Below, piece after piece: positions 1 through 64,000 of a stretch of 64,000 bases of DNA. The first letter of the stretch is position 1. Each line of letters begins with the position of its first letter. Position numbers and translations under genes: made by a program. Source of the stretch: Trichormus variabilis 0441 (GTDB lineage Bacteria; Cyanobacteriota; Cyanobacteriia; Cyanobacteriales; Nostocaceae). The stretch lies in contig NZ_CP047242.1 in NCBI RefSeq assembly GCF_009856605.1, positions 1-64,000 on the forward strand. The letters are read 5' to 3'. The notes under the pieces are model-generated. The model was given only the letters and a program-made list of their open reading frames with translations. It was not told the origin of the DNA and searched no databases.

Positions 1-521
1 GCTGAGTGTCTACCGGAAGTAGCAATGGGTGCGATCGCTTGTACAATTTCTGGATATAGTAACGCCCACTCTAGTACCTGCATCCCACCCAGTGAGCCAC
101 CAATAACTAACTGTAAAGATTTAATTCCCAGATGTTGAATCAGTGCAGCTTGTAAGCGCACCATATCCCGAATTGTAATTGCTGGAAATGATGCACCGTA
201 AGGGATTCCAGTTTGGGGATTGATGCTCGTTGCTCCTGTTGTACCGTAGCAACTGCCCAAAATATTACTGCATATAATAAAATCGCGATCGCTATCTAGT
301 GCTTTGTTTGCACCCAACAAACCTTCCCACCATTCGTCAGCATCAGCAGAACCAGTTAAAGCATGACAAATCAGTACTCCATTATCACCTGCTGAGTTTA
401 ACTTTCCCCAAGTCCGATAAGCGACCTGAACCCCAGTTAAAACCCCGCCGCCTTCTAACTCAAATGGCACTGGTAAATGATAATACTCAGTTTGTTCTGA
501 AATGAAGTCCTGGTAGTTCAT
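1..521 (-). CDS. metX: Homoserine O-acetyltransferase, N-terminal part (cut by window edge)
   Basis: Transfers an acetyl group from acetyl-CoA to homoserine, the activation step that precedes sulfhydrylation to homocysteine. Reading the minus strand from an ATG at 521 gives about 173 residues that begin MNYQDFISEQTEYYHLP and include an LTGSADADEWW stretch, an ILGSCYGTTG stretch and the nucleophile elbow GGSLGGMQ, all typical of MetX alpha/beta hydrolases. The frame is still open at base 1, so the C-terminal half with the catalytic Asp and His lies outside the window. It starts 43 bases after the stop of metY on the same strand, so the two are probably co-transcribed as metY-metX. The enzyme family is clear; acetyl versus succinyl preference cannot be judged from this fragment. 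Confidence 0.92.
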   Translation of the reverse strand, partial: MNYQDFISEQTEYYHLPVPFELEGGGVLTGVQVAYRTWGKLNSAGDNGVLICHALTGSADADEWWEGLLGANKALDSDRDFIICSNILGSCYGTTGATSINPQTGIPYGASFPAITIRDMVRLQAALIQHLGIKSLQLVIGGSLGGMQVLEWALLYPEIVQAIAPIATSGRHS

Positions 522-564
522 CTAATACTAACTAGGTGGGGAGTTGTTGCAGAGGGGTTATTGA

Positions 565-1875
<1,311 letters not shown>

Positions 1876-1951
1876 TTACTGTTAGGCAATATATTTCCGC
1901 AAACAAGCATAAGCCGATAGATTTATAGTATTTTAGCATCCAAAATTGTCA

Positions 1952-1979
1952 GACTGTTAACTTTCATCTGTCAACAGTC
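1952..1979 (-). terminator. Possible hairpin after the YeeE gene
   Basis: An imperfect inverted repeat with arms GACTGTTAAC and GTCAACAGTC around an 8-base spacer lies between the YeeE-type gene and metY. It could end minus-strand transcription from the transporter. No clean run of T follows it, so an intrinsic terminator is only one reading; it could also be a binding site upstream of metY. Confidence 0.25.
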
Positions 1980-2064
1980 CATAAACTAAAATAATTCTGA
2001 GCGTCAACTTTGCAAGGTTAATAACAGCAAACAATCTCTTTCTCGCCCCTGCTTGCCTTAGTCT

Positions 2065-3255
2065 CTAATTTGGCAAACTGAACAGAGGACGCAGTTTAAT
2101 ACCAATTGCCGTTCCTAATAAAGCGCAAACAATCCAAACCCAACCATGTATGCTAGTGGAAGCAATACCACTAAAAAAGGCACTGACATTACACCCGAAA
2201 GCTGTAAAAGCACCATAACCCATAATTAATCCACCAATCACCGTAGCAAGAATTTTTGATGGGCTAACTTGAGTTTGTGGTGTGAGTTTTCCTGCTAAGG
2301 CGGCTGCTAATAATGCACCTAAGATAATACCTAGATTCATCACGGAGGTGACATCTGCAAACACACTATTTGATAATGCTGTATCACCATCCCAAAATTT
2401 ACTCGTGGAGGAATTCCAGCCGAACATGGTGGCTATTTTTGCTGTCCATAGAGCAAACCCCCAGGTAATTCGCCAAGGTTCGCCAGAAATAAGCAGGGTT
2501 AACCAATTAAGTACAGCTAAGGCGATCGCACCTGTAAATACTGACCAAGAGCCAAATAAAAATCCTGAGCGTGTGGGTGAGGGATGTTCTGCTGATGCTG
2601 ATTTGCTGTTTTTACTCCACAACCAAAGCCCCCCAGCTAACAGCAACAATATACCCAACTGTAAGACTACTGCACCTGTCCAACCGAGAGTTTCACCTAA
2701 AACAATTGGTTCGGCTTTTGGCAAACCAGCCCAAAGATATCTAGTCAAACTAGCCCAGAATGCGCCTAAACAAAAGGTGATCAGGGTAATGAGCATGGTG
2801 TAACTACCTCCGCCAATGGTGTAGAGTGTACCGCAACCACAAGCTCCACCTAATTGCATTCCGATTCCAAAGATGAATGCACCAATCGCCCCTGATATAC
2901 TCACAGGTGCGATCGCTCCTGCTACTTCTTGACCGAAAGCCTTACCAGCAGCTAACACTGGCGCAAATAACACAGTAGCGATCGCTAGCATTACTAACTG
3001 AGCATATATTCCCCGCACATCTCTATTCAACAGCAGTTTGCGATAAGCAGAGGCAAAGCCAAAACTAGAATTATAAAGGCTCACACCCAACAAACCACCG
3101 ATGAGGAATAATACACTTTGTCGCCAGCCATATTTACTCAATAAAACAGATCCGACTGTAAAGATAAATAATGCGATCGCCACAACTAATTTTTGTGGTC
3201 TGGGAGGTAATAACTGAGATTTAGATGTCAACGTATTCTCAACCCCATTACTCAT
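2065..3255 (-). CDS. YeeE/YedE family membrane transporter (thiosulfate uptake type)
   Basis: A 396-residue integral membrane protein with about ten hydrophobic segments. It has the two cysteine-containing signature stretches of the YeeE/YedE (TsuA-like) family: GGACGCGTLYTIGGGSY in the first half and FGCNVSAFFSGIAS near the C terminus. Characterised members bring thiosulfate across the inner membrane through a relay of cysteines, and both cysteine sites are intact here. It stands in a minus-strand group with a rhodanese and the metY-metX pair, which fits uptake and use of reduced sulfur. A hairpin with a short T run separates it from the small gene upstream, so it may have its own promoter. 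The family is clear; the exact substrate is inferred. Confidence 0.85.
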   Translation of the reverse strand: MSNGVENTLTSKSQLLPPRPQKLVVAIALFIFTVGSVLLSKYGWRQSVLFLIGGLLGVSLYNSSFGFASAYRKLLLNRDVRGIYAQLVMLAIATVLFAPVLAAGKAFGQEVAGAIAPVSISGAIGAFIFGIGMQLGGACGCGTLYTIGGGSYTMLITLITFCLGAFWASLTRYLWAGLPKAEPIVLGETLGWTGAVVLQLGILLLLAGGLWLWSKNSKSASAEHPSPTRSGFLFGSWSVFTGAIALAVLNWLTLLISGEPWRITWGFALWTAKIATMFGWNSSTSKFWDGDTALSNSVFADVTSVMNLGIILGALLAAALAGKLTPQTQVSPSKILATVIGGLIMGYGAFTAFGCNVSAFFSGIASTSIHGWVWIVCALLGTAIGIKLRPLFSLPN

Positions 3256-3303
3256 AATTTAGTCTTGCCAGATATAACTTGCTTTTAGTGAGGTAAGCAG
3301 GAA

Positions 3304-3331
3304 AACCCAACACCTGTTTAAGTGTTGGGTT
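3304..3331 (-). terminator. Hairpin with short T run, minus strand
   Basis: Perfect 10-base arms (AACCCAACAC / GTGTTGGGTT) around an 8-base loop. Read on the minus strand the second arm runs into TTTTCC. It lies just after the stop of the 56-residue secreted protein and before the YeeE-type gene, so it probably ends the rhodanese/small-protein transcript. Confidence 0.55.
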
Positions 3332-3363
3332 ATTTCTTGAAGCTTCTGTCTTATGGAAATAAA

Positions 3364-3534
3364 TTAAGCTCTAGAACTATCTTTTTTGTCATCGGTTGTT
3401 TGACCGTCTTTACTCCTTCTACAAGCTACTAAACTGTCTTGATCTGAATTATTAGCAGCTTGGCTGGCTTGGACTGTGTTCACTACACCAAAAGTAGTTA
3501 GTAACACAGCAAAAAATAGCATTGCAAATTTCAT
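3364..3534 (-). CDS. Small secreted protein of unknown function (56 aa)
   Basis: A short gene starting MKFAMLFFAVLLTTFGVV, followed by a probable signal-peptidase site near residues 22-26 (VQASQA). The mature part would be about 30 residues, hydrophilic, with a single cysteine (LVACRRS) and a charged tail ending KKDSSRA. The start is supported by GAGG placed 10 bases ahead of the ATG. It sits 134 bases downstream of the exported rhodanese and ends just before a terminator-like hairpin, so the two are probably one transcript. I do not recognise the family. The lone cysteine and its neighbours make a periplasmic sulfur-related role imaginable, but that is only context. Confidence 0.6.
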   Translation of the reverse strand: MKFAMLFFAVLLTTFGVVNTVQASQAANNSDQDSLVACRRSKDGQTTDDKKDSSRA

Positions 3535-3668
3535 CTTTTTATCCTCTTACTTGAAAATGGGGGTATAGGTGTAGGAGAAATACATTTTCATGTTTGGTTG
3601 TGGGATTTTCTCATAAGTAGCTTTCTTGAACAGGAAATTTCCACGAATATCCAATATCCCACGTCCAT

Positions 3669-4634
3669 CTAGCTTACCTGTTCTGGGCCAGTGGCAACAG
3701 GTAAGTCTGATTGAGTGCTGTACTCAGTCCAAGAACCTTCATAAACTCTAACTTTGGGATAACCCAGCAAATGTTTTAATACCACATATTGCAGAGTTGC
3801 TTCCCGTCCTGTACTGCAAGTAACAATGATGTCATCAGCAGGAGTAATTTTCTTGTCAGCTAGGATTTGTTTGATTTCATCTAAAGATTTTAGTTTGTGG
3901 GGATTTTGAGCATCTGTAAAAGTAGGCCAAGGAATATTTCGCGCCCCTGGAATATGTCCATTTCGTACCCAAAGATTTTCCTTTCCTTGGAATAAATCTG
4001 CTGGTCTGGGGTCGATGAATGTAACGCCTTTTTTCCCAATCAGTTTTCTGACTTCACTTAAAGAGACACGCACAGCAGGATTATCTTTAACTATAAATCG
4101 ACCTACTTTGTATTTAGGAAATTCCTTTGTTACTGTTGCCGATGCAGCCGCGTAACCTTTGTAGCCACCATCCAATACAGCTATATCCTGCACTCCAGAA
4201 CGTTCTAGCAAATAAGCTACCATCGTTGCCCCTAGTACATCTCTGCCATCAGAGTAAACAAGGACACGATTATTATTTGTGACTCCTGAATTAGCAAATA
4301 TTTGTCCTAATTTTTGATTGTCCCAATATTGTACTGGTAGACCTTCTCTTGGGCCGCGAAAGGCTGTATCGGCAATATTAACTGCTTGAGGTAAGTGTCC
4401 ATCGATATAGTCTAAAGGTAAATTTCGGACATCCAAAATTCTCAGATTAGGATCTTTGACATTCTCGGCCACCCAGTTAGGAGCAACGAACTGGATCTTA
4501 GTGCTAGTCGCAGCTCCCCTGGCTGGTAAATGCAACATGGGAGTGAGTAACAAAAAAGTACAAATTGCTACTCCTAGAGCAAGTAGTTTGTTTTTCTTAA
4601 ACTTTGCCCAAGAAAATTTCCGTATCTTCATCAT
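3669..4634 (-). CDS. Exported two-domain rhodanese (sulfurtransferase)
   Basis: A 321-residue protein with an N-terminal membrane segment or signal (about residues 17-42, ending LPARGAA) followed by two rhodanese domains. The first (about 50-165) has SDGRDVLG where the catalytic cysteine would be, so it is probably inactive. The second (about 185-310) has the active loop VTCSTGREAT with Cys273. This is the normal layout of thiosulfate/3-mercaptopyruvate sulfurtransferases. The leader suggests action in the periplasm or at the membrane, which matches the adjacent thiosulfate-type transporter. Two ATGs start the frame (4634 and 4631). The gene is preceded by a decayed transposase. Confidence 0.88.
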   Translation of the reverse strand: MMKIRKFSWAKFKKNKLLALGVAICTFLLLTPMLHLPARGAATSTKIQFVAPNWVAENVKDPNLRILDVRNLPLDYIDGHLPQAVNIADTAFRGPREGLPVQYWDNQKLGQIFANSGVTNNNRVLVYSDGRDVLGATMVAYLLERSGVQDIAVLDGGYKGYAAASATVTKEFPKYKVGRFIVKDNPAVRVSLSEVRKLIGKKGVTFIDPRPADLFQGKENLWVRNGHIPGARNIPWPTFTDAQNPHKLKSLDEIKQILADKKITPADDIIVTCSTGREATLQYVVLKHLLGYPKVRVYEGSWTEYSTQSDLPVATGPEQVS

Positions 4635-4780
4635 GGTTTTTAGCTGTTTACATCTTCCTACTGAAACTTGCCAGATTTAAGTCACATCTAGCAGCAGATA
4701 AATTGCTCTAGGTATATAATCTACTATAAATTGGGCGATAAACAGTATTTTGTGTTCATTAATATAAATATTTCATATAC

Positions 4781-4978
4781 AGAGGCGGAATACAAGTGCT
4801 GCGACCCCATGAATACAAGGGCTTTGTTTTGTTACCTAAACGTTGGGTTGTGGAATCTACTTTTGCTTGGCTCACTGGTTGTTAGCTTTGGAACAAAGAC
4901 TACTAGCTATTGCCTCAAATCTCAGAGACTTTGATCTATCTTGCTATGATTCGTATTATGGTACGACGTTTGGCATAA
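4781..4978 (+). pseudogene. C-terminal remnant of an IS5-type transposase
   Basis: Joining two plus-strand frames recovers the typical C terminus of an IS5-family DDE transposase. One frame reads [19 protein letters not shown] and then [13 protein letters not shown] before a stop. After a small frame change the next reads LWNKDY, a stop, then LLPQTSE-like sequence and IRIMVRRLA to a final stop at 4978. It has a frameshift and stops and no catalytic N-terminal part, so it is dead. It lies between the rhodanese gene and the next plus-strand genes and marks an old insertion. No terminal repeats were found. Confidence 0.7.
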
Positions 4979-5129
4979 AATCGTACATTTCATAACTTTT
5001 CAAACACTCTCTAATAGATAAATTTGCACCTTTAAATAGCTCTTTTTCTGATGATTGAGGATCATAGATATCTAGTTGCAGAATATAAACTTGAGCAGGA
5101 TGTGGTATTAAATGAACTGTTTTTTTCAT
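4956..5129 (-). CDS. Doubtful small ORF (57 aa)
   Basis: An open frame beginning MKKTVHLIPHPAQVYILQLD and ending at 4956. It has a believable composition, but its last eight codons overlap the tail of the transposase remnant on the other strand and no good ribosome-binding site precedes the ATG. It could be a real small gene cut by the old insertion, or chance. The remaining bases up to 5337 show no other coding signal. Confidence 0.25.
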   Translation of the reverse strand: MKKTVHLIPHPAQVYILQLDIYDPQSSEKELFKGANLSIRECLKSYEMYDFMPNVVP

Positions 5130-5337
5130 TGATTACCGATTGTCCAATTCCATTTTTGCGAGGTAAACATGATTGAATTATGTGAGTTCAAGTCCCAAAC
5201 AATTCCTCACATATTCCTCACATTTTGTTGATAACCTCAAAGTAGATTTCACCTTCCCAACAGCAACATGGCAAAAGGTGAACTACTGCGTTTATTAATC
5301 AAACTCCAAGAGAAATAGAGAATATTGGAGAAAAAGT

Positions 5338-5748
5338 ATGCTCAATGTTGTGCGTTGCAGTCAAATTATCGGTTGGATAGCAATAGATAGCTCAACTGCT
5401 AATAGTTTGGGTGAGTTAGAAGAAGTTTGGTTAGATGATTCTGGGCGTATTGCCTATTTTTCTGGCAAAGAAACTTATTTACCAGTAGAAGGAATTGCTG
5501 GCACAGCTAACCCTGATTTAGCTGCCGCAGTTGCCCAGAAACTCAACATTCCTTTGGGTAAATCTCTGGGTGAACGCTTTCTAGATAGTGTATATCGGAT
5601 TGTATGCGTAATGATGCCAGAAAATTTGGATGCGTTGGCGAAGCCCGCCGCAGGCATCGCTCTGTGGTGTGAGGATTTTCGGCAAAAAACCCACGCAGAA
5701 GTATGTGAACTCTTGACAAGGCAAAAATTAACTACAAGTAATTCGTAA
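5338..5748 (+). CDS. Chimeric protein: PRC-barrel-like N terminus with phosphoribosyltransferase tail
   Basis: A 136-residue ORF. The first 55 residues (IIGWIAIDSSTANSLGELEE onward) resemble a PRC-barrel-like strand pattern. The last 60 residues (YRIVCVMMPENLDAL, then IALWCEDFRQKTHAEVCEL) match the C-terminal end of the phosphoribosyltransferase encoded at 19540-20211. The nucleotide-binding core of a phosphoribosyltransferase is absent, so it cannot be that enzyme. A 21-base in-frame insertion (residues LAKPAAG) from a small dispersed repeat interrupts the shared tail. A hydrolase gene starts 8 bases after the stop, so the pair is probably one operon. It may be an evolving fusion or a remnant that happens to remain open. 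Confidence 0.55.
   Translation: MLNVVRCSQIIGWIAIDSSTANSLGELEEVWLDDSGRIAYFSGKETYLPVEGIAGTANPDLAAAVAQKLNIPLGKSLGERFLDSVYRIVCVMMPENLDALAKPAAGIALWCEDFRQKTHAEVCELLTRQKLTTSNS
5629..5660 (+). repeat. Small dispersed palindromic repeat inside a coding region
   Basis: A GC-rich, partly palindromic stretch (GATGCGTTGGCGAAGC... ending GGCATCGC) of the kind scattered through Nostoc-type genomes. Compared with the homologous tail in the gene at 19540, it adds exactly seven residues in frame. Confidence 0.6.
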
Positions 5749-5756
5749 TACCCGTT

Positions 5757-6425
5757 ATGGATAGGACATTAACACACCAACCCCAAGAATATGCGGTGTC
5801 AGTATCAGTCGGTGAAGTAAAGCTCAAAGGTAATTTAGTGATTCCCAACGGTGCTACAGGCATAGTGTTATTTGCTCATGGTAGTGGTAGCAGCCGTTAT
5901 AGTCCCCGCAACCGCTATGTTGCCGAAGTTTTACAACAGGCGGGACTGGCAACTTTGTTAATTGATTTGCTCACGCAGGAAGAAGAAGAAATTGACCTGC
6001 GAACAAGACATTTGCGCTTTGATATTGGTTTGTTAGCCTCACGATTAGTTGGGGCTACAGATTGGCTGACACATAACCCAGATACTCAACATCTGAAAGT
6101 AGGCTACTTTGGTGCTAGTACAGGCGGCGGTGCAGCTCTGGTAGCAGCCGCAGAACGTCCAGAAACAGTGCAGGCTGTTGTTTCTCGTGGTGGAAGACCA
6201 GATTTAGCTCCTTCAGCCTTACCCCATGTCAAAGCGCCGACATTGTTGATTGTTGGTGGGTACGATCTGCCAGTAATAGCAATGAATGAAGATGCTCTAG
6301 AGCAATTACAAACATCAAAACGTTTAGTGATTATACCCCGTGCCAGTCACTTATTTGAAGAACCAGGCGCATTAACCGCAGTCGCACAACTAGCGAGTGA
6401 ATGGTTTATGCACTATCTCAGGTAG
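5757..6425 (+). CDS. Alpha/beta hydrolase, dienelactone-hydrolase-like
   Basis: A 222-residue cytoplasmic hydrolase. It has an oxyanion-type FAHGSGSSRYSPRN segment at residues 39-52, a nucleophile elbow GASTGGG with Ser121, a probable acid at Asp170 (VGGYDLP) and a catalytic His198 (ASHLFEE). Length and spacing fit the small DLH-like/BD-FAE family. From general knowledge, in many cyanobacteria this domain is fused or adjacent to a phosphoribosyltransferase. Here it lies 8 bases after an ORF that keeps only a phosphoribosyltransferase tail, which fits that association. The substrate is unknown. Confidence 0.8.
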   Translation: MDRTLTHQPQEYAVSVSVGEVKLKGNLVIPNGATGIVLFAHGSGSSRYSPRNRYVAEVLQQAGLATLLIDLLTQEEEEIDLRTRHLRFDIGLLASRLVGATDWLTHNPDTQHLKVGYFGASTGGGAALVAAAERPETVQAVVSRGGRPDLAPSALPHVKAPTLLIVGGYDLPVIAMNEDALEQLQTSKRLVIIPRASHLFEEPGALTAVAQLASEWFMHYLR

Positions 6426-6461
6426 ATAGGATTGGGGTAGAGGTGTAGAAGGTAGGAGTTT

Positions 6462-6605
6462 ATGGATATAGTCAAGGGTCGTATCGGTCTTGAGGATAAA
6501 TTTCTGCACGCTGGGAAATTTCCTGGCACACATCTGCATTTGGAAGTCCCGCCTGGGGTAGTTGACTCTCGTGTTGCAGTATTTTACAAACAGAAAATCC
6601 CCTAA
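6462..6605 (+). CDS. Small ORF, unknown (47 aa)
   Basis: Begins MDIVKGRIGLEDKFLHAGKF, continues with THLHLEVPPGVVDSRVAVFY, and stops at 6605. An AGGAG sequence sits four bases before the ATG and the residue composition looks coding. I do not recognise a family. It may be the surviving end of a larger gene or a genuine small protein between the hydrolase and the pentapeptide gene. Confidence 0.4.
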   Translation: MDIVKGRIGLEDKFLHAGKFPGTHLHLEVPPGVVDSRVAVFYKQKIP

Positions 6606-6683
6606 CAGCTTTGGATGCTGACGAAAGATTGTTACTACAGCAGCATCAATAAAAAACTCAAGTTTCACTAAAACTATAAGAAT

Positions 6684-7253
6684 ATGGACATTAAAGAACT
6701 TCTCAATCGATACGCAGCTGGAGAACGAAACTTCCAAGGCATCATATTACCAAAAGCAGACCTACAGGGTGTTAACTTGGGAGGTGTAGACTTTGGTAGA
6801 GCTGATCTACAGGGAGCTAACCTAGCCAAAGCCTCCATGAATGGAGCTAATCTGTGTCAAGCAAATCTTCAAGGTGCAAACCTAGAACACGCAAATTTAT
6901 CTGAAGTTATTTTTAGTGGAGCTAATTTGCGTGAAGCTACACTAACAACAGCTAACCTCAATGAATCAGACTTTAGTGGTGCATATCTTTGTGGTGCAGA
7001 CTTACGTGAGGCTAGTTTGCATATGGCATTAATGAGCGCCGCAAACTTGCAGCGTGTAAACCTGAGTGATGCCAAAATGAGCGGAGTCAGGATGTGGAAA
7101 GCTGATTTGCGAGAATCAGACCTGAGTGGTGCTGATTTAAGTGAAGCAAATCTGAGTGAGGTGAACCTGACTGGGGCAAATTTAAATGCCACAGATATGA
7201 GTGAAGCCTTTTTAACTGGGACAATTATGCCTGACGGTACTATTCATAAATAA
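6684..7253 (+). CDS. Pentapeptide-repeat protein
   Basis: A 189-residue protein. After a short N-terminal helix (MDIKELLNRYAAGERNFQG) it consists almost wholly of A(D/N)LXX repeats (for example ADLQGANLAKASMNGANLCQ), predicted to form a right-handed quadrilateral beta-helix. No signal peptide is seen, so it is likely cytosolic. The same lead-in pattern (helix ending YxAGERxF) occurs in the second pentapeptide protein at 20398. Its last codons (TGTIMPDGTIH) recur as an isolated remnant at 63267. A composite MITE begins directly after the stop codon. Molecular function of such proteins is mostly unknown. Confidence 0.85.
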   Translation: MDIKELLNRYAAGERNFQGIILPKADLQGVNLGGVDFGRADLQGANLAKASMNGANLCQANLQGANLEHANLSEVIFSGANLREATLTTANLNESDFSGAYLCGADLREASLHMALMSAANLQRVNLSDAKMSGVRMWKADLRESDLSGADLSEANLSEVNLTGANLNATDMSEAFLTGTIMPDGTIHK

Positions 7254-7274
7254 CCAAATTTGGCGTTGCATAAA

Positions 7275-7529
7275 AAGGAGTCAGAAGACAGAATTCAGAA
7301 TTCACAATACTCCACCCATAAAGCGCAAAGTCGGAGCGGCGGCTTCCGCCGTTCCCCGAAGGGGTTGCCGCAGGCATCTGAACTTTGTAAGACAGGGATG
7401 GAGTTTAAATGAGGAAGGGTATTTGATTTTTTTTTCGCCCACTAGAGGCGAGGTTTTAAACCAATATTCATCCGTCACTTCCACAGAATTCATGCTGAAT
7501 TCTGGCTCCTGACTTCTGAATTCTATTTT
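7275..7529. mobile_element. MITE family 1, copy A, nested in MITE family 2
   Basis: Flanked by ATAAA on both sides (7270-7274 and 7530-7534), whereas the uninterrupted family 2 element reads ATAAA once at this point, which proves the insertion. The ends are built of AGGAGTCAGAAG and GAATTCAGAATTC-type motifs in inverted orientation. The reverse complement matches the element at 43416-43599 closely, apart from about 74 extra bases at 7321-7394. It is non-coding. Confidence 0.85.
7321..7394. repeat. GC-rich hairpin repeat nested in MITE family 1
   Basis: Starts near AGCGCAAAGTCGGAGC and ends near GAACTTTGTAAGACA, with palindromic GC-rich sequence between. It is absent from the sister MITE at 43416-43599, where the flanks are joined. 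A related repeat is at 63175-63225 (AGCGCGAAGTCAGAGC ... GAACTTCGTAAGAGA). Confidence 0.7.
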
Positions 7530-7718
7530 ATAAATGCGGGATGAATTGAGACTTTTATACAAAGCAGAATATTGATTCTGCCCTTTGGGAACGCTTTGAG
7601 CGAATGCGCCTACCCTGCGGGTTCCGCGTTAGCGGGGCGTAGCCCGACAAAAATCATCCCACTAATCAGCAACGCCCCAAATTTTTACACACAAACACTA
7701 CAAAATCTGGGAATTATA

Positions 7719-10634
7719 ATGTCATTGCATCAACCAGTCTGGACATTACCCATTGCAGCAGTTTATGAGTTATTGGGAACTACTGAGAACGGCTTAACTG
7801 AATATGAGGCAACACAAAGCCTTGAGCGTTATGGTGCGAATGAACTGCCAGAAACGCCCCAGCGCCCAATGTGGCTTCGCTTCACGGATCAACTCACTCA
7901 CTTTATGGCTCTATTGCTATGGGTAGCAGGAATTTTGGCATTTATTTCCCGCACTCCAGAACTGGGATGGGCAATCTGGGCTGTGATCTGGATTAATGCC
8001 GTCTTTAGTTTTTGGCAAGAGTTTCAGGCAGAACAAGCATTATCAGCACTTAAGAATGTGTTACCGATGCAGGTAAAAGTGTATCGAGATGGTGAACTCA
8101 AGCAAATACCAGCACGGGAACTGGTGCGTGGGGATATTATGCAATTGGAAGAAGGGGATCACGTTTCGGCTGATGCGCGGTTGGTAAAATCTGAAAGTCT
8201 ATACCTCGATGTTTCTGTGCTGACTGGTGAATCTCTGCCTGTGGCTCGCAATGCTTATCCAGTAAGGGTGCGGGAAGTTGCCTCTATTCGGGGCGGTAAG
8301 ACTCTACCAGCCGGTGAACAACCTTTACAAGAACCAACTAATTTGGCGGAAATTCCCAATTTGGTGTTAGCAGGTTCAACAGTGTCATCAGGACGAGGGG
8401 TAGCTATAGTCTATGCTACAGGCGCACAAACAGAATTTGGTCATGTAGCACATCTCACAACCGTTGTGCAACGCGAACCTAGCACTTTAGAAGTGCAAGT
8501 GGCACAAGTGGTACGGGTGATCACAGCGATCGCTTTGACGATGGGAGTCTTGGTATTTTTACTAACATCTCTGTTAGTGGGGATGGAAGTGAAAGAGAGT
8601 TTTATTTTTGCGATCGGTATTATTGTAGCCTTAGTGCCGGAGGGGTTATTGCCTACCGTCACATTATCATTAGCAATTGGAGTCCGGCGGATGGTACGGC
8701 GTAATGCTCTAGTGCGTCGGCTGTCGGCTGTGGAAACCTTAAGTGCTACTACGGTCATCTGTACAGACAAAACCGGCACATTGACCAAAAACGAAATGAC
8801 GGTGCATTATCTCTGGATTCCCTGGCAACCCACTGGCAATGAACTGCCGGAAACACCATTGGCTATCTCACCCACCCTGATTGAAGTCACTGGGGCAGGA
8901 TATGACCCTACAGTCGGGAAAGTGCATATGTCGGGGAATTTTGCTGCCGCCTGGAAAGTTCATTTGTTACTCACAGGCGCAGCACTTTGCTCTAATGCCC
9001 GTCTGATTCACCTGACAGCCCCTAGCCGTTGGCAAGAGATTGGTGATCCTACAGAAGCAGCTTTGTTAGTCGCTGCTGCTAAGGCTGGGCTAAATTTGGA
9101 AACCTTGCAAACACAACTGCCACGCTTGCGCGAAGTGCCATTTGATTCGCGGCGGCGAATGATGACGGTAATATTAGATTGGCGTGCCTCAACGGTATGG
9201 ACTGGTGACTTGCCGAACTTAGCTTTTACTAAAGGTGCGCCGTTAGAAGTCTTACGCCACTGCACATATATCTTAAGAAATGGCACACTTGCAGACATCA
9301 ACCAAGACGACTGGAATCAAGTGGTGGCAGCTAACGATAGTTTAGCCGCCCAAGGTTTTCGGGTGCTAGGAGTGGCGGCGCGGCGTGGTGGGAGTGAAAT
9401 GTTAGATTGGCGATCGCAAGACCTAGAGCAGAATTTAACCTTTATTGGTTTAGTGGCGATGTTTGATCCGCCCCGTCCAGAAGTAAGTGATGCGATCGCT
9501 GAATGCCATGCTGCCGGAATCAAGGTAAGTATGGTGACAGGTGATTATGGTTTAACTGCGGAAGCGATCGCCCGTCAAATTGGACTGGTCAACAACTCGG
9601 TACGGATAGTCACCGGTGAAGGCATGGGAAATTTATCTGATGCACAACTGCGGCAAATTGTCAAATATCGTTCTGGGTTGGTATTTGCGCGGATGTCTCC
9701 GGAACACAAGTTACGATTGGTGCAAGCCTACAAAGATATAGGTGATGTAGTTGCAGTCACAGGGGATGGAGTTAATGATGCCCCAGCCTTAAGAGCCGCT
9801 CATATAGGAGTAGCGATGGGGATGAATGGCACAGATGTAGCACGGGAAGCCGCCGATATTGTGCTTACAGATGATAACTTTGCTACCATTGTGAGCGCGA
9901 TCGAGCAGGGACGCACCGTGTATCAAAACATCCGCAAATTTATGACTTATATCTTGGCATCGAATGTAGCGGAATTAGTGCCTTTTTTGCTAATGGTAGC
10001 CCTGAAAGTTCCCCCCGCCTTGGTAATTATGCAGATTCTCGCCATTGATTTAGGCACTGACTTAGTACCGGCTTTAGCCTTGGGTGCAGAAAAAGCAGAA
10101 GTTGGTACAATGCACCAACCACCTCGGAAAAAATCGCGATCGCTTCTTGACCGTTCCCTGCTTTTACGCGCCTATTGTTTTCTAGGTCTACTGGAAGCGA
10201 TTCTGGGAATGACAGCATTCTTCCTCGTCTGGTGGAGTTACGGATATAACTTACAACAATTACAAGCCGTCACACCCAGTATTTTATCGCACTCAGCCAA
10301 CGCCGCCACCGTTGCCATCTATACTCAAGCTACAACTATGACCTTAGCTACCATTGTCGCCTGTCAGGATGGTAATGTTTTCGCTTGCCGTTCGGAGCGT
10401 ACTTCTATTTGGCGGCTAGGATTATTTTCTAATCCTCTGATTTGGTTAGGAATTGCGACTGAATGGATGTTAGTCATACTGATTACCAACAGCACATTCT
10501 TAAGTAGATTTTTTTCCACTGCACCCCTAGCACCTTGGCAATGGTTGCTGTTGCTAGTATGTCCGCCAATTATTTTAGGCGCAGAAGAACTAAGAAAAGC
10601 TGCTTGGCGCAGAAATCTTAGACATAGACGATAA
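7719..10634 (+). CDS. P-type cation ATPase (Na/K or Ca type, P2)
   Basis: A 971-residue membrane pump. The N-terminal cation-ATPase domain begins SLHQPVWTLPIAAVYELLGT. Transmembrane helices come in the usual 2+2+6 pattern. TGES is present in the actuator domain, and the membrane motif VPEGLLPTVT is followed by the phosphorylation site CTDKTGTLT (Asp350 counted from the chosen start), with TGDGVNDAP near the end of the P domain. PEGL is typical of P2-type Ca or Na/K pumps rather than heavy-metal pumps. The frame is open for 49 codons before the ATG at 7719, but that part is encoded by the MITE and is not homologous to ATPases. A second P-type ATPase lies at 14008. The ion transported is not determinable here. 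Confidence 0.88.
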   Translation: MSLHQPVWTLPIAAVYELLGTTENGLTEYEATQSLERYGANELPETPQRPMWLRFTDQLTHFMALLLWVAGILAFISRTPELGWAIWAVIWINAVFSFWQEFQAEQALSALKNVLPMQVKVYRDGELKQIPARELVRGDIMQLEEGDHVSADARLVKSESLYLDVSVLTGESLPVARNAYPVRVREVASIRGGKTLPAGEQPLQEPTNLAEIPNLVLAGSTVSSGRGVAIVYATGAQTEFGHVAHLTTVVQREPSTLEVQVAQVVRVITAIALTMGVLVFLLTSLLVGMEVKESFIFAIGIIVALVPEGLLPTVTLSLAIGVRRMVRRNALVRRLSAVETLSATTVICTDKTGTLTKNEMTVHYLWIPWQPTGNELPETPLAISPTLIEVTGAGYDPTVGKVHMSGNFAAAWKVHLLLTGAALCSNARLIHLTAPSRWQEIGDPTEAALLVAAAKAGLNLETLQTQLPRLREVPFDSRRRMMTVILDWRASTVWTGDLPNLAFTKGAPLEVLRHCTYILRNGTLADINQDDWNQVVAANDSLAAQGFRVLGVAARRGGSEMLDWRSQDLEQNLTFIGLVAMFDPPRPEVSDAIAECHAAGIKVSMVTGDYGLTAEAIARQIGLVNNSVRIVTGEGMGNLSDAQLRQIVKYRSGLVFARMSPEHKLRLVQAYKDIGDVVAVTGDGVNDAPALRAAHIGVAMGMNGTDVAREAADIVLTDDNFATIVSAIEQGRTVYQNIRKFMTYILASNVAELVPFLLMVALKVPPALVIMQILAIDLGTDLVPALALGAEKAEVGTMHQPPRKKSRSLLDRSLLLRAYCFLGLLEAILGMTAFFLVWWSYGYNLQQLQAVTPSILSHSANAATVAIYTQATTMTLATIVACQDGNVFACRSERTSIWRLGLFSNPLIWLGIATEWMLVILITNSTFLSRFFSTAPLAPWQWLLLLVCPPIILGAEELRKAAWRRNLRHRR

Positions 10635-11118
10635 GGTCATCTACTAAGTGTTTTGCTTCTCTCCACAAGGCACATTTAGAAGAAGTTTTTGCCCAAGCAC
10701 CTGCATTACTCAAAGTTTCGCTTAAACCATTTCAGCCATACACTTGATCAAAGCCTGTGATCGAGTGCATTAACAGTATTTAAGCGAACTGGAGAGGCGA
10801 TCGCATTCTAACTCCAAATGGAATCTACAGTTTTGGTTTGGTATTAGTGTTATAGAAGAAAATGAGAGTATCAAGCAAAAAGTTGTCTGTTATAAAGACA
10901 ACTTTTTGCTTGATGTTTTTTATTTAGACAAGGTTTTCATTATTTAGACTTTGTTTATTCCCAATCATACACTTGTCAATCTTCAGAATTAAAAACATCT
11001 CTGTTTTTTTATTCTTAACATTGGTAGATATTTATTATGTTCAACCGAAGTGAATATACTTCTAGTATAGGCAAATACATTCACTTAAATAACTTAGAAA
11101 TCAGAAAATTGTAAATGC
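10635..11118. other. Intergenic spacer, about 480 bases
   Basis: Between the first ATPase and the convergent PepSY-like gene. It holds one very strong hairpin (10870-10914, listed separately). No open frame with coding character was seen in the rest. Confidence 0.6.
10870..10920 (+). terminator. Strong intrinsic terminator
   Basis: A perfect 19-base stem (ATCAAGCAAAAAGTTGTCT and its complement) around a 7-base loop is followed by GTTTTTTA on the plus strand. Its position between convergent genes suggests it ends transcription from the ATPase, about 235 bases after its stop. The stem contains A5/T5 runs, so it may also work on the other strand. Confidence 0.8.
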
Positions 11119-11724
11119 TTAATCATCTATTTGTTCACTTTCTGAAACTGGGGAACGACGCTTGCGAAAAATTCCTGTCATACTGATGCCTGTAAATAGC
11201 ATAGCAATCAGTCCTAAACCAACAAGAAAAACATAAATAGGTTTGCCAAAACTCCCGAAATAGCTACCTTGATGAATTGTCATTAATAATTCAATTTGTT
11301 CTTCTGGTAATCCCAGCCAGCTTTCGCCAACTCGGTAAGCAATACCAGTAACAGCACTAGCTAACAAGGGTAGGAAAATAATAGGTGCAACAATACTGTG
11401 AATGGTTCGGACAGTCAGTTTAGATTGTGCTTTATTTAATCGAGATTGCTTCGATTTACGAATCATACCAAATCCGGTAATTACCAATCCCACTAGTCCC
11501 AGCCCTACCAAGGATACATAAACTGGTTCTAGCGGTTTACCCAAAAAAGTACCCTGGTGAATTGCCAGGAAAATCTCGGCAGTGTCTTTAGGTATCCCAA
11601 ACCAACTTCTTCCCAGACGATAAGCAATACCAGTTAACGCACTCAGCAGTAGAGGAATGAATAAAATCGGCGCAATGCGACGATGGAGTTTACGAAATTC
11701 ACGAGACTGATTGATCTTAACCAT
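11119..11724 (-). CDS. PepSY-associated-type membrane protein with internal duplication
   Basis: A 201-residue protein made of two similar halves, each with two transmembrane helices. The first half has HRRIAPILFIPLLLSALTGI, then IHQGTFLGKPLEPVYVSLVG. The second half has HSIVAPIIFLPLLASAVTGI, then IHQGSYFGSFGKPIYVFLVG. The pattern resembles PepSY_TM proteins, with histidines near the membrane faces. It is divergent from a response regulator and kinase, with about 250 bases between, so it may belong to that regulon. Function is unknown; metal or haem-related membrane roles are known for relatives. Confidence 0.7.
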   Translation of the reverse strand: MVKINQSREFRKLHRRIAPILFIPLLLSALTGIAYRLGRSWFGIPKDTAEIFLAIHQGTFLGKPLEPVYVSLVGLGLVGLVITGFGMIRKSKQSRLNKAQSKLTVRTIHSIVAPIIFLPLLASAVTGIAYRVGESWLGLPEEQIELLMTIHQGSYFGSFGKPIYVFLVGLGLIAMLFTGISMTGIFRKRRSPVSESEQIDD

Positions 11725-11900
11725 TAGAACCTCTTGAATGAATACAATGTTGCTGAGGTTGGAGGTTTAACAATACTTGTTTAAAATAAATGTGCTACTT
11801 AACCTCAAACTAACTTTGAGCATAAGACAGGAAAAGTAAAGAACTTGGAAAGATGTACCACCAAGGTAAAAATCCTCATATACTTCATTCATGTCTGATT

Positions 11901-11928
11901 TTAGACTTGACTTGATTACCTATATAAT
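11901..11928 (+). promoter_or_regulatory. Candidate sigma-70 promoter for the two-component operon
   Basis: TTAGAC at 11901-11906 and a perfect TATAAT at 11923-11928 with a 16-base spacer, about 45 bases ahead of the response-regulator start. The -10 box is exact and the -35 box matches four of six bases of TTGACA. Confidence 0.45.
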
Positions 11929-11972
11929 GTCTGGAAATAATTAATAGGAAATACTGTAATAGTGATTATGCA

Positions 11973-12650
11973 ATGAAATTTTTATTAGTTGAAGATGATG
12001 AACGGATTGCCGCATCTCTTACAGAAGCCTTAACTGACAATAATTACGCGATTGATGTAGCTGGTGACGGTGAGGAAGGATGGGACTTCATAACAGCATT
12101 TGACTATGATCTAATCCTTCTGGATGTGATGCTACCAAAATTGAATGGTATAGAATTGTGTCAAAGATTACGTCAGCGTGGTTATGGGCTGCCAGTACTG
12201 ATGTTGACTGCGAGAGATAGCAGTACTGATAAAGTACTAGGTTTGGATGCAGGTGCAGATGATTACGTCATCAAACCTTTTGATTTAAAAGAATTACTAG
12301 CACGTATTCGGGCTTTGCTGCGACGTGGAAATACAACAATATCGACTTTTTTGGAGTGGGGGGGACTGCGGCTTGACCCAGCCAACTGTACTGTCACTTA
12401 CAAGGAGCAATTATTATTAATGACACCTAAAGAGTACCAATTACTAGAACTTTTTCTCCGTAATAATGGGTATGTTCTCAGTCGTCGTCAAATTCTTGAC
12501 CACCTGTGGTCATCTATTGATCCACCTGGACAAGATACAGTCAAGGTACATATTCGAGGAATACGTCAAAAACTCAAAGCCGCAGGAGCAAAAGATGATT
12601 TTATCGAAACTGTTTATGGGCTTGGGTATCGGCTTAACCAAAACTTCTAG
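11973..12650 (+). CDS. OmpR-family response regulator
   Basis: A 225-residue regulator. The receiver domain (about 1-115) has the acidic pair LVEDDER, phospho-acceptor Asp51 in LILLDVMLP and Lys101-type KPFDLKEL. The DNA-binding winged helix (about 130-223) has MTPKEYQLLELFLRNNGYVL and ends in VKVHIRGIRQKLKAAGA and YGLGYRL. It resembles RppA/NrsR-type cyanobacterial regulators. Its 3' end overlaps the start of the sensor kinase gene, and an ATPase gene follows directly, so it probably controls that pump in response to an ion or redox signal. Confidence 0.9.
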   Translation: MKFLLVEDDERIAASLTEALTDNNYAIDVAGDGEEGWDFITAFDYDLILLDVMLPKLNGIELCQRLRQRGYGLPVLMLTARDSSTDKVLGLDAGADDYVIKPFDLKELLARIRALLRRGNTTISTFLEWGGLRLDPANCTVTYKEQLLLMTPKEYQLLELFLRNNGYVLSRRQILDHLWSSIDPPGQDTVKVHIRGIRQKLKAAGAKDDFIETVYGLGYRLNQNF

Positions 12651-14007
12651 AAATAAAAGCAGGGTTGTTGTTAGAAAGTTTACCGTACCTTGGCGGCGGT
12701 TAGATATTTTAACTAACCCCCAATTTCGTGCTACCGGTTGGCGACTACTCTTATCTTATTTAATAGCAATGATGGTAGTTATGGGACTGTCATCGGTGGT
12801 AGTGTATCACTTTTTTGCTTATAGTCTCAGTCAGCAATTAGATAGGCAGTTGTTGACGTTGGCGGATGCAGCAGCTCATAATTTATCGGCTATTAAGGTG
12901 GATAAGATGGCTGTAAACCGCAAGATGCCGCGAATTTTAGATAATGATGGGGATTTAGATATTCCTTGGCAAGATTTACGGTTATATCGTCAGAGTGTGG
13001 AATGGTTTGATGCTGGGCAGCAATTATTAGGAAAGGCAGGAAAGCCATTTCCCGAAACACCATTTCTAACTAATTTTCACTCATGGCAGCAAAATGGCAT
13101 CAGGATATTAACTATTCCGGTTTATTCTTCCAGAAAAAATCAACAACTTTTAGGTTATGTGCGTGTCAGTGCATCAACAGTTGAAATACAAAAAGAACTG
13201 GAGAGACTGTTGATGGGTTTGGGTATTGGTGGTGTTTTGGGGATGGTTTTAATTAGTGGTACAGGTTGGTGGCTAACGAGTAAAGCCTTGCAACCGATTG
13301 AGCAGAGTTTCCAGCAATTACAACAGTTTACGGCGGATGCGTCCCATGAATTACGCAGTCCTCTGACGGCGATTAAAACGACTGTGGAAGTTATCCAAAG
13401 TCACCCAGAACGTATTCATCCCAGTGATGTCAAAAAAATCGACATCATAGAGGGTGCAACACAGCAGATGACGCACTTAGTAGAGGATTTACTATTGTTA
13501 GCCAGAAGTGATTCTGCACCTATAAGTTTGCCTAAAACCGCAATTCCCATACCCATAGATGAAATTTTAATTGATTTAATTGATACCTTACAGCCGCAGG
13601 CAAAATCTCAAGAAATTACTTTAGAGGCTAACTTGATTGATGCGGTGTGGGTAAAGGGGGATGCACATCAGTTACAACGACTATTTGGTAATTTATTAGA
13701 AAATGCCCTGCAATATACGTCTAATGGTGGTTTAGTCAGGGTAGAAATCGTTAAAAGGGATGATTTTGTAGTGATTGAAGTGGCAGATACTGGTATTGGT
13801 ATCGCACCTGAAAATCTGCCTTTTGTATTTAATCGCTTTTGGCGAGCTGAAAAAGCCCGTTCTCGTCGTCAAGGTGGTTCGGGTTTGGGTTTAGCTATTG
13901 CCCAAGCTATTACTCATGCTCATGGTGGTGAGATTTCTGTGACGAGTAAAGTCGGTGTGGGAAGTTGTTTTCGCGTGAAGTTACCAGTATTTAGGTTGGG
14001 CAATTAG
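12595..14007 (+). CDS. Membrane sensor histidine kinase
   Basis: I chose ATG 12595 because AGGAG lies seven bases upstream; this overlaps the regulator gene by 56 bases and gives 470 residues. An earlier ATG in the same frame would overlap by about 185 bases and adds nothing kinase-like. There are two transmembrane helices (around LLSYLIAMMVVMGLSSVVVY and MGLGIGGVLGMVLISGTGWW) flanking an extracytoplasmic domain of about 120 residues. Next come a HisKA domain with FTADASHELRSPL (His251) and an ATPase domain with N box LLENALQYT, ADTGIGI and GGSGLGLAI. It pairs with the regulator upstream and precedes a P-type ATPase with no gap. RppB/NrsS-like sensors are the closest type I recognise; the ligand is unknown. 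Confidence 0.88.
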   Translation: MILSKLFMGLGIGLTKTSRNKSRVVVRKFTVPWRRLDILTNPQFRATGWRLLLSYLIAMMVVMGLSSVVVYHFFAYSLSQQLDRQLLTLADAAAHNLSAIKVDKMAVNRKMPRILDNDGDLDIPWQDLRLYRQSVEWFDAGQQLLGKAGKPFPETPFLTNFHSWQQNGIRILTIPVYSSRKNQQLLGYVRVSASTVEIQKELERLLMGLGIGGVLGMVLISGTGWWLTSKALQPIEQSFQQLQQFTADASHELRSPLTAIKTTVEVIQSHPERIHPSDVKKIDIIEGATQQMTHLVEDLLLLARSDSAPISLPKTAIPIPIDEILIDLIDTLQPQAKSQEITLEANLIDAVWVKGDAHQLQRLFGNLLENALQYTSNGGLVRVEIVKRDDFVVIEVADTGIGIAPENLPFVFNRFWRAEKARSRRQGGSGLGLAIAQAITHAHGGEISVTSKVGVGSCFRVKLPVFRLGN

Positions 14008-16611
14008 GTGATTTACAACATCGAATCTATCACGGGGCTGTCTGCATCAGCTGTAGGCGATCGCCTACAGCAAGAAGGCTATAATGAGCTACCATCTACC
14101 CAACAGCGTACTATCTGGGGAATTGCGCTGGAAATCTTCCAAGAGCCTATTTTCCTACTTTTGCTGGGCTGTGGTGTCATTTACTTGTTTCTGGGTGATG
14201 TTCAGGAAGCGTTAATTCTATTAGGCTTTGTTTTTTTCATTGTTGGCATTAACTTATACCAGGAACAGAAAACTGAAAAATCACTGGAAGCGTTACGCGA
14301 CCTCTCTAGTCCTCGTGCATTAGTGATTCGTGATGGAAAACGCCAACGAATTGCGGGACGGGAAGTGGTGCGTGAAGATGTGATTGTTTTGTCAGAGGGT
14401 GATAGAGTTCCTGCGGATGCTGTGGTGCTGTGGTCTACGCATTTGAGCGTCGATGAATCTTTGTTAACAGGTGAATCTTTACCTGTACGCAAGCAATCAG
14501 TTAAGGACAGCACAGATTTAGCAAACACCACGAGAACTGCAACACAGCACCGTCCTGGTGGTGAGGATTTGCCCTTTGTCTATTCGGGAACGCTGATAGT
14601 TCAAGGTCAGGGTATTGCTCAAGTCTATGCCACTGGTATGCAGACAGAAATGGGCAAGATTGGTAAAGCTTTGCAGACTGTGGAACCACAACAGACGGTT
14701 CTGGAAAGGGAAACTCGACGGATTGTTAGTAAGCTGACCTTTGTAGCGATCGCTATTTGTGTGGCTGTAGTCGTAATTTATGGCGCATCTACGAGCAATT
14801 GGCTACAAGGGGTTCTGGCAGGGTTGGCGCTGGCGATGGCAATTTTGCCTAATGAAATTCCCGTAGTATTGGCGATTTTCTTGGCGTTGGGTGCTTGGAG
14901 ATTTTCTCTAGCTAGGGTGTTAACTCGTCGCATCCCTGTAGTGGAAACACTGGGTTCTACTACGGTTCTGTGTGTCGATAAAACTGGGACACTGACTTTT
15001 AACCGGATGTCGGTGCAGCAATTATTCGTATCTCCCAATTTTTATGATGTTGCTTTGCATGAACGGGAAGCACTCCCAGAAACCTTTCATGAATTAATCG
15101 AATTTGGGATTTTAGCCAGTCGCAAAGACCCCTTCGACCCGATGGAAAAAGCCCTCAAACAAGTGGGTGATGACTATTTAGCCAGAACTGAACATTTACA
15201 TCAAGATTGGGAGATATTGCGCGAGTATCCCCTGTCTGGTGAATTATTAGCCATGTCTTGTGTTTGGCGATCGCCAGAAAATAGATTAGTCATTGCTACC
15301 AAAGGTGCGCCAGAAGCGATCGCTGATCTATGTCACTTTAATGCCGAACAAATGCGAGACTTAGAGCAGCATATCAATACAATGGCTGCTGCTGGTTTGC
15401 GGGTTTTGGGAATAGCGAAAGCGATCGGGCGACATCAATCAAACAATCAGCCAAACTCTCTTCCTGAAAAACAACATGACTTTGTATTTGCATTTTTGGG
15501 ACTGGTAGGCATGGCTGATCCAGTGCGCCCTACCGTAGCGCCAGCCATTACCGAGTGTTATACTGCCGGGATTAGGGTTGTGATGATTACAGGTGATTAT
15601 CCAGCAACAGCCCAAAATATTGCCCGTCAAATCGGACTGACACCCGCTACTGAAGTCATCACAGGAGCAGAATTAGAAAAGATGCCAGAAGGCGAGTTGC
15701 TTTCTCGGATTCAAACTGTGAATATCTTTGCACGGGTTGTCCCAGAGCAAAAATTACTGATTGTTAATGCCTTGAAGCGCTCAGGGGAAATCGTGGCGAT
15801 GACTGGAGACGGGGTAAACGATGCCCCAGCTTTGAAAGCCGCCAATATTGGCATTGCAATGGGCGAACGGGGTACAGATGTGGCGCGGGAGTCTGCGGAT
15901 TTGGTATTGCTAGATGATGATTTTTCTTCCATTGTCAAGTCCGTCAGGTTGGGGCGACGAGTATTTGACAACCTGAAAAAAGGTATGGCTTATACCTTGG
16001 CGGTTCATATCCCCATTGCTGGGATGTCCTTGATTCCTGTAATCTTTCATTGGCCTTTAGTGTTATTACCTATCCACATTGCCTTCCTACACCTAATTAT
16101 TGACCCAGCTTGCACTGTAGTGTTTGAGGCAGAACCAGAAGAAAGTAATGTGATGAAGCGTCCACCCCGCAACCCAAAAGAGCCATTATTTAGCCGTCGC
16201 ACTTTGAAATTAGCACTGCTGCAAGGATTAAGTGTATTAGTAGTGCTAGTGGCTGTATTTGCTGTGTCTTATTATTCTGGAAACGGAGAATTTGATGCCC
16301 GCGCTCTTGCTTTCACCACCTTAATTGTATCGAATTTGAGTATGATTTTGAGCAATCGCTCTTGGTCGCGCACCATTCCAGAGATGTTACGCACTCCCAA
16401 TCAAGCACTGTGGTGGGTACTGGGTGGTGCAGTAGTTTTTATGGGACTCGTACTTTATTTTCCTGTATTGCGGCATCTATTCCGTTTTTCTTTTCTGCAT
16501 TTTGATGATTTAATAATTAGTCTCGCCTCTGGAGTATTCAGTATTTTGTGGTTTGAGGGACTGAAAATTTGGCGACGAAAAAAAGATAATACACGACGGG
16601 CATTTAACTAA
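14008..16611 (+). CDS. P-type cation ATPase
   Basis: An 867-residue pump starting at a GTG directly after the kinase stop, so the two are translationally linked. Visible parts are the N-terminal domain (GLSASAVGDRLQQEGYNELP), TGES in the actuator domain, the membrane motif LPNEIPVV in place of PEGL, the phosphorylation loop CVDKTGTLT and TGDGVNDAP. The LPNE(I/F)P motif is seen in a bacterial group of P2-like pumps, so transport of Ca, Mg or another hard cation is possible. Gene order (regulator, kinase, ATPase) implies that the pump is the main output of this two-component system. It is distinct in sequence from the ATPase at 7719. Confidence 0.88.
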   Translation: MIYNIESITGLSASAVGDRLQQEGYNELPSTQQRTIWGIALEIFQEPIFLLLLGCGVIYLFLGDVQEALILLGFVFFIVGINLYQEQKTEKSLEALRDLSSPRALVIRDGKRQRIAGREVVREDVIVLSEGDRVPADAVVLWSTHLSVDESLLTGESLPVRKQSVKDSTDLANTTRTATQHRPGGEDLPFVYSGTLIVQGQGIAQVYATGMQTEMGKIGKALQTVEPQQTVLERETRRIVSKLTFVAIAICVAVVVIYGASTSNWLQGVLAGLALAMAILPNEIPVVLAIFLALGAWRFSLARVLTRRIPVVETLGSTTVLCVDKTGTLTFNRMSVQQLFVSPNFYDVALHEREALPETFHELIEFGILASRKDPFDPMEKALKQVGDDYLARTEHLHQDWEILREYPLSGELLAMSCVWRSPENRLVIATKGAPEAIADLCHFNAEQMRDLEQHINTMAAAGLRVLGIAKAIGRHQSNNQPNSLPEKQHDFVFAFLGLVGMADPVRPTVAPAITECYTAGIRVVMITGDYPATAQNIARQIGLTPATEVITGAELEKMPEGELLSRIQTVNIFARVVPEQKLLIVNALKRSGEIVAMTGDGVNDAPALKAANIGIAMGERGTDVARESADLVLLDDDFSSIVKSVRLGRRVFDNLKKGMAYTLAVHIPIAGMSLIPVIFHWPLVLLPIHIAFLHLIIDPACTVVFEAEPEESNVMKRPPRNPKEPLFSRRTLKLALLQGLSVLVVLVAVFAVSYYSGNGEFDARALAFTTLIVSNLSMILSNRSWSRTIPEMLRTPNQALWWVLGGAVVFMGLVLYFPVLRHLFRFSFLHFDDLIISLASGVFSILWFEGLKIWRRKKDNTRRAFN

Positions 16612-16624
16612 TTTGTGATGCAAT

Positions 16625-16825
16625 AAAACGGTTATTTGGCAAGTACCAGCACACCAAGGAATCCATTTGACAATCCAGATAAGGATTTGCCAAGTCAACC
16701 TTGTCCAAAAGACTTCGGAAAAACCAACAGTATCAAACCACCATGCTTCGGTCAAAATATGCACTAGTGTTTTGGATAGAGACAAACCAAAAATCACAAT
16801 CAAGATGATTATTAGAATGCCTCTT
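16625..16825 (-). pseudogene. N-terminal remnant of a UPF0182-family membrane protein
   Basis: The minus strand reads IVIFGLSLSKTLVHILTEAW followed by WFDTVGFSEVFWTRLTWQ, the characteristic N-terminal pattern of UPF0182 proteins (about 900 residues in full). Only about 60 residues remain, ending where the frame meets the 3' end of the ATPase gene. No usable ATG precedes it. It is probably a leftover of a deletion. Confidence 0.5.
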
Positions 16826-16844
16826 CAGGTTCATAATTTACCTA

Positions 16845-18011
16845 TCAATAGCGAAATACCGCAGCTAATGGGGTACCATCTGGCATTTCAGCCGATTCAA
16901 CTGCATAGACAATACCGCCATTTAGAATAGTTTGAGTTGCAGCGAAATCTAATAATTCCTCGTCGTTGGGTTCTGCGTCGGAATGTACCTGAATTGTTTG
17001 GGTATCCGAGTCAAAAGTACCCCACTGCTGCTGACCGAGGGCGACAATTAACTTGTCAACCCGTCCCTGACAAGCAGCCGGAATAGTTTCCGTAATTTGG
17101 CTGGAGGCTTTTCCAGTTCCTAGCAGTTCCCTGTATTGATTGATTGCATCTTGCTGTGCTTGCAAAAATAATGGTTCTACTATTTCCCAAGCTTGGGTGT
17201 GTAATTCTTCTGGTGATAGCAGTTCTGGATTACCTGTTATCCCAGCATCCACGAGATTAGGATAAGTATTTGCCTCTCGGTAAATTGGCAAAAGATACTC
17301 TACTCCAGCCAGCACTAAGGGAGCGTGTTCTGCTTTGAGTAACTCCTGCAAAGCTTCATTGACCCGATGGAAGTACAGGCTGAGGTTTTCTTTCTCATCC
17401 TCATCACCAGCACCATGACCGTGAAATACCGTGACTCCACCAGAAGCGCCGCTTCGTCCACCTGTTGCGCCTGGAGTGCCTGTATGGGAAGGTGTTTGTC
17501 GTTCTGGTTCTTCAAACCGTAGTACTTCTTCCAGACTTGGTAGTACCCCAGTTAAATCAATCTCTTCAATATGATGGTGAGTTCCTTCTAATAGCCGAAT
17601 CAGATTATGGCTGAGAGCCAGGATATAGAAATGTCCATCACTCTGGAATAAGGGGAATAGAGGTTTAAGGTAAAAATGGTTACTTACAGTTACTCGTTCT
17701 GTAAAATCTATAGGCACAGAGTAATATTGGAAAAAATCTTGTGAGCGGAAGACTGCTAAACCATTACTTTGATGTTGCCAAAATTCATACTCATCTAGCT
17801 CTTTGACTGGTTCGAGTAAGTTTTTGGCATCTTCAGAACGCCAACCATGCTCAATCAGGCGTTCTTCAGCTTCTCGAATTAAGTTCTTAAAGCGGATAGG
17901 ATTTTGTTGCGTGTCCATCCCGGCATGGCAAGTTGGGAGAAAAATCGATACACAGACTTCTCTGGGTTGTTTTGCTAGTGTTTCGAGTTCTGCAATAGAG
18001 AGTAATTTCAT
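16845..18011 (-). CDS. baeRF-like protein (bacterial archaeo-eukaryotic release factor family)
   Basis: A 388-residue cytosolic protein beginning MKLLSIAELETLAKQPREVC. The family pattern is recognisable: an N-terminal domain with VSIFLPTCHAG, a central part (residues about 95-190) with GLAVFRS and HNLIRLLEGTHHHIEE, a low-complexity glycine-rich loop GTPGATGGRSGASGGV, then a C-terminal domain with APLVLAGVEYLLPIYRE and ending LNGGIVYAVESAEMPDGTP. Such proteins are related to eRF1/Pelota domains and are suspected to act on stalled ribosomes. The neighbouring genes (a hibernation factor with cold-shock domain, a phosphoribosyltransferase) fit a stress group. It is followed upstream by a broken capA. 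Confidence 0.7.
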   Translation of the reverse strand: MKLLSIAELETLAKQPREVCVSIFLPTCHAGMDTQQNPIRFKNLIREAEERLIEHGWRSEDAKNLLEPVKELDEYEFWQHQSNGLAVFRSQDFFQYYSVPIDFTERVTVSNHFYLKPLFPLFQSDGHFYILALSHNLIRLLEGTHHHIEEIDLTGVLPSLEEVLRFEEPERQTPSHTGTPGATGGRSGASGGVTVFHGHGAGDEDEKENLSLYFHRVNEALQELLKAEHAPLVLAGVEYLLPIYREANTYPNLVDAGITGNPELLSPEELHTQAWEIVEPLFLQAQQDAINQYRELLGTGKASSQITETIPAACQGRVDKLIVALGQQQWGTFDSDTQTIQVHSDAEPNDEELLDFAATQTILNGGIVYAVESAEMPDGTPLAAVFRY

Positions 18012-18028
18012 TTGTTTACCTCTTGTGT

Positions 18029-18525
18029 TTATAGAGAAGGGTTAGAACTGATAGTGGCGTTTTTCCCAGCCCCCAAGTTAACTTCTAATCCTTCTGTTGT
18101 TTGTATGATACTGGTATTGAAACTTGCACAAAGAAACTGCATACGCTGACAGATAGCAGTAAATTCTCCACCTTTATCTAGGGCAACTTGCGTATAACTT
18201 AAAAATGCAGGTATTAAACGCAACTTATACAAACGGCGATCGCTCACTTCCACCAGAAACACAAAAGACCAATCGTTACGCAACACAGGGTCAACTGCAT
18301 AATCATCCAAAAAATCCCCTGTGTCATAAAGGATTAACCCCTGTTTGTACTGTTCTACACATTGGAAAAGGTGAGCAGAATGACCGTGAAAGATATTTAC
18401 ACCCCTATCCACAAGTGCGCGCAGACCTGCAATATCCATAATGATGGGAGTTGTCGCCTGACATCGCCAATAAATGCTAAAGTGACGGGCTTTGCTATAG
18501 GCGGAAGTGGTTGATGTTCTCTGGA
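18029..18525 (-). pseudogene. Broken CapA/PgsA-type metallophosphatase
   Basis: The minus strand first shows AKPVTLAFIGDV, the opening motif of CapA-family proteins, in one frame. It then continues in another frame with MDIAGLRALVDRGVNIFHGH and YKQGLILYDTGDFLDDYAVD, the family's C-terminal part, through to the stop at 18029. Roughly 200 residues between the two motifs are missing and the frame changes, so this is an internal deletion. The longer 136-residue open part could still be expressed but lacks the metal-binding core. It is separated from the baeRF-like gene by only 17 bases. Confidence 0.65.
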
Positions 18526-18554
18526 CTATTCAAAAAGTGCTTTAAATCAACAGC

Positions 18555-19121
18555 CTAACCTTGTAGGCGATGCTTACCAATCAATCTAACAGTACTAGCT
18601 TGCGGTCCTTTATCACCTTCTTCCTGTGCAAAACGAATTTCGTCTCCCACCTGCAACTGCTCAAAATCACCATTGAATAGACTATTGCGGTGAAAATAAA
18701 CTTCGCTACCATCAGGTGTTTCGATAAAACCGTAGCCTTCATCAGAGAACAAAGACGTAATTCGTCCATGAGGCTGTTCTTCATGAGTTTTGGTTTCCTG
18801 ACGCAGCATACTGGTGTGGTCTTGCAGTTTACGCTTGGCTGCATCAAAAGCATCACGAATTGCTACATAAATATCCTCGTGGGATTGATGTTCAGGTGGG
18901 TCACGGTTGACAACGATTTCCCCTGTTGGCACAGTGATGTCAATTCGCACCTGATAAAGTTTACCGTTACGTTGATGTCGATGTGGGGCATCAACTATGA
19001 CTCGACAGCTCGTAATCCGGTTATAAAAATGCTCTAGTTTATCAGCTAAGGAGCGAATTTTTGCTTCTACCGCTTCTGATGGTGGGATGTTGTGAAAGGT
19101 GATTTGTAGTGGAATGATCAT
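18555..19121 (-). CDS. Ribosome-hibernation-factor domain fused to a cold-shock domain
   Basis: A 188-residue protein. Residues 1-105 follow the HPF/RaiA (S30AE) pattern, with IPLQITFHNIPPSEAVEAKI, an RITSCRVIVDAPH strand and a DIYVAIRDAFDAAKRKLQDH helix. Residues 118-185 are a cold-shock (OB-fold) domain with GRITSLFSDEGYGFIE, then VYFHRNSLFNGDFEQLQVGD. It probably binds the small ribosomal subunit and single-stranded nucleic acid during stress. It replaces the usual long-HPF C-terminal dimerisation domain with a cold-shock domain. The ATG at 19121 is supported by GGAGAACAC just upstream. Confidence 0.85.
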   Translation of the reverse strand: MIIPLQITFHNIPPSEAVEAKIRSLADKLEHFYNRITSCRVIVDAPHRHQRNGKLYQVRIDITVPTGEIVVNRDPPEHQSHEDIYVAIRDAFDAAKRKLQDHTSMLRQETKTHEEQPHGRITSLFSDEGYGFIETPDGSEVYFHRNSLFNGDFEQLQVGDEIRFAQEEGDKGPQASTVRLIGKHRLQG

Positions 19122-19184
19122 GTGTTCTCCTATTTCTCAAGTATCTCTTGCCTGGATTGACAGATTGCTCAAGCAATATGCTAA

Positions 19185-19349
19185 TTAAGATGCGTTTTCC
19201 CAATCACATAACAACTCATGCTCTTGTTTTACTGGGAGTTGACGGAGGGGAACTTGAGGAGTACCAATATCTGTTGAATTTTGAGATAACCGTTTTTTCT
19301 TAATTATCTTTTCTACCTGCAATTTTGGTTGAGTGGCTGTAATGGTCAT
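19185..19349 (-). CDS. Small protein of unknown function (54 aa)
   Basis: Starts MTITATQPKLQVEKIIKKKR and ends LLCDWENAS. A strong ribosome-binding site, GGGAGGTGAG, lies about six bases ahead of this ATG; an earlier in-frame ATG would overlap that site and is less likely. It is basic in the middle and acidic at the end, with no membrane segment. It lies 63 bases upstream of the hibernation-factor gene on the same strand, so they may share a transcript. The family is not recognised. Confidence 0.5.
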   Translation of the reverse strand: MTITATQPKLQVEKIIKKKRLSQNSTDIGTPQVPLRQLPVKQEHELLCDWENAS

Positions 19350-19539
19350 TCTACTCACCTCCCACACTAAATCAGGAAGGAAAAATCGTTATATCTGCGA
19401 CATATATAGCAGCAATTACAACTCAGTAATCAACGTATATGAAAATTTTGAACTTGAATTATTAACCTTTACCTTCCATTTCTATTATTTCTCTAAAAGT
19501 CAATACCAACGAAGAAACGATAAAAAAGTATATAAAATT

Positions 19540-20211
19540 TTAAGAAATAACTGCAAATTGCTGTGTCAAAAGTTCGTGAATTGCAGCATCACTGATTTGA
19601 GCAAAATTCTCATACCAGAGAGCGATTGCATACAAAGGTTCTGGTGTTATTAAACATATAAATTTATCTACCTCACGGCTTAATTCTTGACAAGTTTTGG
19701 CTAATCCTACAGAAACTGCAACAATAATTTTCTGAGGCTTTTGTTCTCTTACAATAGCAATGGCAGCACGCATGGTTGAGCCAGTGGCGATACCATCATC
19801 CACAAGAATGATAGTGCGATTGTTAATTTATAATGGCAAAAGATGACCTCGATAATCTCTGTCGCATCGCTCTAATTCTCGTTGTTCTCTAGCCGCAACA
19901 TCATCAATTGTTTTCCCAGAAATCCCCAACCAACTCACAACCTCATAATTAAGGCAACGTACACCACTAGAGGCAATGCTACCCATTGCTAATTCTTTAT
20001 GTCCTGGTACAGTCAGTTTCCTCACCAAACAAATATCCCACGATACATTTAAAGCTGTGGCTACTTCAAAAGCAACAGGTACACCACCACGCACGAGTCC
20101 CAACACTAATACATCTGGACGATGGGCGTAATCTGTCAGTTTGTTAGCTAATTGTTGCCCTGCTTCAGCGCGATTTCGGAATCTTGTTTTGATTTGACTC
20201 ATAGTAGCCAT
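19540..20211 (-). pseudogene. Phosphoribosyltransferase interrupted by one in-frame stop codon
   Basis: Reading through one TAA (minus-strand codon at 19828-19830) gives a continuous 223-residue phosphoribosyltransferase. The N-terminal part has RNRAEAGQQLANKL, LVLGLVRGGVPVAFEVATAL and CLVRKLTVPGHKELAMGSIA. After the stop the same frame continues with NNRTIILVDDGIATGSTMRA, the PRPP-binding loop, and ends ALWYENFAQISDAAIHELL. There is no frameshift, only a stop just ahead of the loop, where homologs read a short Asp/Arg-containing link. The upstream piece alone lacks the PRPP loop and would be inactive. A GTG exactly after the stop could restart the downstream half. It is a recent nonsense mutation, a sequencing error or readthrough. 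Confidence 0.75.
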
Positions 20212-20258
20212 AACTGACCGCCGCTTGCAAGATATCTTTTAGGTTAGGTAACAAATTT

Positions 20259-20300
20259 GAGAAAGTTGTGAGGAAAGTTAAACTACTTCACAACTTTCTC
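20259..20300. terminator. Inverted repeat ahead of the second pentapeptide gene
   Basis: Perfect 13-base arms (GAGAAAGTTGTGA / TCACAACTTTCTC) around a 16-base loop, followed by GAATTTTTCTTTT on the plus strand. It lies between divergent genes, so it is not a normal gene end. It could be a leader attenuator for the pentapeptide gene at 20398 or a regulator site. Confidence 0.4.
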
Positions 20301-20397
20301 GAATTTTTCTTTTAGCATTAAATTAAGTCCAAAAATTGAGCCACTTTGCACTTAGAAATTTAAACACTTCTAACTTAGAAAAACTGGTGAATTCACT

Positions 20398-20829
20398 ATG
20401 CAAAACTTATCTAATCAACCAGTGAAAAGCGCTCATGAACTCAAAAGAAAGTATGAAGCAGGAGAAAGAGACTTTCGTGCAGCTGAGTTATCTAAAGCTG
20501 ACTTACAAGAAACTTATTTAGAAGGAGTAGACCTGAGTGGAGCTAACTTGGATGCAGCCAAACTTAGTAAAGCAGACTTGAGTGGTGCTAATCTCAGTGG
20601 AGTTTATTTAAGAAAGGCAAATCTGAGGGGAGCCAACCTCAGTGGTGCAGATTTGTTTAAAGATAAATTGGTGGGAGCAGATTTGAGTGAAGCTGATCTC
20701 CGAGGCGCAGATTTGAGAGGAGCTAACTTGAACGGGGCTAACTTAAATGCAGCCAAATATGACAGCTACACAGTTTTTCCAGAGGATTTTGACCCTATAA
20801 GCGCCAAAATGATGCAGTTGGAGGAATAA
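20398..20829 (+). CDS. Pentapeptide-repeat protein
   Basis: A 143-residue protein. A leader helix (HELKRKYEAGERDFRAAELS) is followed by about 14 A(D/N)LXX repeats from residue 30 to 120 (for example ADLSGANLSGVYLRKANLRG) and a short acidic tail (FPEDFDPISAKMMQLEE). No signal peptide. The M20 amidohydrolase gene starts 14 bases after its stop with an AGGAG between, so the two form an operon. The lead-in resembles that of the pentapeptide protein at 6684. Function is unknown; a scaffold or interaction role is usual for the fold. Confidence 0.85.
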   Translation: MQNLSNQPVKSAHELKRKYEAGERDFRAAELSKADLQETYLEGVDLSGANLDAAKLSKADLSGANLSGVYLRKANLRGANLSGADLFKDKLVGADLSEADLRGADLRGANLNGANLNAAKYDSYTVFPEDFDPISAKMMQLEE

Positions 20830-20843
20830 CAAGGAGATATGTT

Positions 20844-22022
20844 ATGGCTCATGTCCTGACATCTGAAAAAGTCTTCCCTCGAATGGTAGAGTTACGCAGA
20901 TATTTACACAGCCATCCTGAACTGGCATTTGAGGAAAAAAAGACAGCATCCATCGTTATAGATGAACTCAAGCGTTTAGGTATTCCTTTTTGGTATGGTG
21001 GGGTGGGTAGTGGCATCATTGGCAAGCTGATCAATGCTGGACAAAGAGCGCCGACAATTGCTTTGCGGGCTGATATGGATGCTCTCCCCGGACAAGAAAA
21101 TACAGGATTGCCCTTTGCTTCTTTGCACCCAGGTAAGATGCACGCCTGCGGTCACGACGGTCACATGGCGATGGTGTTGGGTGCAGCAGCTTTATTGAAA
21201 GAGAATCCGCCACCAGGAAACGTGGTTTTCATCTTTCAACCTGCGGAAGAAAAGGGTGCTGGCGCGAAAGTGATGATCCAATCTGGTGCTTTAGAAGGAG
21301 TAAATGCCATCTTTGGCGGTCATGTTACCCGTCACTACCAAGTCGGAGAGATTATGGTTGCCAAGGGAGTAATTACTGCCCAATCTGATGGCTTTACTAT
21401 TCGCGTCAAAGGACGAGGCGGACATGGAGCTAGACCCCATGAAGCTGTTGATGCTGTAGTTGTTGCCGGACTGCTAATTATGGCTGTGCAAACCTTAGTT
21501 TCACGAGAAATCAACCCCGCCTATCCTTCAGTAGTTACCATCGGCAAAGTAGAAGCAGGTAGTGCAGGTAATGTCATCGCGGAGGAAGCAATTCTAGAAG
21601 GTACTATTCGCACAACAAATTTAGATGTGCAGAACCACATAATTGACGGACTCAAGCGCATAGCCACAGCCGTGGGAGAACTGCACAATGCCAGAGTAGA
21701 AATAGAAATTCGCCACGGATATCCACCTGTCATTAATACAGGAAAAGAAACAGAAATTGCTCGACGGGCTATAGTTGATATTTTGGGTTCCAAGGGATTA
21801 GTCACAATGGATTATCCCAGCATGGGAGCAGAAGATTTTTCTTTCTACTTGTTACACGTTCCTGGGTGTTACGTTAGATTTGGTGCTTGTCAACAAGGTT
21901 GTGAGAACATTCCTTTGCATAGTCCTTCCTTTGACTTTGACGAAGAAGCATTGAAAGTTGGCGCAGCTTTTTTTGATCGGGTGGTTCGAGAAGCGATCGC
22001 AGAATATGCAGATAATTCCTAG
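20844..22022 (+). CDS. M20-family amidohydrolase (hippurate / IAA-amino-acid hydrolase type)
   Basis: A 392-residue cytosolic metallopeptidase that hydrolyses N-acyl amino acids. Metal and catalytic residues are visible: RADMDALP, HACGHDGHMAM (Cys102, His104), QPAEEKGAG (Glu134/135), GGHV (His159) and the C-terminal GAEDFSFYL. The dimerisation domain is present in the middle (GFTIRVKGRGGHGARPHEAV). CGHD and HPG motifs place it in the AmhX/HipO/IAA-amidohydrolase branch. It is co-transcribed with the pentapeptide protein. The substrate is unknown. Confidence 0.9.
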   Translation: MAHVLTSEKVFPRMVELRRYLHSHPELAFEEKKTASIVIDELKRLGIPFWYGGVGSGIIGKLINAGQRAPTIALRADMDALPGQENTGLPFASLHPGKMHACGHDGHMAMVLGAAALLKENPPPGNVVFIFQPAEEKGAGAKVMIQSGALEGVNAIFGGHVTRHYQVGEIMVAKGVITAQSDGFTIRVKGRGGHGARPHEAVDAVVVAGLLIMAVQTLVSREINPAYPSVVTIGKVEAGSAGNVIAEEAILEGTIRTTNLDVQNHIIDGLKRIATAVGELHNARVEIEIRHGYPPVINTGKETEIARRAIVDILGSKGLVTMDYPSMGAEDFSFYLLHVPGCYVRFGACQQGCENIPLHSPSFDFDEEALKVGAAFFDRVVREAIAEYADNS

Positions 22023-22070
22023 TAGAAAACAGCAGAAGGCGCTTAAGTAATATTCATGAAAAGCGCAGAT

Positions 22071-22268
22071 TTAAGCAATTTGGCAGGGTTTCAAGAAGTT
22101 TAACATAAGGCTGACTTGGCTGCACCCCTCGCATCTCCAACAACAAAACATTCGTTTTGAGCGATCGCGCAAAGGACGGTAATGGATCTCAAATTCTGCT
22201 TGAGTTATATCAAGGTGTCCACTGATAAAATTAACAACCTTTTTACTTCTCATCTGCTGGCTTTTCAT
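22071..22268 (-). pseudogene. Frameshifted remnant, possibly of a SLOG-like protein
   Basis: The minus strand reads VVNFISGHLDITQAEFEIHY in one frame. After a frame change it reads ECFVVGDARGAAKSA. The GDARG motif after a FISGHLD opening suggests a nucleotide-binding SLOG/TIR-like small protein, though I am not certain of the family. The coding signal ends soon after, so it is a decayed fragment. It covers most of the 320-base gap between the amidohydrolase and the phosphatase. Confidence 0.35.
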
Positions 22269-22345
22269 ATCTTCACAACTTTTGCCTATATACTACAAGA
22301 AGTAGTATATAGGCTACACTAAATTTATTCGATTAAACTTGAGTT

Positions 22346-23350
22346 ATGCGAACAATTGTAGTTGGCGATATTCATGGTTGCTATGCAGAATTGCTTCAAC
22401 TATTAGCCAAAGTAGAAATTGCAGAAGAAGATTGTTTAGTCTCTTTGGGGGATATTGTCGATCGCGGGATTGACTCAGTCAAGGTGTATGATTTTCTCAA
22501 AAATCGTCCTAATACCATCGTCTTGATGGGTAATCACGAACGCAAACATCTCAGGCAAACTCTTTCCTACTCCCAGGAAATTGTCAAATTACAATTTGGC
22601 GACAGCTATGACGAATTTTTAGAATGGATTAGTCATCTACCCTATTATCATGAAACCGAATCGGCAATTTTCGTTCATGCTGCGGTGGAAGATGGTATAC
22701 CCATCGAGGAACAAAGGGAAGAGGTTTTATGTGGTTGCACTGCGGGTGAAAAACACCTGGGAAAACGCTACGGAGATAGTTCTTGGAGTCAGTTATATAC
22801 TGGTGTTAAGCCAGTAATTTTTGGTCATCGCGTTGTTGGAGATCATCCCCTCATAATTCCCCAAAAAACCTACGGTATTGATACTGGAGCCTGTCATGGT
22901 GGGACATTGACAGCCATAATTTTACCTAGTTTTGAAATTGTTCAAGTACAAGCAGCTAAAGACTATTGGCAAGAAGAGATAGTTAAATGGCAGTTGCCAG
23001 TGATGAAGGCTAAACCCTGGGGTAGTTATAAGTGGGAAAAAATTCAGGCGATTTGTGACGAGTTTAGAAACTCTGCAAATTCAGAATTATCGGCTTTTAT
23101 TGCCCAGAAGGAACAGTGGATGTACGATTTACTTGCCCTTGCTCCCAAAATAATCTTGAAAGTAGAGGAAAAACTGGCGGAATTGATTTCTGTTTATGGT
23201 AACGATGGGTTCAAAAAACCAGCTCGTTGTTTTACCTATGCCACCTTACTATATCAAGCTAATGCTAGCAATCTGACAAGCAAATTTCTCCAACAAGCCC
23301 TGCCGACACCAGATAAGTGGTTGCAAATCATGAAGGAATTGGAAGTTTAG
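22346..23350 (+). CDS. PPP-family metallophosphatase
   Basis: A 334-residue phosphatase of the calcineurin-like superfamily. All three metal motifs are in place: VVGDIHGCYAELL at residues 5-17, GDIVDRGIDS and VLMGNHERKHL, followed by VHAAVEDG and IFGHRVVGDHP. It resembles bacterial Ser/Thr phosphatases and PrpE-type diadenosine tetraphosphatases. Residues 235-334 form an additional, mostly helical C-terminal part that I do not recognise. The protein has no membrane segment. The gene stands alone, with a decayed fragment on each side. Confidence 0.82.
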   Translation: MRTIVVGDIHGCYAELLQLLAKVEIAEEDCLVSLGDIVDRGIDSVKVYDFLKNRPNTIVLMGNHERKHLRQTLSYSQEIVKLQFGDSYDEFLEWISHLPYYHETESAIFVHAAVEDGIPIEEQREEVLCGCTAGEKHLGKRYGDSSWSQLYTGVKPVIFGHRVVGDHPLIIPQKTYGIDTGACHGGTLTAIILPSFEIVQVQAAKDYWQEEIVKWQLPVMKAKPWGSYKWEKIQAICDEFRNSANSELSAFIAQKEQWMYDLLALAPKIILKVEEKLAELISVYGNDGFKKPARCFTYATLLYQANASNLTSKFLQQALPTPDKWLQIMKELEV

Positions 23351-23585
23351 CCTGGTAACAGGTGTACTTATCCCCAAACGTTACACTCAAAAATTTCATC
23401 GTCTACTAGAAGCTCACCCAGTAGATAGCAAGTTATATAAACGTTTAATGTCGGCTGAAGAAGCCATTTATGATGGGAGATGGGATGATTTAATGCGACA
23501 AAGTAGTGCTTGTGGAGTGAAGCGTTGTTTACCGCCGAAGGCATCGCTTTGGCTCATCAAAAGCTTTAACCTTAGAATTATTTAA
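23351..23585 (+). pseudogene. Unidentified ORF remnant
   Basis: A plus-strand frame running on from inside the phosphatase gene reads TGVLIPKRYTQKFHRLLEAH, then PVDSKLYKRLMSAEEAIYDG and RWDDLM, before running into a GC-rich dispersed repeat (ACCGCCGAAGGCATCGCTTT) and a stop at 23585. Composition looks coding but there is no proper start, so it is probably the remains of a gene. I do not recognise it. The rest of the gap to 23779 shows nothing further. Confidence 0.3.
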
Positions 23586-23779
23586 TAAATTTTTTAGATT
23601 TGCTCTCAGATTGCACTTATTCTCTAACTAAGGAAAGATGATTTAACTTGATAGACCCATCTAGAGATGAATAGAAACAAGCAGACTCAAGCATTACAAT
23701 GCTAACAATCGATACAAGCTCTACTGCTGTTGAAAGAGAGCTTTTGTGTCTAATAGGAGCGAAAATGTGAGGTTGGGCA

Positions 23780-24493
23780 ATGAATAAAATCCGCGTAGTT
23801 TTAATTGAAGATCATGACCTGACACGAATTGGTCTACGTGCTACTTTGCAAAAATTAGATGGCATTGAAGTCATTGGTGATGCTAGAGATGCTGCCTCTG
23901 GTCTGAAGTTGCTTAAATCTACTCAACCAGATATTGCGATTGTTGATGTGGGCTTGCCTGATATGAGCGGCATTGAGTTGACTCAACACTTTTTCAACTC
24001 AATGGACACACAACAAACCCCTCAAACCAAGATTTTAATTATGACCATGCAGGATAGTGAAGATACTGTTCTAGCAGCCTTCGCGGCGGGAGCAGATTCT
24101 TACTGCATGAAAGATGCCAGTACTGATAAATTAGTAGAGGCTTTGCATCTGACTGTTAATGGTAATTCCTGGATCGACCCAGTAATCGCTCGGATCGTTT
24201 TACAGCAGACCCAAAAAGCTACAACTGCTGCCAACGCTCGACCAGACACGGTAGCGATTAATGGCTTGTCACCAGAATATAGCCACATTGTAGAAACATA
24301 TCCGCTCACTCGAAGAGAATTAGATGTCTTAAAGCTGATTGTAGATGGATGCTCTAACGCTGTGATTGCCGAAAAACTCTACGTTTCCGTAGGTACAGTT
24401 AAGACTCACGTTCGCAATATTCTCAATAAGTTATGTGTTAGTGATCGGACTCAGATAGCTGTTCGTGCTTTACGAGCTGGATTAGTTGCTTAA
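23780..24493 (+). CDS. NarL/LuxR-family response regulator
   Basis: A 237-residue regulator. The receiver domain (1-125) has VLIEDHDLTRIGLRATL, Asp56 in AIVDVGLPD and MKDAS. A linker of about 40 residues follows, then a LuxR-type helix-turn-helix (about 172-235) with LTRRELDVLKLIVDGCSN, VSVGTVKTHVRNILNKL and TQIAVRALRAGL. All parts are intact. No histidine kinase is adjacent, so its partner is elsewhere. It is the last plus-strand gene before the minus-strand sigma/DUF1822 pair and could contribute to regulation of the large cluster, though nothing in sequence proves that. Confidence 0.9.
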   Translation: MNKIRVVLIEDHDLTRIGLRATLQKLDGIEVIGDARDAASGLKLLKSTQPDIAIVDVGLPDMSGIELTQHFFNSMDTQQTPQTKILIMTMQDSEDTVLAAFAAGADSYCMKDASTDKLVEALHLTVNGNSWIDPVIARIVLQQTQKATTAANARPDTVAINGLSPEYSHIVETYPLTRRELDVLKLIVDGCSNAVIAEKLYVSVGTVKTHVRNILNKLCVSDRTQIAVRALRAGLVA

Positions 24494-24704
24494 AGCTAAA
24501 TCTCTAAATGGCTGTTGGCGTAGACTATACCTGCAATTGGTGACAACGTTGCCCGCAACTCCTGTTTATAAATCTTACGCTGTATTTCGCCGACGATTTT
24601 GATCTTCATACATTTTTCTACAGCCAGCTTGATAACAGGCATTAGTTAATAACCAATGGTCTGTATGTCGTTTTTCTCCAAGTCATGATGAGCAACTGCA
24701 TCTT

Positions 24705-25883
24705 TCAAAAAAACAAAATTTCGTGTTCAAAATCTTCAGGAGTTGGCTCTATTTCCCATACCAATCCTTCCTCAGTATCACCCAGTGCCACTTCCAGGTA
24801 TAGCTTATTTACTGGAGTATTAGCCTGTACTTGATTGCCATAAAATGGTTGTAAATTTTCTGTCAACAGTCGTAATTTTATTCCCTGGGCAATCATTTCA
24901 CCTCTCATTGCATTTTGTAATTCAAATCGCCAGACTCTATCTGTAATACTATTTTTTGCCTTGACTCGCAATTCATATTCTTGCCCAGCAATAGTGAGTG
25001 TTCGCACTAAAGTTGGTAATTCAGTTTTTGATTCTAAACCTCTAGCTCCTGCAAAATTTGACTCTAGCTCGACACTATGCCAGCCGAATGCTTGTGCAAA
25101 ATCCGATACACCAGCTTGCAACCATTGGGTAATTGACCACTTTTGTTGTTGTCCTTGACGCTGTTCATACAAATGTTCCCGCCAACCGCCATGTTGTAGG
25201 AGCGCACCCCAAGTGGGAAAGGGTACTGCTAGACGGGGTAAAATTAGAGCCGGATTTCCGAGACGTTGCAGTAAATTTTGTGCTTGCGCGATCGCTAACT
25301 CTTGTAAAGGTACTGTTTCTTCAGAACGTGTGGGTTCTTCCACACAAAGTTGACTTGCTATCCACAAAATACCAAGATTAGCAATCAAATTCTCTCCATC
25401 CACACAGTAGGCGCGATCGCTTGCGTCATAAGTACCCATACTCTTCAGTAGCGCATGGGTGGTGTATCCCCAAATCCGGATGCAGCCTTCTTCGAGATTT
25501 ACTTGTACGGCTAGGTAATAGTCTGCTGTCCAACTAGGAATATCTACCCATTCTTGTGGAACGCGCAGTTCGCTTAAATCAACTGCTTCCGTAGGAATTA
25601 ATACCATACGTTTTGTCCCGAAAGAAATCCCAAAACCATTGACTACTTCCCAAACACTGGGTAGCGCAGCCAGTCGGGGAAAAGGAGTCGCATCGGGATT
25701 GTGTTCGGCTTGTAGCCAAGGTAGAAAAGTGTTCAGGCTCAAGCGATTGAGATAGGCACTCCACCGCCGACTATCTGAGGAAAAAGCTTGGCTTTGCTGC
25801 CAAATTTTTTTTTGCTCAGTTTCCGAAATTTCTAGCCATAAGTGTGTAGAGTTTTTGAGAGCCAGTGCATCTAAGCTAACCAT
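24705..25883 (-). CDS. DUF1822 family protein
   Basis: A 392-residue soluble protein of a cyanobacteria-specific type. The opening FSSDSRRWSAYLNRLSLNTF and the stretch FPTWGALLQHGGWREHLYEQ are what I recognise as DUF1822. The C terminus contains a conserved strand region (ANTPVNKLYLEVALGDTEEG). It begins eight bases after the stop of the sigma-like gene on the same strand, so they are one operon. In cyanobacteria such proteins commonly sit beside sigma-like genes of this kind. The function is not known. Confidence 0.75.
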   Translation of the reverse strand: MVSLDALALKNSTHLWLEISETEQKKIWQQSQAFSSDSRRWSAYLNRLSLNTFLPWLQAEHNPDATPFPRLAALPSVWEVVNGFGISFGTKRMVLIPTEAVDLSELRVPQEWVDIPSWTADYYLAVQVNLEEGCIRIWGYTTHALLKSMGTYDASDRAYCVDGENLIANLGILWIASQLCVEEPTRSEETVPLQELAIAQAQNLLQRLGNPALILPRLAVPFPTWGALLQHGGWREHLYEQRQGQQQKWSITQWLQAGVSDFAQAFGWHSVELESNFAGARGLESKTELPTLVRTLTIAGQEYELRVKAKNSITDRVWRFELQNAMRGEMIAQGIKLRLLTENLQPFYGNQVQANTPVNKLYLEVALGDTEEGLVWEIEPTPEDFEHEILFF

Positions 25884-25891
25884 AAGAATTG

Positions 25892-27100
25892 CTATTGTGA
25901 TTCAGAGAGAGAACGGTGATAGTAAGTTTGTAACCATTCTTCGAGAATGGTGCTTACATAGTTGAGTACCAGCGAGTTTAAAGAAATATGCAGCGATTGT
26001 TGACTCCACGTTACAAGTTTGAGGAGCAAAAAATCTTTGACTTTAGCCAGCCTACGAGAAATGGTGTACTGCTTAATTCCTAGCTGTTGAGCAATCTGCT
26101 GTTGAGTTAAGCCTTCTCTGTAGTAAAGTTGGATGATATTGTGGGCTTCTGGATCTAGTTCAGTTAAAGCTGTAACTAGGACGTTGCTAATTTGCGCTTG
26201 TTGTGATTGTCGGTCGAGCAGTTCTTCTTGAGCCAGAATTTCTGTCATCAAGGACTCCTGCTTGAGTTGCGGTACTATATCTATATATTCATCTCCAGAA
26301 TTTTCCTCCCCTACTGAGACATTCAGGGAAATCATATTGGGGTATAAATAATCTCTTACGGCTTGAGCAGAAATAATCAACCATTTCTCTATGGTTTCTC
26401 GACTGCACTCTGGCCCTGGTTGTGAAAGTTGGGTTTGACGTTGGAAATTATAAAGTTGAGCGATCGCTGTCCATGTGGCATCATCTGGTCTAGATAATTT
26501 GCGAGTACCGACAATTTGCTTAGGAGCGTATAACGCTTGATAGCATTTCCACGCTAATACATAGCGTTGGATAACATCCTCATGGATTCCCTGATTTTGT
26601 AAAGACTCTACTAGCCGCTTTTGAGTTAACTTTCTTAATAATCGCCAATTAGTACAAATATCAATTTCGTTTTGCGATCGCAGCATTTCTTTGAATTCGC
26701 TGCTAAAAATCGCACTAGCATAATTTTTCAGGTTAAAGTTCAGGTTGGGTTTAAACCCTTTCAACACCTTATCAACCCGAATGATCACCATTTGAAAGCA
26801 GTCAGATAGTGTGTGTTGGGTAGAGGAAAGATTAGTAACTATTTTGTGAACAGCCCAGTAACAGACTTCTTGTAAATAAGCTGAAAAATGTCCCCTGGCT
26901 AAACCATCAGGTTTCTCTTGCCATACTTTATACCAGTAACACACCCAAAAAGATTCGGAATTTTCTGGCTGTGAAAGACGTGTTTGACAGTTAATTAGAT
27001 TTCTGTGCAGTCTAGCATCAACTTCCCAACTAATTGCTTTGTCAGTATCGAATTGCAAGAAGGTCGTAAACTGTTCAGTGATATTTTGACGTGAACGCAT
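25892..27100 (-). CDS. Sigma-70-like regulatory protein
   Basis: A 402-residue protein with a C-terminal sigma region-4-like helix-turn-helix at residues 331-355 (LTQQQIAQQLGIKQYTISRR). It is preceded by LDPEAHNIIQLYYREG, as in ECF-type sigma factors and relatives. The N-terminal 280 residues are long and diverged (WVCYWYKVWQEKPDGLARGH, NYASAIFSSEFKEMLR) and may hold a degenerate region 2. This type is common in cyanobacteria beside DUF1822 genes. It starts about 370 bases from the first NRPS gene and is divergent to it, which makes it a candidate regulator of the cluster. Direct evidence is lacking. Confidence 0.7.
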   Translation of the reverse strand: MRSRQNITEQFTTFLQFDTDKAISWEVDARLHRNLINCQTRLSQPENSESFWVCYWYKVWQEKPDGLARGHFSAYLQEVCYWAVHKIVTNLSSTQHTLSDCFQMVIIRVDKVLKGFKPNLNFNLKNYASAIFSSEFKEMLRSQNEIDICTNWRLLRKLTQKRLVESLQNQGIHEDVIQRYVLAWKCYQALYAPKQIVGTRKLSRPDDATWTAIAQLYNFQRQTQLSQPGPECSRETIEKWLIISAQAVRDYLYPNMISLNVSVGEENSGDEYIDIVPQLKQESLMTEILAQEELLDRQSQQAQISNVLVTALTELDPEAHNIIQLYYREGLTQQQIAQQLGIKQYTISRRLAKVKDFLLLKLVTWSQQSLHISLNSLVLNYVSTILEEWLQTYYHRSLSESQ

Positions 27101-27468
27101 AACTTAAAATTAATTATTTTTGTATAAACTTATACATAAAATTGAAAGTATAAAGAAAACTTGAACAGTACTTGTGTCTAGTTTATTATACTTAGGGAAT
27201 TTTGCTAGGAAGAAATATTGGCTTTGCCAAAAAAATAAGTGGGACTTCGGTTTTTATCTCCAATAGCTGCTCAAATTCGCTTGAAAATTACCAGACAAGC
27301 TGAAGCTATGATCAATGCGTCCAAAATCAGCAGAGCCAAAAAAGATATTTTCGAGAAGTGAGTGCATAAACTCAATTGAGCTTACCCTATAGAAATTTTG
27401 ACCGGCACTAGCCACTTAAGTTGTGTGACTTGACCAAAGTTACCTGTTTAAATTCCAGCAATAAATAT
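27101..27468. other. Divergent intergenic region upstream of the NRPS cluster
   Basis: About 370 bases between the sigma-like gene (minus) and the first NRPS gene (plus). It probably contains both promoters; I could not single out convincing boxes. A plus-strand frame of 39 codons opening at a GTG (27239) reads FLSPIAAQIRLKITRQAEAM and ends EK before a TGA at 27356. It looks slightly coding but is unidentified and may be a remnant. Confidence 0.4.
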
Positions 27469-30400
27469 ATGAGTGAATTACTAAAGCGTTTGGAACAGCT
27501 ATCGCCTCAAAAACGCGAACTTGTTCTGCAAAAATTGTTAGCACAGCAATCTTCTACAATCAACAATAAACCTAAATTGCCGCGCATTGAAGCTGTTAGC
27601 AGCGACAAATTAATACCTTTATCTTTTCCCCAACAAAGACTTTGGTTTCTTGACCAAATGGAGGGTAATAGTGCTGCATATAATATGGCGGCTGCGGTAG
27701 AAATTACTGGCAATCTGCAAGTATCTATCCTAGAAAACATCATTGCCGAAATCATTCAACGTCATGCCATTCTCCGGACTAACTTTAAAAACGTTGATGA
27801 CAATGCTGTTCAGATAATTGCACCTCATCTCACAATAAATATTCCTGTAATTGACTTACAAACATTGCCAGTAGCAGAACAGTTTGCCGAGGTAGAATGT
27901 TTAGCGATCGCGGAACAATTAAAACCTTTTGACTTAGCGAACGATTGTTTGTTACGGGTGACGTTGCTACAGTTAGCCCCAGAATCTTATGTGTTGCTGG
28001 TCACAATGCACCATATTGTTTCTGATGGCTGGTCGATGGGGGTATTTATTCAAGAATTTTCAACTCTGTACACCGCTTTTTCGCAAAATCAACCTTCTCT
28101 ACTGCCAGAATTAGCCATCCAATATGCTGATTTTGCTCATTGGCAAAGACAATGCTTGCAAGGTGAGGTATTAGAAAATCAACTCAACTACTGGCGGCAG
28201 CAGTTAGCAGGTATTCCCCCCATCTTAGAATTACCTACAGACCGCCCGCGTCCTCCAGTGCAAACTTTTCAAGGTCAAACTTTATATTTTGAACTCGACC
28301 AAAATCTCACCAAACAACTAAATATCCTGTGCCAAAAGTCAGGGACAACCATGTTTATGACCCTGATGGCAGCTTTTGCAACTTTACTGTACCGCTATAG
28401 TCGCCAGTCAGATATTGTCATCGGTTCTCCTATTGCTAACCGCGATCGCCAAGAAACATTTCCACTAATTGGTTTATTTGTCAATACTTTAGTGCTGCGA
28501 ACTAATTTAGAGGGGAATCCGAGTTTTGCAGAATTACTGCAAAAAGTCAAACAAGTGGCTTTAGATGCCTATGCTCATCAAGATGTACCTTTAGAGCGAT
28601 TAGTCGAAGCTTTGCAACCAGAGCGATCGCTCTCCCATATGCCATTGTTCCAAGTGGCGTTTGCGATGCAAAATGCACCGATGGGTAAATTAGAATTACC
28701 CAACTTGAGTTTAAATCTCTTAAAAATCGAAAATCGCACAGCGAAATTTGATCTGGCGCTATCAATGCAAGAAACCGAGTCAGGACTTTTAGGAGAATGG
28801 GAATTCAACACCGATCTATTTGATGCTACGACGATTAGCCGCATGGCGAGACATTTCCAGACTTTGCTGGAAAATATTGTGGCTAATCCTCAACAACGAA
28901 TTGCGGAAGTATCATTATTAAGTGCTAGCGAGCAGCATCAATTACTTGTAGATTGGAACAACACCACCACTGATTATCCCCAAGGTAAATGTATTCATCA
29001 GTTATTTGAAGAGTGGGTAGAACAAACACCAGATGCGGTGGCGGTAGTCTTTGAAAATCAGCAAATTACCTACAAAGAGTTAAATCATCGCGCCAACCAA
29101 TTAGCACACCAATTGCAAACCTTGGGTGTCAAACCAGACGTATTGGTGGGGATTTGCGTTGAGCGTTCCCTAGAGATGATAGTAGGATTATTGGGAATTC
29201 TCAAAGCAGGTGGTGGGTATGTACCTTTAGATCCTAACTATCCGAGCGATCGCTTGGCTTTTATGCTCAATGATGCTCAATTACCAGTATTATTAACACA
29301 ACAGCAATTAGTAGAGAAATTACCAGAGCATCAAGCGATCGCAATTTGTTTGGATGCAGACTGGAACGAAATTGCCAAAAATAATAGTTTTAATCCCACC
29401 AGTACAGTTACCACTGCCAATTTAGCCTATGTAATTTATACCTCTGGATCGACAGGCAAACCAAAAGGCGTGATGGTAGAGCATACTGGGTTATGCAACT
29501 TAGCCAAAGCGCAGATTCAGACTTTTGATGTGCAAACATCCAGCCGGATTCTTCAGTTCGCCTCCTTTAGTTTTGACGCTTCTATTTTTGAAGTTGTGAT
29601 GGCTCTGGGAACGGGAGCTAGACTTTATCTGGGAACAAAAGAATCTTTATTGCCTGGTTCATCATTAATTCAGCTATTACAAAAATACGGTATTACCCAC
29701 ATCACCTTACCACCCTCAGCTTTAGCGGTCTTACCTGCTGATGAACTCCCAGCGTTGCAAACCATCATCGTAGCAGGAGAAGCTTGTCCTCCCGATTTAG
29801 TCGAGCGTTGGTCTCGTGGTCGTCGTTTCTTCAATGCTTACGGCCCGACAGAAGCCACTGTTTGGTCAACAGTTGCAGAATGCAGCAGCAACAGCACTAA
29901 CAAACCCCCCATTGGTCGTCCAATTACCAATACACAAATATATTTACTCGATCAAGATTTGCAACCTGTACCTGTTGGTGTTCCAGGCGAACTGCATATT
30001 GGTGGTATTGGATTAGCCAGAGGTTATCTCAACCGTCCTGAGTTGACACAACAAAAATTCATTCCTCACCCCTTTAGCAATGAACCAGAAGCGCGACTTT
30101 ACAAAACAGGCGACCTCGCTCGCTACTTAAGCGATGGCAATATTGAATACTTAGGACGTATCGATCATCAAGTGAAACTACGCGGCTTCCGTATTGAATT
30201 GGGAGAAATTGAAGCTTTACTCAGCCAGCATCCAGGAGTAATCCAAAATACACTGATCATCCGTGAAGATATCCCTGGTAGCCAACGTTTAGTCGCTTAC
30301 ACAGTTGCCAATCCCGACCAAATACCAACAATTAGTGAACTGCGACAATTCCTCAAGGAACGGCTACCTGAGTACATGGTTCCTTCGGCTTTTGTGATGT

Positions 30401-33400
30401 TAGATACTCTGCCTTTAACACCAAACGGCAAAGTAGACCGCCGTGCATTACCTGCGCCAGAATCCCGTCCTGAGTTAGCAGTTAACTTTGTTGCTCCACG
30501 TACTCCACAAGAAGAAAAGTTAGCTGCGATTTGGGCAGATGTGTTGAGATTACAGCAAGTTGGGATTCATGATAACTTCTTTGAAATTGGTGGCGATTCT
30601 ATCCTCAGCTTGCAGATTATTGCCAGAGCCAACCAAGCCGGAATTCAACTCAATATCAAGCAGTTATTTCAGCATCAAACAATTGCTGAGTTGGCTGCTG
30701 TGGCAAATACAATACCAAGTATCACGGCAGAACAAGGTTTAATTACAGGTTCGTTACCCTTAACACCGATCCAGCATTGGTTTTTTGACCAGAATCTACC
30801 GCAACCAGCTTATTTTAATCAGTCGGTGTTATTGGAAGTACCAAATGACCTGAAACTAGAAATCTTGGAATCAGCATTGCAGCAATTACTATTACACCAC
30901 GATGCTTTACGGTTGAGATTTGTCCAAGAAGGGGAAAGTTGGTCACAGACTCACGCGGATGCTAATGCTACAGTAGCTTTAACTTGTGTAGATTTGTCAG
31001 AAAAAGCCCCACAAGCACAACAAACAGCCCTCGAAACTACCGCAAATCAGCTACACGCTAGCTTAAATCTGTCCCAACAGTTAATGCAAGCTGCCCTGTT
31101 CCACTTCGGTGCTACACAATCTGCTCGGTTGCTGATTATTGTGCATCACTTAGCTGTGGATGGTGTCTCTTGGCGAATTTTGGTAGAAGATTTATTTCAT
31201 GCTTATCAGCAACTCAATCGTGGTGAAACAGTTCAACTACCAGCTAAAACAACTTCCTTCAAAGAATGGTCACAGCGATTGACTGAATATAGCCACTCAG
31301 AAGCACTTGCAGGGGAACTCGACTTTTGGCTAGGTCAGTCATCCGGCTCTATAGCTTTGCCTGTAGACTATCCCCAAGCGGTTAATACTGTGGCTTCATC
31401 TGCACAAGTTTCGGTATCTCTCGATATAGAAAAAACTCGTGCTTTGCTGCAAGAAGTTCCTGCAATTTACAACACCCAAATCAACGATGTCTTGTTAACT
31501 GCTTTGGTACAAAGCTTTGCTCAATGGACTGGTGAATCTTCCCTACTTGTTGATTTGGAAGGTCACGGACGAGAAGAACTGTTTGCAGACATCGATTTAT
31601 CACGCACTGTCGGCTGGTTTACTTGCCTGTTCCCAATTAAATTAGAATTGGCAGCGATCGCCAATGTGGGTAAAACCTTAAAATCCATTAAAGAACAATT
31701 ACGCCCTTGCCAAAAACGGGGTATTAACTACGGTATTCTCCGCTATCTCAACCCCAACCCCGCAATCCGCCATCAACTCACAACTGCACCCCAAGCACAA
31801 GTTAGTTTCAACTACTTGGGACAATTTGACCAAGAGTTATCGGAATCTGGCGCGTGGAAATTGGCTCAAGAGTCTGCGGGTAATGAACAAGGTATATCGG
31901 GCGATCGCACTCACTTATTAGAAGTTAACGCCTTAGTAGCATCAGGTAAGCTGCAACTGAATTGGACTTATAGCCAAAACATTCACCAAACATCTACTAT
32001 TGAGGCTTTAGCAGCTGGTTTCATCAATGCACTTACAGAGATTATCCATCACTGTCAGTCTACTGATGTTGGCGGTTATACACCTTCAGATTTTCCCGAA
32101 GCTGAGTTAACTCAGGAATATCTGGACAATTTAGTCGGAGAAATGGCAAACCGTGACACAGCCAGTCACAAGAAAAATATTGAGTCGATTTATCCACTTT
32201 CCCCGATGCAGCAGGGTATTCTCTTCCATAGCCTGTATGATCCAGAGTCCGGAGTATATTGCGAACAACTAAGCTGCACGCTTCACGGCTCTATTAATAC
32301 CACAGCATTTGCACAAGCTTGGCAACGTGTAGTTGAGCGTCATTCGGCTTTGCGTACCTTCTTTGTTTGGGACAATCTGGATCAGCCACACCAAGTTGTT
32401 TGCAAAACTGTCAATCTACCTTTTGCGGTTGATGACTGGCGTTCTCTATCGCCTACCGAGCAACAAGAAAAACTGACAGCTTTTCAGGAAGCAGATAGAA
32501 ACAAGGGTTTTGAACTTAACCAAGCTCCCTTAATGCGTTGTAGTCTCATTCAGACAGCAGATGATACTTACGAATTCGTCTGGACATTCCATCATTTGTT
32601 GATAGATGGATGGTCTTTACCTGTCGTGGTTCAAGAAGCTTTTGCTTTCTATGAAGCTGCGAATCAGGGGCATGATTTATATTTAAAAACACCTCGTCCC
32701 TTCCGGGATTATATAACTTGGTTGCAACAACAAGACCTTTCCCAAGCCAAAGAATTTTGGCAGCGATCGCTGCAAGGTTTTACAGCCCCAACTCCGCTCA
32801 TGGCAGATAAATCTATTGTTCACAATTCCCAACAACAGCAGACTTATCACGAGCAGCATATTCAATTACCACAAGCATTAACAACTCAACTGGAATCTCT
32901 TGCTAGACAAAATCAACTCACTCTTAACACTTTAGTACAAGGAATTTGGGCGCTATTACTCAGCCATTACAGTAATCAAAAAGATGTAGTATTTGGCACA
33001 ACTGTATCTGGTCGTCCCCCTGCACTTGTCGATGTAGAAACTATGGTAGGGATGTTTATCAATGCCTTACCAGTCAGGGTACAAGTATCAGAGGATGAGC
33101 AAATATTACCTTGGCTGAAAGATTTACACACACGGCAAGTAGAACGGGAGCAATACTCTTACACTCCCTTAGTGGAAATTCAAAGAGTAAGTGAAATAGC
33201 TAGCGGGACACCAATGTTTGAGACTAACGTCGCCTTTTATAATTACCCAGTAGATCCTGCTTTGCAAAATTCTAGTAGCGGCTTAAAAATTACCAACATC
33301 AGTAATTATGAACGCACAAAATATCCTTTGATGTTGGTAATTATGCCTGGTGAAAATATATCTGTGGGACTAAGTTATGAAGGAAATCGCTTTAATCACG

Positions 33401-33591
33401 AAACTATTGCGGATATTCTAGAAAACTTTGCAACTGTAGCCAATAAAATTACTGAACAACCTGATGCCAAGTTACAAACCGTAGCAGAAATTCTTGTCCA
33501 AGCAGACAAACAAAAACAACTCATTAAAGACCAAAAACTGGCAGCGACAGCAATTAATAAATTGCACAAATTCAAGCGTAAATCAGCTTAA
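27469..33591 (+). CDS. Nonribosomal peptide synthetase, C-A-PCP-E-C
   Basis: A 2040-residue synthetase. I use ATG 27469 (MSELLKRLEQLSPQKRELVL, a typical docking helix), not the upstream TTG. Domains: condensation with HHIVSDGWS (His181/182, Asp186); adenylation from about residue 500 with YTSGSTGKPKG; PCP with GGDSILS (Ser1044); epimerisation with HHLAVDGVSW (His1226/1227); then a second condensation domain with YPLSPMQQGILFHS and HHLLIDGWS (His1708/1709), of the type that accepts a D-residue donor. Aligned by hand to GrsA, the specificity residues read about DAFTIAAVWK, which suggests an aromatic or bulky hydrophobic residue, with low certainty. It should add and epimerise residue 2. It has no A domain after its last C domain, so it hands over to the protein at 34999. 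Confidence 0.92.
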   Translation: MSELLKRLEQLSPQKRELVLQKLLAQQSSTINNKPKLPRIEAVSSDKLIPLSFPQQRLWFLDQMEGNSAAYNMAAAVEITGNLQVSILENIIAEIIQRHAILRTNFKNVDDNAVQIIAPHLTINIPVIDLQTLPVAEQFAEVECLAIAEQLKPFDLANDCLLRVTLLQLAPESYVLLVTMHHIVSDGWSMGVFIQEFSTLYTAFSQNQPSLLPELAIQYADFAHWQRQCLQGEVLENQLNYWRQQLAGIPPILELPTDRPRPPVQTFQGQTLYFELDQNLTKQLNILCQKSGTTMFMTLMAAFATLLYRYSRQSDIVIGSPIANRDRQETFPLIGLFVNTLVLRTNLEGNPSFAELLQKVKQVALDAYAHQDVPLERLVEALQPERSLSHMPLFQVAFAMQNAPMGKLELPNLSLNLLKIENRTAKFDLALSMQETESGLLGEWEFNTDLFDATTISRMARHFQTLLENIVANPQQRIAEVSLLSASEQHQLLVDWNNTTTDYPQGKCIHQLFEEWVEQTPDAVAVVFENQQITYKELNHRANQLAHQLQTLGVKPDVLVGICVERSLEMIVGLLGILKAGGGYVPLDPNYPSDRLAFMLNDAQLPVLLTQQQLVEKLPEHQAIAICLDADWNEIAKNNSFNPTSTVTTANLAYVIYTSGSTGKPKGVMVEHTGLCNLAKAQIQTFDVQTSSRILQFASFSFDASIFEVVMALGTGARLYLGTKESLLPGSSLIQLLQKYGITHITLPPSALAVLPADELPALQTIIVAGEACPPDLVERWSRGRRFFNAYGPTEATVWSTVAECSSNSTNKPPIGRPITNTQIYLLDQDLQPVPVGVPGELHIGGIGLARGYLNRPELTQQKFIPHPFSNEPEARLYKTGDLARYLSDGNIEYLGRIDHQVKLRGFRIELGEIEALLSQHPGVIQNTLIIREDIPGSQRLVAYTVANPDQIPTISELRQFLKERLPEYMVPSAFVMLDTLPLTPNGKVDRRALPAPESRPELAVNFVAPRTPQEEKLAAIWADVLRLQQVGIHDNFFEIGGDSILSLQIIARANQAGIQLNIKQLFQHQTIAELAAVANTIPSITAEQGLITGSLPLTPIQHWFFDQNLPQPAYFNQSVLLEVPNDLKLEILESALQQLLLHHDALRLRFVQEGESWSQTHADANATVALTCVDLSEKAPQAQQTALETTANQLHASLNLSQQLMQAALFHFGATQSARLLIIVHHLAVDGVSWRILVEDLFHAYQQLNRGETVQLPAKTTSFKEWSQRLTEYSHSEALAGELDFWLGQSSGSIALPVDYPQAVNTVASSAQVSVSLDIEKTRALLQEVPAIYNTQINDVLLTALVQSFAQWTGESSLLVDLEGHGREELFADIDLSRTVGWFTCLFPIKLELAAIANVGKTLKSIKEQLRPCQKRGINYGILRYLNPNPAIRHQLTTAPQAQVSFNYLGQFDQELSESGAWKLAQESAGNEQGISGDRTHLLEVNALVASGKLQLNWTYSQNIHQTSTIEALAAGFINALTEIIHHCQSTDVGGYTPSDFPEAELTQEYLDNLVGEMANRDTASHKKNIESIYPLSPMQQGILFHSLYDPESGVYCEQLSCTLHGSINTTAFAQAWQRVVERHSALRTFFVWDNLDQPHQVVCKTVNLPFAVDDWRSLSPTEQQEKLTAFQEADRNKGFELNQAPLMRCSLIQTADDTYEFVWTFHHLLIDGWSLPVVVQEAFAFYEAANQGHDLYLKTPRPFRDYITWLQQQDLSQAKEFWQRSLQGFTAPTPLMADKSIVHNSQQQQTYHEQHIQLPQALTTQLESLARQNQLTLNTLVQGIWALLLSHYSNQKDVVFGTTVSGRPPALVDVETMVGMFINALPVRVQVSEDEQILPWLKDLHTRQVEREQYSYTPLVEIQRVSEIASGTPMFETNVAFYNYPVDPALQNSSSGLKITNISNYERTKYPLMLVIMPGENISVGLSYEGNRFNHETIADILENFATVANKITEQPDAKLQTVAEILVQADKQKQLIKDQKLAATAINKLHKFKRKSA

Positions 33592-33754
33592 TTTACCGTA
33601 TTTGATGACCAAGAATGATTTTTACCAAAGCAGAGATGCAAAGAATATGTTCCTATCTTGAGCTTTAATTCTTTATATCTCTGACACTCTTTTCATCTGA
33701 TCATCTGTGCCTAGAACGTAAAACCAACAAATCTATTAACTAAAACGAATCAAA

Positions 33755-34777
33755 ATGAATAACGTAGAATTACCAACAAACAGTATTAAAAAACTACAAA
33801 TTGGCAAACGCAAAGTAGTTGAAAAATTAGTCAACATAGAACCACTCAACTCAGATAATCCTTTACCTTTAGTTATTTCCCCTGCTGTAGATGGGATGAA
33901 TTTAATCAATTGGGCGCAGCAGAATCGTGATTTAATTGAAACTAACTTACTGAAAAATGGTGGCATACTCTTTCGCAATTTTCATGTTAATACAGTTGAA
34001 GATTTCCAAAAGTTTGTGAAAGTAGTATCCACCGGAGAACTCTTAGATTACACCTATCGCTCAACGCCACGTACAGAAGTCACTGATAAAATCTATACTT
34101 CAACTGAATATCCCGCAGATGAAATCATTCCACTACATAACGAAAATGCTTACTCTCCCGTTTATCCCATGAAGATATGGTTTTTCTGTGTGAAAGCATC
34201 AGAGATTGGCGGAGAAACACCAATCTCTGATAGCCGTAAAGTGTTTGAACGCATTAACCCGTCCATCAAAAAACGGTTTATAGAAAAGCAAGTCATGTAT
34301 GTGCGAAATTATGGCGATGTCGATTTGCCTTGGCAAGAAGTTTTTCAAACTACAAATAAATCTGAGGTAGAAAGTCATTGTCGCCAGTTAGGCATTTCTT
34401 TTGAATGGACAGGGAACAATACTCTCAGAACTAGCCAAGTGTGTCCAGCTGTTGCCAAACACCCGAAAACCAGTGAAATGGTATGGTTTAACCAAGCCCA
34501 TTTGTTCCATATTTCCAGTTTGAAAGCAGAAGTGCGCGAATCATTATCTGCATTACTCAAAGAAGATGATTTTCCCCGCAATGCCTATTATGGTGATGGT
34601 TCTCCCATTGAAGTCTCGGTTTTAGACGAAATCCGGGAAATATATCGCCAAGAAGCAGTAATTTATCCTTGGCAGGAAGGAGATGTGTTAATGCTGGACA
34701 ATATGTTGGCTGCACATGGAAGGATGCCATTCGTCGGGAAACGAAAGATTGTAGTGGCGATGGCGGAACCTTGCTGA
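33755..34777 (+). CDS. SyrP/TauD-type Fe(II)/2-oxoglutarate beta-hydroxylase
   Basis: A 340-residue non-heme iron dioxygenase. The metal triad is visible: His128 and Glu130 in PLHNENAY, and His321 in AAHGRMPF, with Arg330 as the probable 2-oxoglutarate anchor. The HNE pattern and overall length fit SyrP-like enzymes that hydroxylate the beta carbon of Asp or related residues bound to a carrier protein. It lies between the two NRPS genes, and a strong terminator follows it. The downstream synthetase has an asparagine-like specificity code and a catalytically dead C-like domain that may recruit this enzyme. I predict beta-hydroxylation of PCP-bound Asn (or Asp). A free amino acid substrate, as for AsnO, is the main alternative. 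Confidence 0.82.
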   Translation: MNNVELPTNSIKKLQIGKRKVVEKLVNIEPLNSDNPLPLVISPAVDGMNLINWAQQNRDLIETNLLKNGGILFRNFHVNTVEDFQKFVKVVSTGELLDYTYRSTPRTEVTDKIYTSTEYPADEIIPLHNENAYSPVYPMKIWFFCVKASEIGGETPISDSRKVFERINPSIKKRFIEKQVMYVRNYGDVDLPWQEVFQTTNKSEVESHCRQLGISFEWTGNNTLRTSQVCPAVAKHPKTSEMVWFNQAHLFHISSLKAEVRESLSALLKEDDFPRNAYYGDGSPIEVSVLDEIREIYRQEAVIYPWQEGDVLMLDNMLAAHGRMPFVGKRKIVVAMAEPC

Positions 34778-34811
34778 TCATTCTAGGTGCGTTAACACCC
34801 TACTTATTATG

Positions 34812-34849
34812 CTCCCAAATGCTTATTCAGTAAGTATTTGGGAGTTTTT
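34812..34849 (+). terminator. Intrinsic terminator after the hydroxylase gene
   Basis: A 14-base stem with one mismatch (CTCCCAAATGCTTA / TAAGTATTTGGGAG), a 5-base loop and TTTTTA directly after. It separates the first NRPS and hydroxylase from the terminal NRPS, which therefore probably has its own promoter in the 150 bases that follow. Confidence 0.75.
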
Positions 34850-34998
34850 ATTTAAAATTCGGCGAATGGAAGCATAAATTGATTTTCCTACTCCTATTAA
34901 AACATTGATGCAGGTGTTTTGCTTCAATTTACATAACTTGTATCACCAGTATTTATTAATTTAATTGACGTTTTACTCTCACAAAGGATTTCAATTTT

Positions 34999-37900
34999 AT
35001 GCACACTGAAATGACTAATCTGATTCGTATTTCTCCTCAACAAAAGCATTTATGGTTACAACAAAAAGATAATTATCAAGCTTACTGTACACAAATTGCT
35101 ATTAATATCACAGGGAATCTGAACTCAGATATTCTGAAATTAGCTTTAGCAAATCTTAGCGATCGCTATGAAATATTTCACACTGCTTTTCATTCTTTAC
35201 CAGGGATGAATATCCCATTCCAATCAATTAGCGATGCTCCAACTTACAACCATATTTCCCTAGCAGAATATGATTGGAGTCGTTTAAGTTCTCAGGTACA
35301 AAAAGCCAAAATCGATACACTTTTTCAAGATACCAGCCTCCGAGTTTTTGATTTTGAACAAGCGACAAATTTACATTTTATCTTAGGGAAGCTAGCGACA
35401 GATCAGCATATACTGTTTATCAGCTTGCCTGCTTTATATGCAGATAAGACAACACTCAACTATCTTATATGTGAAATCGGTCGTGCTTATACAGCTTGTT
35501 TAGATGGCGAAGAAATTTCTGAGGAAGTAATGCAATATGCAGATGTCTCTGAATGGCTGAATGAATTATTAGAATCTGAGGATACAGAAACAGCTAGAAA
35601 TTATTGGCAACAACAAGATATTTCTTCTGTGTTAAATTTGCGAATTCCTTTTGAAATCAAAAATGATCATCAGTCATCCGGAGAAATTAGCTTTGCACCT
35701 CAGTCGCTGTGTTTAGCGATGAACCGCGATACAGTAGAAAAACTAGAAATTCTCCAAGAAAGTTATCATACTTCAACAGAAGCTATTTTATTAGCTTGTT
35801 GGCAAGTGCTACTGTGGCGGTTAAGCGGTCAGTCGGAAATTGTGATTGGGGCGGCTGGCGATGGACGCGAATATGATGAATTAAAAGGAGTTTTTGGACT
35901 TTTAACTAAATATTTACCGATTCACTCCCGCTTAGAGGATGCTTTAAAATTCTCAGAACTGATGGAAAGAGTTTCTGAGTCTTTGCGGTTTGTAAAAAAA
36001 TGGCAAGAGTATTTTAACTGGGAGAATTTCATCTCTACTAATGAGAAATTTGCTGCTCGCCCCTTTTTCCCATTCTGCTTTGATTTTACACAACAGTCAC
36101 AGAGCTATGTAAATGGAAATATTGCCTTTTCGGAATATAAAAAATCTGCCAACATCGACAAATTCCAAATTAAGCTATCTAGCGGTTATAGCCAAGATAA
36201 TTTGGTGGTGAATTTTGATTACGATGCTAACTTATTTTCGGAGGATAGTATCAAAATTCTCGCGGAACAATATCTAACATTAATCGCAAGTGTCACTTAT
36301 AACCCAGAAGCAGCAATCATTGATTTAAATATGATCAGTGAAAGCGATCGCCAGAAATTATTGATTGATTTTAACAATACAAAAATAGAGTTTCCCCACG
36401 ATAAATGTCTTCATGAACTATTTGCCGCACAAGTAGAACGTACCCCCAACAACATCGCCGTTGAATTCAATCACGAATCCCTCACTTATGCCCAACTAAA
36501 CGCCAAATCCAACCAGCTAGCGCATCATCTCCAAAAATTAGGAGTAAAACCAGAAGTATTGGTGGGAATTTGTGTAGAACGTTCCTTAGATATGCTGATT
36601 GGTATCCTGGGTATTCTCAAAGCTGGTGGTGCATATATACCATTCGATCCCACCTATCCCCAAGAACGACTGGGATTTATGTTAGAAGATGCTCAAATTC
36701 CCATCCTGTTAACGCAACAAAGACTGGTAGATAAATTTGTTGAACATAAAACCCAGATAATTTGTCTGGATCGAGACTTACCAGAAAATGCCACCCTCAG
36801 CATTGACAACCCTGTCAGCAATGTTACATCAGAAAATTTAGCTTATATCATTTACACCTCTGGTTCTACAGGAAAACCCAAGGGAACGATGATTCCCCAC
36901 AGAGGCTTAGTTAACTACCTGAGTTGGTGTACAAATGCTTATGCGTTAGCCCAAGGTTATGGTGCGCCAGTACAATCTTCCATCGGGTTTGACGCGACAA
37001 TTACCAGCTTATTCTCACCGTTATTAGTCGGAAAAAGGGTTGTATTGTTACCTGAGAAGGAAGAAATTGAAGCCTTGTCAGCACTTTTACAGTCTGATCA
37101 AAACTATAGCTTGGTGAAAATTACACCAGCGCACCTGGAAATGCTCAATCAAATGTTACCTAACCATAAAGGTGTCACGGAAACAAGAGCATTAATCATC
37201 GGTGGTGAAGCATTATTGGGTAAAAGCTTGAACTTTTGGCGCGATAATGCCCCAAAGACCAGAATCATTAACGAATATGGCCCCACCGAAACTGTTGTTG
37301 GTTGTTGTGTTTATGAGGTTGATGAGCAAACTTCTTTATCAGGTGCAATTTTAATTGGTCGCCCCATTGCAAATACTCAACTTTATTTGCTGGATGACAA
37401 GCAAAAACTTGTACCAATCGGTGTTCCCGGCGAATTATATATTGGTGGTGCAGGAGTAGCTAGGGGCTATCTCAATCGTCCAGAATTAACACAACAGCGA
37501 TTTATCCCTAATCCTTTTAGCGATGAACCTAATTCTCGCCTATACAAGACAGGAGATTTAGCGCGATATTTACCTGATGGTAATATTGAGTACCTCGGAC
37601 GCATTGACCATCAAGTGAAAATTCGTGGTTTCCGTATTGAATTAGAAGAAATTGAGTCCTTACTAGCCCAACATCCCCTAGTAAATGCTGTCACTGTAAT
37701 TGCGAGAGAAGACCAACCTGGAGATAAGCGGTTGGTAGGCTATATTGTACCGAAAGAGCAAGCCCCCACCAGTAGCGAACTGCGCCAATTTTTACAGTCC
37801 AAGTTACCCGAATACATGATACCCTCTGCCTTTGTGATGCTAGAGGTCATCCCTCTCACCACTCATGGTAAGGTAGACCGCCAAGCCCTACCGCAACCCG

Positions 37901-39036
37901 ATACATCCCGTCTAGATACACTCAAAGTAGAATTTATCGCACCACGCGATCGCCTAGAACTAAAATTAGCCAATATTTGGGAAAATCTACTCAATGTCCA
38001 TCCTATAGGTATCAAAGATAGCTTTTTTGAACTCGGTGGTCACTCTCTGCTGGCTGTGCGCTTGATGGCTCATATTAACCAAGAGTTTGGTAAAAACTTA
38101 GCCTTAGCCACACTTTTCCAAAACCCCACAATCGAAAAATTGGCTAATCTGCTTCGCCAAACATCAGAAATCTCATCTTGGTCTCCCTTAGTAGAAATTC
38201 AAACAGGTAATTCCCAGTATCCTTTCTTCTGCTTACCTGGAGGCGGTGGTAATGTCCTTTATTTACATGAGTTGGCGCGTGATTTAGGTTCTGAGCAAAC
38301 ATTTTACGGTTTACAAGCGCCAGGTTTAAATGGAGAATCAGACCCCTTGACTAGTGTTGAAGAGATGGCGGCTTATTACATCCAGGCTATACAAAGCGTG
38401 CAGCCGGAAGGGCCATATTTTCTCGGTGGTCACTCCTTTGGGGGTATTGTGGCCTATGAAATAGCTCAACAGTTAGTCAAATCCGGACATGAGGTGGCTT
38501 TAGTGGCGATTTTAGACGCTCCAGCCCCAGTTGCTAGTGACAAACCTATATATATTGATGTTGATGATGCAACGCGATTGACCGAAACTGCTCGCCTGAT
38601 TGAACGTTGGGCAGGTAAAAGCTTAAATATCAGCTATGAAATACTCCAGCCACTAGAACTCGACGCACAATTGGAATATCTCAAAGAACAATTAATTGCC
38701 GTTGGTTTACTCCCGACTGGTACTGAGACAAAGCAAGTGCGTGGGTTGGTGCAAGTGTTCGAGACCAATCTGCAAGCTAGTATCAAATATTCACCACAGG
38801 AAGTTTATCCCCATCGCCTGACACTGCTGCGGGCTAGGGAAGTGAACGCAGAGGATGCGGCACTATTAACTGAGTTGCGCCAAGATCCCGCCTGGGGATG
38901 GGGTCAGTTTTCGACTGAAAAAGTCGATATTCACATTGTTCCAGGCGATCATATGACGATGATGACTCAACCCCACATCTCATCGGTTGCCAAACAACTA
39001 AGAATCTGCATTGAGCAAACAAATGTAGGTTCATGA
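34999..39036 (+). CDS. Terminal NRPS: inactive C-like (interface-type) domain, A, PCP, TE
   Basis: A 1345-residue synthetase. Residues 1-440 have a condensation fold (RISPQQKHLWLQQKDNYQAY) but the active-site motif HHxxxDG is replaced by SLPALYADK at 142-150, so it cannot condense. The A domain (about 455-960) has YTSGSTGKPKG, and specificity residues read by hand as DATKIGEVGK, one position from the known Asn code DLTKIGEVGK. PCP Ser1016 lies in GGHSLLA. The type I thioesterase has GGHSFGG with Ser1146 and His1318 in PGDHMTM. It should load Asn, receive the chain from the last C domain of the upstream protein, and release or cyclise the product. The dead C-like domain beside a SyrP-type hydroxylase matches the interface-domain arrangement described for siderophore synthetases. 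Confidence 0.9.
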   Translation: MHTEMTNLIRISPQQKHLWLQQKDNYQAYCTQIAINITGNLNSDILKLALANLSDRYEIFHTAFHSLPGMNIPFQSISDAPTYNHISLAEYDWSRLSSQVQKAKIDTLFQDTSLRVFDFEQATNLHFILGKLATDQHILFISLPALYADKTTLNYLICEIGRAYTACLDGEEISEEVMQYADVSEWLNELLESEDTETARNYWQQQDISSVLNLRIPFEIKNDHQSSGEISFAPQSLCLAMNRDTVEKLEILQESYHTSTEAILLACWQVLLWRLSGQSEIVIGAAGDGREYDELKGVFGLLTKYLPIHSRLEDALKFSELMERVSESLRFVKKWQEYFNWENFISTNEKFAARPFFPFCFDFTQQSQSYVNGNIAFSEYKKSANIDKFQIKLSSGYSQDNLVVNFDYDANLFSEDSIKILAEQYLTLIASVTYNPEAAIIDLNMISESDRQKLLIDFNNTKIEFPHDKCLHELFAAQVERTPNNIAVEFNHESLTYAQLNAKSNQLAHHLQKLGVKPEVLVGICVERSLDMLIGILGILKAGGAYIPFDPTYPQERLGFMLEDAQIPILLTQQRLVDKFVEHKTQIICLDRDLPENATLSIDNPVSNVTSENLAYIIYTSGSTGKPKGTMIPHRGLVNYLSWCTNAYALAQGYGAPVQSSIGFDATITSLFSPLLVGKRVVLLPEKEEIEALSALLQSDQNYSLVKITPAHLEMLNQMLPNHKGVTETRALIIGGEALLGKSLNFWRDNAPKTRIINEYGPTETVVGCCVYEVDEQTSLSGAILIGRPIANTQLYLLDDKQKLVPIGVPGELYIGGAGVARGYLNRPELTQQRFIPNPFSDEPNSRLYKTGDLARYLPDGNIEYLGRIDHQVKIRGFRIELEEIESLLAQHPLVNAVTVIAREDQPGDKRLVGYIVPKEQAPTSSELRQFLQSKLPEYMIPSAFVMLEVIPLTTHGKVDRQALPQPDTSRLDTLKVEFIAPRDRLELKLANIWENLLNVHPIGIKDSFFELGGHSLLAVRLMAHINQEFGKNLALATLFQNPTIEKLANLLRQTSEISSWSPLVEIQTGNSQYPFFCLPGGGGNVLYLHELARDLGSEQTFYGLQAPGLNGESDPLTSVEEMAAYYIQAIQSVQPEGPYFLGGHSFGGIVAYEIAQQLVKSGHEVALVAILDAPAPVASDKPIYIDVDDATRLTETARLIERWAGKSLNISYEILQPLELDAQLEYLKEQLIAVGLLPTGTETKQVRGLVQVFETNLQASIKYSPQEVYPHRLTLLRAREVNAEDAALLTELRQDPAWGWGQFSTEKVDIHIVPGDHMTMMTQPHISSVAKQLRICIEQTNVGS

Positions 39037-39047
39037 GGAGTGTCGAA

Positions 39048-40364
39048 ATGACCCAACATCCAAAAAATACAGGAATGCAAACTTTTACCATCATCTGGTT
39101 TGGACAGATGATTTCCCTCATCGGCTCGCAGCTAACTAATTTTGCCTTGGGTGTATGGGTATACCAGCGAACTGGCTCAGTCACACAGTTCGCCTTGATT
39201 TCCCTCTTTACCAGCTTGCCCATGATTCTGATTTCTCCCGTAGCTGGCACGCTGGTAGACCAATTCCCCCGTCGTTGGATGATGTTATTTAGTGACTTAG
39301 GAGCAGGTATTTCTACGGGGGTAATTGCAATTTTGTTAGCTACAGGCGATTTGGCTACTTGGCATATATACGTGGGTGCTGCTATTAGTTCCTGCTTTGG
39401 TGCTTTTCAATGGCCAGCTTATACAGCAGCTACTACCTTGCTTGTCCCACCAGAAAAACTGGCACGAGCTAACGGTATGTTGCAAGTGGGGGAAGCCGCA
39501 GGTCGGTTAGTTGCACCAATGTTAGGAGGTATACTGCTGCTGTTTCTGGAAATTGATGGCATTATCTTTATTGACTTTGCGACATTTCTGTTTGCTTTGA
39601 GTACTCTGTTACTAGCTCCGTTTCCCAAGCAGTACATTGATAGACATCGCGCGGAAAAAACTCCTTGGTTGAAGGAAGCATCTTCCGGTTTGGTCTATCT
39701 AGTTAACAGAAGAGGACTGTTTGCACTACTACTGTTCTTTGCTGTGAACAATTTCCTAGTGGGAATTGTGCAGATGCTAATTACGCCGCTAGTATTGTCC
39801 TTTGGTTCGGCTACAGACTTGGGGACAATTATGACTACTGGCGGTATCGGAATGCTAGTAAGCAGCATCCTTGTCAGTACCGTGAGAATGCCACAGTATT
39901 TAGCTCTCAGTATCTTTACTTTTATGCTGCTAGGTGGGATCTGTATTACCTGTGCAGGGTTTTACCAATCGATTTTAGCCTTAGCGCTGATAGCTTTCCT
40001 GTTTTTCTTTGGTCTACCAATTATTAACAGTTCAGCCCAAGTTATTTTTCAAAAGAAAGTACCATCTAGTCTGCAAGGTCGAGTTTTTGCGACAATAGGA
40101 GCGATCGCTAACGCATCACAGCCTTTGGCTTACACTGTCGCTGGGCCATTAGCGGATAAAATCTTCGAGCCGTTAATGGCTCAGAATGGGCTGTTAGCAG
40201 AAAGTATGGGAAAAATTATTGGTGTTGGTCAAGGACGTGGTATCGGTCTGATGTTTATCGTGATGGGAATACTCACCGTATTGGCGACGATTATCGCCTA
40301 TCAGTATAAACCATTGAGACTTGTGGAAAGGCAACTGCCCGATGCCATGAATCCCAGTTGCTAG
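39048..40364 (+). CDS. MFS exporter, EntS-like
   Basis: A 12-helix major facilitator of about 438 residues. The start at 39048 is preferred because GGAG lies seven bases ahead; an ATG at 39033 that overlaps the NRPS stop is also possible. It opens FTIIWFGQMISLIGSQLTNF and has the loop DQFPRRWMM between helices 2 and 3, as in the MFS_3 group that includes the enterobactin exporter EntS. The C-terminal half contains FFFGLPIINSSAQVIFQKKV, a common signature in this group. Coupled to the terminal NRPS gene, it probably exports the product across the inner membrane. It may be redundant with the DevBCA set downstream. Confidence 0.85.
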   Translation: MTQHPKNTGMQTFTIIWFGQMISLIGSQLTNFALGVWVYQRTGSVTQFALISLFTSLPMILISPVAGTLVDQFPRRWMMLFSDLGAGISTGVIAILLATGDLATWHIYVGAAISSCFGAFQWPAYTAATTLLVPPEKLARANGMLQVGEAAGRLVAPMLGGILLLFLEIDGIIFIDFATFLFALSTLLLAPFPKQYIDRHRAEKTPWLKEASSGLVYLVNRRGLFALLLFFAVNNFLVGIVQMLITPLVLSFGSATDLGTIMTTGGIGMLVSSILVSTVRMPQYLALSIFTFMLLGGICITCAGFYQSILALALIAFLFFFGLPIINSSAQVIFQKKVPSSLQGRVFATIGAIANASQPLAYTVAGPLADKIFEPLMAQNGLLAESMGKIIGVGQGRGIGLMFIVMGILTVLATIIAYQYKPLRLVERQLPDAMNPSC

Positions 40365-40470
40365 TACCAGTGTAAATTCAAAATGAATCTTCCAAGGGAA
40401 TAGTGCAAGTCATACCATTTCACTTTTAGGGGATGCAGAGAAAGCAGAACAAGCAGAGGGAGTTATACCA

Positions 40471-40488
40471 ATTCAAAATTCAAAATTC
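40471..40488. repeat. ATTCAAA heptad repeat
   Basis: Two and a half tandem ATTCAAA units, a short tandemly repeated sequence widespread in Nostoc-type genomes. Similar runs occur near 60729-60746 and 62942-62964. Confidence 0.6.
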
Positions 40489-40493
40489 GTCTT

Positions 40494-40537
40494 GGAAAGT
40501 TTGCTCAACGGGGGGAACCCCCGCACCGCAACTTTCC
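40494..40537. repeat. Small dispersed palindromic repeat
   Basis: GGAAAGTTTGC and GCAACTTTCC outer arms with an inner GGGGGAACCCCC-type palindrome. This is the layout of the small dispersed repeats seen in cyanobacterial intergenic DNA. Confidence 0.5.
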
Positions 40538-40851
40538 GCAAAATTCAAAATTAAGAAACCTATATTTTGCAAAGGTTTCTGGGTTCGGATTTGTATCAGA
40601 ATTTTAGTGAAATGGTATTAGTCGTCTCAGGATTTTTGTGAAATGGCATAACCAGGCTAATTCTCCCTGTTTCCTGTTCCATTTCTCAAGTATCTAGTCA
40701 AGCAACTGCATAAAACAATTGGGTTACCCCCTATCAAGATAAAGGAGCAAATCAAGTTAATTAATGCTCCAGAAAATTAGCCGAATAACCAGAATAATCA
40801 CGAATTACCCACACCCACAATCGCAAGCATATTAATTGAGGTTAACCTCCA

Positions 40852-42078
40852 ATGGACATTTTTCGCAAACCAATAAAATTTGATCCAAAATCCAAAAAAT
40901 TGACACTAGCTTTCATAGTTCCTGTAGGATTAGCGGCTATTGGTGTACCAGCATATATTTTTGCTACTAGCTCAAATTTTACTTGGCAATCTACAAAGCA
41001 GAGTCATGTGACCCCAAAAGTTGTAGTTCAAAAGCCTGTAATCCCTACAGTGGCAGCTTTAGGACGTATTCAAACCAAGGATAAAATCATTAACTTATCT
41101 GGGCCATCAGCTTTGCAGACTGCCAGGTTAGATCAGGTTTTGGTCAAAGAAGGGGATAATGTTCGTCGCGGACAACTCATTGCTGTGTTGGATAACGTCA
41201 GTCAACTGCAAACAACTCTAGCAAAAGCCCAAATGGGTGTTCGAGTTGCTCAATCACAACTAAGTCAAGCCCAAGCAGGAACTACAAAACAAGGAGAAAT
41301 TGCTGCTCAACAAGCACGCATTGCCAGTTTACAAGCCCAGTTTCAAGGGGATATTAACATTCACAAGTCTAAGATTGCTGGCTTAGAAGCACAATTGAGA
41401 AATGCTGAAACGGAATATGGACGTTTTCGGTCGTTGTATGAGCAGGGTGCTATATCTGCGGTCACAAAAGATACTAAATTACTAGCCGTAGAAACTTTGC
41501 AAGCACAACTCAAGGAAGCTCAAAGTTCTCTCAACCAAACTTTATCATCGTTTCCCAAACAGATTCAAGAAGCTAAAGCTAGTTTGGCAGAGTTAAAAGA
41601 AGTTCGTCCTGTAGATGTGCAGGTGGCTCAAAGTGAGTTAGAAAGAGCCAAGGCTGCTGTTTTAGAAGCAAAAGCTAATTTAGCCCTAGCTTATGTGCGA
41701 TCGCCCATGAATGCAAAAATTTTAAAGGTCAATACTTTTCCAGGAGAAACTATTAGCGAAAAGGGCATAGTTGAGTTAGCTCAGACTCAACAGATGTATG
41801 TTGTTGCAGAAATTTATGAAACTGATGTTAGCAAAATTAAAATAGGTCAAAAAGCAGAAATATCGAGTAAAGCACTACCTAAAGGCATGATTGGAACTGT
41901 GGAAAAAATCGGTGTCCAAATAGGTAAGAGAAATGTGGTAAACAATGACCCTTCAATCAATATAGACTCAAGAGTTGCAGAAATCAAAATTCGTTTAGAC
42001 CCGGCTGATACTAAGGAAGCCGCTAATTTTATTAATCTGCAAGTTGATGTCAAAATTAAAAACACTACTACCGTTTAA
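40852..42078 (+). CDS. devB: DevB-like membrane fusion protein
   Basis: A 408-residue HlyD-family periplasmic adaptor. One N-terminal membrane anchor (about residues 17-37) is followed by a biotinyl-lipoyl-like strand region (GPSALQTARLDQVLVKEGDN), a long coiled coil of about 150 residues rich in AQ/QA and LEAQL motifs, and a beta-barrel part (TQQMYVVAEIYETDVSKIKI). It has the DevB layout used with DevC, DevA and TolC in cyanobacterial glycolipid and lipopeptide export. The devC-like gene follows after 22 bases. Being inside the lipopeptide cluster, it probably serves that product rather than heterocyst glycolipids. Confidence 0.88.
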   Translation: MDIFRKPIKFDPKSKKLTLAFIVPVGLAAIGVPAYIFATSSNFTWQSTKQSHVTPKVVVQKPVIPTVAALGRIQTKDKIINLSGPSALQTARLDQVLVKEGDNVRRGQLIAVLDNVSQLQTTLAKAQMGVRVAQSQLSQAQAGTTKQGEIAAQQARIASLQAQFQGDINIHKSKIAGLEAQLRNAETEYGRFRSLYEQGAISAVTKDTKLLAVETLQAQLKEAQSSLNQTLSSFPKQIQEAKASLAELKEVRPVDVQVAQSELERAKAAVLEAKANLALAYVRSPMNAKILKVNTFPGETISEKGIVELAQTQQMYVVAEIYETDVSKIKIGQKAEISSKALPKGMIGTVEKIGVQIGKRNVVNNDPSINIDSRVAEIKIRLDPADTKEAANFINLQVDVKIKNTTTV

Positions 42079-42100
42079 ATTTATATAAAAATCTTAAATT

Positions 42101-43258
42101 ATGGCTGCTATTACTCCCGTTGCTTGGTTACAACTAATTCATCGTAAACCTCGTTTATTAGTTACCATTACTGGCGTTACTTTTGCAGTAATGTTGATGT
42201 TCATTCAATTGGGTTTTAGAGACGGACTTTTTGAAGATGCTGTTGTATTTCATAAACAAATTCAAGCGGATTTAGTATTACTGCATCGTGATACAGAGCG
42301 TTTTTTTGATATGAAGGTGTTTCCGCGACGCTATCTGTATAACATCTCGGCTGTGGATGGGATAGAATCGGTTAATCCTTTCTATTTTTCGGTTACTAAC
42401 TTCAAAAATCCTGAAACTTTTGTCAGCAGACCAATTGCGATCGCTGGTTTTACACCTGATCAACCTGTGTTTAATTTACCAGAAGTCAACCAACAAGCAG
42501 AAGTAATTAAAGCTGCTAATACCATATTATTTGACCGACTGTCTCGACCTGAATTTGGTTCCATTGTTGAGAATTTAGAGAAACATGGCGAAGTAACAAC
42601 AGATGTATCCAATCGCCAAATTAAAGTGAGAGGATTATTTTCTCTAGGAGGTGGTGTAATGACAGCAGATGGTGTGATTATCACCAGTGATTTAACCTTT
42701 TCTGAAATTTTAAATCACCCATTAGAAAAAGTGCAGATGGGAGTGATTAAAGTTAAACCTGGTGTTGACCCACAAAGTATCATCAAAAAAGTCTCACAAG
42801 ACTTACCTCAAGAACTAAAAATTATGACTCTAGCAGATTATATCCAACTAGAGAAAGATATTTTAGCACAATCCACACCCATTGGATTCATTTTTAATAT
42901 GGGAACAGTTATTGGTTGTGTATTCGGTGGGATTATTGTTTATCAAATTCTCTACACACAAATTTCTGATAGCATATTTATCTACGCTACATTTAAAGCT
43001 ATTGGATATGCAAATTCATACCTAGTAAAGGTAGTTTTACAACAAGCATTTTTAATGTCCTTAATTGGATATATCCCTGGGTTCGCTATTTGTATGTATC
43101 TCTATAGCTTTGTTCAAGAAGCTACTCGTCTACCGATGATTATGACTATCACTAGGGGGGTGATGGTGATGTTACTCACAATTATTATGTGTTCTATTGC
43201 TGGGATGCTAGCGATGAATAAACTACGTTCTGCTGATCCAGCCGAACTTTTTGGCTAA
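42101..43258 (+). CDS. devC: DevC-like ABC exporter permease
   Basis: A 385-residue MacB/FtsX-type permease. One N-terminal membrane helix (residues about 18-38, LLVTITGVTFAVMLMFIQLG) is followed by a large periplasmic domain and three C-terminal helices (about 262-285, 315-340 and 350-370). The RDGLFEDAVVFHKQIQADLV and SPSF-like family stretches fit DevC. It pairs with the adaptor upstream and the ATPase downstream. A MITE of 184 bases has inserted between this gene and the ATPase gene, so the operon is now split by a 395-base gap. Confidence 0.88.
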   Translation: MAAITPVAWLQLIHRKPRLLVTITGVTFAVMLMFIQLGFRDGLFEDAVVFHKQIQADLVLLHRDTERFFDMKVFPRRYLYNISAVDGIESVNPFYFSVTNFKNPETFVSRPIAIAGFTPDQPVFNLPEVNQQAEVIKAANTILFDRLSRPEFGSIVENLEKHGEVTTDVSNRQIKVRGLFSLGGGVMTADGVIITSDLTFSEILNHPLEKVQMGVIKVKPGVDPQSIIKKVSQDLPQELKIMTLADYIQLEKDILAQSTPIGFIFNMGTVIGCVFGGIIVYQILYTQISDSIFIYATFKAIGYANSYLVKVVLQQAFLMSLIGYIPGFAICMYLYSFVQEATRLPMIMTITRGVMVMLLTIIMCSIAGMLAMNKLRSADPAELFG

Positions 43259-43415
43259 ATTCAAGTCCTGCTTTCCCTTCAATGTTGGATTTGAAATTGT
43301 CAATTTTAGATTATATTGTTCAAGCTAAAATCCTGTTTTAAAAGTTACATCTGTCTCTGAATCACTACACTAACGCAAAATCTAAAATCTAAAGTTCTGC
43401 TGTTTTTGGCTTTAT

Positions 43416-43599
43416 AAAATAGAATTCAGAAGTCAGGAGCCAGAATTCAGCATAAATTCTGTGCAAGTGACGGATGAATATTGGTTTAAAACCGAGTGGA
43501 ATTGTGGGCGAAAAAAAAATCAAATACCCTTCCTCATTTAAACTCCATCCCGTTATGGGTGGAGTATTGTGAATTCTGAATTCTGTCTTCTGACTCCTT
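43416..43599. mobile_element. MITE family 1, copy B, in the devC-devA gap
   Basis: A 184-base non-coding element flanked by TTTAT on both sides (43411-43415 and 43600-43604). It matches the reverse complement of 7275-7529 over nearly its whole length, without the 74-base inner repeat. Ends carry AGAATTCAGAAGTCAGGAGCC and the inverted-like GAATTCTGTCTTCTGACTCC in two pieces. It breaks the devBCA gene order but no coding frame. Confidence 0.85.
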
Positions 43600-43653
43600 T
43601 TTATCGCCACAACAAATACTGATGCAGTTTAATTGAATTTTTAGGTCATAATC

Positions 43654-44349
43654 ATGTCTCAATCTTCTATCATCTCTGTTCAGCACCTTAACCACTACTT
43701 TGGTAAAGGTTCATTACGAAAACAGGTTTTATTTGATATTAGTTTATCAATTAATCCTGGTGAAATTGTAATTTTGACTGGCCCTTCTGGTTCTGGAAAA
43801 ACAACTTTGTTAAGCCTGATGGCTGGTTTACGGAGTGTACAAGAAGGTAGCGTTAAAGTTTTTGGTAAAGAAGTATATCGAGCTGGTAATAAAAAGTTAC
43901 TGCAACTACGTCGTCAAATTGGATATGTGTTTCAAAAACATAACTTAGTTCCCTTTCTCACTGCTAGCCAAAATGTACAAATGACTATGGAATTAGCTCG
44001 TAATATGTCTCGTAAAGAAATGTGCTGTCGAGCAGAAGCTATGCTGGAATTAGTGGGTTTAAATCACCGTATTCATTATTATCCAGATCAACTTTCTGAA
44101 GGACAAAAACAACGTGTAGCATTTGCACGGGCATTAGTTACTCAACCCCAATTAATTCTAGCTGATGAACCAACAGCATCGCTAGATAAAAATAGCACTC
44201 AGATAGTCGTTGAGACATTAAAAGAACGTGCCAAATATCAAGGCTGTTCCATTCTTTTAATCACTCATGATAATCGCATTCTGGATATGGCTGATCGCAT
44301 CATTTATATGGAAGATGGTTACTTAAAGAATGATGTCCGTGCTGCTTAA
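43654..44349 (+). CDS. devA: DevA-like ABC exporter ATPase
   Basis: A 231-residue ATP-binding subunit. Walker A is GPSGSGKTT, the Q loop sits in GYVFQKHNLVPFL, the signature is LSEGQKQRVAFARAL and Walker B is LILADEPTASLD, followed by the H loop ITHD. The signature LSEGQ replaces the usual LSGGQ, which is seen in some DevA/LolD relatives. It should power the DevB-DevC exporter. A kinase gene begins about 90 bases after its stop. The promoter for this gene may lie in or be affected by the MITE just upstream. Confidence 0.9.
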   Translation: MSQSSIISVQHLNHYFGKGSLRKQVLFDISLSINPGEIVILTGPSGSGKTTLLSLMAGLRSVQEGSVKVFGKEVYRAGNKKLLQLRRQIGYVFQKHNLVPFLTASQNVQMTMELARNMSRKEMCCRAEAMLELVGLNHRIHYYPDQLSEGQKQRVAFARALVTQPQLILADEPTASLDKNSTQIVVETLKERAKYQGCSILLITHDNRILDMADRIIYMEDGYLKNDVRAA

Positions 44350-44439
44350 TTGATTTACTTAGACATTCGCGCACTGTACATTGTCTGCATAATTCTTGAG
44401 GATGCAACACTATTAAATAAAAAATCATGTTTACGCCAA

Positions 44440-45930
44440 ATGAATAACGTATTAGAGATGATTACCGAAATCGAGCCAGGAACTTTAATATACGGTCGTT
44501 ACCAGATTCAGAAGTTGCTTGGTAAGGGAGGATTTGGACGAACTTATCTAGCATTAGATAATCAGCGATTTGATGAACCCTGTGTGTTGAAAGAGTTTGT
44601 CCCCACAGCATCACAAGAAAAAAATGTTTGTAAATCGAAAGAGTTGTTTGAGCGTGAAGCAAAGGTTTTATATAAGCTTAAGCATCCTCAAGTTCCTCAA
44701 TTTTTAGCTTGGTTTACGGATAGCGATCGCACTTTTATTGTGCAGGAATATATTGATGGTAGAACTTATTCTGAAATTTTATTTGAGCGTGTCTCAGAAA
44801 CAGGTCAGCCTTTTTCGGAAATAGAAGTGAGAACATGGTTGACAGATGTCTTACCAGTTTTAGATTATCTCCACGATCGCAAGATCATTCACAGAGATAT
44901 TTCACTGGAGAACATCATGCTACCTCATCATCAATCGAAACCTGTGCTAATTGATTTTGGCGCAGTAAAAGAGAATGTAACTCAACTTATGTCTCCTGAT
45001 TCCATAAATTTTTATAACTCCATTCACACTTCCGTCGTGGGTAAGTATGGCTATTCTCCGCCTGAACAGTTGCGTTTAGGAATTTCCTATCCTTCTAGTG
45101 ATATCTATGCACTTGGTGTTTGTGCAGTTGTACTATTAACAGGAAAAATGCCACATTTGCTCTTAGACGAATCACTAAATTGGCAATGGCGATCGCAAGT
45201 CAATATTGCTGATGATTTAGCAGCAATTATCGACAGAATGCTGATAGAATCACCCACTGCACGCTTCCAATCAGCTAAAGAAATTATTCTGAAGTTAAAT
45301 AAGCTCCATAATAATTCCCCTACTGTAACTCAGGTTGAATTCAAAATTACATCTCCCATAGAAGCAATTAAAACTCGTCAACAAGAAAAAGAGACCAACA
45401 AGGCATTAGAAGAGTTATTAATTTTACAAAATCTAGAACGCACCCTGAGACAATATCATGATAAATTGCCAAAACCTATTTATCTCAACTTAGATTTACC
45501 AGAGTATATGGAGAAACACACAACTCCTGCTAGTGAATCTTCTGGTTGTGCTTTTAAAAAAACTTCTAAAATAGCTGCAAAAATTATTAATATTTTTACT
45601 AGAAGAGTTAACAGACATATAGTAAGAAAAAGTGAAGCTACTAACGTAAATTATATTCAGATTAATACACATGATTTTTTAGAAAAAACATCTATCAATC
45701 GTAACTCGCAGATTTTGGAAGTTATTAAAAAAGAATTTACAAATTTTATTGGCCCAATCGCCAACTTAATTATGAATAAGGTATTAGTAACTTTTCCAGA
45801 TTGTTCTGCTAATCAACTTATAGAAATTTTAGCAGCATCAATTCCTGACAAAATAACAGCAGAACGGTTTCAAAATGATACACGTAAACTCATTATATCA
45901 AACTTGTATATCGTAAAAACTAATGAATAG
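44440..45930 (+). CDS. Ser/Thr protein kinase with C-terminal helical adaptor-like domain
   Basis: A 496-residue protein from ATG 44440 (MNNVLEMITEIEPGTLI); the frame is open further upstream from a TTG but that part is not kinase-like. The Hanks-type catalytic domain (about 14-285) is complete: glycine loop LGKGGFGRTYLA, catalytic lysine K51 in VLKEF, HRDISLENIM with Asp153, and DFGAVKE at 172-174. No membrane helix is seen. A low-complexity linker precedes the last 72 residues (425-496, ILEVIKKEFTNFIGPIANLI onward), which align with two segments at the C terminus of the caspase-like protein at 57900. It probably phosphorylates a partner in the same cluster or pathway. Confidence 0.85.
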   Translation: MNNVLEMITEIEPGTLIYGRYQIQKLLGKGGFGRTYLALDNQRFDEPCVLKEFVPTASQEKNVCKSKELFEREAKVLYKLKHPQVPQFLAWFTDSDRTFIVQEYIDGRTYSEILFERVSETGQPFSEIEVRTWLTDVLPVLDYLHDRKIIHRDISLENIMLPHHQSKPVLIDFGAVKENVTQLMSPDSINFYNSIHTSVVGKYGYSPPEQLRLGISYPSSDIYALGVCAVVLLTGKMPHLLLDESLNWQWRSQVNIADDLAAIIDRMLIESPTARFQSAKEIILKLNKLHNNSPTVTQVEFKITSPIEAIKTRQQEKETNKALEELLILQNLERTLRQYHDKLPKPIYLNLDLPEYMEKHTTPASESSGCAFKKTSKIAAKIINIFTRRVNRHIVRKSEATNVNYIQINTHDFLEKTSINRNSQILEVIKKEFTNFIGPIANLIMNKVLVTFPDCSANQLIEILAASIPDKITAERFQNDTRKLIISNLYIVKTNE

Positions 45931-45992
45931 CTTTTTTATATCGATTTAATATTTAATACTCAACTAGGCTAATTACCAGCCAAAAAACCACG

Positions 45993-46030
45993 GGTAAATA
46001 CAGATAAGTCTATGTTTATCTGTATTTACC
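45993..46030 (+). terminator. Hairpin after the kinase gene
   Basis: A perfect 15-base stem (GGTAAATACAGATAA and its complement) with an 8-base loop, followed by TGTGTTTCTTTCT. It would separate the kinase from the lipo-initiation genes, which then need a promoter of their own in the 170 bases before 46200. Confidence 0.6.
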
Positions 46031-46199
46031 TGTGTTTCTTTCTAGATGTAAGTCTATTGTTTGATATTGGGAATTATTTTTTGAGAAGATTCTTTTTCTA
46101 GTGCATAATTTCACGATGTTGATCCGTAATATATAATATCGCTGATTTAAATTCTCAAATGAATTTTTTGGAGTTAATTTCACAATGAAGTAGGAAACA

Positions 46200-46745
46200 A
46201 TGAATTATTTAGTATTAATTGAGAATGCCCAAAAAGAATTACCTCACCTGGTTAATGAAAGTAACCTCAAACAAGAATCTATCAAGAACATAATTAGTAT
46301 TCGAGGTTGCAATCATTGTACTCAAACTATTGAACAATGTGTGAAACAAAGCCATCCATCTCTACGACCAAATGCTGGAGTGGCATTTTCTGTGGAAGTT
46401 AATGATAAAGAACGATTAGTAGTTGTTCAAGAAGTAAAGAAAACTTATTCTCGGATTCTCAATGTCGATGAAGTAATTAAAGCTATTCGCACTGCTCTTT
46501 TAGAAGAATATGGATTACAAATTTATGCTGTGGTACTTCTGAAGACAGGTAGTTTACCCAAGAAATCAGATAGAAAGATTGACCGTCATGCTTGTCAGCG
46601 TGCTTTTCTCAATGCTAGTTGGGATGCGATACATACTTGGACAATAAATCCTCAACAAGATTTGCAGCAACTACAAATAGATGTAAATGCTTTGTTAGAA
46701 AACGTACAAATGTATGTTCAGCAAGCACAGTTCAAGGTTTCTTAA
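46200..46745 (+). CDS. Free-standing FAAL C-terminal subdomain
   Basis: A 181-residue protein whose residues 30-145 align with the C-terminal subdomain of the FAAL next door. IISIRGCNHCTQTIEQCVKQ corresponds to the FAAL IIIMGRNHYPQDIEFTVESC, and HPSLRPNAGVAFSVEVND corresponds to HPALRPAGGAAFAVEVNN. It lacks the large N-terminal AMP-binding domain. The conserved catalytic-loop region LPKTSSGKVRR is changed to LPKKSDRKIDR. It probably cannot activate acids by itself. It could be a partial duplicate of the downstream gene, a decoy, or a regulatory partner. It starts well, and the FAAL gene follows after 63 bases. Confidence 0.7.
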   Translation: MNYLVLIENAQKELPHLVNESNLKQESIKNIISIRGCNHCTQTIEQCVKQSHPSLRPNAGVAFSVEVNDKERLVVVQEVKKTYSRILNVDEVIKAIRTALLEEYGLQIYAVVLLKTGSLPKKSDRKIDRHACQRAFLNASWDAIHTWTINPQQDLQQLQIDVNALLENVQMYVQQAQFKVS

Positions 46746-46808
46746 CTTTATTATTAATTATCAATTCTGTTCATTACCTTTACTGGATTTATTTTGAGGA
46801 AAAACCCA

Positions 46809-49800
46809 ATGATTACTAACGATAATGTTGAATTTTCTACTTTAGTAGACTTATTAAGATACAGAGCGCAAAATCAACCTACACAAACAGCTTATACATT
46901 TCTTGTTGATGGGGAAACAGAAAGCATCTCTTTAACTTATCAAGAATTAGATCAAAAAGCACGGGCGATCGCAACTCAACTTTTGCAACGGGGAGTACCA
47001 GGTTCACGGGCTTTGTTACTTTATCCACCAGGAATGGAATTTATCCCTGCCTTTTTTGGTTGTTTATATGCTGGCTTTATTGCTGTTCCGGCTTATCCAC
47101 CCCGACGTAACCAAAAAATGTCTAGGCTACAGGCGATCGTATCAGATGCCGAGGCTGTAGTCGCACTGACTACATCTACAGAATTAACTTCGATGGCCTT
47201 ACAGTTAGCAGAAAATCCTACCTTGACAGCGATACCCTGGATCACAACTGATAATCTCAATGCAAATATAGCTGAAGATTGGCAACAACCCAATATTAAT
47301 AGTGATACTTTGGCCTTTCTGCAATACACTTCAGGTTCAACCGGCACACCCAAAGGGGTAATGATTACCCACGGCAATTTATTGCATAATTCCCAACTCA
47401 TCTATAACTTTTACCAACACACACCCAATAGCCAAGGTGTAATTTGGTTGCCTCCGTACCACGATATGGGATTAATTGGTGGGGTTCTGCAACCTCTGTA
47501 TGGTGGTTTTCCGGTGACTTTGATGGCCCCAGTCGCCTTTTTGCAAAAGCCTTTTCGTTGGTTGCAGGCCATTTCTCATTACAAAGCAACTACCAGTGGC
47601 GGCCCTGATTTTGCTTATGACTTAGTCTGTCGTCAAATTACTCCCGAACAACTAGCAAGCCTGGATTTGAGTAGTTGGGAAGTGGCGTTTACCGGTGCTG
47701 AACCAATACGCGCACAAACTCTAGACCGATTTGCAGAAACTTTTGCGCCTTGCGGTTTCCGGAGAGAAGCTTTCTATCCTTGCTATGGGATGGCGGAAAC
47801 TACTTTAATTGTCTCTGGGGGTTGGAAATCTGAAGCTCCCATTGTGCGACATATAGATACCACAGCTTTGTTACAAAACCAAGTCATAGATACGACTACG
47901 GCGGCTGGTGGTAAAGCCATTGTGGGTTGCGGTAAAAGTAGCCCAGACCAAACAGTACTGATTGTCAATCCTGAATCATTGACATCTTGTGCAGATGGAC
48001 AGGTAGGAGAAATTTGGGTATCGGGGTCTAGTGTTGCTCAAGGTTACTGGAATCGCCCCGAACAAACACAACATACCTTTCATGCTTACCTAGCAGATAA
48101 TACAACTGGCCCTTTTCTGCGGACTGGAGATTTGGGCTTTTTACAGGATGGTGAGTTATTTATTACTGGTCGTCTCAAAGATTTAATTATCATTATGGGA
48201 CGCAATCATTATCCCCAAGATATTGAATTTACAGTGGAAAGTTGTCACCCAGCACTACGTCCAGCAGGTGGTGCGGCTTTTGCAGTTGAAGTTAACAACG
48301 TGGAGAAATTGGTGATTGTTCAAGAAGTGGAACGTAGCTATCTGCGCAAGCTAAATGCTGATGAAGTCATAGGTGCTATTCGTAAGGCTGTAGCCGAACA
48401 TCATGATTTACAAACTCATACCATCGCTTTAATTAAAACGAACAGTTTGCCGAAAACTTCTTCTGGGAAAGTCAGACGTAGTAACTGTAAAGCTGAGTTA
48501 GAAGCTGGAAGTCTCGACATAATTGCACAGTGGAGTGCAGATGCTCAAAACCATAGTCCATCAGAAAAATTAATTGCTCCACAGGTAGAAAAAACAGTCA
48601 ATACCGAAGCAGTTGCAACTTGGTTGTTAACAAAAGTGAGCGAACAATTACAAGTTCCTGCTCAAACAATCAACGTTAACGAACCTCTAGCACAATATGG
48701 TTTGGGTTCTTTAGCAGCAGTGAGAATTTCCGGAGAATTGCAGGAATGGTTAGGGCGGGAATTGCCAACAACGCTGTTGTATGACTATCCTTCCATCGCT
48801 GCTTTAGCTCAATATTTAGGTGATGGAGTGCCACAACCCAAGGTAGTCTCACAGCAACCAACAGACAATCATGCGATCGCCTCTGGCGGGGCTGCGCCCA
48901 TCGCGATCGTGGGTATTGGTTGCCGTTATCCTGGTGCAAATAATCCGGAAGCCTTTTGGCAATTACTCCGCAATGGCGTAGATGCTATTAGTGAAGTTCC
49001 TCAACAACGCTGGGATGTGAATTCTTTTTATGATCCCAACCGTGCTACACCAGGCAAAATGAATACTCGCTGGGGTGGTTTCATCTCGGAAGTAGATCAA
49101 TTTGATGCCCCATTCTTTGGGATTTCTCCACGGGAAGCCGAGTCTCTCGATCCCCAACAACGGTTACTTCTAGAAGTTTGCTGGGAAGCATTAGAAAATG
49201 CAGGTAAAGCACCGAGTAAGTTAGCCGGAAGCAACACAGGGGTATTTGTTGGTATTAGTAATTTTGATTACTCCCAATTGCTAGCCAAACAAGTGTCTGG
49301 ATTAGATGCTTATAGTGGAACTGGTAACGCTTTTAGTATTGCCGCTAACCGCATATCCTATTTATTAGATGTACACGGGCCAAGTTGGGCAGTAGACACA
49401 GCTTGTTCTTCATCCTTAGTTGCAGTTCACCAAGCTTGTCAAAGTCTGCGTCAGGGAGAATGCGAAATGGCTTTAGCTGCTGGTGTGAACTTAATTCTCA
49501 CTCCACAGTTGACAGTGACATTTTCCCAAGCTGGAATGATGGCTGGTGACGGTCGTTGTAAGACTTTTGATGCTGATGCGGATGGTTATGTGCGGGGCGA
49601 AGGTTGTGGTGTAGTGGTACTCAAGCGTCTGAGTGATGCTTATCGTGATGGCGATCGCATTTTGGCAGTGATTAAAGGTTCAGCCGTGAACCAAGACGGA
49701 CGCAGCAACGGACTCACCGCCCCCAATGGACTAGCCCAGCAAGCTGTAATTCGGCAAGCCATGCAAAATGCTGGTGTTGCACCTCATGAAATTGGCTATG

Positions 49801-51779
49801 TAGAAGCGCATGGTACAGGCACATTTTTAGGCGACCCCATCGAGGTTAATTCCCTGAAAACAGTCCTCGCACCAGGACGCGCACCTGGAGATACCTGTGT
49901 GATTGGTTCAGTCAAAACCAATATCGGACATCTAGAAGCAGCCGCCGGCATTGCTGGTTTAATTAAAACTGTCCTCTCACTACACCATGAAGAAATTCCG
50001 CCCCATCTGCACCTTAAACAAGTTAACCCCCACATTTCCTTAGCTGATACGAATTTATCTATCGCTACTACATTGTTACCTTGGAATAGAGGTAATAAAC
50101 GGCGGTTGGCTGGTGTATCTTCCTTTGGTTTTGGTGGTACTAATGCCCATATCATCTTAGAAGAAGCTCCTCTAGTTAGTCCTAAAGACACAGTCAGTGA
50201 TGAACGTCCCTTGCATTTATTCACACTCTCAGCTAAAAGTGAAAATGCTTTGCGTGATTTAGCAAAAGACTATGAGAATTATCTAGGTAACCACCCTGAT
50301 GCTTCATTAACAGACATTTGTTTCACCGCCAATACTGGACGATCGCATTTTGATCATCGCTTAGTGGCGATCGCTCAATCTAATATCCAATTACAAACCG
50401 TACTAGGTGCTTACGCGACTGGGAAGAAAACCTCACAATTGGTCAGTGGTAAAATCGAAAACAAACAGCAACCGAAAATCGCCTTTTTATTCACAGGTCA
50501 AGGTTCTCAATATATCAACATGGGTCGCCAACTGTATGCAACCCAGCCGACCTTCCGCGCCGCCATTGACCAATGTGAGCAAGTTTTGCGGTCATACTTA
50601 GATCAACCACTGCTGTCAGTTTTGTATCCTGACACAGAAAGCAGCTGCATCGATGAAACCGCTTATACCCAACCTGCGATATTTGCTGTAGAGTATGCCC
50701 TAGCGCAATTGTGGAAGTCTTGGGGTGTAGAACCAACAGCTGTCATTGGTCATAGTTTCGGTGAATATGTCGCCGCTTGTATTGCTGGAGTATTCAGTTT
50801 AGAAGCAGGACTGAAGTTAGTTACCGAGCGATCGCGCTTAATGCAAGCACTCAAATCAATGGGTGCAATGGCTGCGGTGTTTGCTAGTGAGGAACAAGTG
50901 CAAGCCGCGATCGCTGAATACAGTCCAGAGGTGACAATCTCTGCTGTAAACGCTCCTGATAATATCACCATCTCTGGTACAGTCGCCAAAATTGCAGCAG
51001 CGATCGCCAAGTTCACAGCCCAAGGAATTGAGACTCGACGCTTGAATGTATCCCATGCTTTTCATTCGCCTTTAATGGATGAAATGCTTGATGCTTTTGA
51101 ACAAGCAACCAACCTAGTCAACTTCCAAGCACCACAGATTCCTTTCGTTTCCAATGTCACCGGCAATTTCCTTCCAGTCGGACAAGTACCGGATGCTCAA
51201 TACTGGCGATCGCATACACGCCAGTCCGTCAGATTTATGGACGGATTGAATACTTTATTAGCTGAAGGTTACGAATTATTCATAGAAATTGGTGCTAAAC
51301 CAGTTCTTTGTAGTCTGGGTAAACGTTGTCACGGAGGCGAAAATTCTGTTTGGTTGCCTTCTTTGAATGCCAAGCGAGATAATTGGCAAACATTACTAGA
51401 AAGTTTATCAACATTGTATCTACGGGGAGTAGAGATTGACTGGGCAGGATTTGAAAGTGATTATTCCAGTCAGCTAGTTGCACTTCCTACTTATGCCTTT
51501 CAAAGAAAACGTTACTGGATTCAATCGCCAAATAGGGTTGACAATATCCCAGTAAATCACCACAGCAATAATTCTCAACCTGTTACTTCCGCTAGTAGTG
51601 ATAGTGCAAAACTACCATCTCAGGCCTTAGTAGAAAAAATGCTCAAACAACAACTACAGATTATGTCTCAGCAATTGGAAGTGTTGCGTACTCATAATTT
51701 GACCAAAGGTCAATTCTTGCCATTGCAACATGGACACTTACCAAAGCCACCCAAGCTGAACCATCAGCCTAGTATTTAG
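46809..51779 (+). CDS. Hybrid FAAL-ACP-KS-AT initiation protein
   Basis: A 1656-residue protein from ATG 46809, with GAGGA upstream. Domains: fatty-acyl-AMP ligase (about 1-590) with YTSGSTGTPKG, HDMGLIGG and the FAAL-specific insertion region; ACP with GLGSLAA (Ser634); ketosynthase (about 695-1115) with DTACSSS (Cys866), EAHGTGT and NIGHLEAAAG; acyltransferase (about 1225-1550) with GHSFGEY (Ser1316) and HAFHSPL, the malonyl-CoA signature. No KR, DH or ER, so the extended chain stays beta-keto. The C-terminal tail has a helix (LVEKMLKQQLQIMSQQLEVL) that recurs inside the next protein. It should take a free fatty acid, load it on its ACP and elongate it onto the ACP of the next protein, as in mycosubtilin-type assembly. 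Confidence 0.92.
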   Translation: MITNDNVEFSTLVDLLRYRAQNQPTQTAYTFLVDGETESISLTYQELDQKARAIATQLLQRGVPGSRALLLYPPGMEFIPAFFGCLYAGFIAVPAYPPRRNQKMSRLQAIVSDAEAVVALTTSTELTSMALQLAENPTLTAIPWITTDNLNANIAEDWQQPNINSDTLAFLQYTSGSTGTPKGVMITHGNLLHNSQLIYNFYQHTPNSQGVIWLPPYHDMGLIGGVLQPLYGGFPVTLMAPVAFLQKPFRWLQAISHYKATTSGGPDFAYDLVCRQITPEQLASLDLSSWEVAFTGAEPIRAQTLDRFAETFAPCGFRREAFYPCYGMAETTLIVSGGWKSEAPIVRHIDTTALLQNQVIDTTTAAGGKAIVGCGKSSPDQTVLIVNPESLTSCADGQVGEIWVSGSSVAQGYWNRPEQTQHTFHAYLADNTTGPFLRTGDLGFLQDGELFITGRLKDLIIIMGRNHYPQDIEFTVESCHPALRPAGGAAFAVEVNNVEKLVIVQEVERSYLRKLNADEVIGAIRKAVAEHHDLQTHTIALIKTNSLPKTSSGKVRRSNCKAELEAGSLDIIAQWSADAQNHSPSEKLIAPQVEKTVNTEAVATWLLTKVSEQLQVPAQTINVNEPLAQYGLGSLAAVRISGELQEWLGRELPTTLLYDYPSIAALAQYLGDGVPQPKVVSQQPTDNHAIASGGAAPIAIVGIGCRYPGANNPEAFWQLLRNGVDAISEVPQQRWDVNSFYDPNRATPGKMNTRWGGFISEVDQFDAPFFGISPREAESLDPQQRLLLEVCWEALENAGKAPSKLAGSNTGVFVGISNFDYSQLLAKQVSGLDAYSGTGNAFSIAANRISYLLDVHGPSWAVDTACSSSLVAVHQACQSLRQGECEMALAAGVNLILTPQLTVTFSQAGMMAGDGRCKTFDADADGYVRGEGCGVVVLKRLSDAYRDGDRILAVIKGSAVNQDGRSNGLTAPNGLAQQAVIRQAMQNAGVAPHEIGYVEAHGTGTFLGDPIEVNSLKTVLAPGRAPGDTCVIGSVKTNIGHLEAAAGIAGLIKTVLSLHHEEIPPHLHLKQVNPHISLADTNLSIATTLLPWNRGNKRRLAGVSSFGFGGTNAHIILEEAPLVSPKDTVSDERPLHLFTLSAKSENALRDLAKDYENYLGNHPDASLTDICFTANTGRSHFDHRLVAIAQSNIQLQTVLGAYATGKKTSQLVSGKIENKQQPKIAFLFTGQGSQYINMGRQLYATQPTFRAAIDQCEQVLRSYLDQPLLSVLYPDTESSCIDETAYTQPAIFAVEYALAQLWKSWGVEPTAVIGHSFGEYVAACIAGVFSLEAGLKLVTERSRLMQALKSMGAMAAVFASEEQVQAAIAEYSPEVTISAVNAPDNITISGTVAKIAAAIAKFTAQGIETRRLNVSHAFHSPLMDEMLDAFEQATNLVNFQAPQIPFVSNVTGNFLPVGQVPDAQYWRSHTRQSVRFMDGLNTLLAEGYELFIEIGAKPVLCSLGKRCHGGENSVWLPSLNAKRDNWQTLLESLSTLYLRGVEIDWAGFESDYSSQLVALPTYAFQRKRYWIQSPNRVDNIPVNHHSNNSQPVTSASSDSAKLPSQALVEKMLKQQLQIMSQQLEVLRTHNLTKGQFLPLQHGHLPKPPKLNHQPSI

Positions 51780-52417
51780 GGACTTCCAACTAAAAAAATA
51801 TACAATCACTGTGGTAAGCAGGGGAGGCAGGGGGAGCAGGGGAGGAAGAATACAATGATCATATTTGCTCTGACCCATTGAATAATTTATTTTCTGGAAT
51901 TCCCTTAAACAGGCAACAGAGATAATGCGTCATGTTCCAATACGGTTCAGTTAAGAGAATGGTAGGTTGGGTGGAGCGATAGCGGAACCCAACAAAGTCT
52001 TGAGAATGTTGGGTTCCGTTCCTCCACCCAACCTACACCAGTCTAAGTTGTTGCCTTAACTGAACTGTATTGCGTCATGTTCAACTCTGAGACCATACCA
52101 CCACATTCTTGAGACACAGGGTTGAACATTTTTCAACCCCTACCTACATATTTAGTTTCATCTTGTACATAGTTTCTCCAGTCCCCTGCTGTACTAAAAC
52201 AAGCAATATTCACAGCACCCTTGCATAAATAAAATTCTCGACCCCTATTAAAACAGAGACACAAGATATAGAAATCCTACTTGATTTTTGTACAAAATAC
52301 CGACCAATTGCCAGGTTTCATTGCCTAACCTCGGCCTACGCCAATCATCAAAATGGATGCCTATAGTTGCTAAAGAAAAAATGTCATCAAAATACTACTA
52401 ACACACAATCAAAAAAT
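51780..52417. other. Spacer between the two initiation genes
   Basis: About 640 bases. It contains a G-rich stretch (around 51820-51850, GCAGGGGAGG repeated with variations), a long palindromic element with direct flanking repeats (51939-52071) and otherwise no coding signal. A possible TTG start at 52367 would extend the next gene by 17 codons, but those codons are not domain-like. Confidence 0.5.
51939..52071. mobile_element. Long palindromic MITE-like element with target duplication
   Basis: Outer arms AATACGGTTCAGTTAAG and CTTAACTGAACTGTATT, with inner arms GGTAGGTTGGGTGGAG and CTCCACCCAACCTAC and a core CGGAACCCAACA / TGTTGGGTTCCG. The whole 133 bases can fold into one hairpin. The sequence GCGTCATGTTC stands on both sides (51927-51937 and 52072-52082), an 11-base direct repeat that looks like a target-site duplication. 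Confidence 0.75.
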
Positions 52418-55400
52418 ATGAACACATATACTATTGACAATCATAATTCCTACTCTCTAGTTACTAACCAGTCCCAAGAATGTCAAAATACTTTAGCAAA
52501 CTTACGTGTAATTATTGCAGATTTACTCAAATGTGAACCTGAAGAAGTAGATGTAAAAGTTCCATTTCTAGAAATGGGTGCTGATTCTATTGTTTTAGTT
52601 GATGCCATTCGTCAGATTGAAAATAATTTTAGAATTAAAATTACGATTCGTCAGTTATTTGAAGAATTAACAAACCTGAGTGTCTTAGCTAATTATATTG
52701 AGGAAAATGTAAAACTAGAACCATCGACATTGCTAGGTCAAGAAACATTAGAATTGTCGGTTAATCCACAGCCACTCCCACAATCACAACAGTCAGAACA
52801 GAAATCTGAAACATTAGTAGAAATAGTGCTGCGGCAGCAGTTTGAATTGATGTCTCAACAGTTGGAAATCTTACGGGAATCCAACTTACCAACTAATTTA
52901 AGTGTTACTCCTAGCCAAAATCAAGCAGCGAAATCTGTTCCTAATGCAGTAGTACAAACAACACCTGACTTGAAAACAGGGGAGTTAAATAAATCTACAC
53001 TCAAAAAAGCTGATTCACCCTCTTCTTTCTGGCGAGTTGAACAATCTCAAGCTAAAACCCTGACTTCCCAACAACAACAATATTTAAATTCTTTAATTGC
53101 ACGTTATACCAAACGTACAGCCAAATCCAAGCAGCGATCGCAATCTTATCGCCCAGTCCTGGCCGATAGAAGAGCTTCCATTGGATTTCGCCCGGAAACT
53201 AAAGAAATCCTCTATCCTATAGTTGGCGATCGCTCTCAAGGATCGAGGATTTGGGACGTTGATGGCAATGAGTACATAGATATTTCTATGGGTTTCGGTG
53301 TACATCTTTTTGGACATAATGTTCCGTTTATTACCGCAGCTCTAGAAGATCAAATCAAGCAAGGTATACAAATCGGCCCCCAATCAAAACTTGCAGGTGA
53401 GGTAGCCACTTTAATCTGCGAAATGACCGGAATGGAACGAGTCACTTTCTGTAATTCCGGTACAGAAGCAGCGATGACAGCGATGCGTATAGCTCGTGCA
53501 GCCACAGGTCGCGCCAAAATTGCTATCTTCAAAGGTGCTTATCACGGACACTTTGATGGTACTTTAGCCATACCCCAAACATCTGAAGACGGAAAATTAC
53601 CAGCACAACCAATGGTTCCAGGAGTGCTGCAAAATATGGTTGATGATGTTTTGCTGCTAACTTATGGTACTCCCGAATCACTGGAAATTATCAAAGCTAA
53701 TGCCCATGAATTAGCAGCTGTTTTGGTTGAACCGATACAAAGCCGTAAACCCGATTTACAACCCAAAGAATTTCTGCAACAGCTACGAGTAGTCACACAA
53801 CAACTAGATATTGCCTTGATTTTCGATGAAGTAATCACAGGTTTCCGCGTTCATCCCCGTGGCGCGCAAGCATGGTCTGGTGTTGATGCAGATATTGTCA
53901 CCTATGGCAAATTAATTGGTGGCGGTATGCCAATTGGGGTAATAGCTGGCAAAGCCGCCTACATGGATAAAATCGACGGTGGTTTCTGGAGCTATGGAGA
54001 TGATTCTTATCCTGAAGTAGAAACAACATTCTTTGCTGGTACTTTCTCCAAGCATCCATTGACGATGGCAGCAACACGAGCTACACTTTTACACCTCAAA
54101 GCTGAAGGAGCATCTCTACAGGAGCGATTAAATCAACGCACATCTAATTTAGCTGCCACACTTAATAGTTACTTTGAACAAGCAAATGTTCCTTTGCGGA
54201 TAGTACATTTTAGTTCACTGTTCCGCTTCACTTTATCCGGCAATTCCAGTTATCTTTATCAGCCTTTAGAAATGGATTTGCTGTACTATTCCTTAATTGA
54301 AAAAGGCGTTTATATCTGGGAAGGACGCACCTGTTTTCTATCTACTGCACATACCGATGAAGATGTAGATTATGTCATTCAAGCAGTTAAAGACAGTGTA
54401 CAGGAGTTGCAAGCTGTGGGTTTTTTTTCCAAAAGTCCCAAGTTATCAACAAATCAGCCGCAAACACCTAAAACATCAGAGCGTGTAAACAGTGCTGTAT
54501 CTTTGACAGTACAAGATACCATCAAGCCAGAAGTTAAGGAAGCATTCAAGATTCCCTTGAGCGATGCCCAAAAGCAGCTGTGGTTTTTAGCGCAAATGGG
54601 TGACAATGGCTCTGTTGCTTATAACATCTCTCTCAATATTCAATTACAGGGTACTCTTGATCTAGCTGCTATACGTCAAGCCGTGCAGCAAGTTGTGCAA
54701 CGGCATGAAGCTCTACGCACTACTATCAGCAGTCAAGGCGATTTTCAAGAAATATTACCATCACTGAAAATAGACGTTCCCGTAATTGATTTCTCCAATG
54801 TTAAAGATAGTCAGTTACAAGTGAACCAGTGGTTACAAAACTATAGCCGTGAATCTTTTGACCTGAGTAATGGGCCTTTGTTCCGTGTGCGAATTCTCAA
54901 ATTAGCAGAACAGTTACATTTGCTAGTTGTCAGCGCCCATCACATCATTACTGATGGCTGGTCAATCAGTATCATCTTGCAAGAAATGATGGCATTGTAT
55001 TCAGCCAAGTGCCAGGGTCATGTTTGCCAACTAGAACCACCAATACAATTTAGTTCTTATCTCGACTGGCATCGCCAATTCTGTGCCACAGACGAGATGA
55101 AAGCCCATGAATCATATTGGTTACAGAAGTTTGCTGACCCAGTTCCAGTTTTAGACCTGCCTACAGACCGTCAGCGTCCGCCAAGCAAAACTTATCAAGG
55201 TGGCAGACAACAGCTATTACTTGACCCTAATGTCAGTGCTGCCATCAAACAACTCAGTAAGCAAAACGGTTGCACCTTATTTATGACGCTGTTATCTGCA
55301 TACGCAGTTTTACTCTATCGCTTAACCAACCAAGACGACCTCACTATCGGCATCGCGTCTGCGGGACGTTCTCTTGAGGGTAGCGAGAGACTGGTGGGTT

Positions 55401-57778
55401 ATTGTAGCCATATGCTACCAATACGCACTCAAATTGTTGGTGATGCTACCTTTGTTGAGCATCTCAAAGCCTGCAAAAGTGTGTTGTTAGAAGCCTACGA
55501 ACATCAAGATTATCCTTTTGCTAAATTAATTGACAAGCTGAGAGTTAACAGCAACACTGGTATGTCTCCTTTGGTGAATGCTACCTTTAACTTGGAACGC
55601 CCCGTAGCTATTCCCCAAATGTATGGCTTAGAAAGCAGCTTGTTACCCCAGTCGATAAGTTTTGCTGATTATGACATCGGCTTAAATGTAACTGAGATTG
55701 ATCACGAGCTATTGTTGGAATGTGACTACAATGCAGACTTATTTGATGCTGCAACTATTGACCGCATACTGGGGCATTACCAAACCTTATTGTTAGGGAT
55801 TATTGCCAGTCCCCAAACATTAGTCTCGCAATTATCTTTATTAACAGCAACCGAACGTCAGCAAATCTTGGTGGAGTGGAATCAAACCCAAATCGACTAT
55901 GACCGCAATCAATGTGTACATCAAATATTTGAGCAACAAGCACAATTAACTCCTAATGCTGTGGCAGTAGAATCGGGTGAACAAAAACTCACTTACCGAG
56001 AGTTAAATCACCGTGCCAACCAATTAGCGCATTTCCTCCAAAGTTTAGGTGTCAAACCAGAAGTCCTTGTGGGTATTTGCGTTGAGCGTTCTGTAGAAAT
56101 GTTGGTGGCAATGCTGGGTGTTCTCAAAGCTGGTGGTGCTTACTTACCCCTAGACCCGGCTTATCCTCAAGAACGCTTGGCTCATATGCTAACTGATTCT
56201 CAAGCCTCGGTGTTACTGACAAGTGCTAACTTAGCGAGCCAACTGCCAAAATCATCTGCAAAATTAGTCAAGTTGGATACTGACTGGCAAGTGATTTCTC
56301 GGCAACCAATCATCAATCCTACTGGTATTGTTGTACCAAGTAATTTAGCCTATGTAATTTATACGTCAGGTTCTACGGGCAAATCTAAAGGAGTGCTTAT
56401 TCCCCACCAAGCTTTAGTTAATCATAACTACGCCATCGCTAAAAATTATGAGCTAAAAGCGAGCGATCGCATCCTCCAATTTGCCAGCTTTAGCTTTGAT
56501 GTTGCGGCTGAGGAAATATTCCCGACTTGGTTGAGTGGGGCGACTTTAGTACTACGACCAGAAGAAATATTTAGCATTCCCGATTTTGTGCAATTTGTCA
56601 AACAACAAGACTTGACTGTCTTAAACTTGCCTGTGGCATACTGGCAAGAGTGGGTTTCCCAAATGCCGCAAATTAGTTGGACACCCAATGTCCGCTTGTT
56701 GGTAGTTGGTAGTGAGAGAGTCCCTCTAGAGCGTTTTTTGACTTGGCAACAGCTAGTAGGTAGTAACGTGAGTTGGCGCAATGCTTACGGCCCTACGGAA
56801 GCAACAATTACAGCTACAATCTATGGTTCTCACTTGAGTTCCCATCAGCAAACAGCAGCTTCACTGTTTATCGGTCGTCCCATAGCTAACACACAAATTT
56901 ATATTCTCGACCAGCATTTACAACCAGTACCTATTGGGGTCACAGGTGAACTACATATTGGTGGGAATGGTTTGGCACAAGGTTATCTCCACCGTCCAGA
57001 ATTAACAGCCGAAAAATTCATTGCTCACCCTTTTAGCAATCAACCAACAGCCCGCTTGTACAAAACAGGGGATTTAGCCCGCTACAGAAGCGATGGTACG
57101 ATTGAATTTATCGGTCGCATTGATCATCAAGTAAAAATTCGCGGTTTCCGTATCGAACTGGGGGAAATAGAAACAGCACTCAATCAACATCCACAAGTAC
57201 GAGAGTGTGTAGTTATAGCCAGCGATGACCAATTAGCTCATCAGCAATTGCAAGCATACATCGTTTTTCATCAACAACTAAAAGTAGATAGTAGCGAACT
57301 GCATCGCTTCCTCAAGCAAAAATTGCCTGAGTACATGATACCTACTAGTTTCTTCCAGTTAGAAAATATACCCCTCACCCCCAACGCCAAAATCGACCGC
57401 CAGGCTTTAAATCGCTTAGGTGTGTTAATCAACAATATTGAAGTGAATCGGGTTGCACCCAGCAATCATATCGAGGAGGTACTAGCTAATATCTGGACTG
57501 AAGTTCTCAATTTAAAACAAGTAGGTATCCACAATAATTTCTTTGAATTAGGCGGTAATTCCCTCTTAGCAATGCAACTTTTAAATCGGGTCAATGAAGC
57601 CTTCTTAATAGATTTACCTTTGCGTAGTTTATTTGAATGTTCAACCATCGCTGAACTGAGCGAGTTGATTCAAGCTTACAAACTAGAACACTTAGAAAGC
57701 GATGCTCTTGAACAAATTTTAGCTGAAGTTGATGAGTTAATTGATACAGAAATCGAGCAAATGCTGGCTAAATTTTAG
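52418..57778 (+). CDS. Hybrid ACP-aminotransferase-NRPS (C-A-PCP)
   Basis: A 1786-residue protein from ATG 52418. Domains: ACP with MGADSIV (Ser57); class III PLP aminotransferase (about 230-680) of the GSA-aminotransferase type with FDEVITGFR and TYGKLIGGG (Lys498); condensation domain with HHIITDGWS (His841/842); adenylation domain with YTSGSTGKSKG; PCP with GGNSLLA (Ser1715); acidic docking tail ending EIEQMLAKF. The aminotransferase should convert the beta-keto acyl chain delivered by the FAAL-KS-AT protein to a beta-amino acyl chain, which the C domain then joins to residue 1. The hand-read specificity code is about DVENLVAITK, which I cannot assign. In iturin/mycosubtilin synthetases FAAL to AMT is one polypeptide; here it is split into two proteins. 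Confidence 0.92.
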   Translation: MNTYTIDNHNSYSLVTNQSQECQNTLANLRVIIADLLKCEPEEVDVKVPFLEMGADSIVLVDAIRQIENNFRIKITIRQLFEELTNLSVLANYIEENVKLEPSTLLGQETLELSVNPQPLPQSQQSEQKSETLVEIVLRQQFELMSQQLEILRESNLPTNLSVTPSQNQAAKSVPNAVVQTTPDLKTGELNKSTLKKADSPSSFWRVEQSQAKTLTSQQQQYLNSLIARYTKRTAKSKQRSQSYRPVLADRRASIGFRPETKEILYPIVGDRSQGSRIWDVDGNEYIDISMGFGVHLFGHNVPFITAALEDQIKQGIQIGPQSKLAGEVATLICEMTGMERVTFCNSGTEAAMTAMRIARAATGRAKIAIFKGAYHGHFDGTLAIPQTSEDGKLPAQPMVPGVLQNMVDDVLLLTYGTPESLEIIKANAHELAAVLVEPIQSRKPDLQPKEFLQQLRVVTQQLDIALIFDEVITGFRVHPRGAQAWSGVDADIVTYGKLIGGGMPIGVIAGKAAYMDKIDGGFWSYGDDSYPEVETTFFAGTFSKHPLTMAATRATLLHLKAEGASLQERLNQRTSNLAATLNSYFEQANVPLRIVHFSSLFRFTLSGNSSYLYQPLEMDLLYYSLIEKGVYIWEGRTCFLSTAHTDEDVDYVIQAVKDSVQELQAVGFFSKSPKLSTNQPQTPKTSERVNSAVSLTVQDTIKPEVKEAFKIPLSDAQKQLWFLAQMGDNGSVAYNISLNIQLQGTLDLAAIRQAVQQVVQRHEALRTTISSQGDFQEILPSLKIDVPVIDFSNVKDSQLQVNQWLQNYSRESFDLSNGPLFRVRILKLAEQLHLLVVSAHHIITDGWSISIILQEMMALYSAKCQGHVCQLEPPIQFSSYLDWHRQFCATDEMKAHESYWLQKFADPVPVLDLPTDRQRPPSKTYQGGRQQLLLDPNVSAAIKQLSKQNGCTLFMTLLSAYAVLLYRLTNQDDLTIGIASAGRSLEGSERLVGYCSHMLPIRTQIVGDATFVEHLKACKSVLLEAYEHQDYPFAKLIDKLRVNSNTGMSPLVNATFNLERPVAIPQMYGLESSLLPQSISFADYDIGLNVTEIDHELLLECDYNADLFDAATIDRILGHYQTLLLGIIASPQTLVSQLSLLTATERQQILVEWNQTQIDYDRNQCVHQIFEQQAQLTPNAVAVESGEQKLTYRELNHRANQLAHFLQSLGVKPEVLVGICVERSVEMLVAMLGVLKAGGAYLPLDPAYPQERLAHMLTDSQASVLLTSANLASQLPKSSAKLVKLDTDWQVISRQPIINPTGIVVPSNLAYVIYTSGSTGKSKGVLIPHQALVNHNYAIAKNYELKASDRILQFASFSFDVAAEEIFPTWLSGATLVLRPEEIFSIPDFVQFVKQQDLTVLNLPVAYWQEWVSQMPQISWTPNVRLLVVGSERVPLERFLTWQQLVGSNVSWRNAYGPTEATITATIYGSHLSSHQQTAASLFIGRPIANTQIYILDQHLQPVPIGVTGELHIGGNGLAQGYLHRPELTAEKFIAHPFSNQPTARLYKTGDLARYRSDGTIEFIGRIDHQVKIRGFRIELGEIETALNQHPQVRECVVIASDDQLAHQQLQAYIVFHQQLKVDSSELHRFLKQKLPEYMIPTSFFQLENIPLTPNAKIDRQALNRLGVLINNIEVNRVAPSNHIEEVLANIWTEVLNLKQVGIHNNFFELGGNSLLAMQLLNRVNEAFLIDLPLRSLFECSTIAELSELIQAYKLEHLESDALEQILAEVDELIDTEIEQMLAKF

Positions 57779-57899
57779 AAGAAACAATTAGGCGATTTCT
57801 CATCGCTTAATTATTGCTCGATTCTCATGGGTGTTTAAGATTACTATATTAGGTATTGAGTTAGTCCGAGGGGAAAATAATACTTCTCCTCGACATAAT

Positions 57900-60089
57900 T
57901 CAACCCCATATACGCTGTTTAAACTTTAAAGCTAGCTGTGGATCGGGAATTTTGGCTATCAATTTATCTACCAATTCTTTGGAAGTGATTTGGGTATGAG
58001 ATTCTAAAATATGTTGAATATTCAATCTAGCATCTGAGCCAATTAAATTGGTTAACTCACGTTCACATTTACCAAGAAAAGCTGCATTTATTGTTTGTTC
58101 ATTTGCCGATCTACTGAGAGAAAAACTACTTTTTTTATTTAATATAAATAATGCTTGTTCTTTAAATTTTTCTTGTTCCTTATGTGGTAAATAATTAGCT
58201 AATGTTCTTATTAATTCTGTACCATTATTTACTTTTAAAGCTTTTTTTAAAACTATAGGCGCAACTATGCCTAATGATTGTTTCAGTAAATTTTCTAATT
58301 CTGTAAGCTGTTCTGAACTAAGGAGCAAATTAAGTTGAGGTTTTACTGTCTCTATAGCTTCACTAGTAACAGGAATAGGTGATGGTAAAGGTAAGGTAGT
58401 AGAGGGAATTTCTGTCACATCATCAAGATGGTGAGATGGGAATTTTTTTTGTTGCTCCTGTTGATTTCTCTGGAGATAAGGTCTTTGGGAAAAATTTGGA
58501 TAATTCTTACTAGGTAAAATATCAATTATCGTTTGCGTTTCTGATATCCAAAAATCAAGTCTGACATCTTGTTTTGGTAAACGTTTTTGTAATTCAGCAA
58601 TCAATTTAGAAACTGACAAACCAACTTGTACATTTACACTAGCAAGGATGTTGTGGAGTGTTTGGCAAAATAATTCTGATTTATCTATTGTGGAAGTAGC
58701 TGCAATTATACATTGCCCATACTCTGTACCACATTGGCAATATTCTATCCATTTTTTGAGGGAATTAGTGTTAGGACAATCTAAAATGATTATTTGTTGA
58801 GTCTTAGTTGCACGTTGTAGCTGTTGTTTTAAGTAAGAACGGCTAAGAAGTACTCCATTGCCTAATATGAACCAAGCTTCTCCATTTTCGTTTTCTTCAA
58901 TGTACCCACGTAAATAAAGTAAGCAAGTTGGTGTAGGTTTGATTAATTCTAAATAAGGAGGAGATTTTATGGTTGATTTACTATCTCTATCTAGAAACCC
59001 TTTGATTCTTATCTCTATATCTGACCAAGATTTGCTTTGTTGATGCCAACACTCGGCTTGAAAATCACCAGCATGAGCAAATATATCAATCAAATCAGTA
59101 TTTATCTTGTTTGAGAGTCCATCTATAACTAAAGCTCGTCGCTGTTGGTGAGATTCATCTGCATCATATTTGAATCCTAAAATAAATTCTCCTACTCCTT
59201 CAACAATTCTTTTAGGCGTTTGCAAAGGATATTCTGGATATAATTTTCTGTCCCCACGGTTGAGTTTTTGTTTATTTATCAGACGCAGTTGGTGATTTAA
59301 TTTATCAATATATTGTAATGTCTGGCGATAAACATATTTATATAAACCATCTGCTTCAATAACGCCATGAGAATCAGCAGCTTCACCCAATAGGCCCCGT
59401 ACTAAGTAATAAGTAAAGGCTCCATGTCCCAGTTCCGGAAACTCCCAAGACTGCTGTCCTTGATCGCAAGATAACAAAGCACAAAATCCTTTACTACGAC
59501 TAGCGCGTTTTCGCAAAGCATTCACAAGATTTGTTGCGGGGTTCAGTAATGTCTCAGTGATGTTTAATTCTCTGAAGCTAGCGTTGTTTATTTGAGGCAT
59601 TTTCATATCGCCACTGTGACAGGTATCTAGACAAACTAGTTGTTGATTGGTACGACTAGTCTCTAAGATTTGTAACAGTTTTTGCACAGGTAATCCTGTA
59701 TCTGGCAGGTTTTCTTGTCTGGTATCTGATAAGCACAGCACAACATCTTGAGTATCTGGCTCTAACATTCCATGACCAGAAAAATATAAAAATATTGAGT
59801 CAGTAGGTTTAGCTTTTGAAACAATTCGTTCCAGACTCCGACAGACCGTTTTTAAGGTAGGAGTGTCTTCCATAAAATCATGATGAATGATCACTTCCTT
59901 ACGTAAAAATCTCTGTGTAACTTTTGCTAATGCGTCTCCTAAAGCTTCACAGTCACCTGCCGGATAGCGTAAATTAGGTAAACTCACATCTTGGTATTCG
60001 TTAATACCTACTAACAAAATCCAGAGTTTTGCTTCTCCTGTTGTAAATATATAAGTGGAATCACTACTACCAATACCCAGGGGAGACAT
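57900..60089 (-). CDS. Caspase-like protease (peptidase C14) with a second, degenerate caspase-like domain and two C-terminal repeats
   Basis: A 729-residue soluble protein. The N-terminal caspase domain (about 22-280) has both catalytic residues: YFSGHGM (His106) and CLDTCHSGDM (Cys157). Residues about 315-545 look like a second caspase-type fold that has lost its histidine, with LLYLRGY at 390-396 in place of the SGHG strand and IIILDCPNT at 433-441 in place of the cysteine loop. After a low-complexity linker, residues 590-650 and 675-729 are two copies of a helical domain also present at the C terminus of the kinase at 44440. No membrane helix. It is convergent with the last NRPS gene. It may act in stress or cell-death signalling; the substrate is unknown. 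Confidence 0.85.
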   Translation of the reverse strand: MSPLGIGSSDSTYIFTTGEAKLWILLVGINEYQDVSLPNLRYPAGDCEALGDALAKVTQRFLRKEVIIHHDFMEDTPTLKTVCRSLERIVSKAKPTDSIFLYFSGHGMLEPDTQDVVLCLSDTRQENLPDTGLPVQKLLQILETSRTNQQLVCLDTCHSGDMKMPQINNASFRELNITETLLNPATNLVNALRKRASRSKGFCALLSCDQGQQSWEFPELGHGAFTYYLVRGLLGEAADSHGVIEADGLYKYVYRQTLQYIDKLNHQLRLINKQKLNRGDRKLYPEYPLQTPKRIVEGVGEFILGFKYDADESHQQRRALVIDGLSNKINTDLIDIFAHAGDFQAECWHQQSKSWSDIEIRIKGFLDRDSKSTIKSPPYLELIKPTPTCLLYLRGYIEENENGEAWFILGNGVLLSRSYLKQQLQRATKTQQIIILDCPNTNSLKKWIEYCQCGTEYGQCIIAATSTIDKSELFCQTLHNILASVNVQVGLSVSKLIAELQKRLPKQDVRLDFWISETQTIIDILPSKNYPNFSQRPYLQRNQQEQQKKFPSHHLDDVTEIPSTTLPLPSPIPVTSEAIETVKPQLNLLLSSEQLTELENLLKQSLGIVAPIVLKKALKVNNGTELIRTLANYLPHKEQEKFKEQALFILNKKSSFSLSRSANEQTINAAFLGKCERELTNLIGSDARLNIQHILESHTQITSKELVDKLIAKIPDPQLALKFKQRIWG

Positions 60090-60250
60090 TTTTACTAATG
60101 TAATGCTAAAGATAAAGAACTAAGCGAGTGTGACCAGATTTCATCAAAATAGTAACATAACCTGAGATCGACACAGCCGCTTTAGCTGCATAAATTTGAC
60201 CTTATAGAATGTGACTGTAAGTATAAATTTGCCAAGAACCACTTTATCCT

Positions 60251-60400
60251 TTAATACGGGATGCTTTAGCTCCATATCTTGCTGATTTAAAAGGTAAGCG
60301 GATTATTCCTTCTACTGGTGGCGTAAAAAGTTGGTCTTTGATTTTAGGAATTGCTCGTAAAGTGGCGCGTCTGCATCCCATCGCTGTTGTTAAAGGATAA
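60251..60400 (+). pseudogene. Unidentified C-terminal ORF remnant
   Basis: A plus-strand frame without a start reads RDALAPYLADLKGKRIIPST, then GGVKSWSLILGIARKVARLH and PIAVVKG before TAA at 60400. A terminator-like hairpin follows at once, so this looks like the true end of a gene whose front has been lost. The family is not recognised. The remaining bases between 60450 and 60826 show a heptad repeat (about 60729-60746) and no clear gene. Confidence 0.4.
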
Positions 60401-60410
60401 AACATCAACG

Positions 60411-60442
60411 GAAGGGTCTAGTTGCGTTCAACCAGACCCTTC
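60411..60442 (+). terminator. Hairpin after the remnant
   Basis: Arms GAAGGGTCT and AGACCCTTC, with inner pairing GTTG / CAAC, follow directly after the stop at 60400. No strong T run follows. Confidence 0.5.
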
Positions 60443-60826
60443 AGCCATAACTGCCTATTCTATACAAAGGTTCCCTCCGCAAAAACCTGGGTTTACACGT
60501 CTCGCAGGCTCCTCACTCTAACCTCCCATAGTCGCATCTTCCTAGATCCTGGTTTGGCGTTACTCTTACCTTAGCTTTCGGTAATTGGTGTTGCCACTTT
60601 CTTCATCTATGTTGGAAGTTCCCTGCGATGGATCTCACCTATATACTAACATATTTTTACAGCATGGAAGGGCAGTTTTTTATTTTATATCTGTTAATAA
60701 CTACTGCCATAAATTGAAATCCGAATTTAAAATTCAAAATTCAAAATCACTTTTTTATATAAGCTAAAACAAGAACTAAAATGATTAACTTTTGTGAAAA
60801 AATATAAAAATATTAGGTGCAAGATA

Positions 60827-61429
60827 ATGAGCAGACGGCGAGACTTTCTACTTCAAAGCTTCAGTATAATTGGGTTAGTAAAATTATCTGCGATCGCTTG
60901 TAGTTCCGTGGGTAATAAAAATACCGAAATTGCCTCCACCCCAAGCAGTAAATTAACAACAGAGAGGAAAAGCATGAAATTAGAAAGTGTCTTTGGAGCT
61001 AATAGCCAAATTCCTGCCAAATATACCTGTGATGGTGTTGATATTTCGCCTACTCTTAGCTGGGATGAACCTCCAGAAGAAACCCAAAGTTTAGCACTAA
61101 TAGTCGATGATCCAGATGCACCCAGACACACATTTGTACATTGGGTAATTTACGATATACCTCCTACAGTTCGGCAATTACCAGAACACATCACTGCTAC
61201 GAAAACTTTACCAAGTGGTGGAGTGCAGGGAAAGAATGATTTTGGCAAATTAGGTTATGGTGGCCCCTGTCCTCCTAGTGGTACACATCGGTATTTCTTC
61301 AAACTTTATGCTTTAGACAAAAACTTGGGTTTGCCACCAGGCGCAACAAAAGAGCAAATTTTGCAAGCAATGAAGGGTCATGTTTTGGCAACAGCAGAGT
61401 TAATCGGAGGCTACCAACGTCAGCCTTAG
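60827..61429 (+). CDS. PEBP-family (YbhB/YbcL) protein, probable exported lipoprotein
   Basis: A 200-residue protein from ATG 60827; an upstream GTG in frame is less likely. The N terminus has a twin-arginine-like SRRRDFLLQSF and a hydrophobic stretch ending SAIAC at Cys22-24, so Tat export and lipidation are possible. The phosphatidylethanolamine-binding fold is clear: CDGVDISPTLSWDEPPEETQ, VDDPDAPRHTFVHWVIYDIP and PPSGTHRYFFKLYALD. Related bacterial proteins are called Raf-kinase-inhibitor-like. Ligand and role are unknown. It is followed by two genes on the same strand. Confidence 0.85.
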   Translation: MSRRRDFLLQSFSIIGLVKLSAIACSSVGNKNTEIASTPSSKLTTERKSMKLESVFGANSQIPAKYTCDGVDISPTLSWDEPPEETQSLALIVDDPDAPRHTFVHWVIYDIPPTVRQLPEHITATKTLPSGGVQGKNDFGKLGYGGPCPPSGTHRYFFKLYALDKNLGLPPGATKEQILQAMKGHVLATAELIGGYQRQP

Positions 61430-61496
61430 ACTTCCTGCGAGTTCCAAAAGTATGGGTATGAACAAAAGATATTTATCACATTCAGGAGTTATTCGT

Positions 61497-61688
61497 ATGC
61501 ACAAAGAATACATGAATGCTTTAGAAGAATTAATCGATAAATTGACATTAGCTGCAATCCTAGAGATGTTAGAGCGAATATGTCACAAAAAAGCTGAAAA
61601 TTTGCGAACTCATTGGCAAGATGAAACTTCAGCTAAGATGTGGGAAAAAGCTGCTCGACAGATAGAACAGATAAATATTGACGTTTGA
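61497..61688 (+). CDS. Small helical protein of unknown function (63 aa)
   Basis: ATG 61497 is chosen because AGGAG lies eight bases ahead (61484-61488); in-frame ATGs at 61452 and 61458 would give a slightly longer form. The sequence MHKEYMNALEELIDKLTLAA continues into MLERICHKKAENLRTHWQDE and is predicted to be mostly alpha-helical. It is soluble and slightly charged. It lies between the PEBP gene and the carboxylate-amine ligase gene on the same strand. The family is not recognised, though the composition looks genuine. Confidence 0.6.
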   Translation: MHKEYMNALEELIDKLTLAAILEMLERICHKKAENLRTHWQDETSAKMWEKAARQIEQINIDV

Positions 61689-61725
61689 CTAAATAGTCAA
61701 ATTGTTTAAGTAAGGATTATGTAAC

Positions 61726-62889
61726 ATGGGTGATATAGAATTCAAAAGCTCTCCCGAATTCTCTCTAGGGATGGAAATTGAGTTGCAATTACTCAATCCT
61801 GATACGCTGCAATTGGTAGATGGCATTTCACCGCTTTTAGCACAAACTCCTGAAAATTCCTGGATTCAACCAGAATTTAATCAAGCGATGGTAGAGATTG
61901 CCTCTCAGGTTTGCTCAAATATCCCTGAGTTAGAAGCCAATATTGTTGCTATTCTGCGTGACCTCAAAACCAGATGTCAAGCACTGGGTATGACTATTTG
62001 TACAGCCGGAACTTATCCATGTTGCGATCGCTTTGCCTCTATCACCCCTATTCCTAGATATCTGAGTCAGCAAAATACATCTGGCTATCTTGCAGATTTA
62101 ATGATGACTTGTGCGCTTCAGCTTCATGTAGGAATGCCATCGGGTGATGTAGCTATAGATATTATGGGCAGACTTAAACCATATCTCCCCATTTTGTTGG
62201 CTCTGTCTGCTAGTTCACCCTTTTGGTGGGGTCACGATACTAGCTTTGCTTCCTTTCGTCAACGGTTTTTATCATCGATGAGAACTTATGGTATTTGCCC
62301 CACTTTTAAAAATTGGCAGGATTTTACTAATTTCTTTGCCACTGCTCAAAATGCAGGGATGTTTGAGATTATCCGCGATATCCATTGGGATTTGCGTCCC
62401 CAACCTGATTTCGGAACTCTTGAGGTGAGGGTAATGGATGCTCAACCAACGATCAAAGAATCGATGATGCTGGCGGCTTTTATCCATTCTTTAATTGTGG
62501 ATATGTATCATCACAGTCAAGGAAAGCAAACAGAATTTTTGCTAACTCCCCTTCCTTGGTTGATTGAAAGAGAAAACTACTTTCGCGCCTCTCGTTGGGG
62601 TTTAGATGCTAATTATATTGAAGATGAACAAGGCAATAGCAGACCTATCAGGAATATAGTTAAAGATATCTTGAATGTACTAGCAGAAACTGCCGATACT
62701 TTGGGAAATAGTTCATATCTATTCCAATTAGAAAAAAGATTAGACCAAGGAGCAAGTTATATTCGACAACGGCGAGTGTTTGAAAGTACAGGTTCTGTAA
62801 AAGCGGTGGTTGCTTCTTTGGTGAGTGAGTTGGAAGCTGAATTAGCTATTAAGAGCAGACAGGAGGCTGTAGCCTACGGCTGGCTGTAA
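61726..62889 (+). CDS. YbdK-type carboxylate-amine ligase (glutamate-cysteine ligase family 2)
   Basis: A 387-residue enzyme of the GCS2 family, which joins carboxylate to amine groups with ATP; YbdK has weak glutamate-cysteine ligase activity. The opening FSLGMEIELQLLNPDTLQLV is diagnostic, as are EFNQAMVEIAS, LQLHVGMPSGD and FGTLEVRVMDAQPT. Length is normal. Its last ten codons (EAVAYGWL) run into a palindromic dispersed repeat, so the C terminus may have been changed slightly by repeat insertion. It is downstream of two small genes on the same strand. The true substrate is uncertain. Confidence 0.85.
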   Translation: MGDIEFKSSPEFSLGMEIELQLLNPDTLQLVDGISPLLAQTPENSWIQPEFNQAMVEIASQVCSNIPELEANIVAILRDLKTRCQALGMTICTAGTYPCCDRFASITPIPRYLSQQNTSGYLADLMMTCALQLHVGMPSGDVAIDIMGRLKPYLPILLALSASSPFWWGHDTSFASFRQRFLSSMRTYGICPTFKNWQDFTNFFATAQNAGMFEIIRDIHWDLRPQPDFGTLEVRVMDAQPTIKESMMLAAFIHSLIVDMYHHSQGKQTEFLLTPLPWLIERENYFRASRWGLDANYIEDEQGNSRPIRNIVKDILNVLAETADTLGNSSYLFQLEKRLDQGASYIRQRRVFESTGSVKAVVASLVSELEAELAIKSRQEAVAYGWL

Positions 62890-62966
62890 GGCTCACCAGA
62901 AGGTCAAGTCGCTTCTCTACGAGACGCTACGCGAACGCTCCAATTCAAAATTCAAAATTCAAAATT
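62890..62966. repeat. Dispersed repeat followed by ATTCAAA heptads
   Basis: CGCTTCTCTACGAGACGCTA and CGCGAACGCT form a small dispersed palindromic repeat (about 62909-62938). Three tandem ATTCAAA units follow (62943-62964). They start the repeat-rich gap that reaches 63396. Confidence 0.55.
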
Positions 62967-63023
62967 AAAGACCCCACGGATAAATCCGGGGGCTTGAATT
63001 AATGTTGTTTCACTTCTTTTTTT

Positions 63024-63150
63024 GGCGTTGCTGATTAGTGGGATGATTTTTGTCGGGCTACGCCCCGCTAACGCTAACACGCAAAGGCGCAAAAAATCAA
63101 TATTTTGCTGTGTATAAAAGTCCCAATTCATCCCGCATTTATGCAACGCC
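63024..63150. mobile_element. MITE family 2, copy 2 (uninterrupted)
   Basis: A 127-base element with inverted ends GGCGTTGCTGATTAGTGGGA and its partner TCCCGCATTTATGCAACGCC. Flanked by an 8-base direct repeat CTTTTTTT (63016-63023 and 63151-63158). It is the reverse complement of the family 2 copy at 7262-7676 without the nested insert. No coding capacity. Confidence 0.85.
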
Positions 63151-63174
63151 CTTTTTTTCGCCATAAATAAATTT

Positions 63175-63225
63175 AGCGCGAAGTCAGAGCGCCGGTCTCC
63201 GGCGCTCTGAACTTCGTAAGAGAGG
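63175..63225. repeat. GC-rich hairpin repeat, second copy
   Basis: AGCGCGAAGTCAGAGCGCCG ... GAACTTCGTAAGAGA, with a central palindrome GAGCGCCGG/CCGGCGCTC. It is related to the repeat nested at 7321-7394. Confidence 0.65.
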
Positions 63226-63266
63226 GGCTTGTATCCTCTTTGTGTTCTGTAAGCCACGCAAGATCA

Positions 63267-63314
63267 TTAACTGGCACAATTATGCCTGACGGTACTATCC
63301 ATCAAGACTTCTAA
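63267..63314 (+). pseudogene. Tail remnant of a pentapeptide-repeat gene
   Basis: Sixteen codons reading LTGTIMPDGTIHQDF and a stop. They match, almost base for base, the end of the pentapeptide gene at 6684-7253 (LTGTIMPDGTIHK). Nothing of the gene body remains upstream. Confidence 0.65.
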
Positions 63315-63396
63315 AAGATATTGTTGGAAGAAAATCTGACAATCGGCGATCTGCGGATAGTCAGTTTTGGGAAAATATTCTTTAGGGAGGTAGAAG

Positions 63397-64000
63397 ATGC
63401 CTCAACTAGCACCGCATATATTTGATATTTTATACCAAAAAGGTGTAGAACACGCATTTGGTATACCTGGGGATTTTGCCTTAACACTATTCGATGCACT
63501 AGCAGACAGCAAGATTGCACCTATTGTCATGACGCACGAACCCTGCGTAGGCTTTGCGGCTGATGCTTACTCCCGAATGCGGGGTTTGGGTTTAGCGGTT
63601 GTTACCTATAGCGTTGGCGGCTTAAATATGGTGAATGCTGTAGCTGGTGCTTATGCCGAGAAGTCTCCGTTGGTCATTTTAAGCGGCGGGCCAGGTGTGC
63701 GAGAACAAAAGGAGCATGACTTGTTACATCATAAGGTGAAAACTTTTGACACACAACGGCGTGTTTATGAAGAAGTCACCCTTTACGCTACAAAGCTAAC
63801 CGATCCAAAAACAGCCGATGCTAAAATTCATCATGCTCTTGACTATGCAACGACATTCAAGCGTCCTGTTTATTTGGAAATTCCCCGTGATCTAGTTTAT
63901 GCGGAGATTACAGAGTCAGAACACTTGCCACCACCAATCAAGCGCACTGATCCAGATACTTTAACGGAAGCCATTGCAGAAACTCTGGAGATGCTCAAGC
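63397..64000 (+). CDS. Thiamine-diphosphate-dependent 2-oxo acid decarboxylase, N-terminal part (cut by window edge)
   Basis: The first 201 residues of a pyruvate/indolepyruvate decarboxylase-like enzyme. GGGAGG lies eight bases ahead of ATG 63397. Family marks are the opening PQLAPHIFDILYQKGVEHAF, GIPGDFALTLFDAL, the activating glutamate Glu48 in MTHEPCVGFAADAY, SVGGLNMVNAVAGAYAEKSP and the ending part RPVYLEIPRDLVY. This is the PYR domain plus the start of the central domain; the thiamine-binding GDG...NN motif lies beyond the window. It would decarboxylate a 2-oxo acid to an aldehyde. Whether the substrate is pyruvate, phenylpyruvate or indolepyruvate cannot be told. Confidence 0.85.
   Translation, partial: MPQLAPHIFDILYQKGVEHAFGIPGDFALTLFDALADSKIAPIVMTHEPCVGFAADAYSRMRGLGLAVVTYSVGGLNMVNAVAGAYAEKSPLVILSGGPGVREQKEHDLLHHKVKTFDTQRRVYEEVTLYATKLTDPKTADAKIHHALDYATTFKRPVYLEIPRDLVYAEITESEHLPPPIKRTDPDTLTEAIAETLEMLK

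Follow-up and report, generated by a model that had tools for sequence, protein, structure and literature searches.

A split cyanobacterial FAAL-PKS-NRPS locus predicted to make a small beta-amino lipopeptide, with a hydroxylation cassette of probable Asp-type descent

What kind of compound is to be expected from a biosynthetic locus whose starter genes come after those of the later modules is the question raised by a stretch of DNA from Trichormus variabilis 0441. The window, meaning the whole 64,000-nucleotide stretch that was analysed, corresponds to positions 1-64000 of contig C1 in a genome of 7.1 Mb and 5 contigs, and its + strand carries between 27469 and 57778 the following genes, in this order:

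27469..33591, + strand: N1, C-A-PCP-E-C (Pfam on the frame 27421-33591: Condensation three times with 996.8 bits, AMP-binding, PP-binding; first in-frame ATG at 27469)
33755..34777, + strand: TauD-family Fe(II)/2-oxoglutarate dioxygenase, predicted beta-hydroxylase at the N2 module (PF02668, 157.8 bits)
34999..39036, + strand: N2, C-like-A-PCP-TE (Pfam: Condensation-like with 191 bits, AMP-binding, PP-binding, Thioesterase)
39033..40364, + strand: MFS exporter (PF07690), overlapping N2 by 4 bp
40852..44349, + strand: DevB, DevC and DevA ABC exporter genes (TIGR02971, TIGR01185 and TIGR02982, above cut-off)
44350..45930, + strand: Ser/Thr kinase (PF00069; in-frame ATGs at 44440 and 44458)
46200..46745, + strand: stand-alone FAAL C-terminal-domain-like protein of 181 aa (PF23024)
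46794..51779, + strand: PKS, FAAL-ACP-KS-AT (Pfam: AMP-binding, PF00501, with DIP2/FAAL C-domain, PP-binding, PF00550, KS and AT; first in-frame ATG at 46809)
52367..57778, + strand: N0, ACP-AMT-C-A-PCP (Pfam: PP-binding twice, class III aminotransferase, Condensation, AMP-binding; first in-frame ATG at 52418)

On balance, these genes probably constitute a complete assembly line whose product is a small lipopeptide composed of a beta-amino acyl group, X1, D-X2 and beta-hydroxy-Asn, the Asn being hydroxylated by the TauD protein docked on an interface domain, in a cassette that would be of Asp-type descent. The four domain strings given in the earlier note (FAAL-ACP-KS-AT, ACP-AMT-C-A-PCP, C-A-PCP-E-C and C-like-A-PCP-TE, all on one strand) were recovered in full on the + strand by Pfam and motif searches, and its start of N1 at 27469 coincides with the first in-frame ATG of that gene. 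Motif inspection revealed that HHxxxDG is kept in the three true C domains and in the E domain, that N1 bears an EGHGR-type motif and the TE of N2 a GHSFGG motif, and that the AT of the PKS contains GHSFG and HAFH, which we take to denote the malonyl type; the inspected active-site motifs are intact throughout the locus, the C-like domain of N2 excepted. Rfam and tRNA scans of the 64-kb window returned no matches. The TauD, MFS, DevBCA, kinase and 181-aa FAAL-C genes are parts of the locus that go beyond the text of the earlier note.

Synthesis would start with the loading of a fatty acid by FAAL-ACP, and such a FAAL-ACP start is present in 46794-51779, where the FAAL models match below their own equivalog cut-offs. 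The KS-AT would then add one malonyl unit that is left unreduced (no Pfam match to a KR was obtained in the PKS at 46794-51779), the aminotransferase of N0 would convert the beta-ketone into a beta-amine, and N0 would subsequently add residue 1. That the PKS acts first we infer from domain logic. In N0 the HemL-type AMT match ends at residue 682 and the C domain starts at residue 728, and because only about 45 residues separate the two, there is no monooxygenase insert as in puwainaphycin synthetase. Among the closest foreign AMTs, three (L167, L168 and L169) have approximately 390-440 residues at this AMT-C gap and two (L173 and L176) have none, and the insert is likewise absent from a Planktothrix cluster (L178). 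The starter is predicted from sequence to be a plain beta-amino acyl group, and the beta-amino-acyl start proposed earlier is upheld at that level, with a FAAL, a KS-AT without KR and an AMT adjoining an NRPS module.

The cluster recurs in four further genomes, namely G047, G099 (Nostoc NMS8), G100 (Scytonema NIES-4073) and G101 (N. punctiforme NIES-2108). The gene set of G047, G099 and G101 is the same and follows the order of the window, the clusters of G099 and G101 each being assembled from two stretches and the N1 of G047 being cut at a stretch edge. In Scytonema NIES-4073 the genes run N0, N1, TauD, N2, MFS, DevBCA, kinase, small FAAL-like gene, PKS, with N0 immediately preceding N1; N0-N1-N2 are therefore colinear in that genome, which supports the order N0-N1-N2. 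The claim of three amino-acid modules and of release by a TE is likewise supported. In this order N1 would add and epimerise an aromatic-type residue 2, and its terminal C domain would join the D-residue 2 to residue 3 on N2. The D configuration suggested earlier for residue 2 agrees with the E domain in N1 and with the position of the next C domain, the last of N1, which in a tree of 97 C-type domains obtained by a quick method falls in a clade (support 97) with C domains of which several directly follow an E domain. Finally, the TE of N2 would either hydrolyse the chain off or cyclise it onto the beta-amine, and the product would be exported by the MFS protein and DevBCA.

The expectation that three residues would be shorter than in known relatives was not supported, as anabaenolysins, whose small ring is made of three residues and a beta-amino fatty acid (PMC12473245; PMC3400675), and microginins such as oscillaginin (Ahda-Ser-MeVal-HTyr, three residues; PMC12250027) are equally short. 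A peptide of more than three residues would be obtained if another NRPS cluster of the genome shared this starter or contributed modules, and laxaphycin pathways are indeed described as sharing a loading PKS between two NRPS lines (PMC7524897), while the genome holds 20 Condensation matches outside the window. However, N0 comes with a C-A-PCP, a TE closes N2 and the genes are found together in all five genomes; moreover, 16 of the 20 outside matches were inspected and fall into three NRPS stretches, each with its own terminal TE, and no further modules of the pathway are evident among these 16, in line with the module count of the earlier note. We regard a longer peptide, with modules supplied in trans, as very improbable.

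Regarding the identity of the residues, A-domain codes were obtained by alignment for the five clusters (the window, G047, G099, G100 and G101). All five share the N0 code DVENVGAITK, for which no published assignment was found in a literature search with subscription journals mostly outside its coverage, and since the nearest published codes are DVENAGVVTK, at the Ahp position of cyanopeptolins (PMC2533009), and DAEYVGSITK, giving D-Gln in tistrellabactin (PMC10391617), residue 1 is at best Gln-like, and uncertain. The N1 code reads DAFTIAAVWK in the window, DAFTTAAVWK in both Nostoc clusters, DAFFLGGTFK in G047 and DAFFLGVTFK in Scytonema NIES-4073; in the literature DAWTIAGVCK is linked to Phe(Me) and DAFFLGVTFK is found at Ile/Val/Leu positions (PMC2533009), and residue 2 is predicted to be aromatic-like in the window and Ile/Val-like in two relatives (G047 and Scytonema). 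The N2 code is DATKIGEVGK, as in the window, or DATKVGEVGK in four of the five clusters, and DAWQFGLIDK in G047. Among published cases, DATKIGEVGK in the tistrellabactins was predicted as Asn, with D-Asn/Asp found, and DLTKVGHVGK was accompanied by OH-Asp (PMC10391617), DATKVGEVGK was predicted as Asn (PMC3547906) and DAWQFGLIDK corresponds to Gln (PMC2866473). From its N2 code, residue 3 is predicted to be Asn.

It is this third residue where the putative tailoring takes place: the A domain of N2 would load Asn, and the free TauD, docked by a catalytically dead interface domain, would beta-hydroxylate the Asn on the N2 carrier. Motif inspection indicated that TauD keeps HNE (His128-Glu130) and the distal His321. 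HHxxxDG is absent from the C-like domain of N2, the equivalent stretch reading ISLPALYAD, and in the quick tree of 97 C-type domains this domain belongs to a clade of 18, all without HHxxxD and including that of cyanochelin B (SH-aLRT 100), these being the 18 of the 97 that best match the N2 C-like domain; two other domains without HHxxxD fall outside that clade. By sequence, the domain thus belongs to the clade of inactive C-like or 'interface' domains, a term reportedly owed to Reitz et al. 2019. In a survey of 102 TauD places from 83 sources, a C-like-A pair closely follows TauD at 55 places (37 cyanobacterial and 18 other), and HHxxxD occurs in the C-like domain at none of the 37 cyanobacterial places and at 11 of the 18 others. 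Another 15 cyanobacterial TauD places have no close C-like-A pair, many of them being fused into long proteins or near the end of the locus.

The terminal C of N1, TauD and the C-like-A-PCP of N2 form the same cassette as in the cyanochelin B cluster of Leptolyngbya NIES-3755 (AP017310), which likewise presents an E-C protein, a free TauD (CcsK), a C-like domain without HHxxxD, an A domain and a PCP (CcsL), and whose TauD is 52.8% identical to that of the window. In that system D-threo beta-OH-Asp6 was assigned to the free-standing hydroxylase and module, CcsK/CcsL (PMC12628792). On the other hand, the A-domain code there is DLTKIGHVGK (Asp) against DATKIGEVGK (Asn) here, and cyanochelin B is described as having more residues, two beta-OH-Asp, an acyl chain linked through a methyl-thiazoline and a reductive end (PMC12628792).

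The phylogenetic position of TauD and that of the A domain of N2 point in different directions. In a quick tree of 102 rows, 51 of which are without an A-domain code, the TauD of the window and those of three relatives, all with an Asn code, sit deep inside a clade in which every other member with a code is Asp-linked (support of 86 for the clade of 30 rows and of 97 for the wider clade); seven A domains had no automatic code, three of which were completed from aligned codes for this tree and the remainder entered as 'na'. A second group of six Asn-linked TauD proteins occurs elsewhere in the tree, and, given the starred branches, the Asn label must have changed at least twice. The nearest neighbours of the N2 A domain outside the cluster are five Asn A domains not located next to a TauD (61-68%), compared with 59-61% for six TauD-linked Asn A domains and 51-52% for the best Asp-linked ones. 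The combination is a mosaic, because TauD is nested among Asp-linked hydroxylases and the A domain is closest to Asn modules without TauD, and the simplest reading of these sequences is that an ordinary Asn A domain became the new partner of an Asp-type TauD and interface domain. The hydroxylation cassette would accordingly descend from Asp cassettes of the cyanochelin kind, joined to an Asn-selecting A domain of common type.

For the beta-hydroxy-Asn put forward in the earlier note, this means that the Asn part stands on the code DATKIGEVGK with a TauD gene adjoining, and that the hydroxylation is the less certain part, as the nearest relatives of this TauD sit beside Asp modules; the enzyme could be inefficient on Asn. 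Carried further, residue 3 would remain plain Asn, with TauD being a relic or acting elsewhere and the interface domain being purely structural, a view favoured by the probable origin of the A domain from an unhydroxylated Asn module and by the possibility that an Asp-type hydroxylase refuses Asn. Nevertheless, TauD is conserved at 89-91% in three relatives with dN of 0.04-0.06 versus dS of 0.43-0.59, HNE and the distal His are retained, and the exchange in G047 took in TauD along with the I and A domains, which makes plain Asn an improbable outcome in our estimation.

The kinship with cyanochelin B also raises the question of iron. If the product were a cyanochelin-type siderophore, residue 3 would end as beta-OH-Asp and bind iron, and further ligands would come from the beta-amine or from residue 1; the TauD and interface domain are indeed of the kind used in cyanochelin B. 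A 2026 study (PMC12971057) described two clades of cyanobacterial hydroxylases, of which the TauD of the window is a candidate member, as putatively specific to metallophores, but the same source lists as false positives lipopeptides that carry such hydroxylases without being metallophores. Furthermore, four of the five clusters have an Asn code in the N2 A domain, with E instead of H as its seventh letter, and the fifth has a Gln-like code, and the locus has one TauD and one interface module against two beta-OH-Asp in cyanochelin B. No TonB plug was detected in the window, in the stretches of the four relatives or in the 15.8 kb examined of the cyanochelin B plasmid; this absence is weak evidence, because a two-sequence query found a receptor at only 1 of 45 TauD loci with flanks of up to 10 kb. 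The genome itself gave ten TonB plug matches, one of them beside another TauD cluster on contig C3 that has two codes DSALIAEVWK, presumably for His. More weight than on the TonB result is to be placed on the Asn code and on there being one hydroxylation module; on these two grounds the siderophore was rejected as first choice, and we consider it unlikely.

Returning to the beta-hydroxy-Asn lipopeptide that we prefer, comparison of its relatives indicates that parts of the assembly line have been exchanged, with identities measured against the window, an end-trimmed comparison giving values up to 3 points higher. The domains of G047 are 81-96% identical except for A of N1 (57%), the PCP of N1 (72%), C2 (71%), TauD (51%), I (41%) and A of N2 (54%). 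The flanks of the exchanged block are at 86% (E) and 89% (TE), with C2 intermediate at 71%, and since TauD, I and A all differ together (51/41/54%) between E and TE, they would have been exchanged en bloc. In G100 identities are 79-92% except for A of N1 (58%), the PCP of N1 (72%), AMT (63%), C of N0 (61%), I (73%), the kinase (63%) and the small FAAL-like protein (66%). The MFS gene is present in all five clusters, at 87-94% to that of the window, as is the Ser/Thr kinase, and DevBCA is at 79-95% in the four relatives. In G099 and G101 two TGA codons stand at the start of the N0 match; downstream of them is an open frame of 1770 aa in which every N0 domain is contained. Other close homologues of N2 occur in Calothrix NIES-2100 (92%), Nostoc DedSLP04 (86%) and Fortiea contorta (81%). 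The cluster is rare within the order, an AMT with at least 90% identity being found in 3 of 388 genomes (the window genome, G047 and G412, the last probably the same genome as G101). If the proposed pathway is true, the locus and its relatives represent a natural experiment in NRPS recombination that reveals the borders used by nature, the exchanges involving the A domain in N1 (from aromatic to Ile/Val type), the TauD-interface-A block in N2 and AMT-C in N0, with most other domains at about 79-96%. Hydroxylase, interface and A domains could then travel together or be re-paired, which is relevant to engineered beta-hydroxylated peptides.

The 181-aa protein encoded upstream of the PKS shares 49% identity, along 120 aa, with the C-terminal domain of the FAAL of the cluster itself, and 66-81% with its own orthologues. 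Its gene is open in all five clusters with dN/dS of 0.25-0.36, and on these grounds a decayed duplicate of the FAAL was rejected. At E <= 1e-40, a cut-off that weaker free-standing copies would escape, FAAL-C matches were found in 21 of 388 genomes, and short frames (183-186 aa) only in the window genome, G047 and G412; all three genomes with free-standing copies hold this cluster, the remaining matches lying in frames of at least 354 aa. In a protein search confined to candidates of about 100-317 aa there were 14 matches, 13 of which (including that of the window) have 132-183 aa and one of which has 288 aa with a carrier domain; the contigs of P0002, P0003, P0009 and P0010 are equal in length to those of N2 homologues, and P0012 is at 55%. 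The FAAL literature passages that were consulted describe no helper of the stand-alone C-domain type. We suggest that the protein may act in trans on the FAAL or the ACP, and it would thus represent a possible trans-acting partner for the enzyme family that starts many cyanobacterial lipopeptides. A bolder reading, which we offer tentatively and regard as rather doubtful, unites these observations: a siderophore-type cassette would have been re-aimed from Asp to Asn by exchange of the A domain (and in G047 been wholly replaced by a Gln-type one), giving rise to a lipotripeptide family whose last residue is a beta-hydroxy amide without a role in iron binding, with the stand-alone FAAL C-domain assisting the FAAL/ACP in trans.

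Each part of this locus is of a known kind, and it is the combination of a hydroxylation unit of the siderophore-peptide type with a lipopeptide line that looks new; no paper describing the product was recognised in the literature search, subscription journals again being mostly outside its coverage. Microginin synthetases share the FAAL, ACP, KS-AT, AMT and a short NRPS line, the oscillaginins having three residues, but microginins contain an alpha-hydroxy-beta-amino acid (PMC12250027). Puwainaphycin/minutissamide synthetases resemble the locus in the FAAL start, the PKS module and the class III aminotransferase that precedes the NRPS modules, and differ by a monooxygenase between AMT and NRPS, a methylating PKS and much longer peptides (PMC4219810). 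Anabaenolysins carry Gly-Gly and a furanone-type residue instead of X1-D-X2-OH-Asn, a distinction drawn on the product as described in the sources cited above and not on genes. Laxaphycin B/scytocyclamide unites a beta-amino acyl residue and 3-OH-Asn in one peptide, but has 12 residues and its hydroxylation was proposed for cupin 8 proteins, not TauD (PMC7524897). Two plasmid clusters are closer in individual parts. That of Planktothrix agardhii (L178) matches N0 over 97% at 49% identity and appears to be microginin-like from its three modules and codes. We take the latter to stand for Ser, Leu-like and Tyr, and the E domain, TauD and interface domain of the present locus are all absent from it. 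The plasmid cluster of Nostoc sp. UHCC 0870 (NZ_CP091914, L179) is without KS-AT, AMT, TauD, interface domain and middle module in the stretch examined and accounts for two residues only, but it shares the first code DVENVGAITK, ends in the Asn-type code DSTKIGEVGK, has E and C domains that are sister to those of N1, and includes a TE and an MFS gene.

The gene for a stand-alone protein resembling the C-terminal domain of a fatty acyl-AMP ligase (FAAL) accompanies the cluster in all five clusters compared (that of the window and those of four other genomes), and across 388 genomes from the order the domain occurs as a free-standing copy (E <= 1e-40) in just three, each of which holds the cluster. 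Purifying selection acts on this gene.

46200-46745, stand-alone FAAL C-terminal-domain-like protein
44350-45930, Ser/Thr kinase of the cluster
57900-60089, neighbouring caspase-domain protein

The kinase and the caspase-domain protein resemble each other in their C-terminal parts: over 57 residues they are 32% identical (E 6e-6, a single pair being compared). Pfam recognised no named domain in this segment, which is perhaps a shared adaptor domain. Around the motif MSQQLE, the C-terminus of the PKS (51550-51779) is similar to a linker (52760-52940) that follows the carrier domain of N0, the synthetase of the first residue, as if the split border between the two had arisen by duplication or the stretch had a docking role.

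Further clusters lie elsewhere.

G000:C3:210000-245000, TauD cluster (L161/L162) on a 293 kb contig, the second in this genome
NZ_LR882964, Planktothrix agardhii plasmid (L178)
NZ_CP091914, Nostoc sp. UHCC 0870 plasmid (L179): FAAL-C-A-PCP-E, C-A-PCP-TE, MFS

L161/L162 comprises a FAAL, a C-TauD fusion, an interface-A module, a TE and an MFS transporter, carries two DSALIAEVWK codes, which we take to specify His, and adjoins a TonB receptor; a beta-OH-His siderophore is a candidate product. A second, separate cyanobacterial TauD group (L072, L076, L077, L078, L081 and L082) has its TauD genes beside interface-A modules with the Asn code DLTKIGEVGK. L178, adjoined by DISARM genes, is probably a microginin-like cluster for three residues. 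L179, a predicted lipopeptide cluster for two residues, resembles the window cluster in its identical first code and Asn-type last code, and its domains are sister to those of the window.
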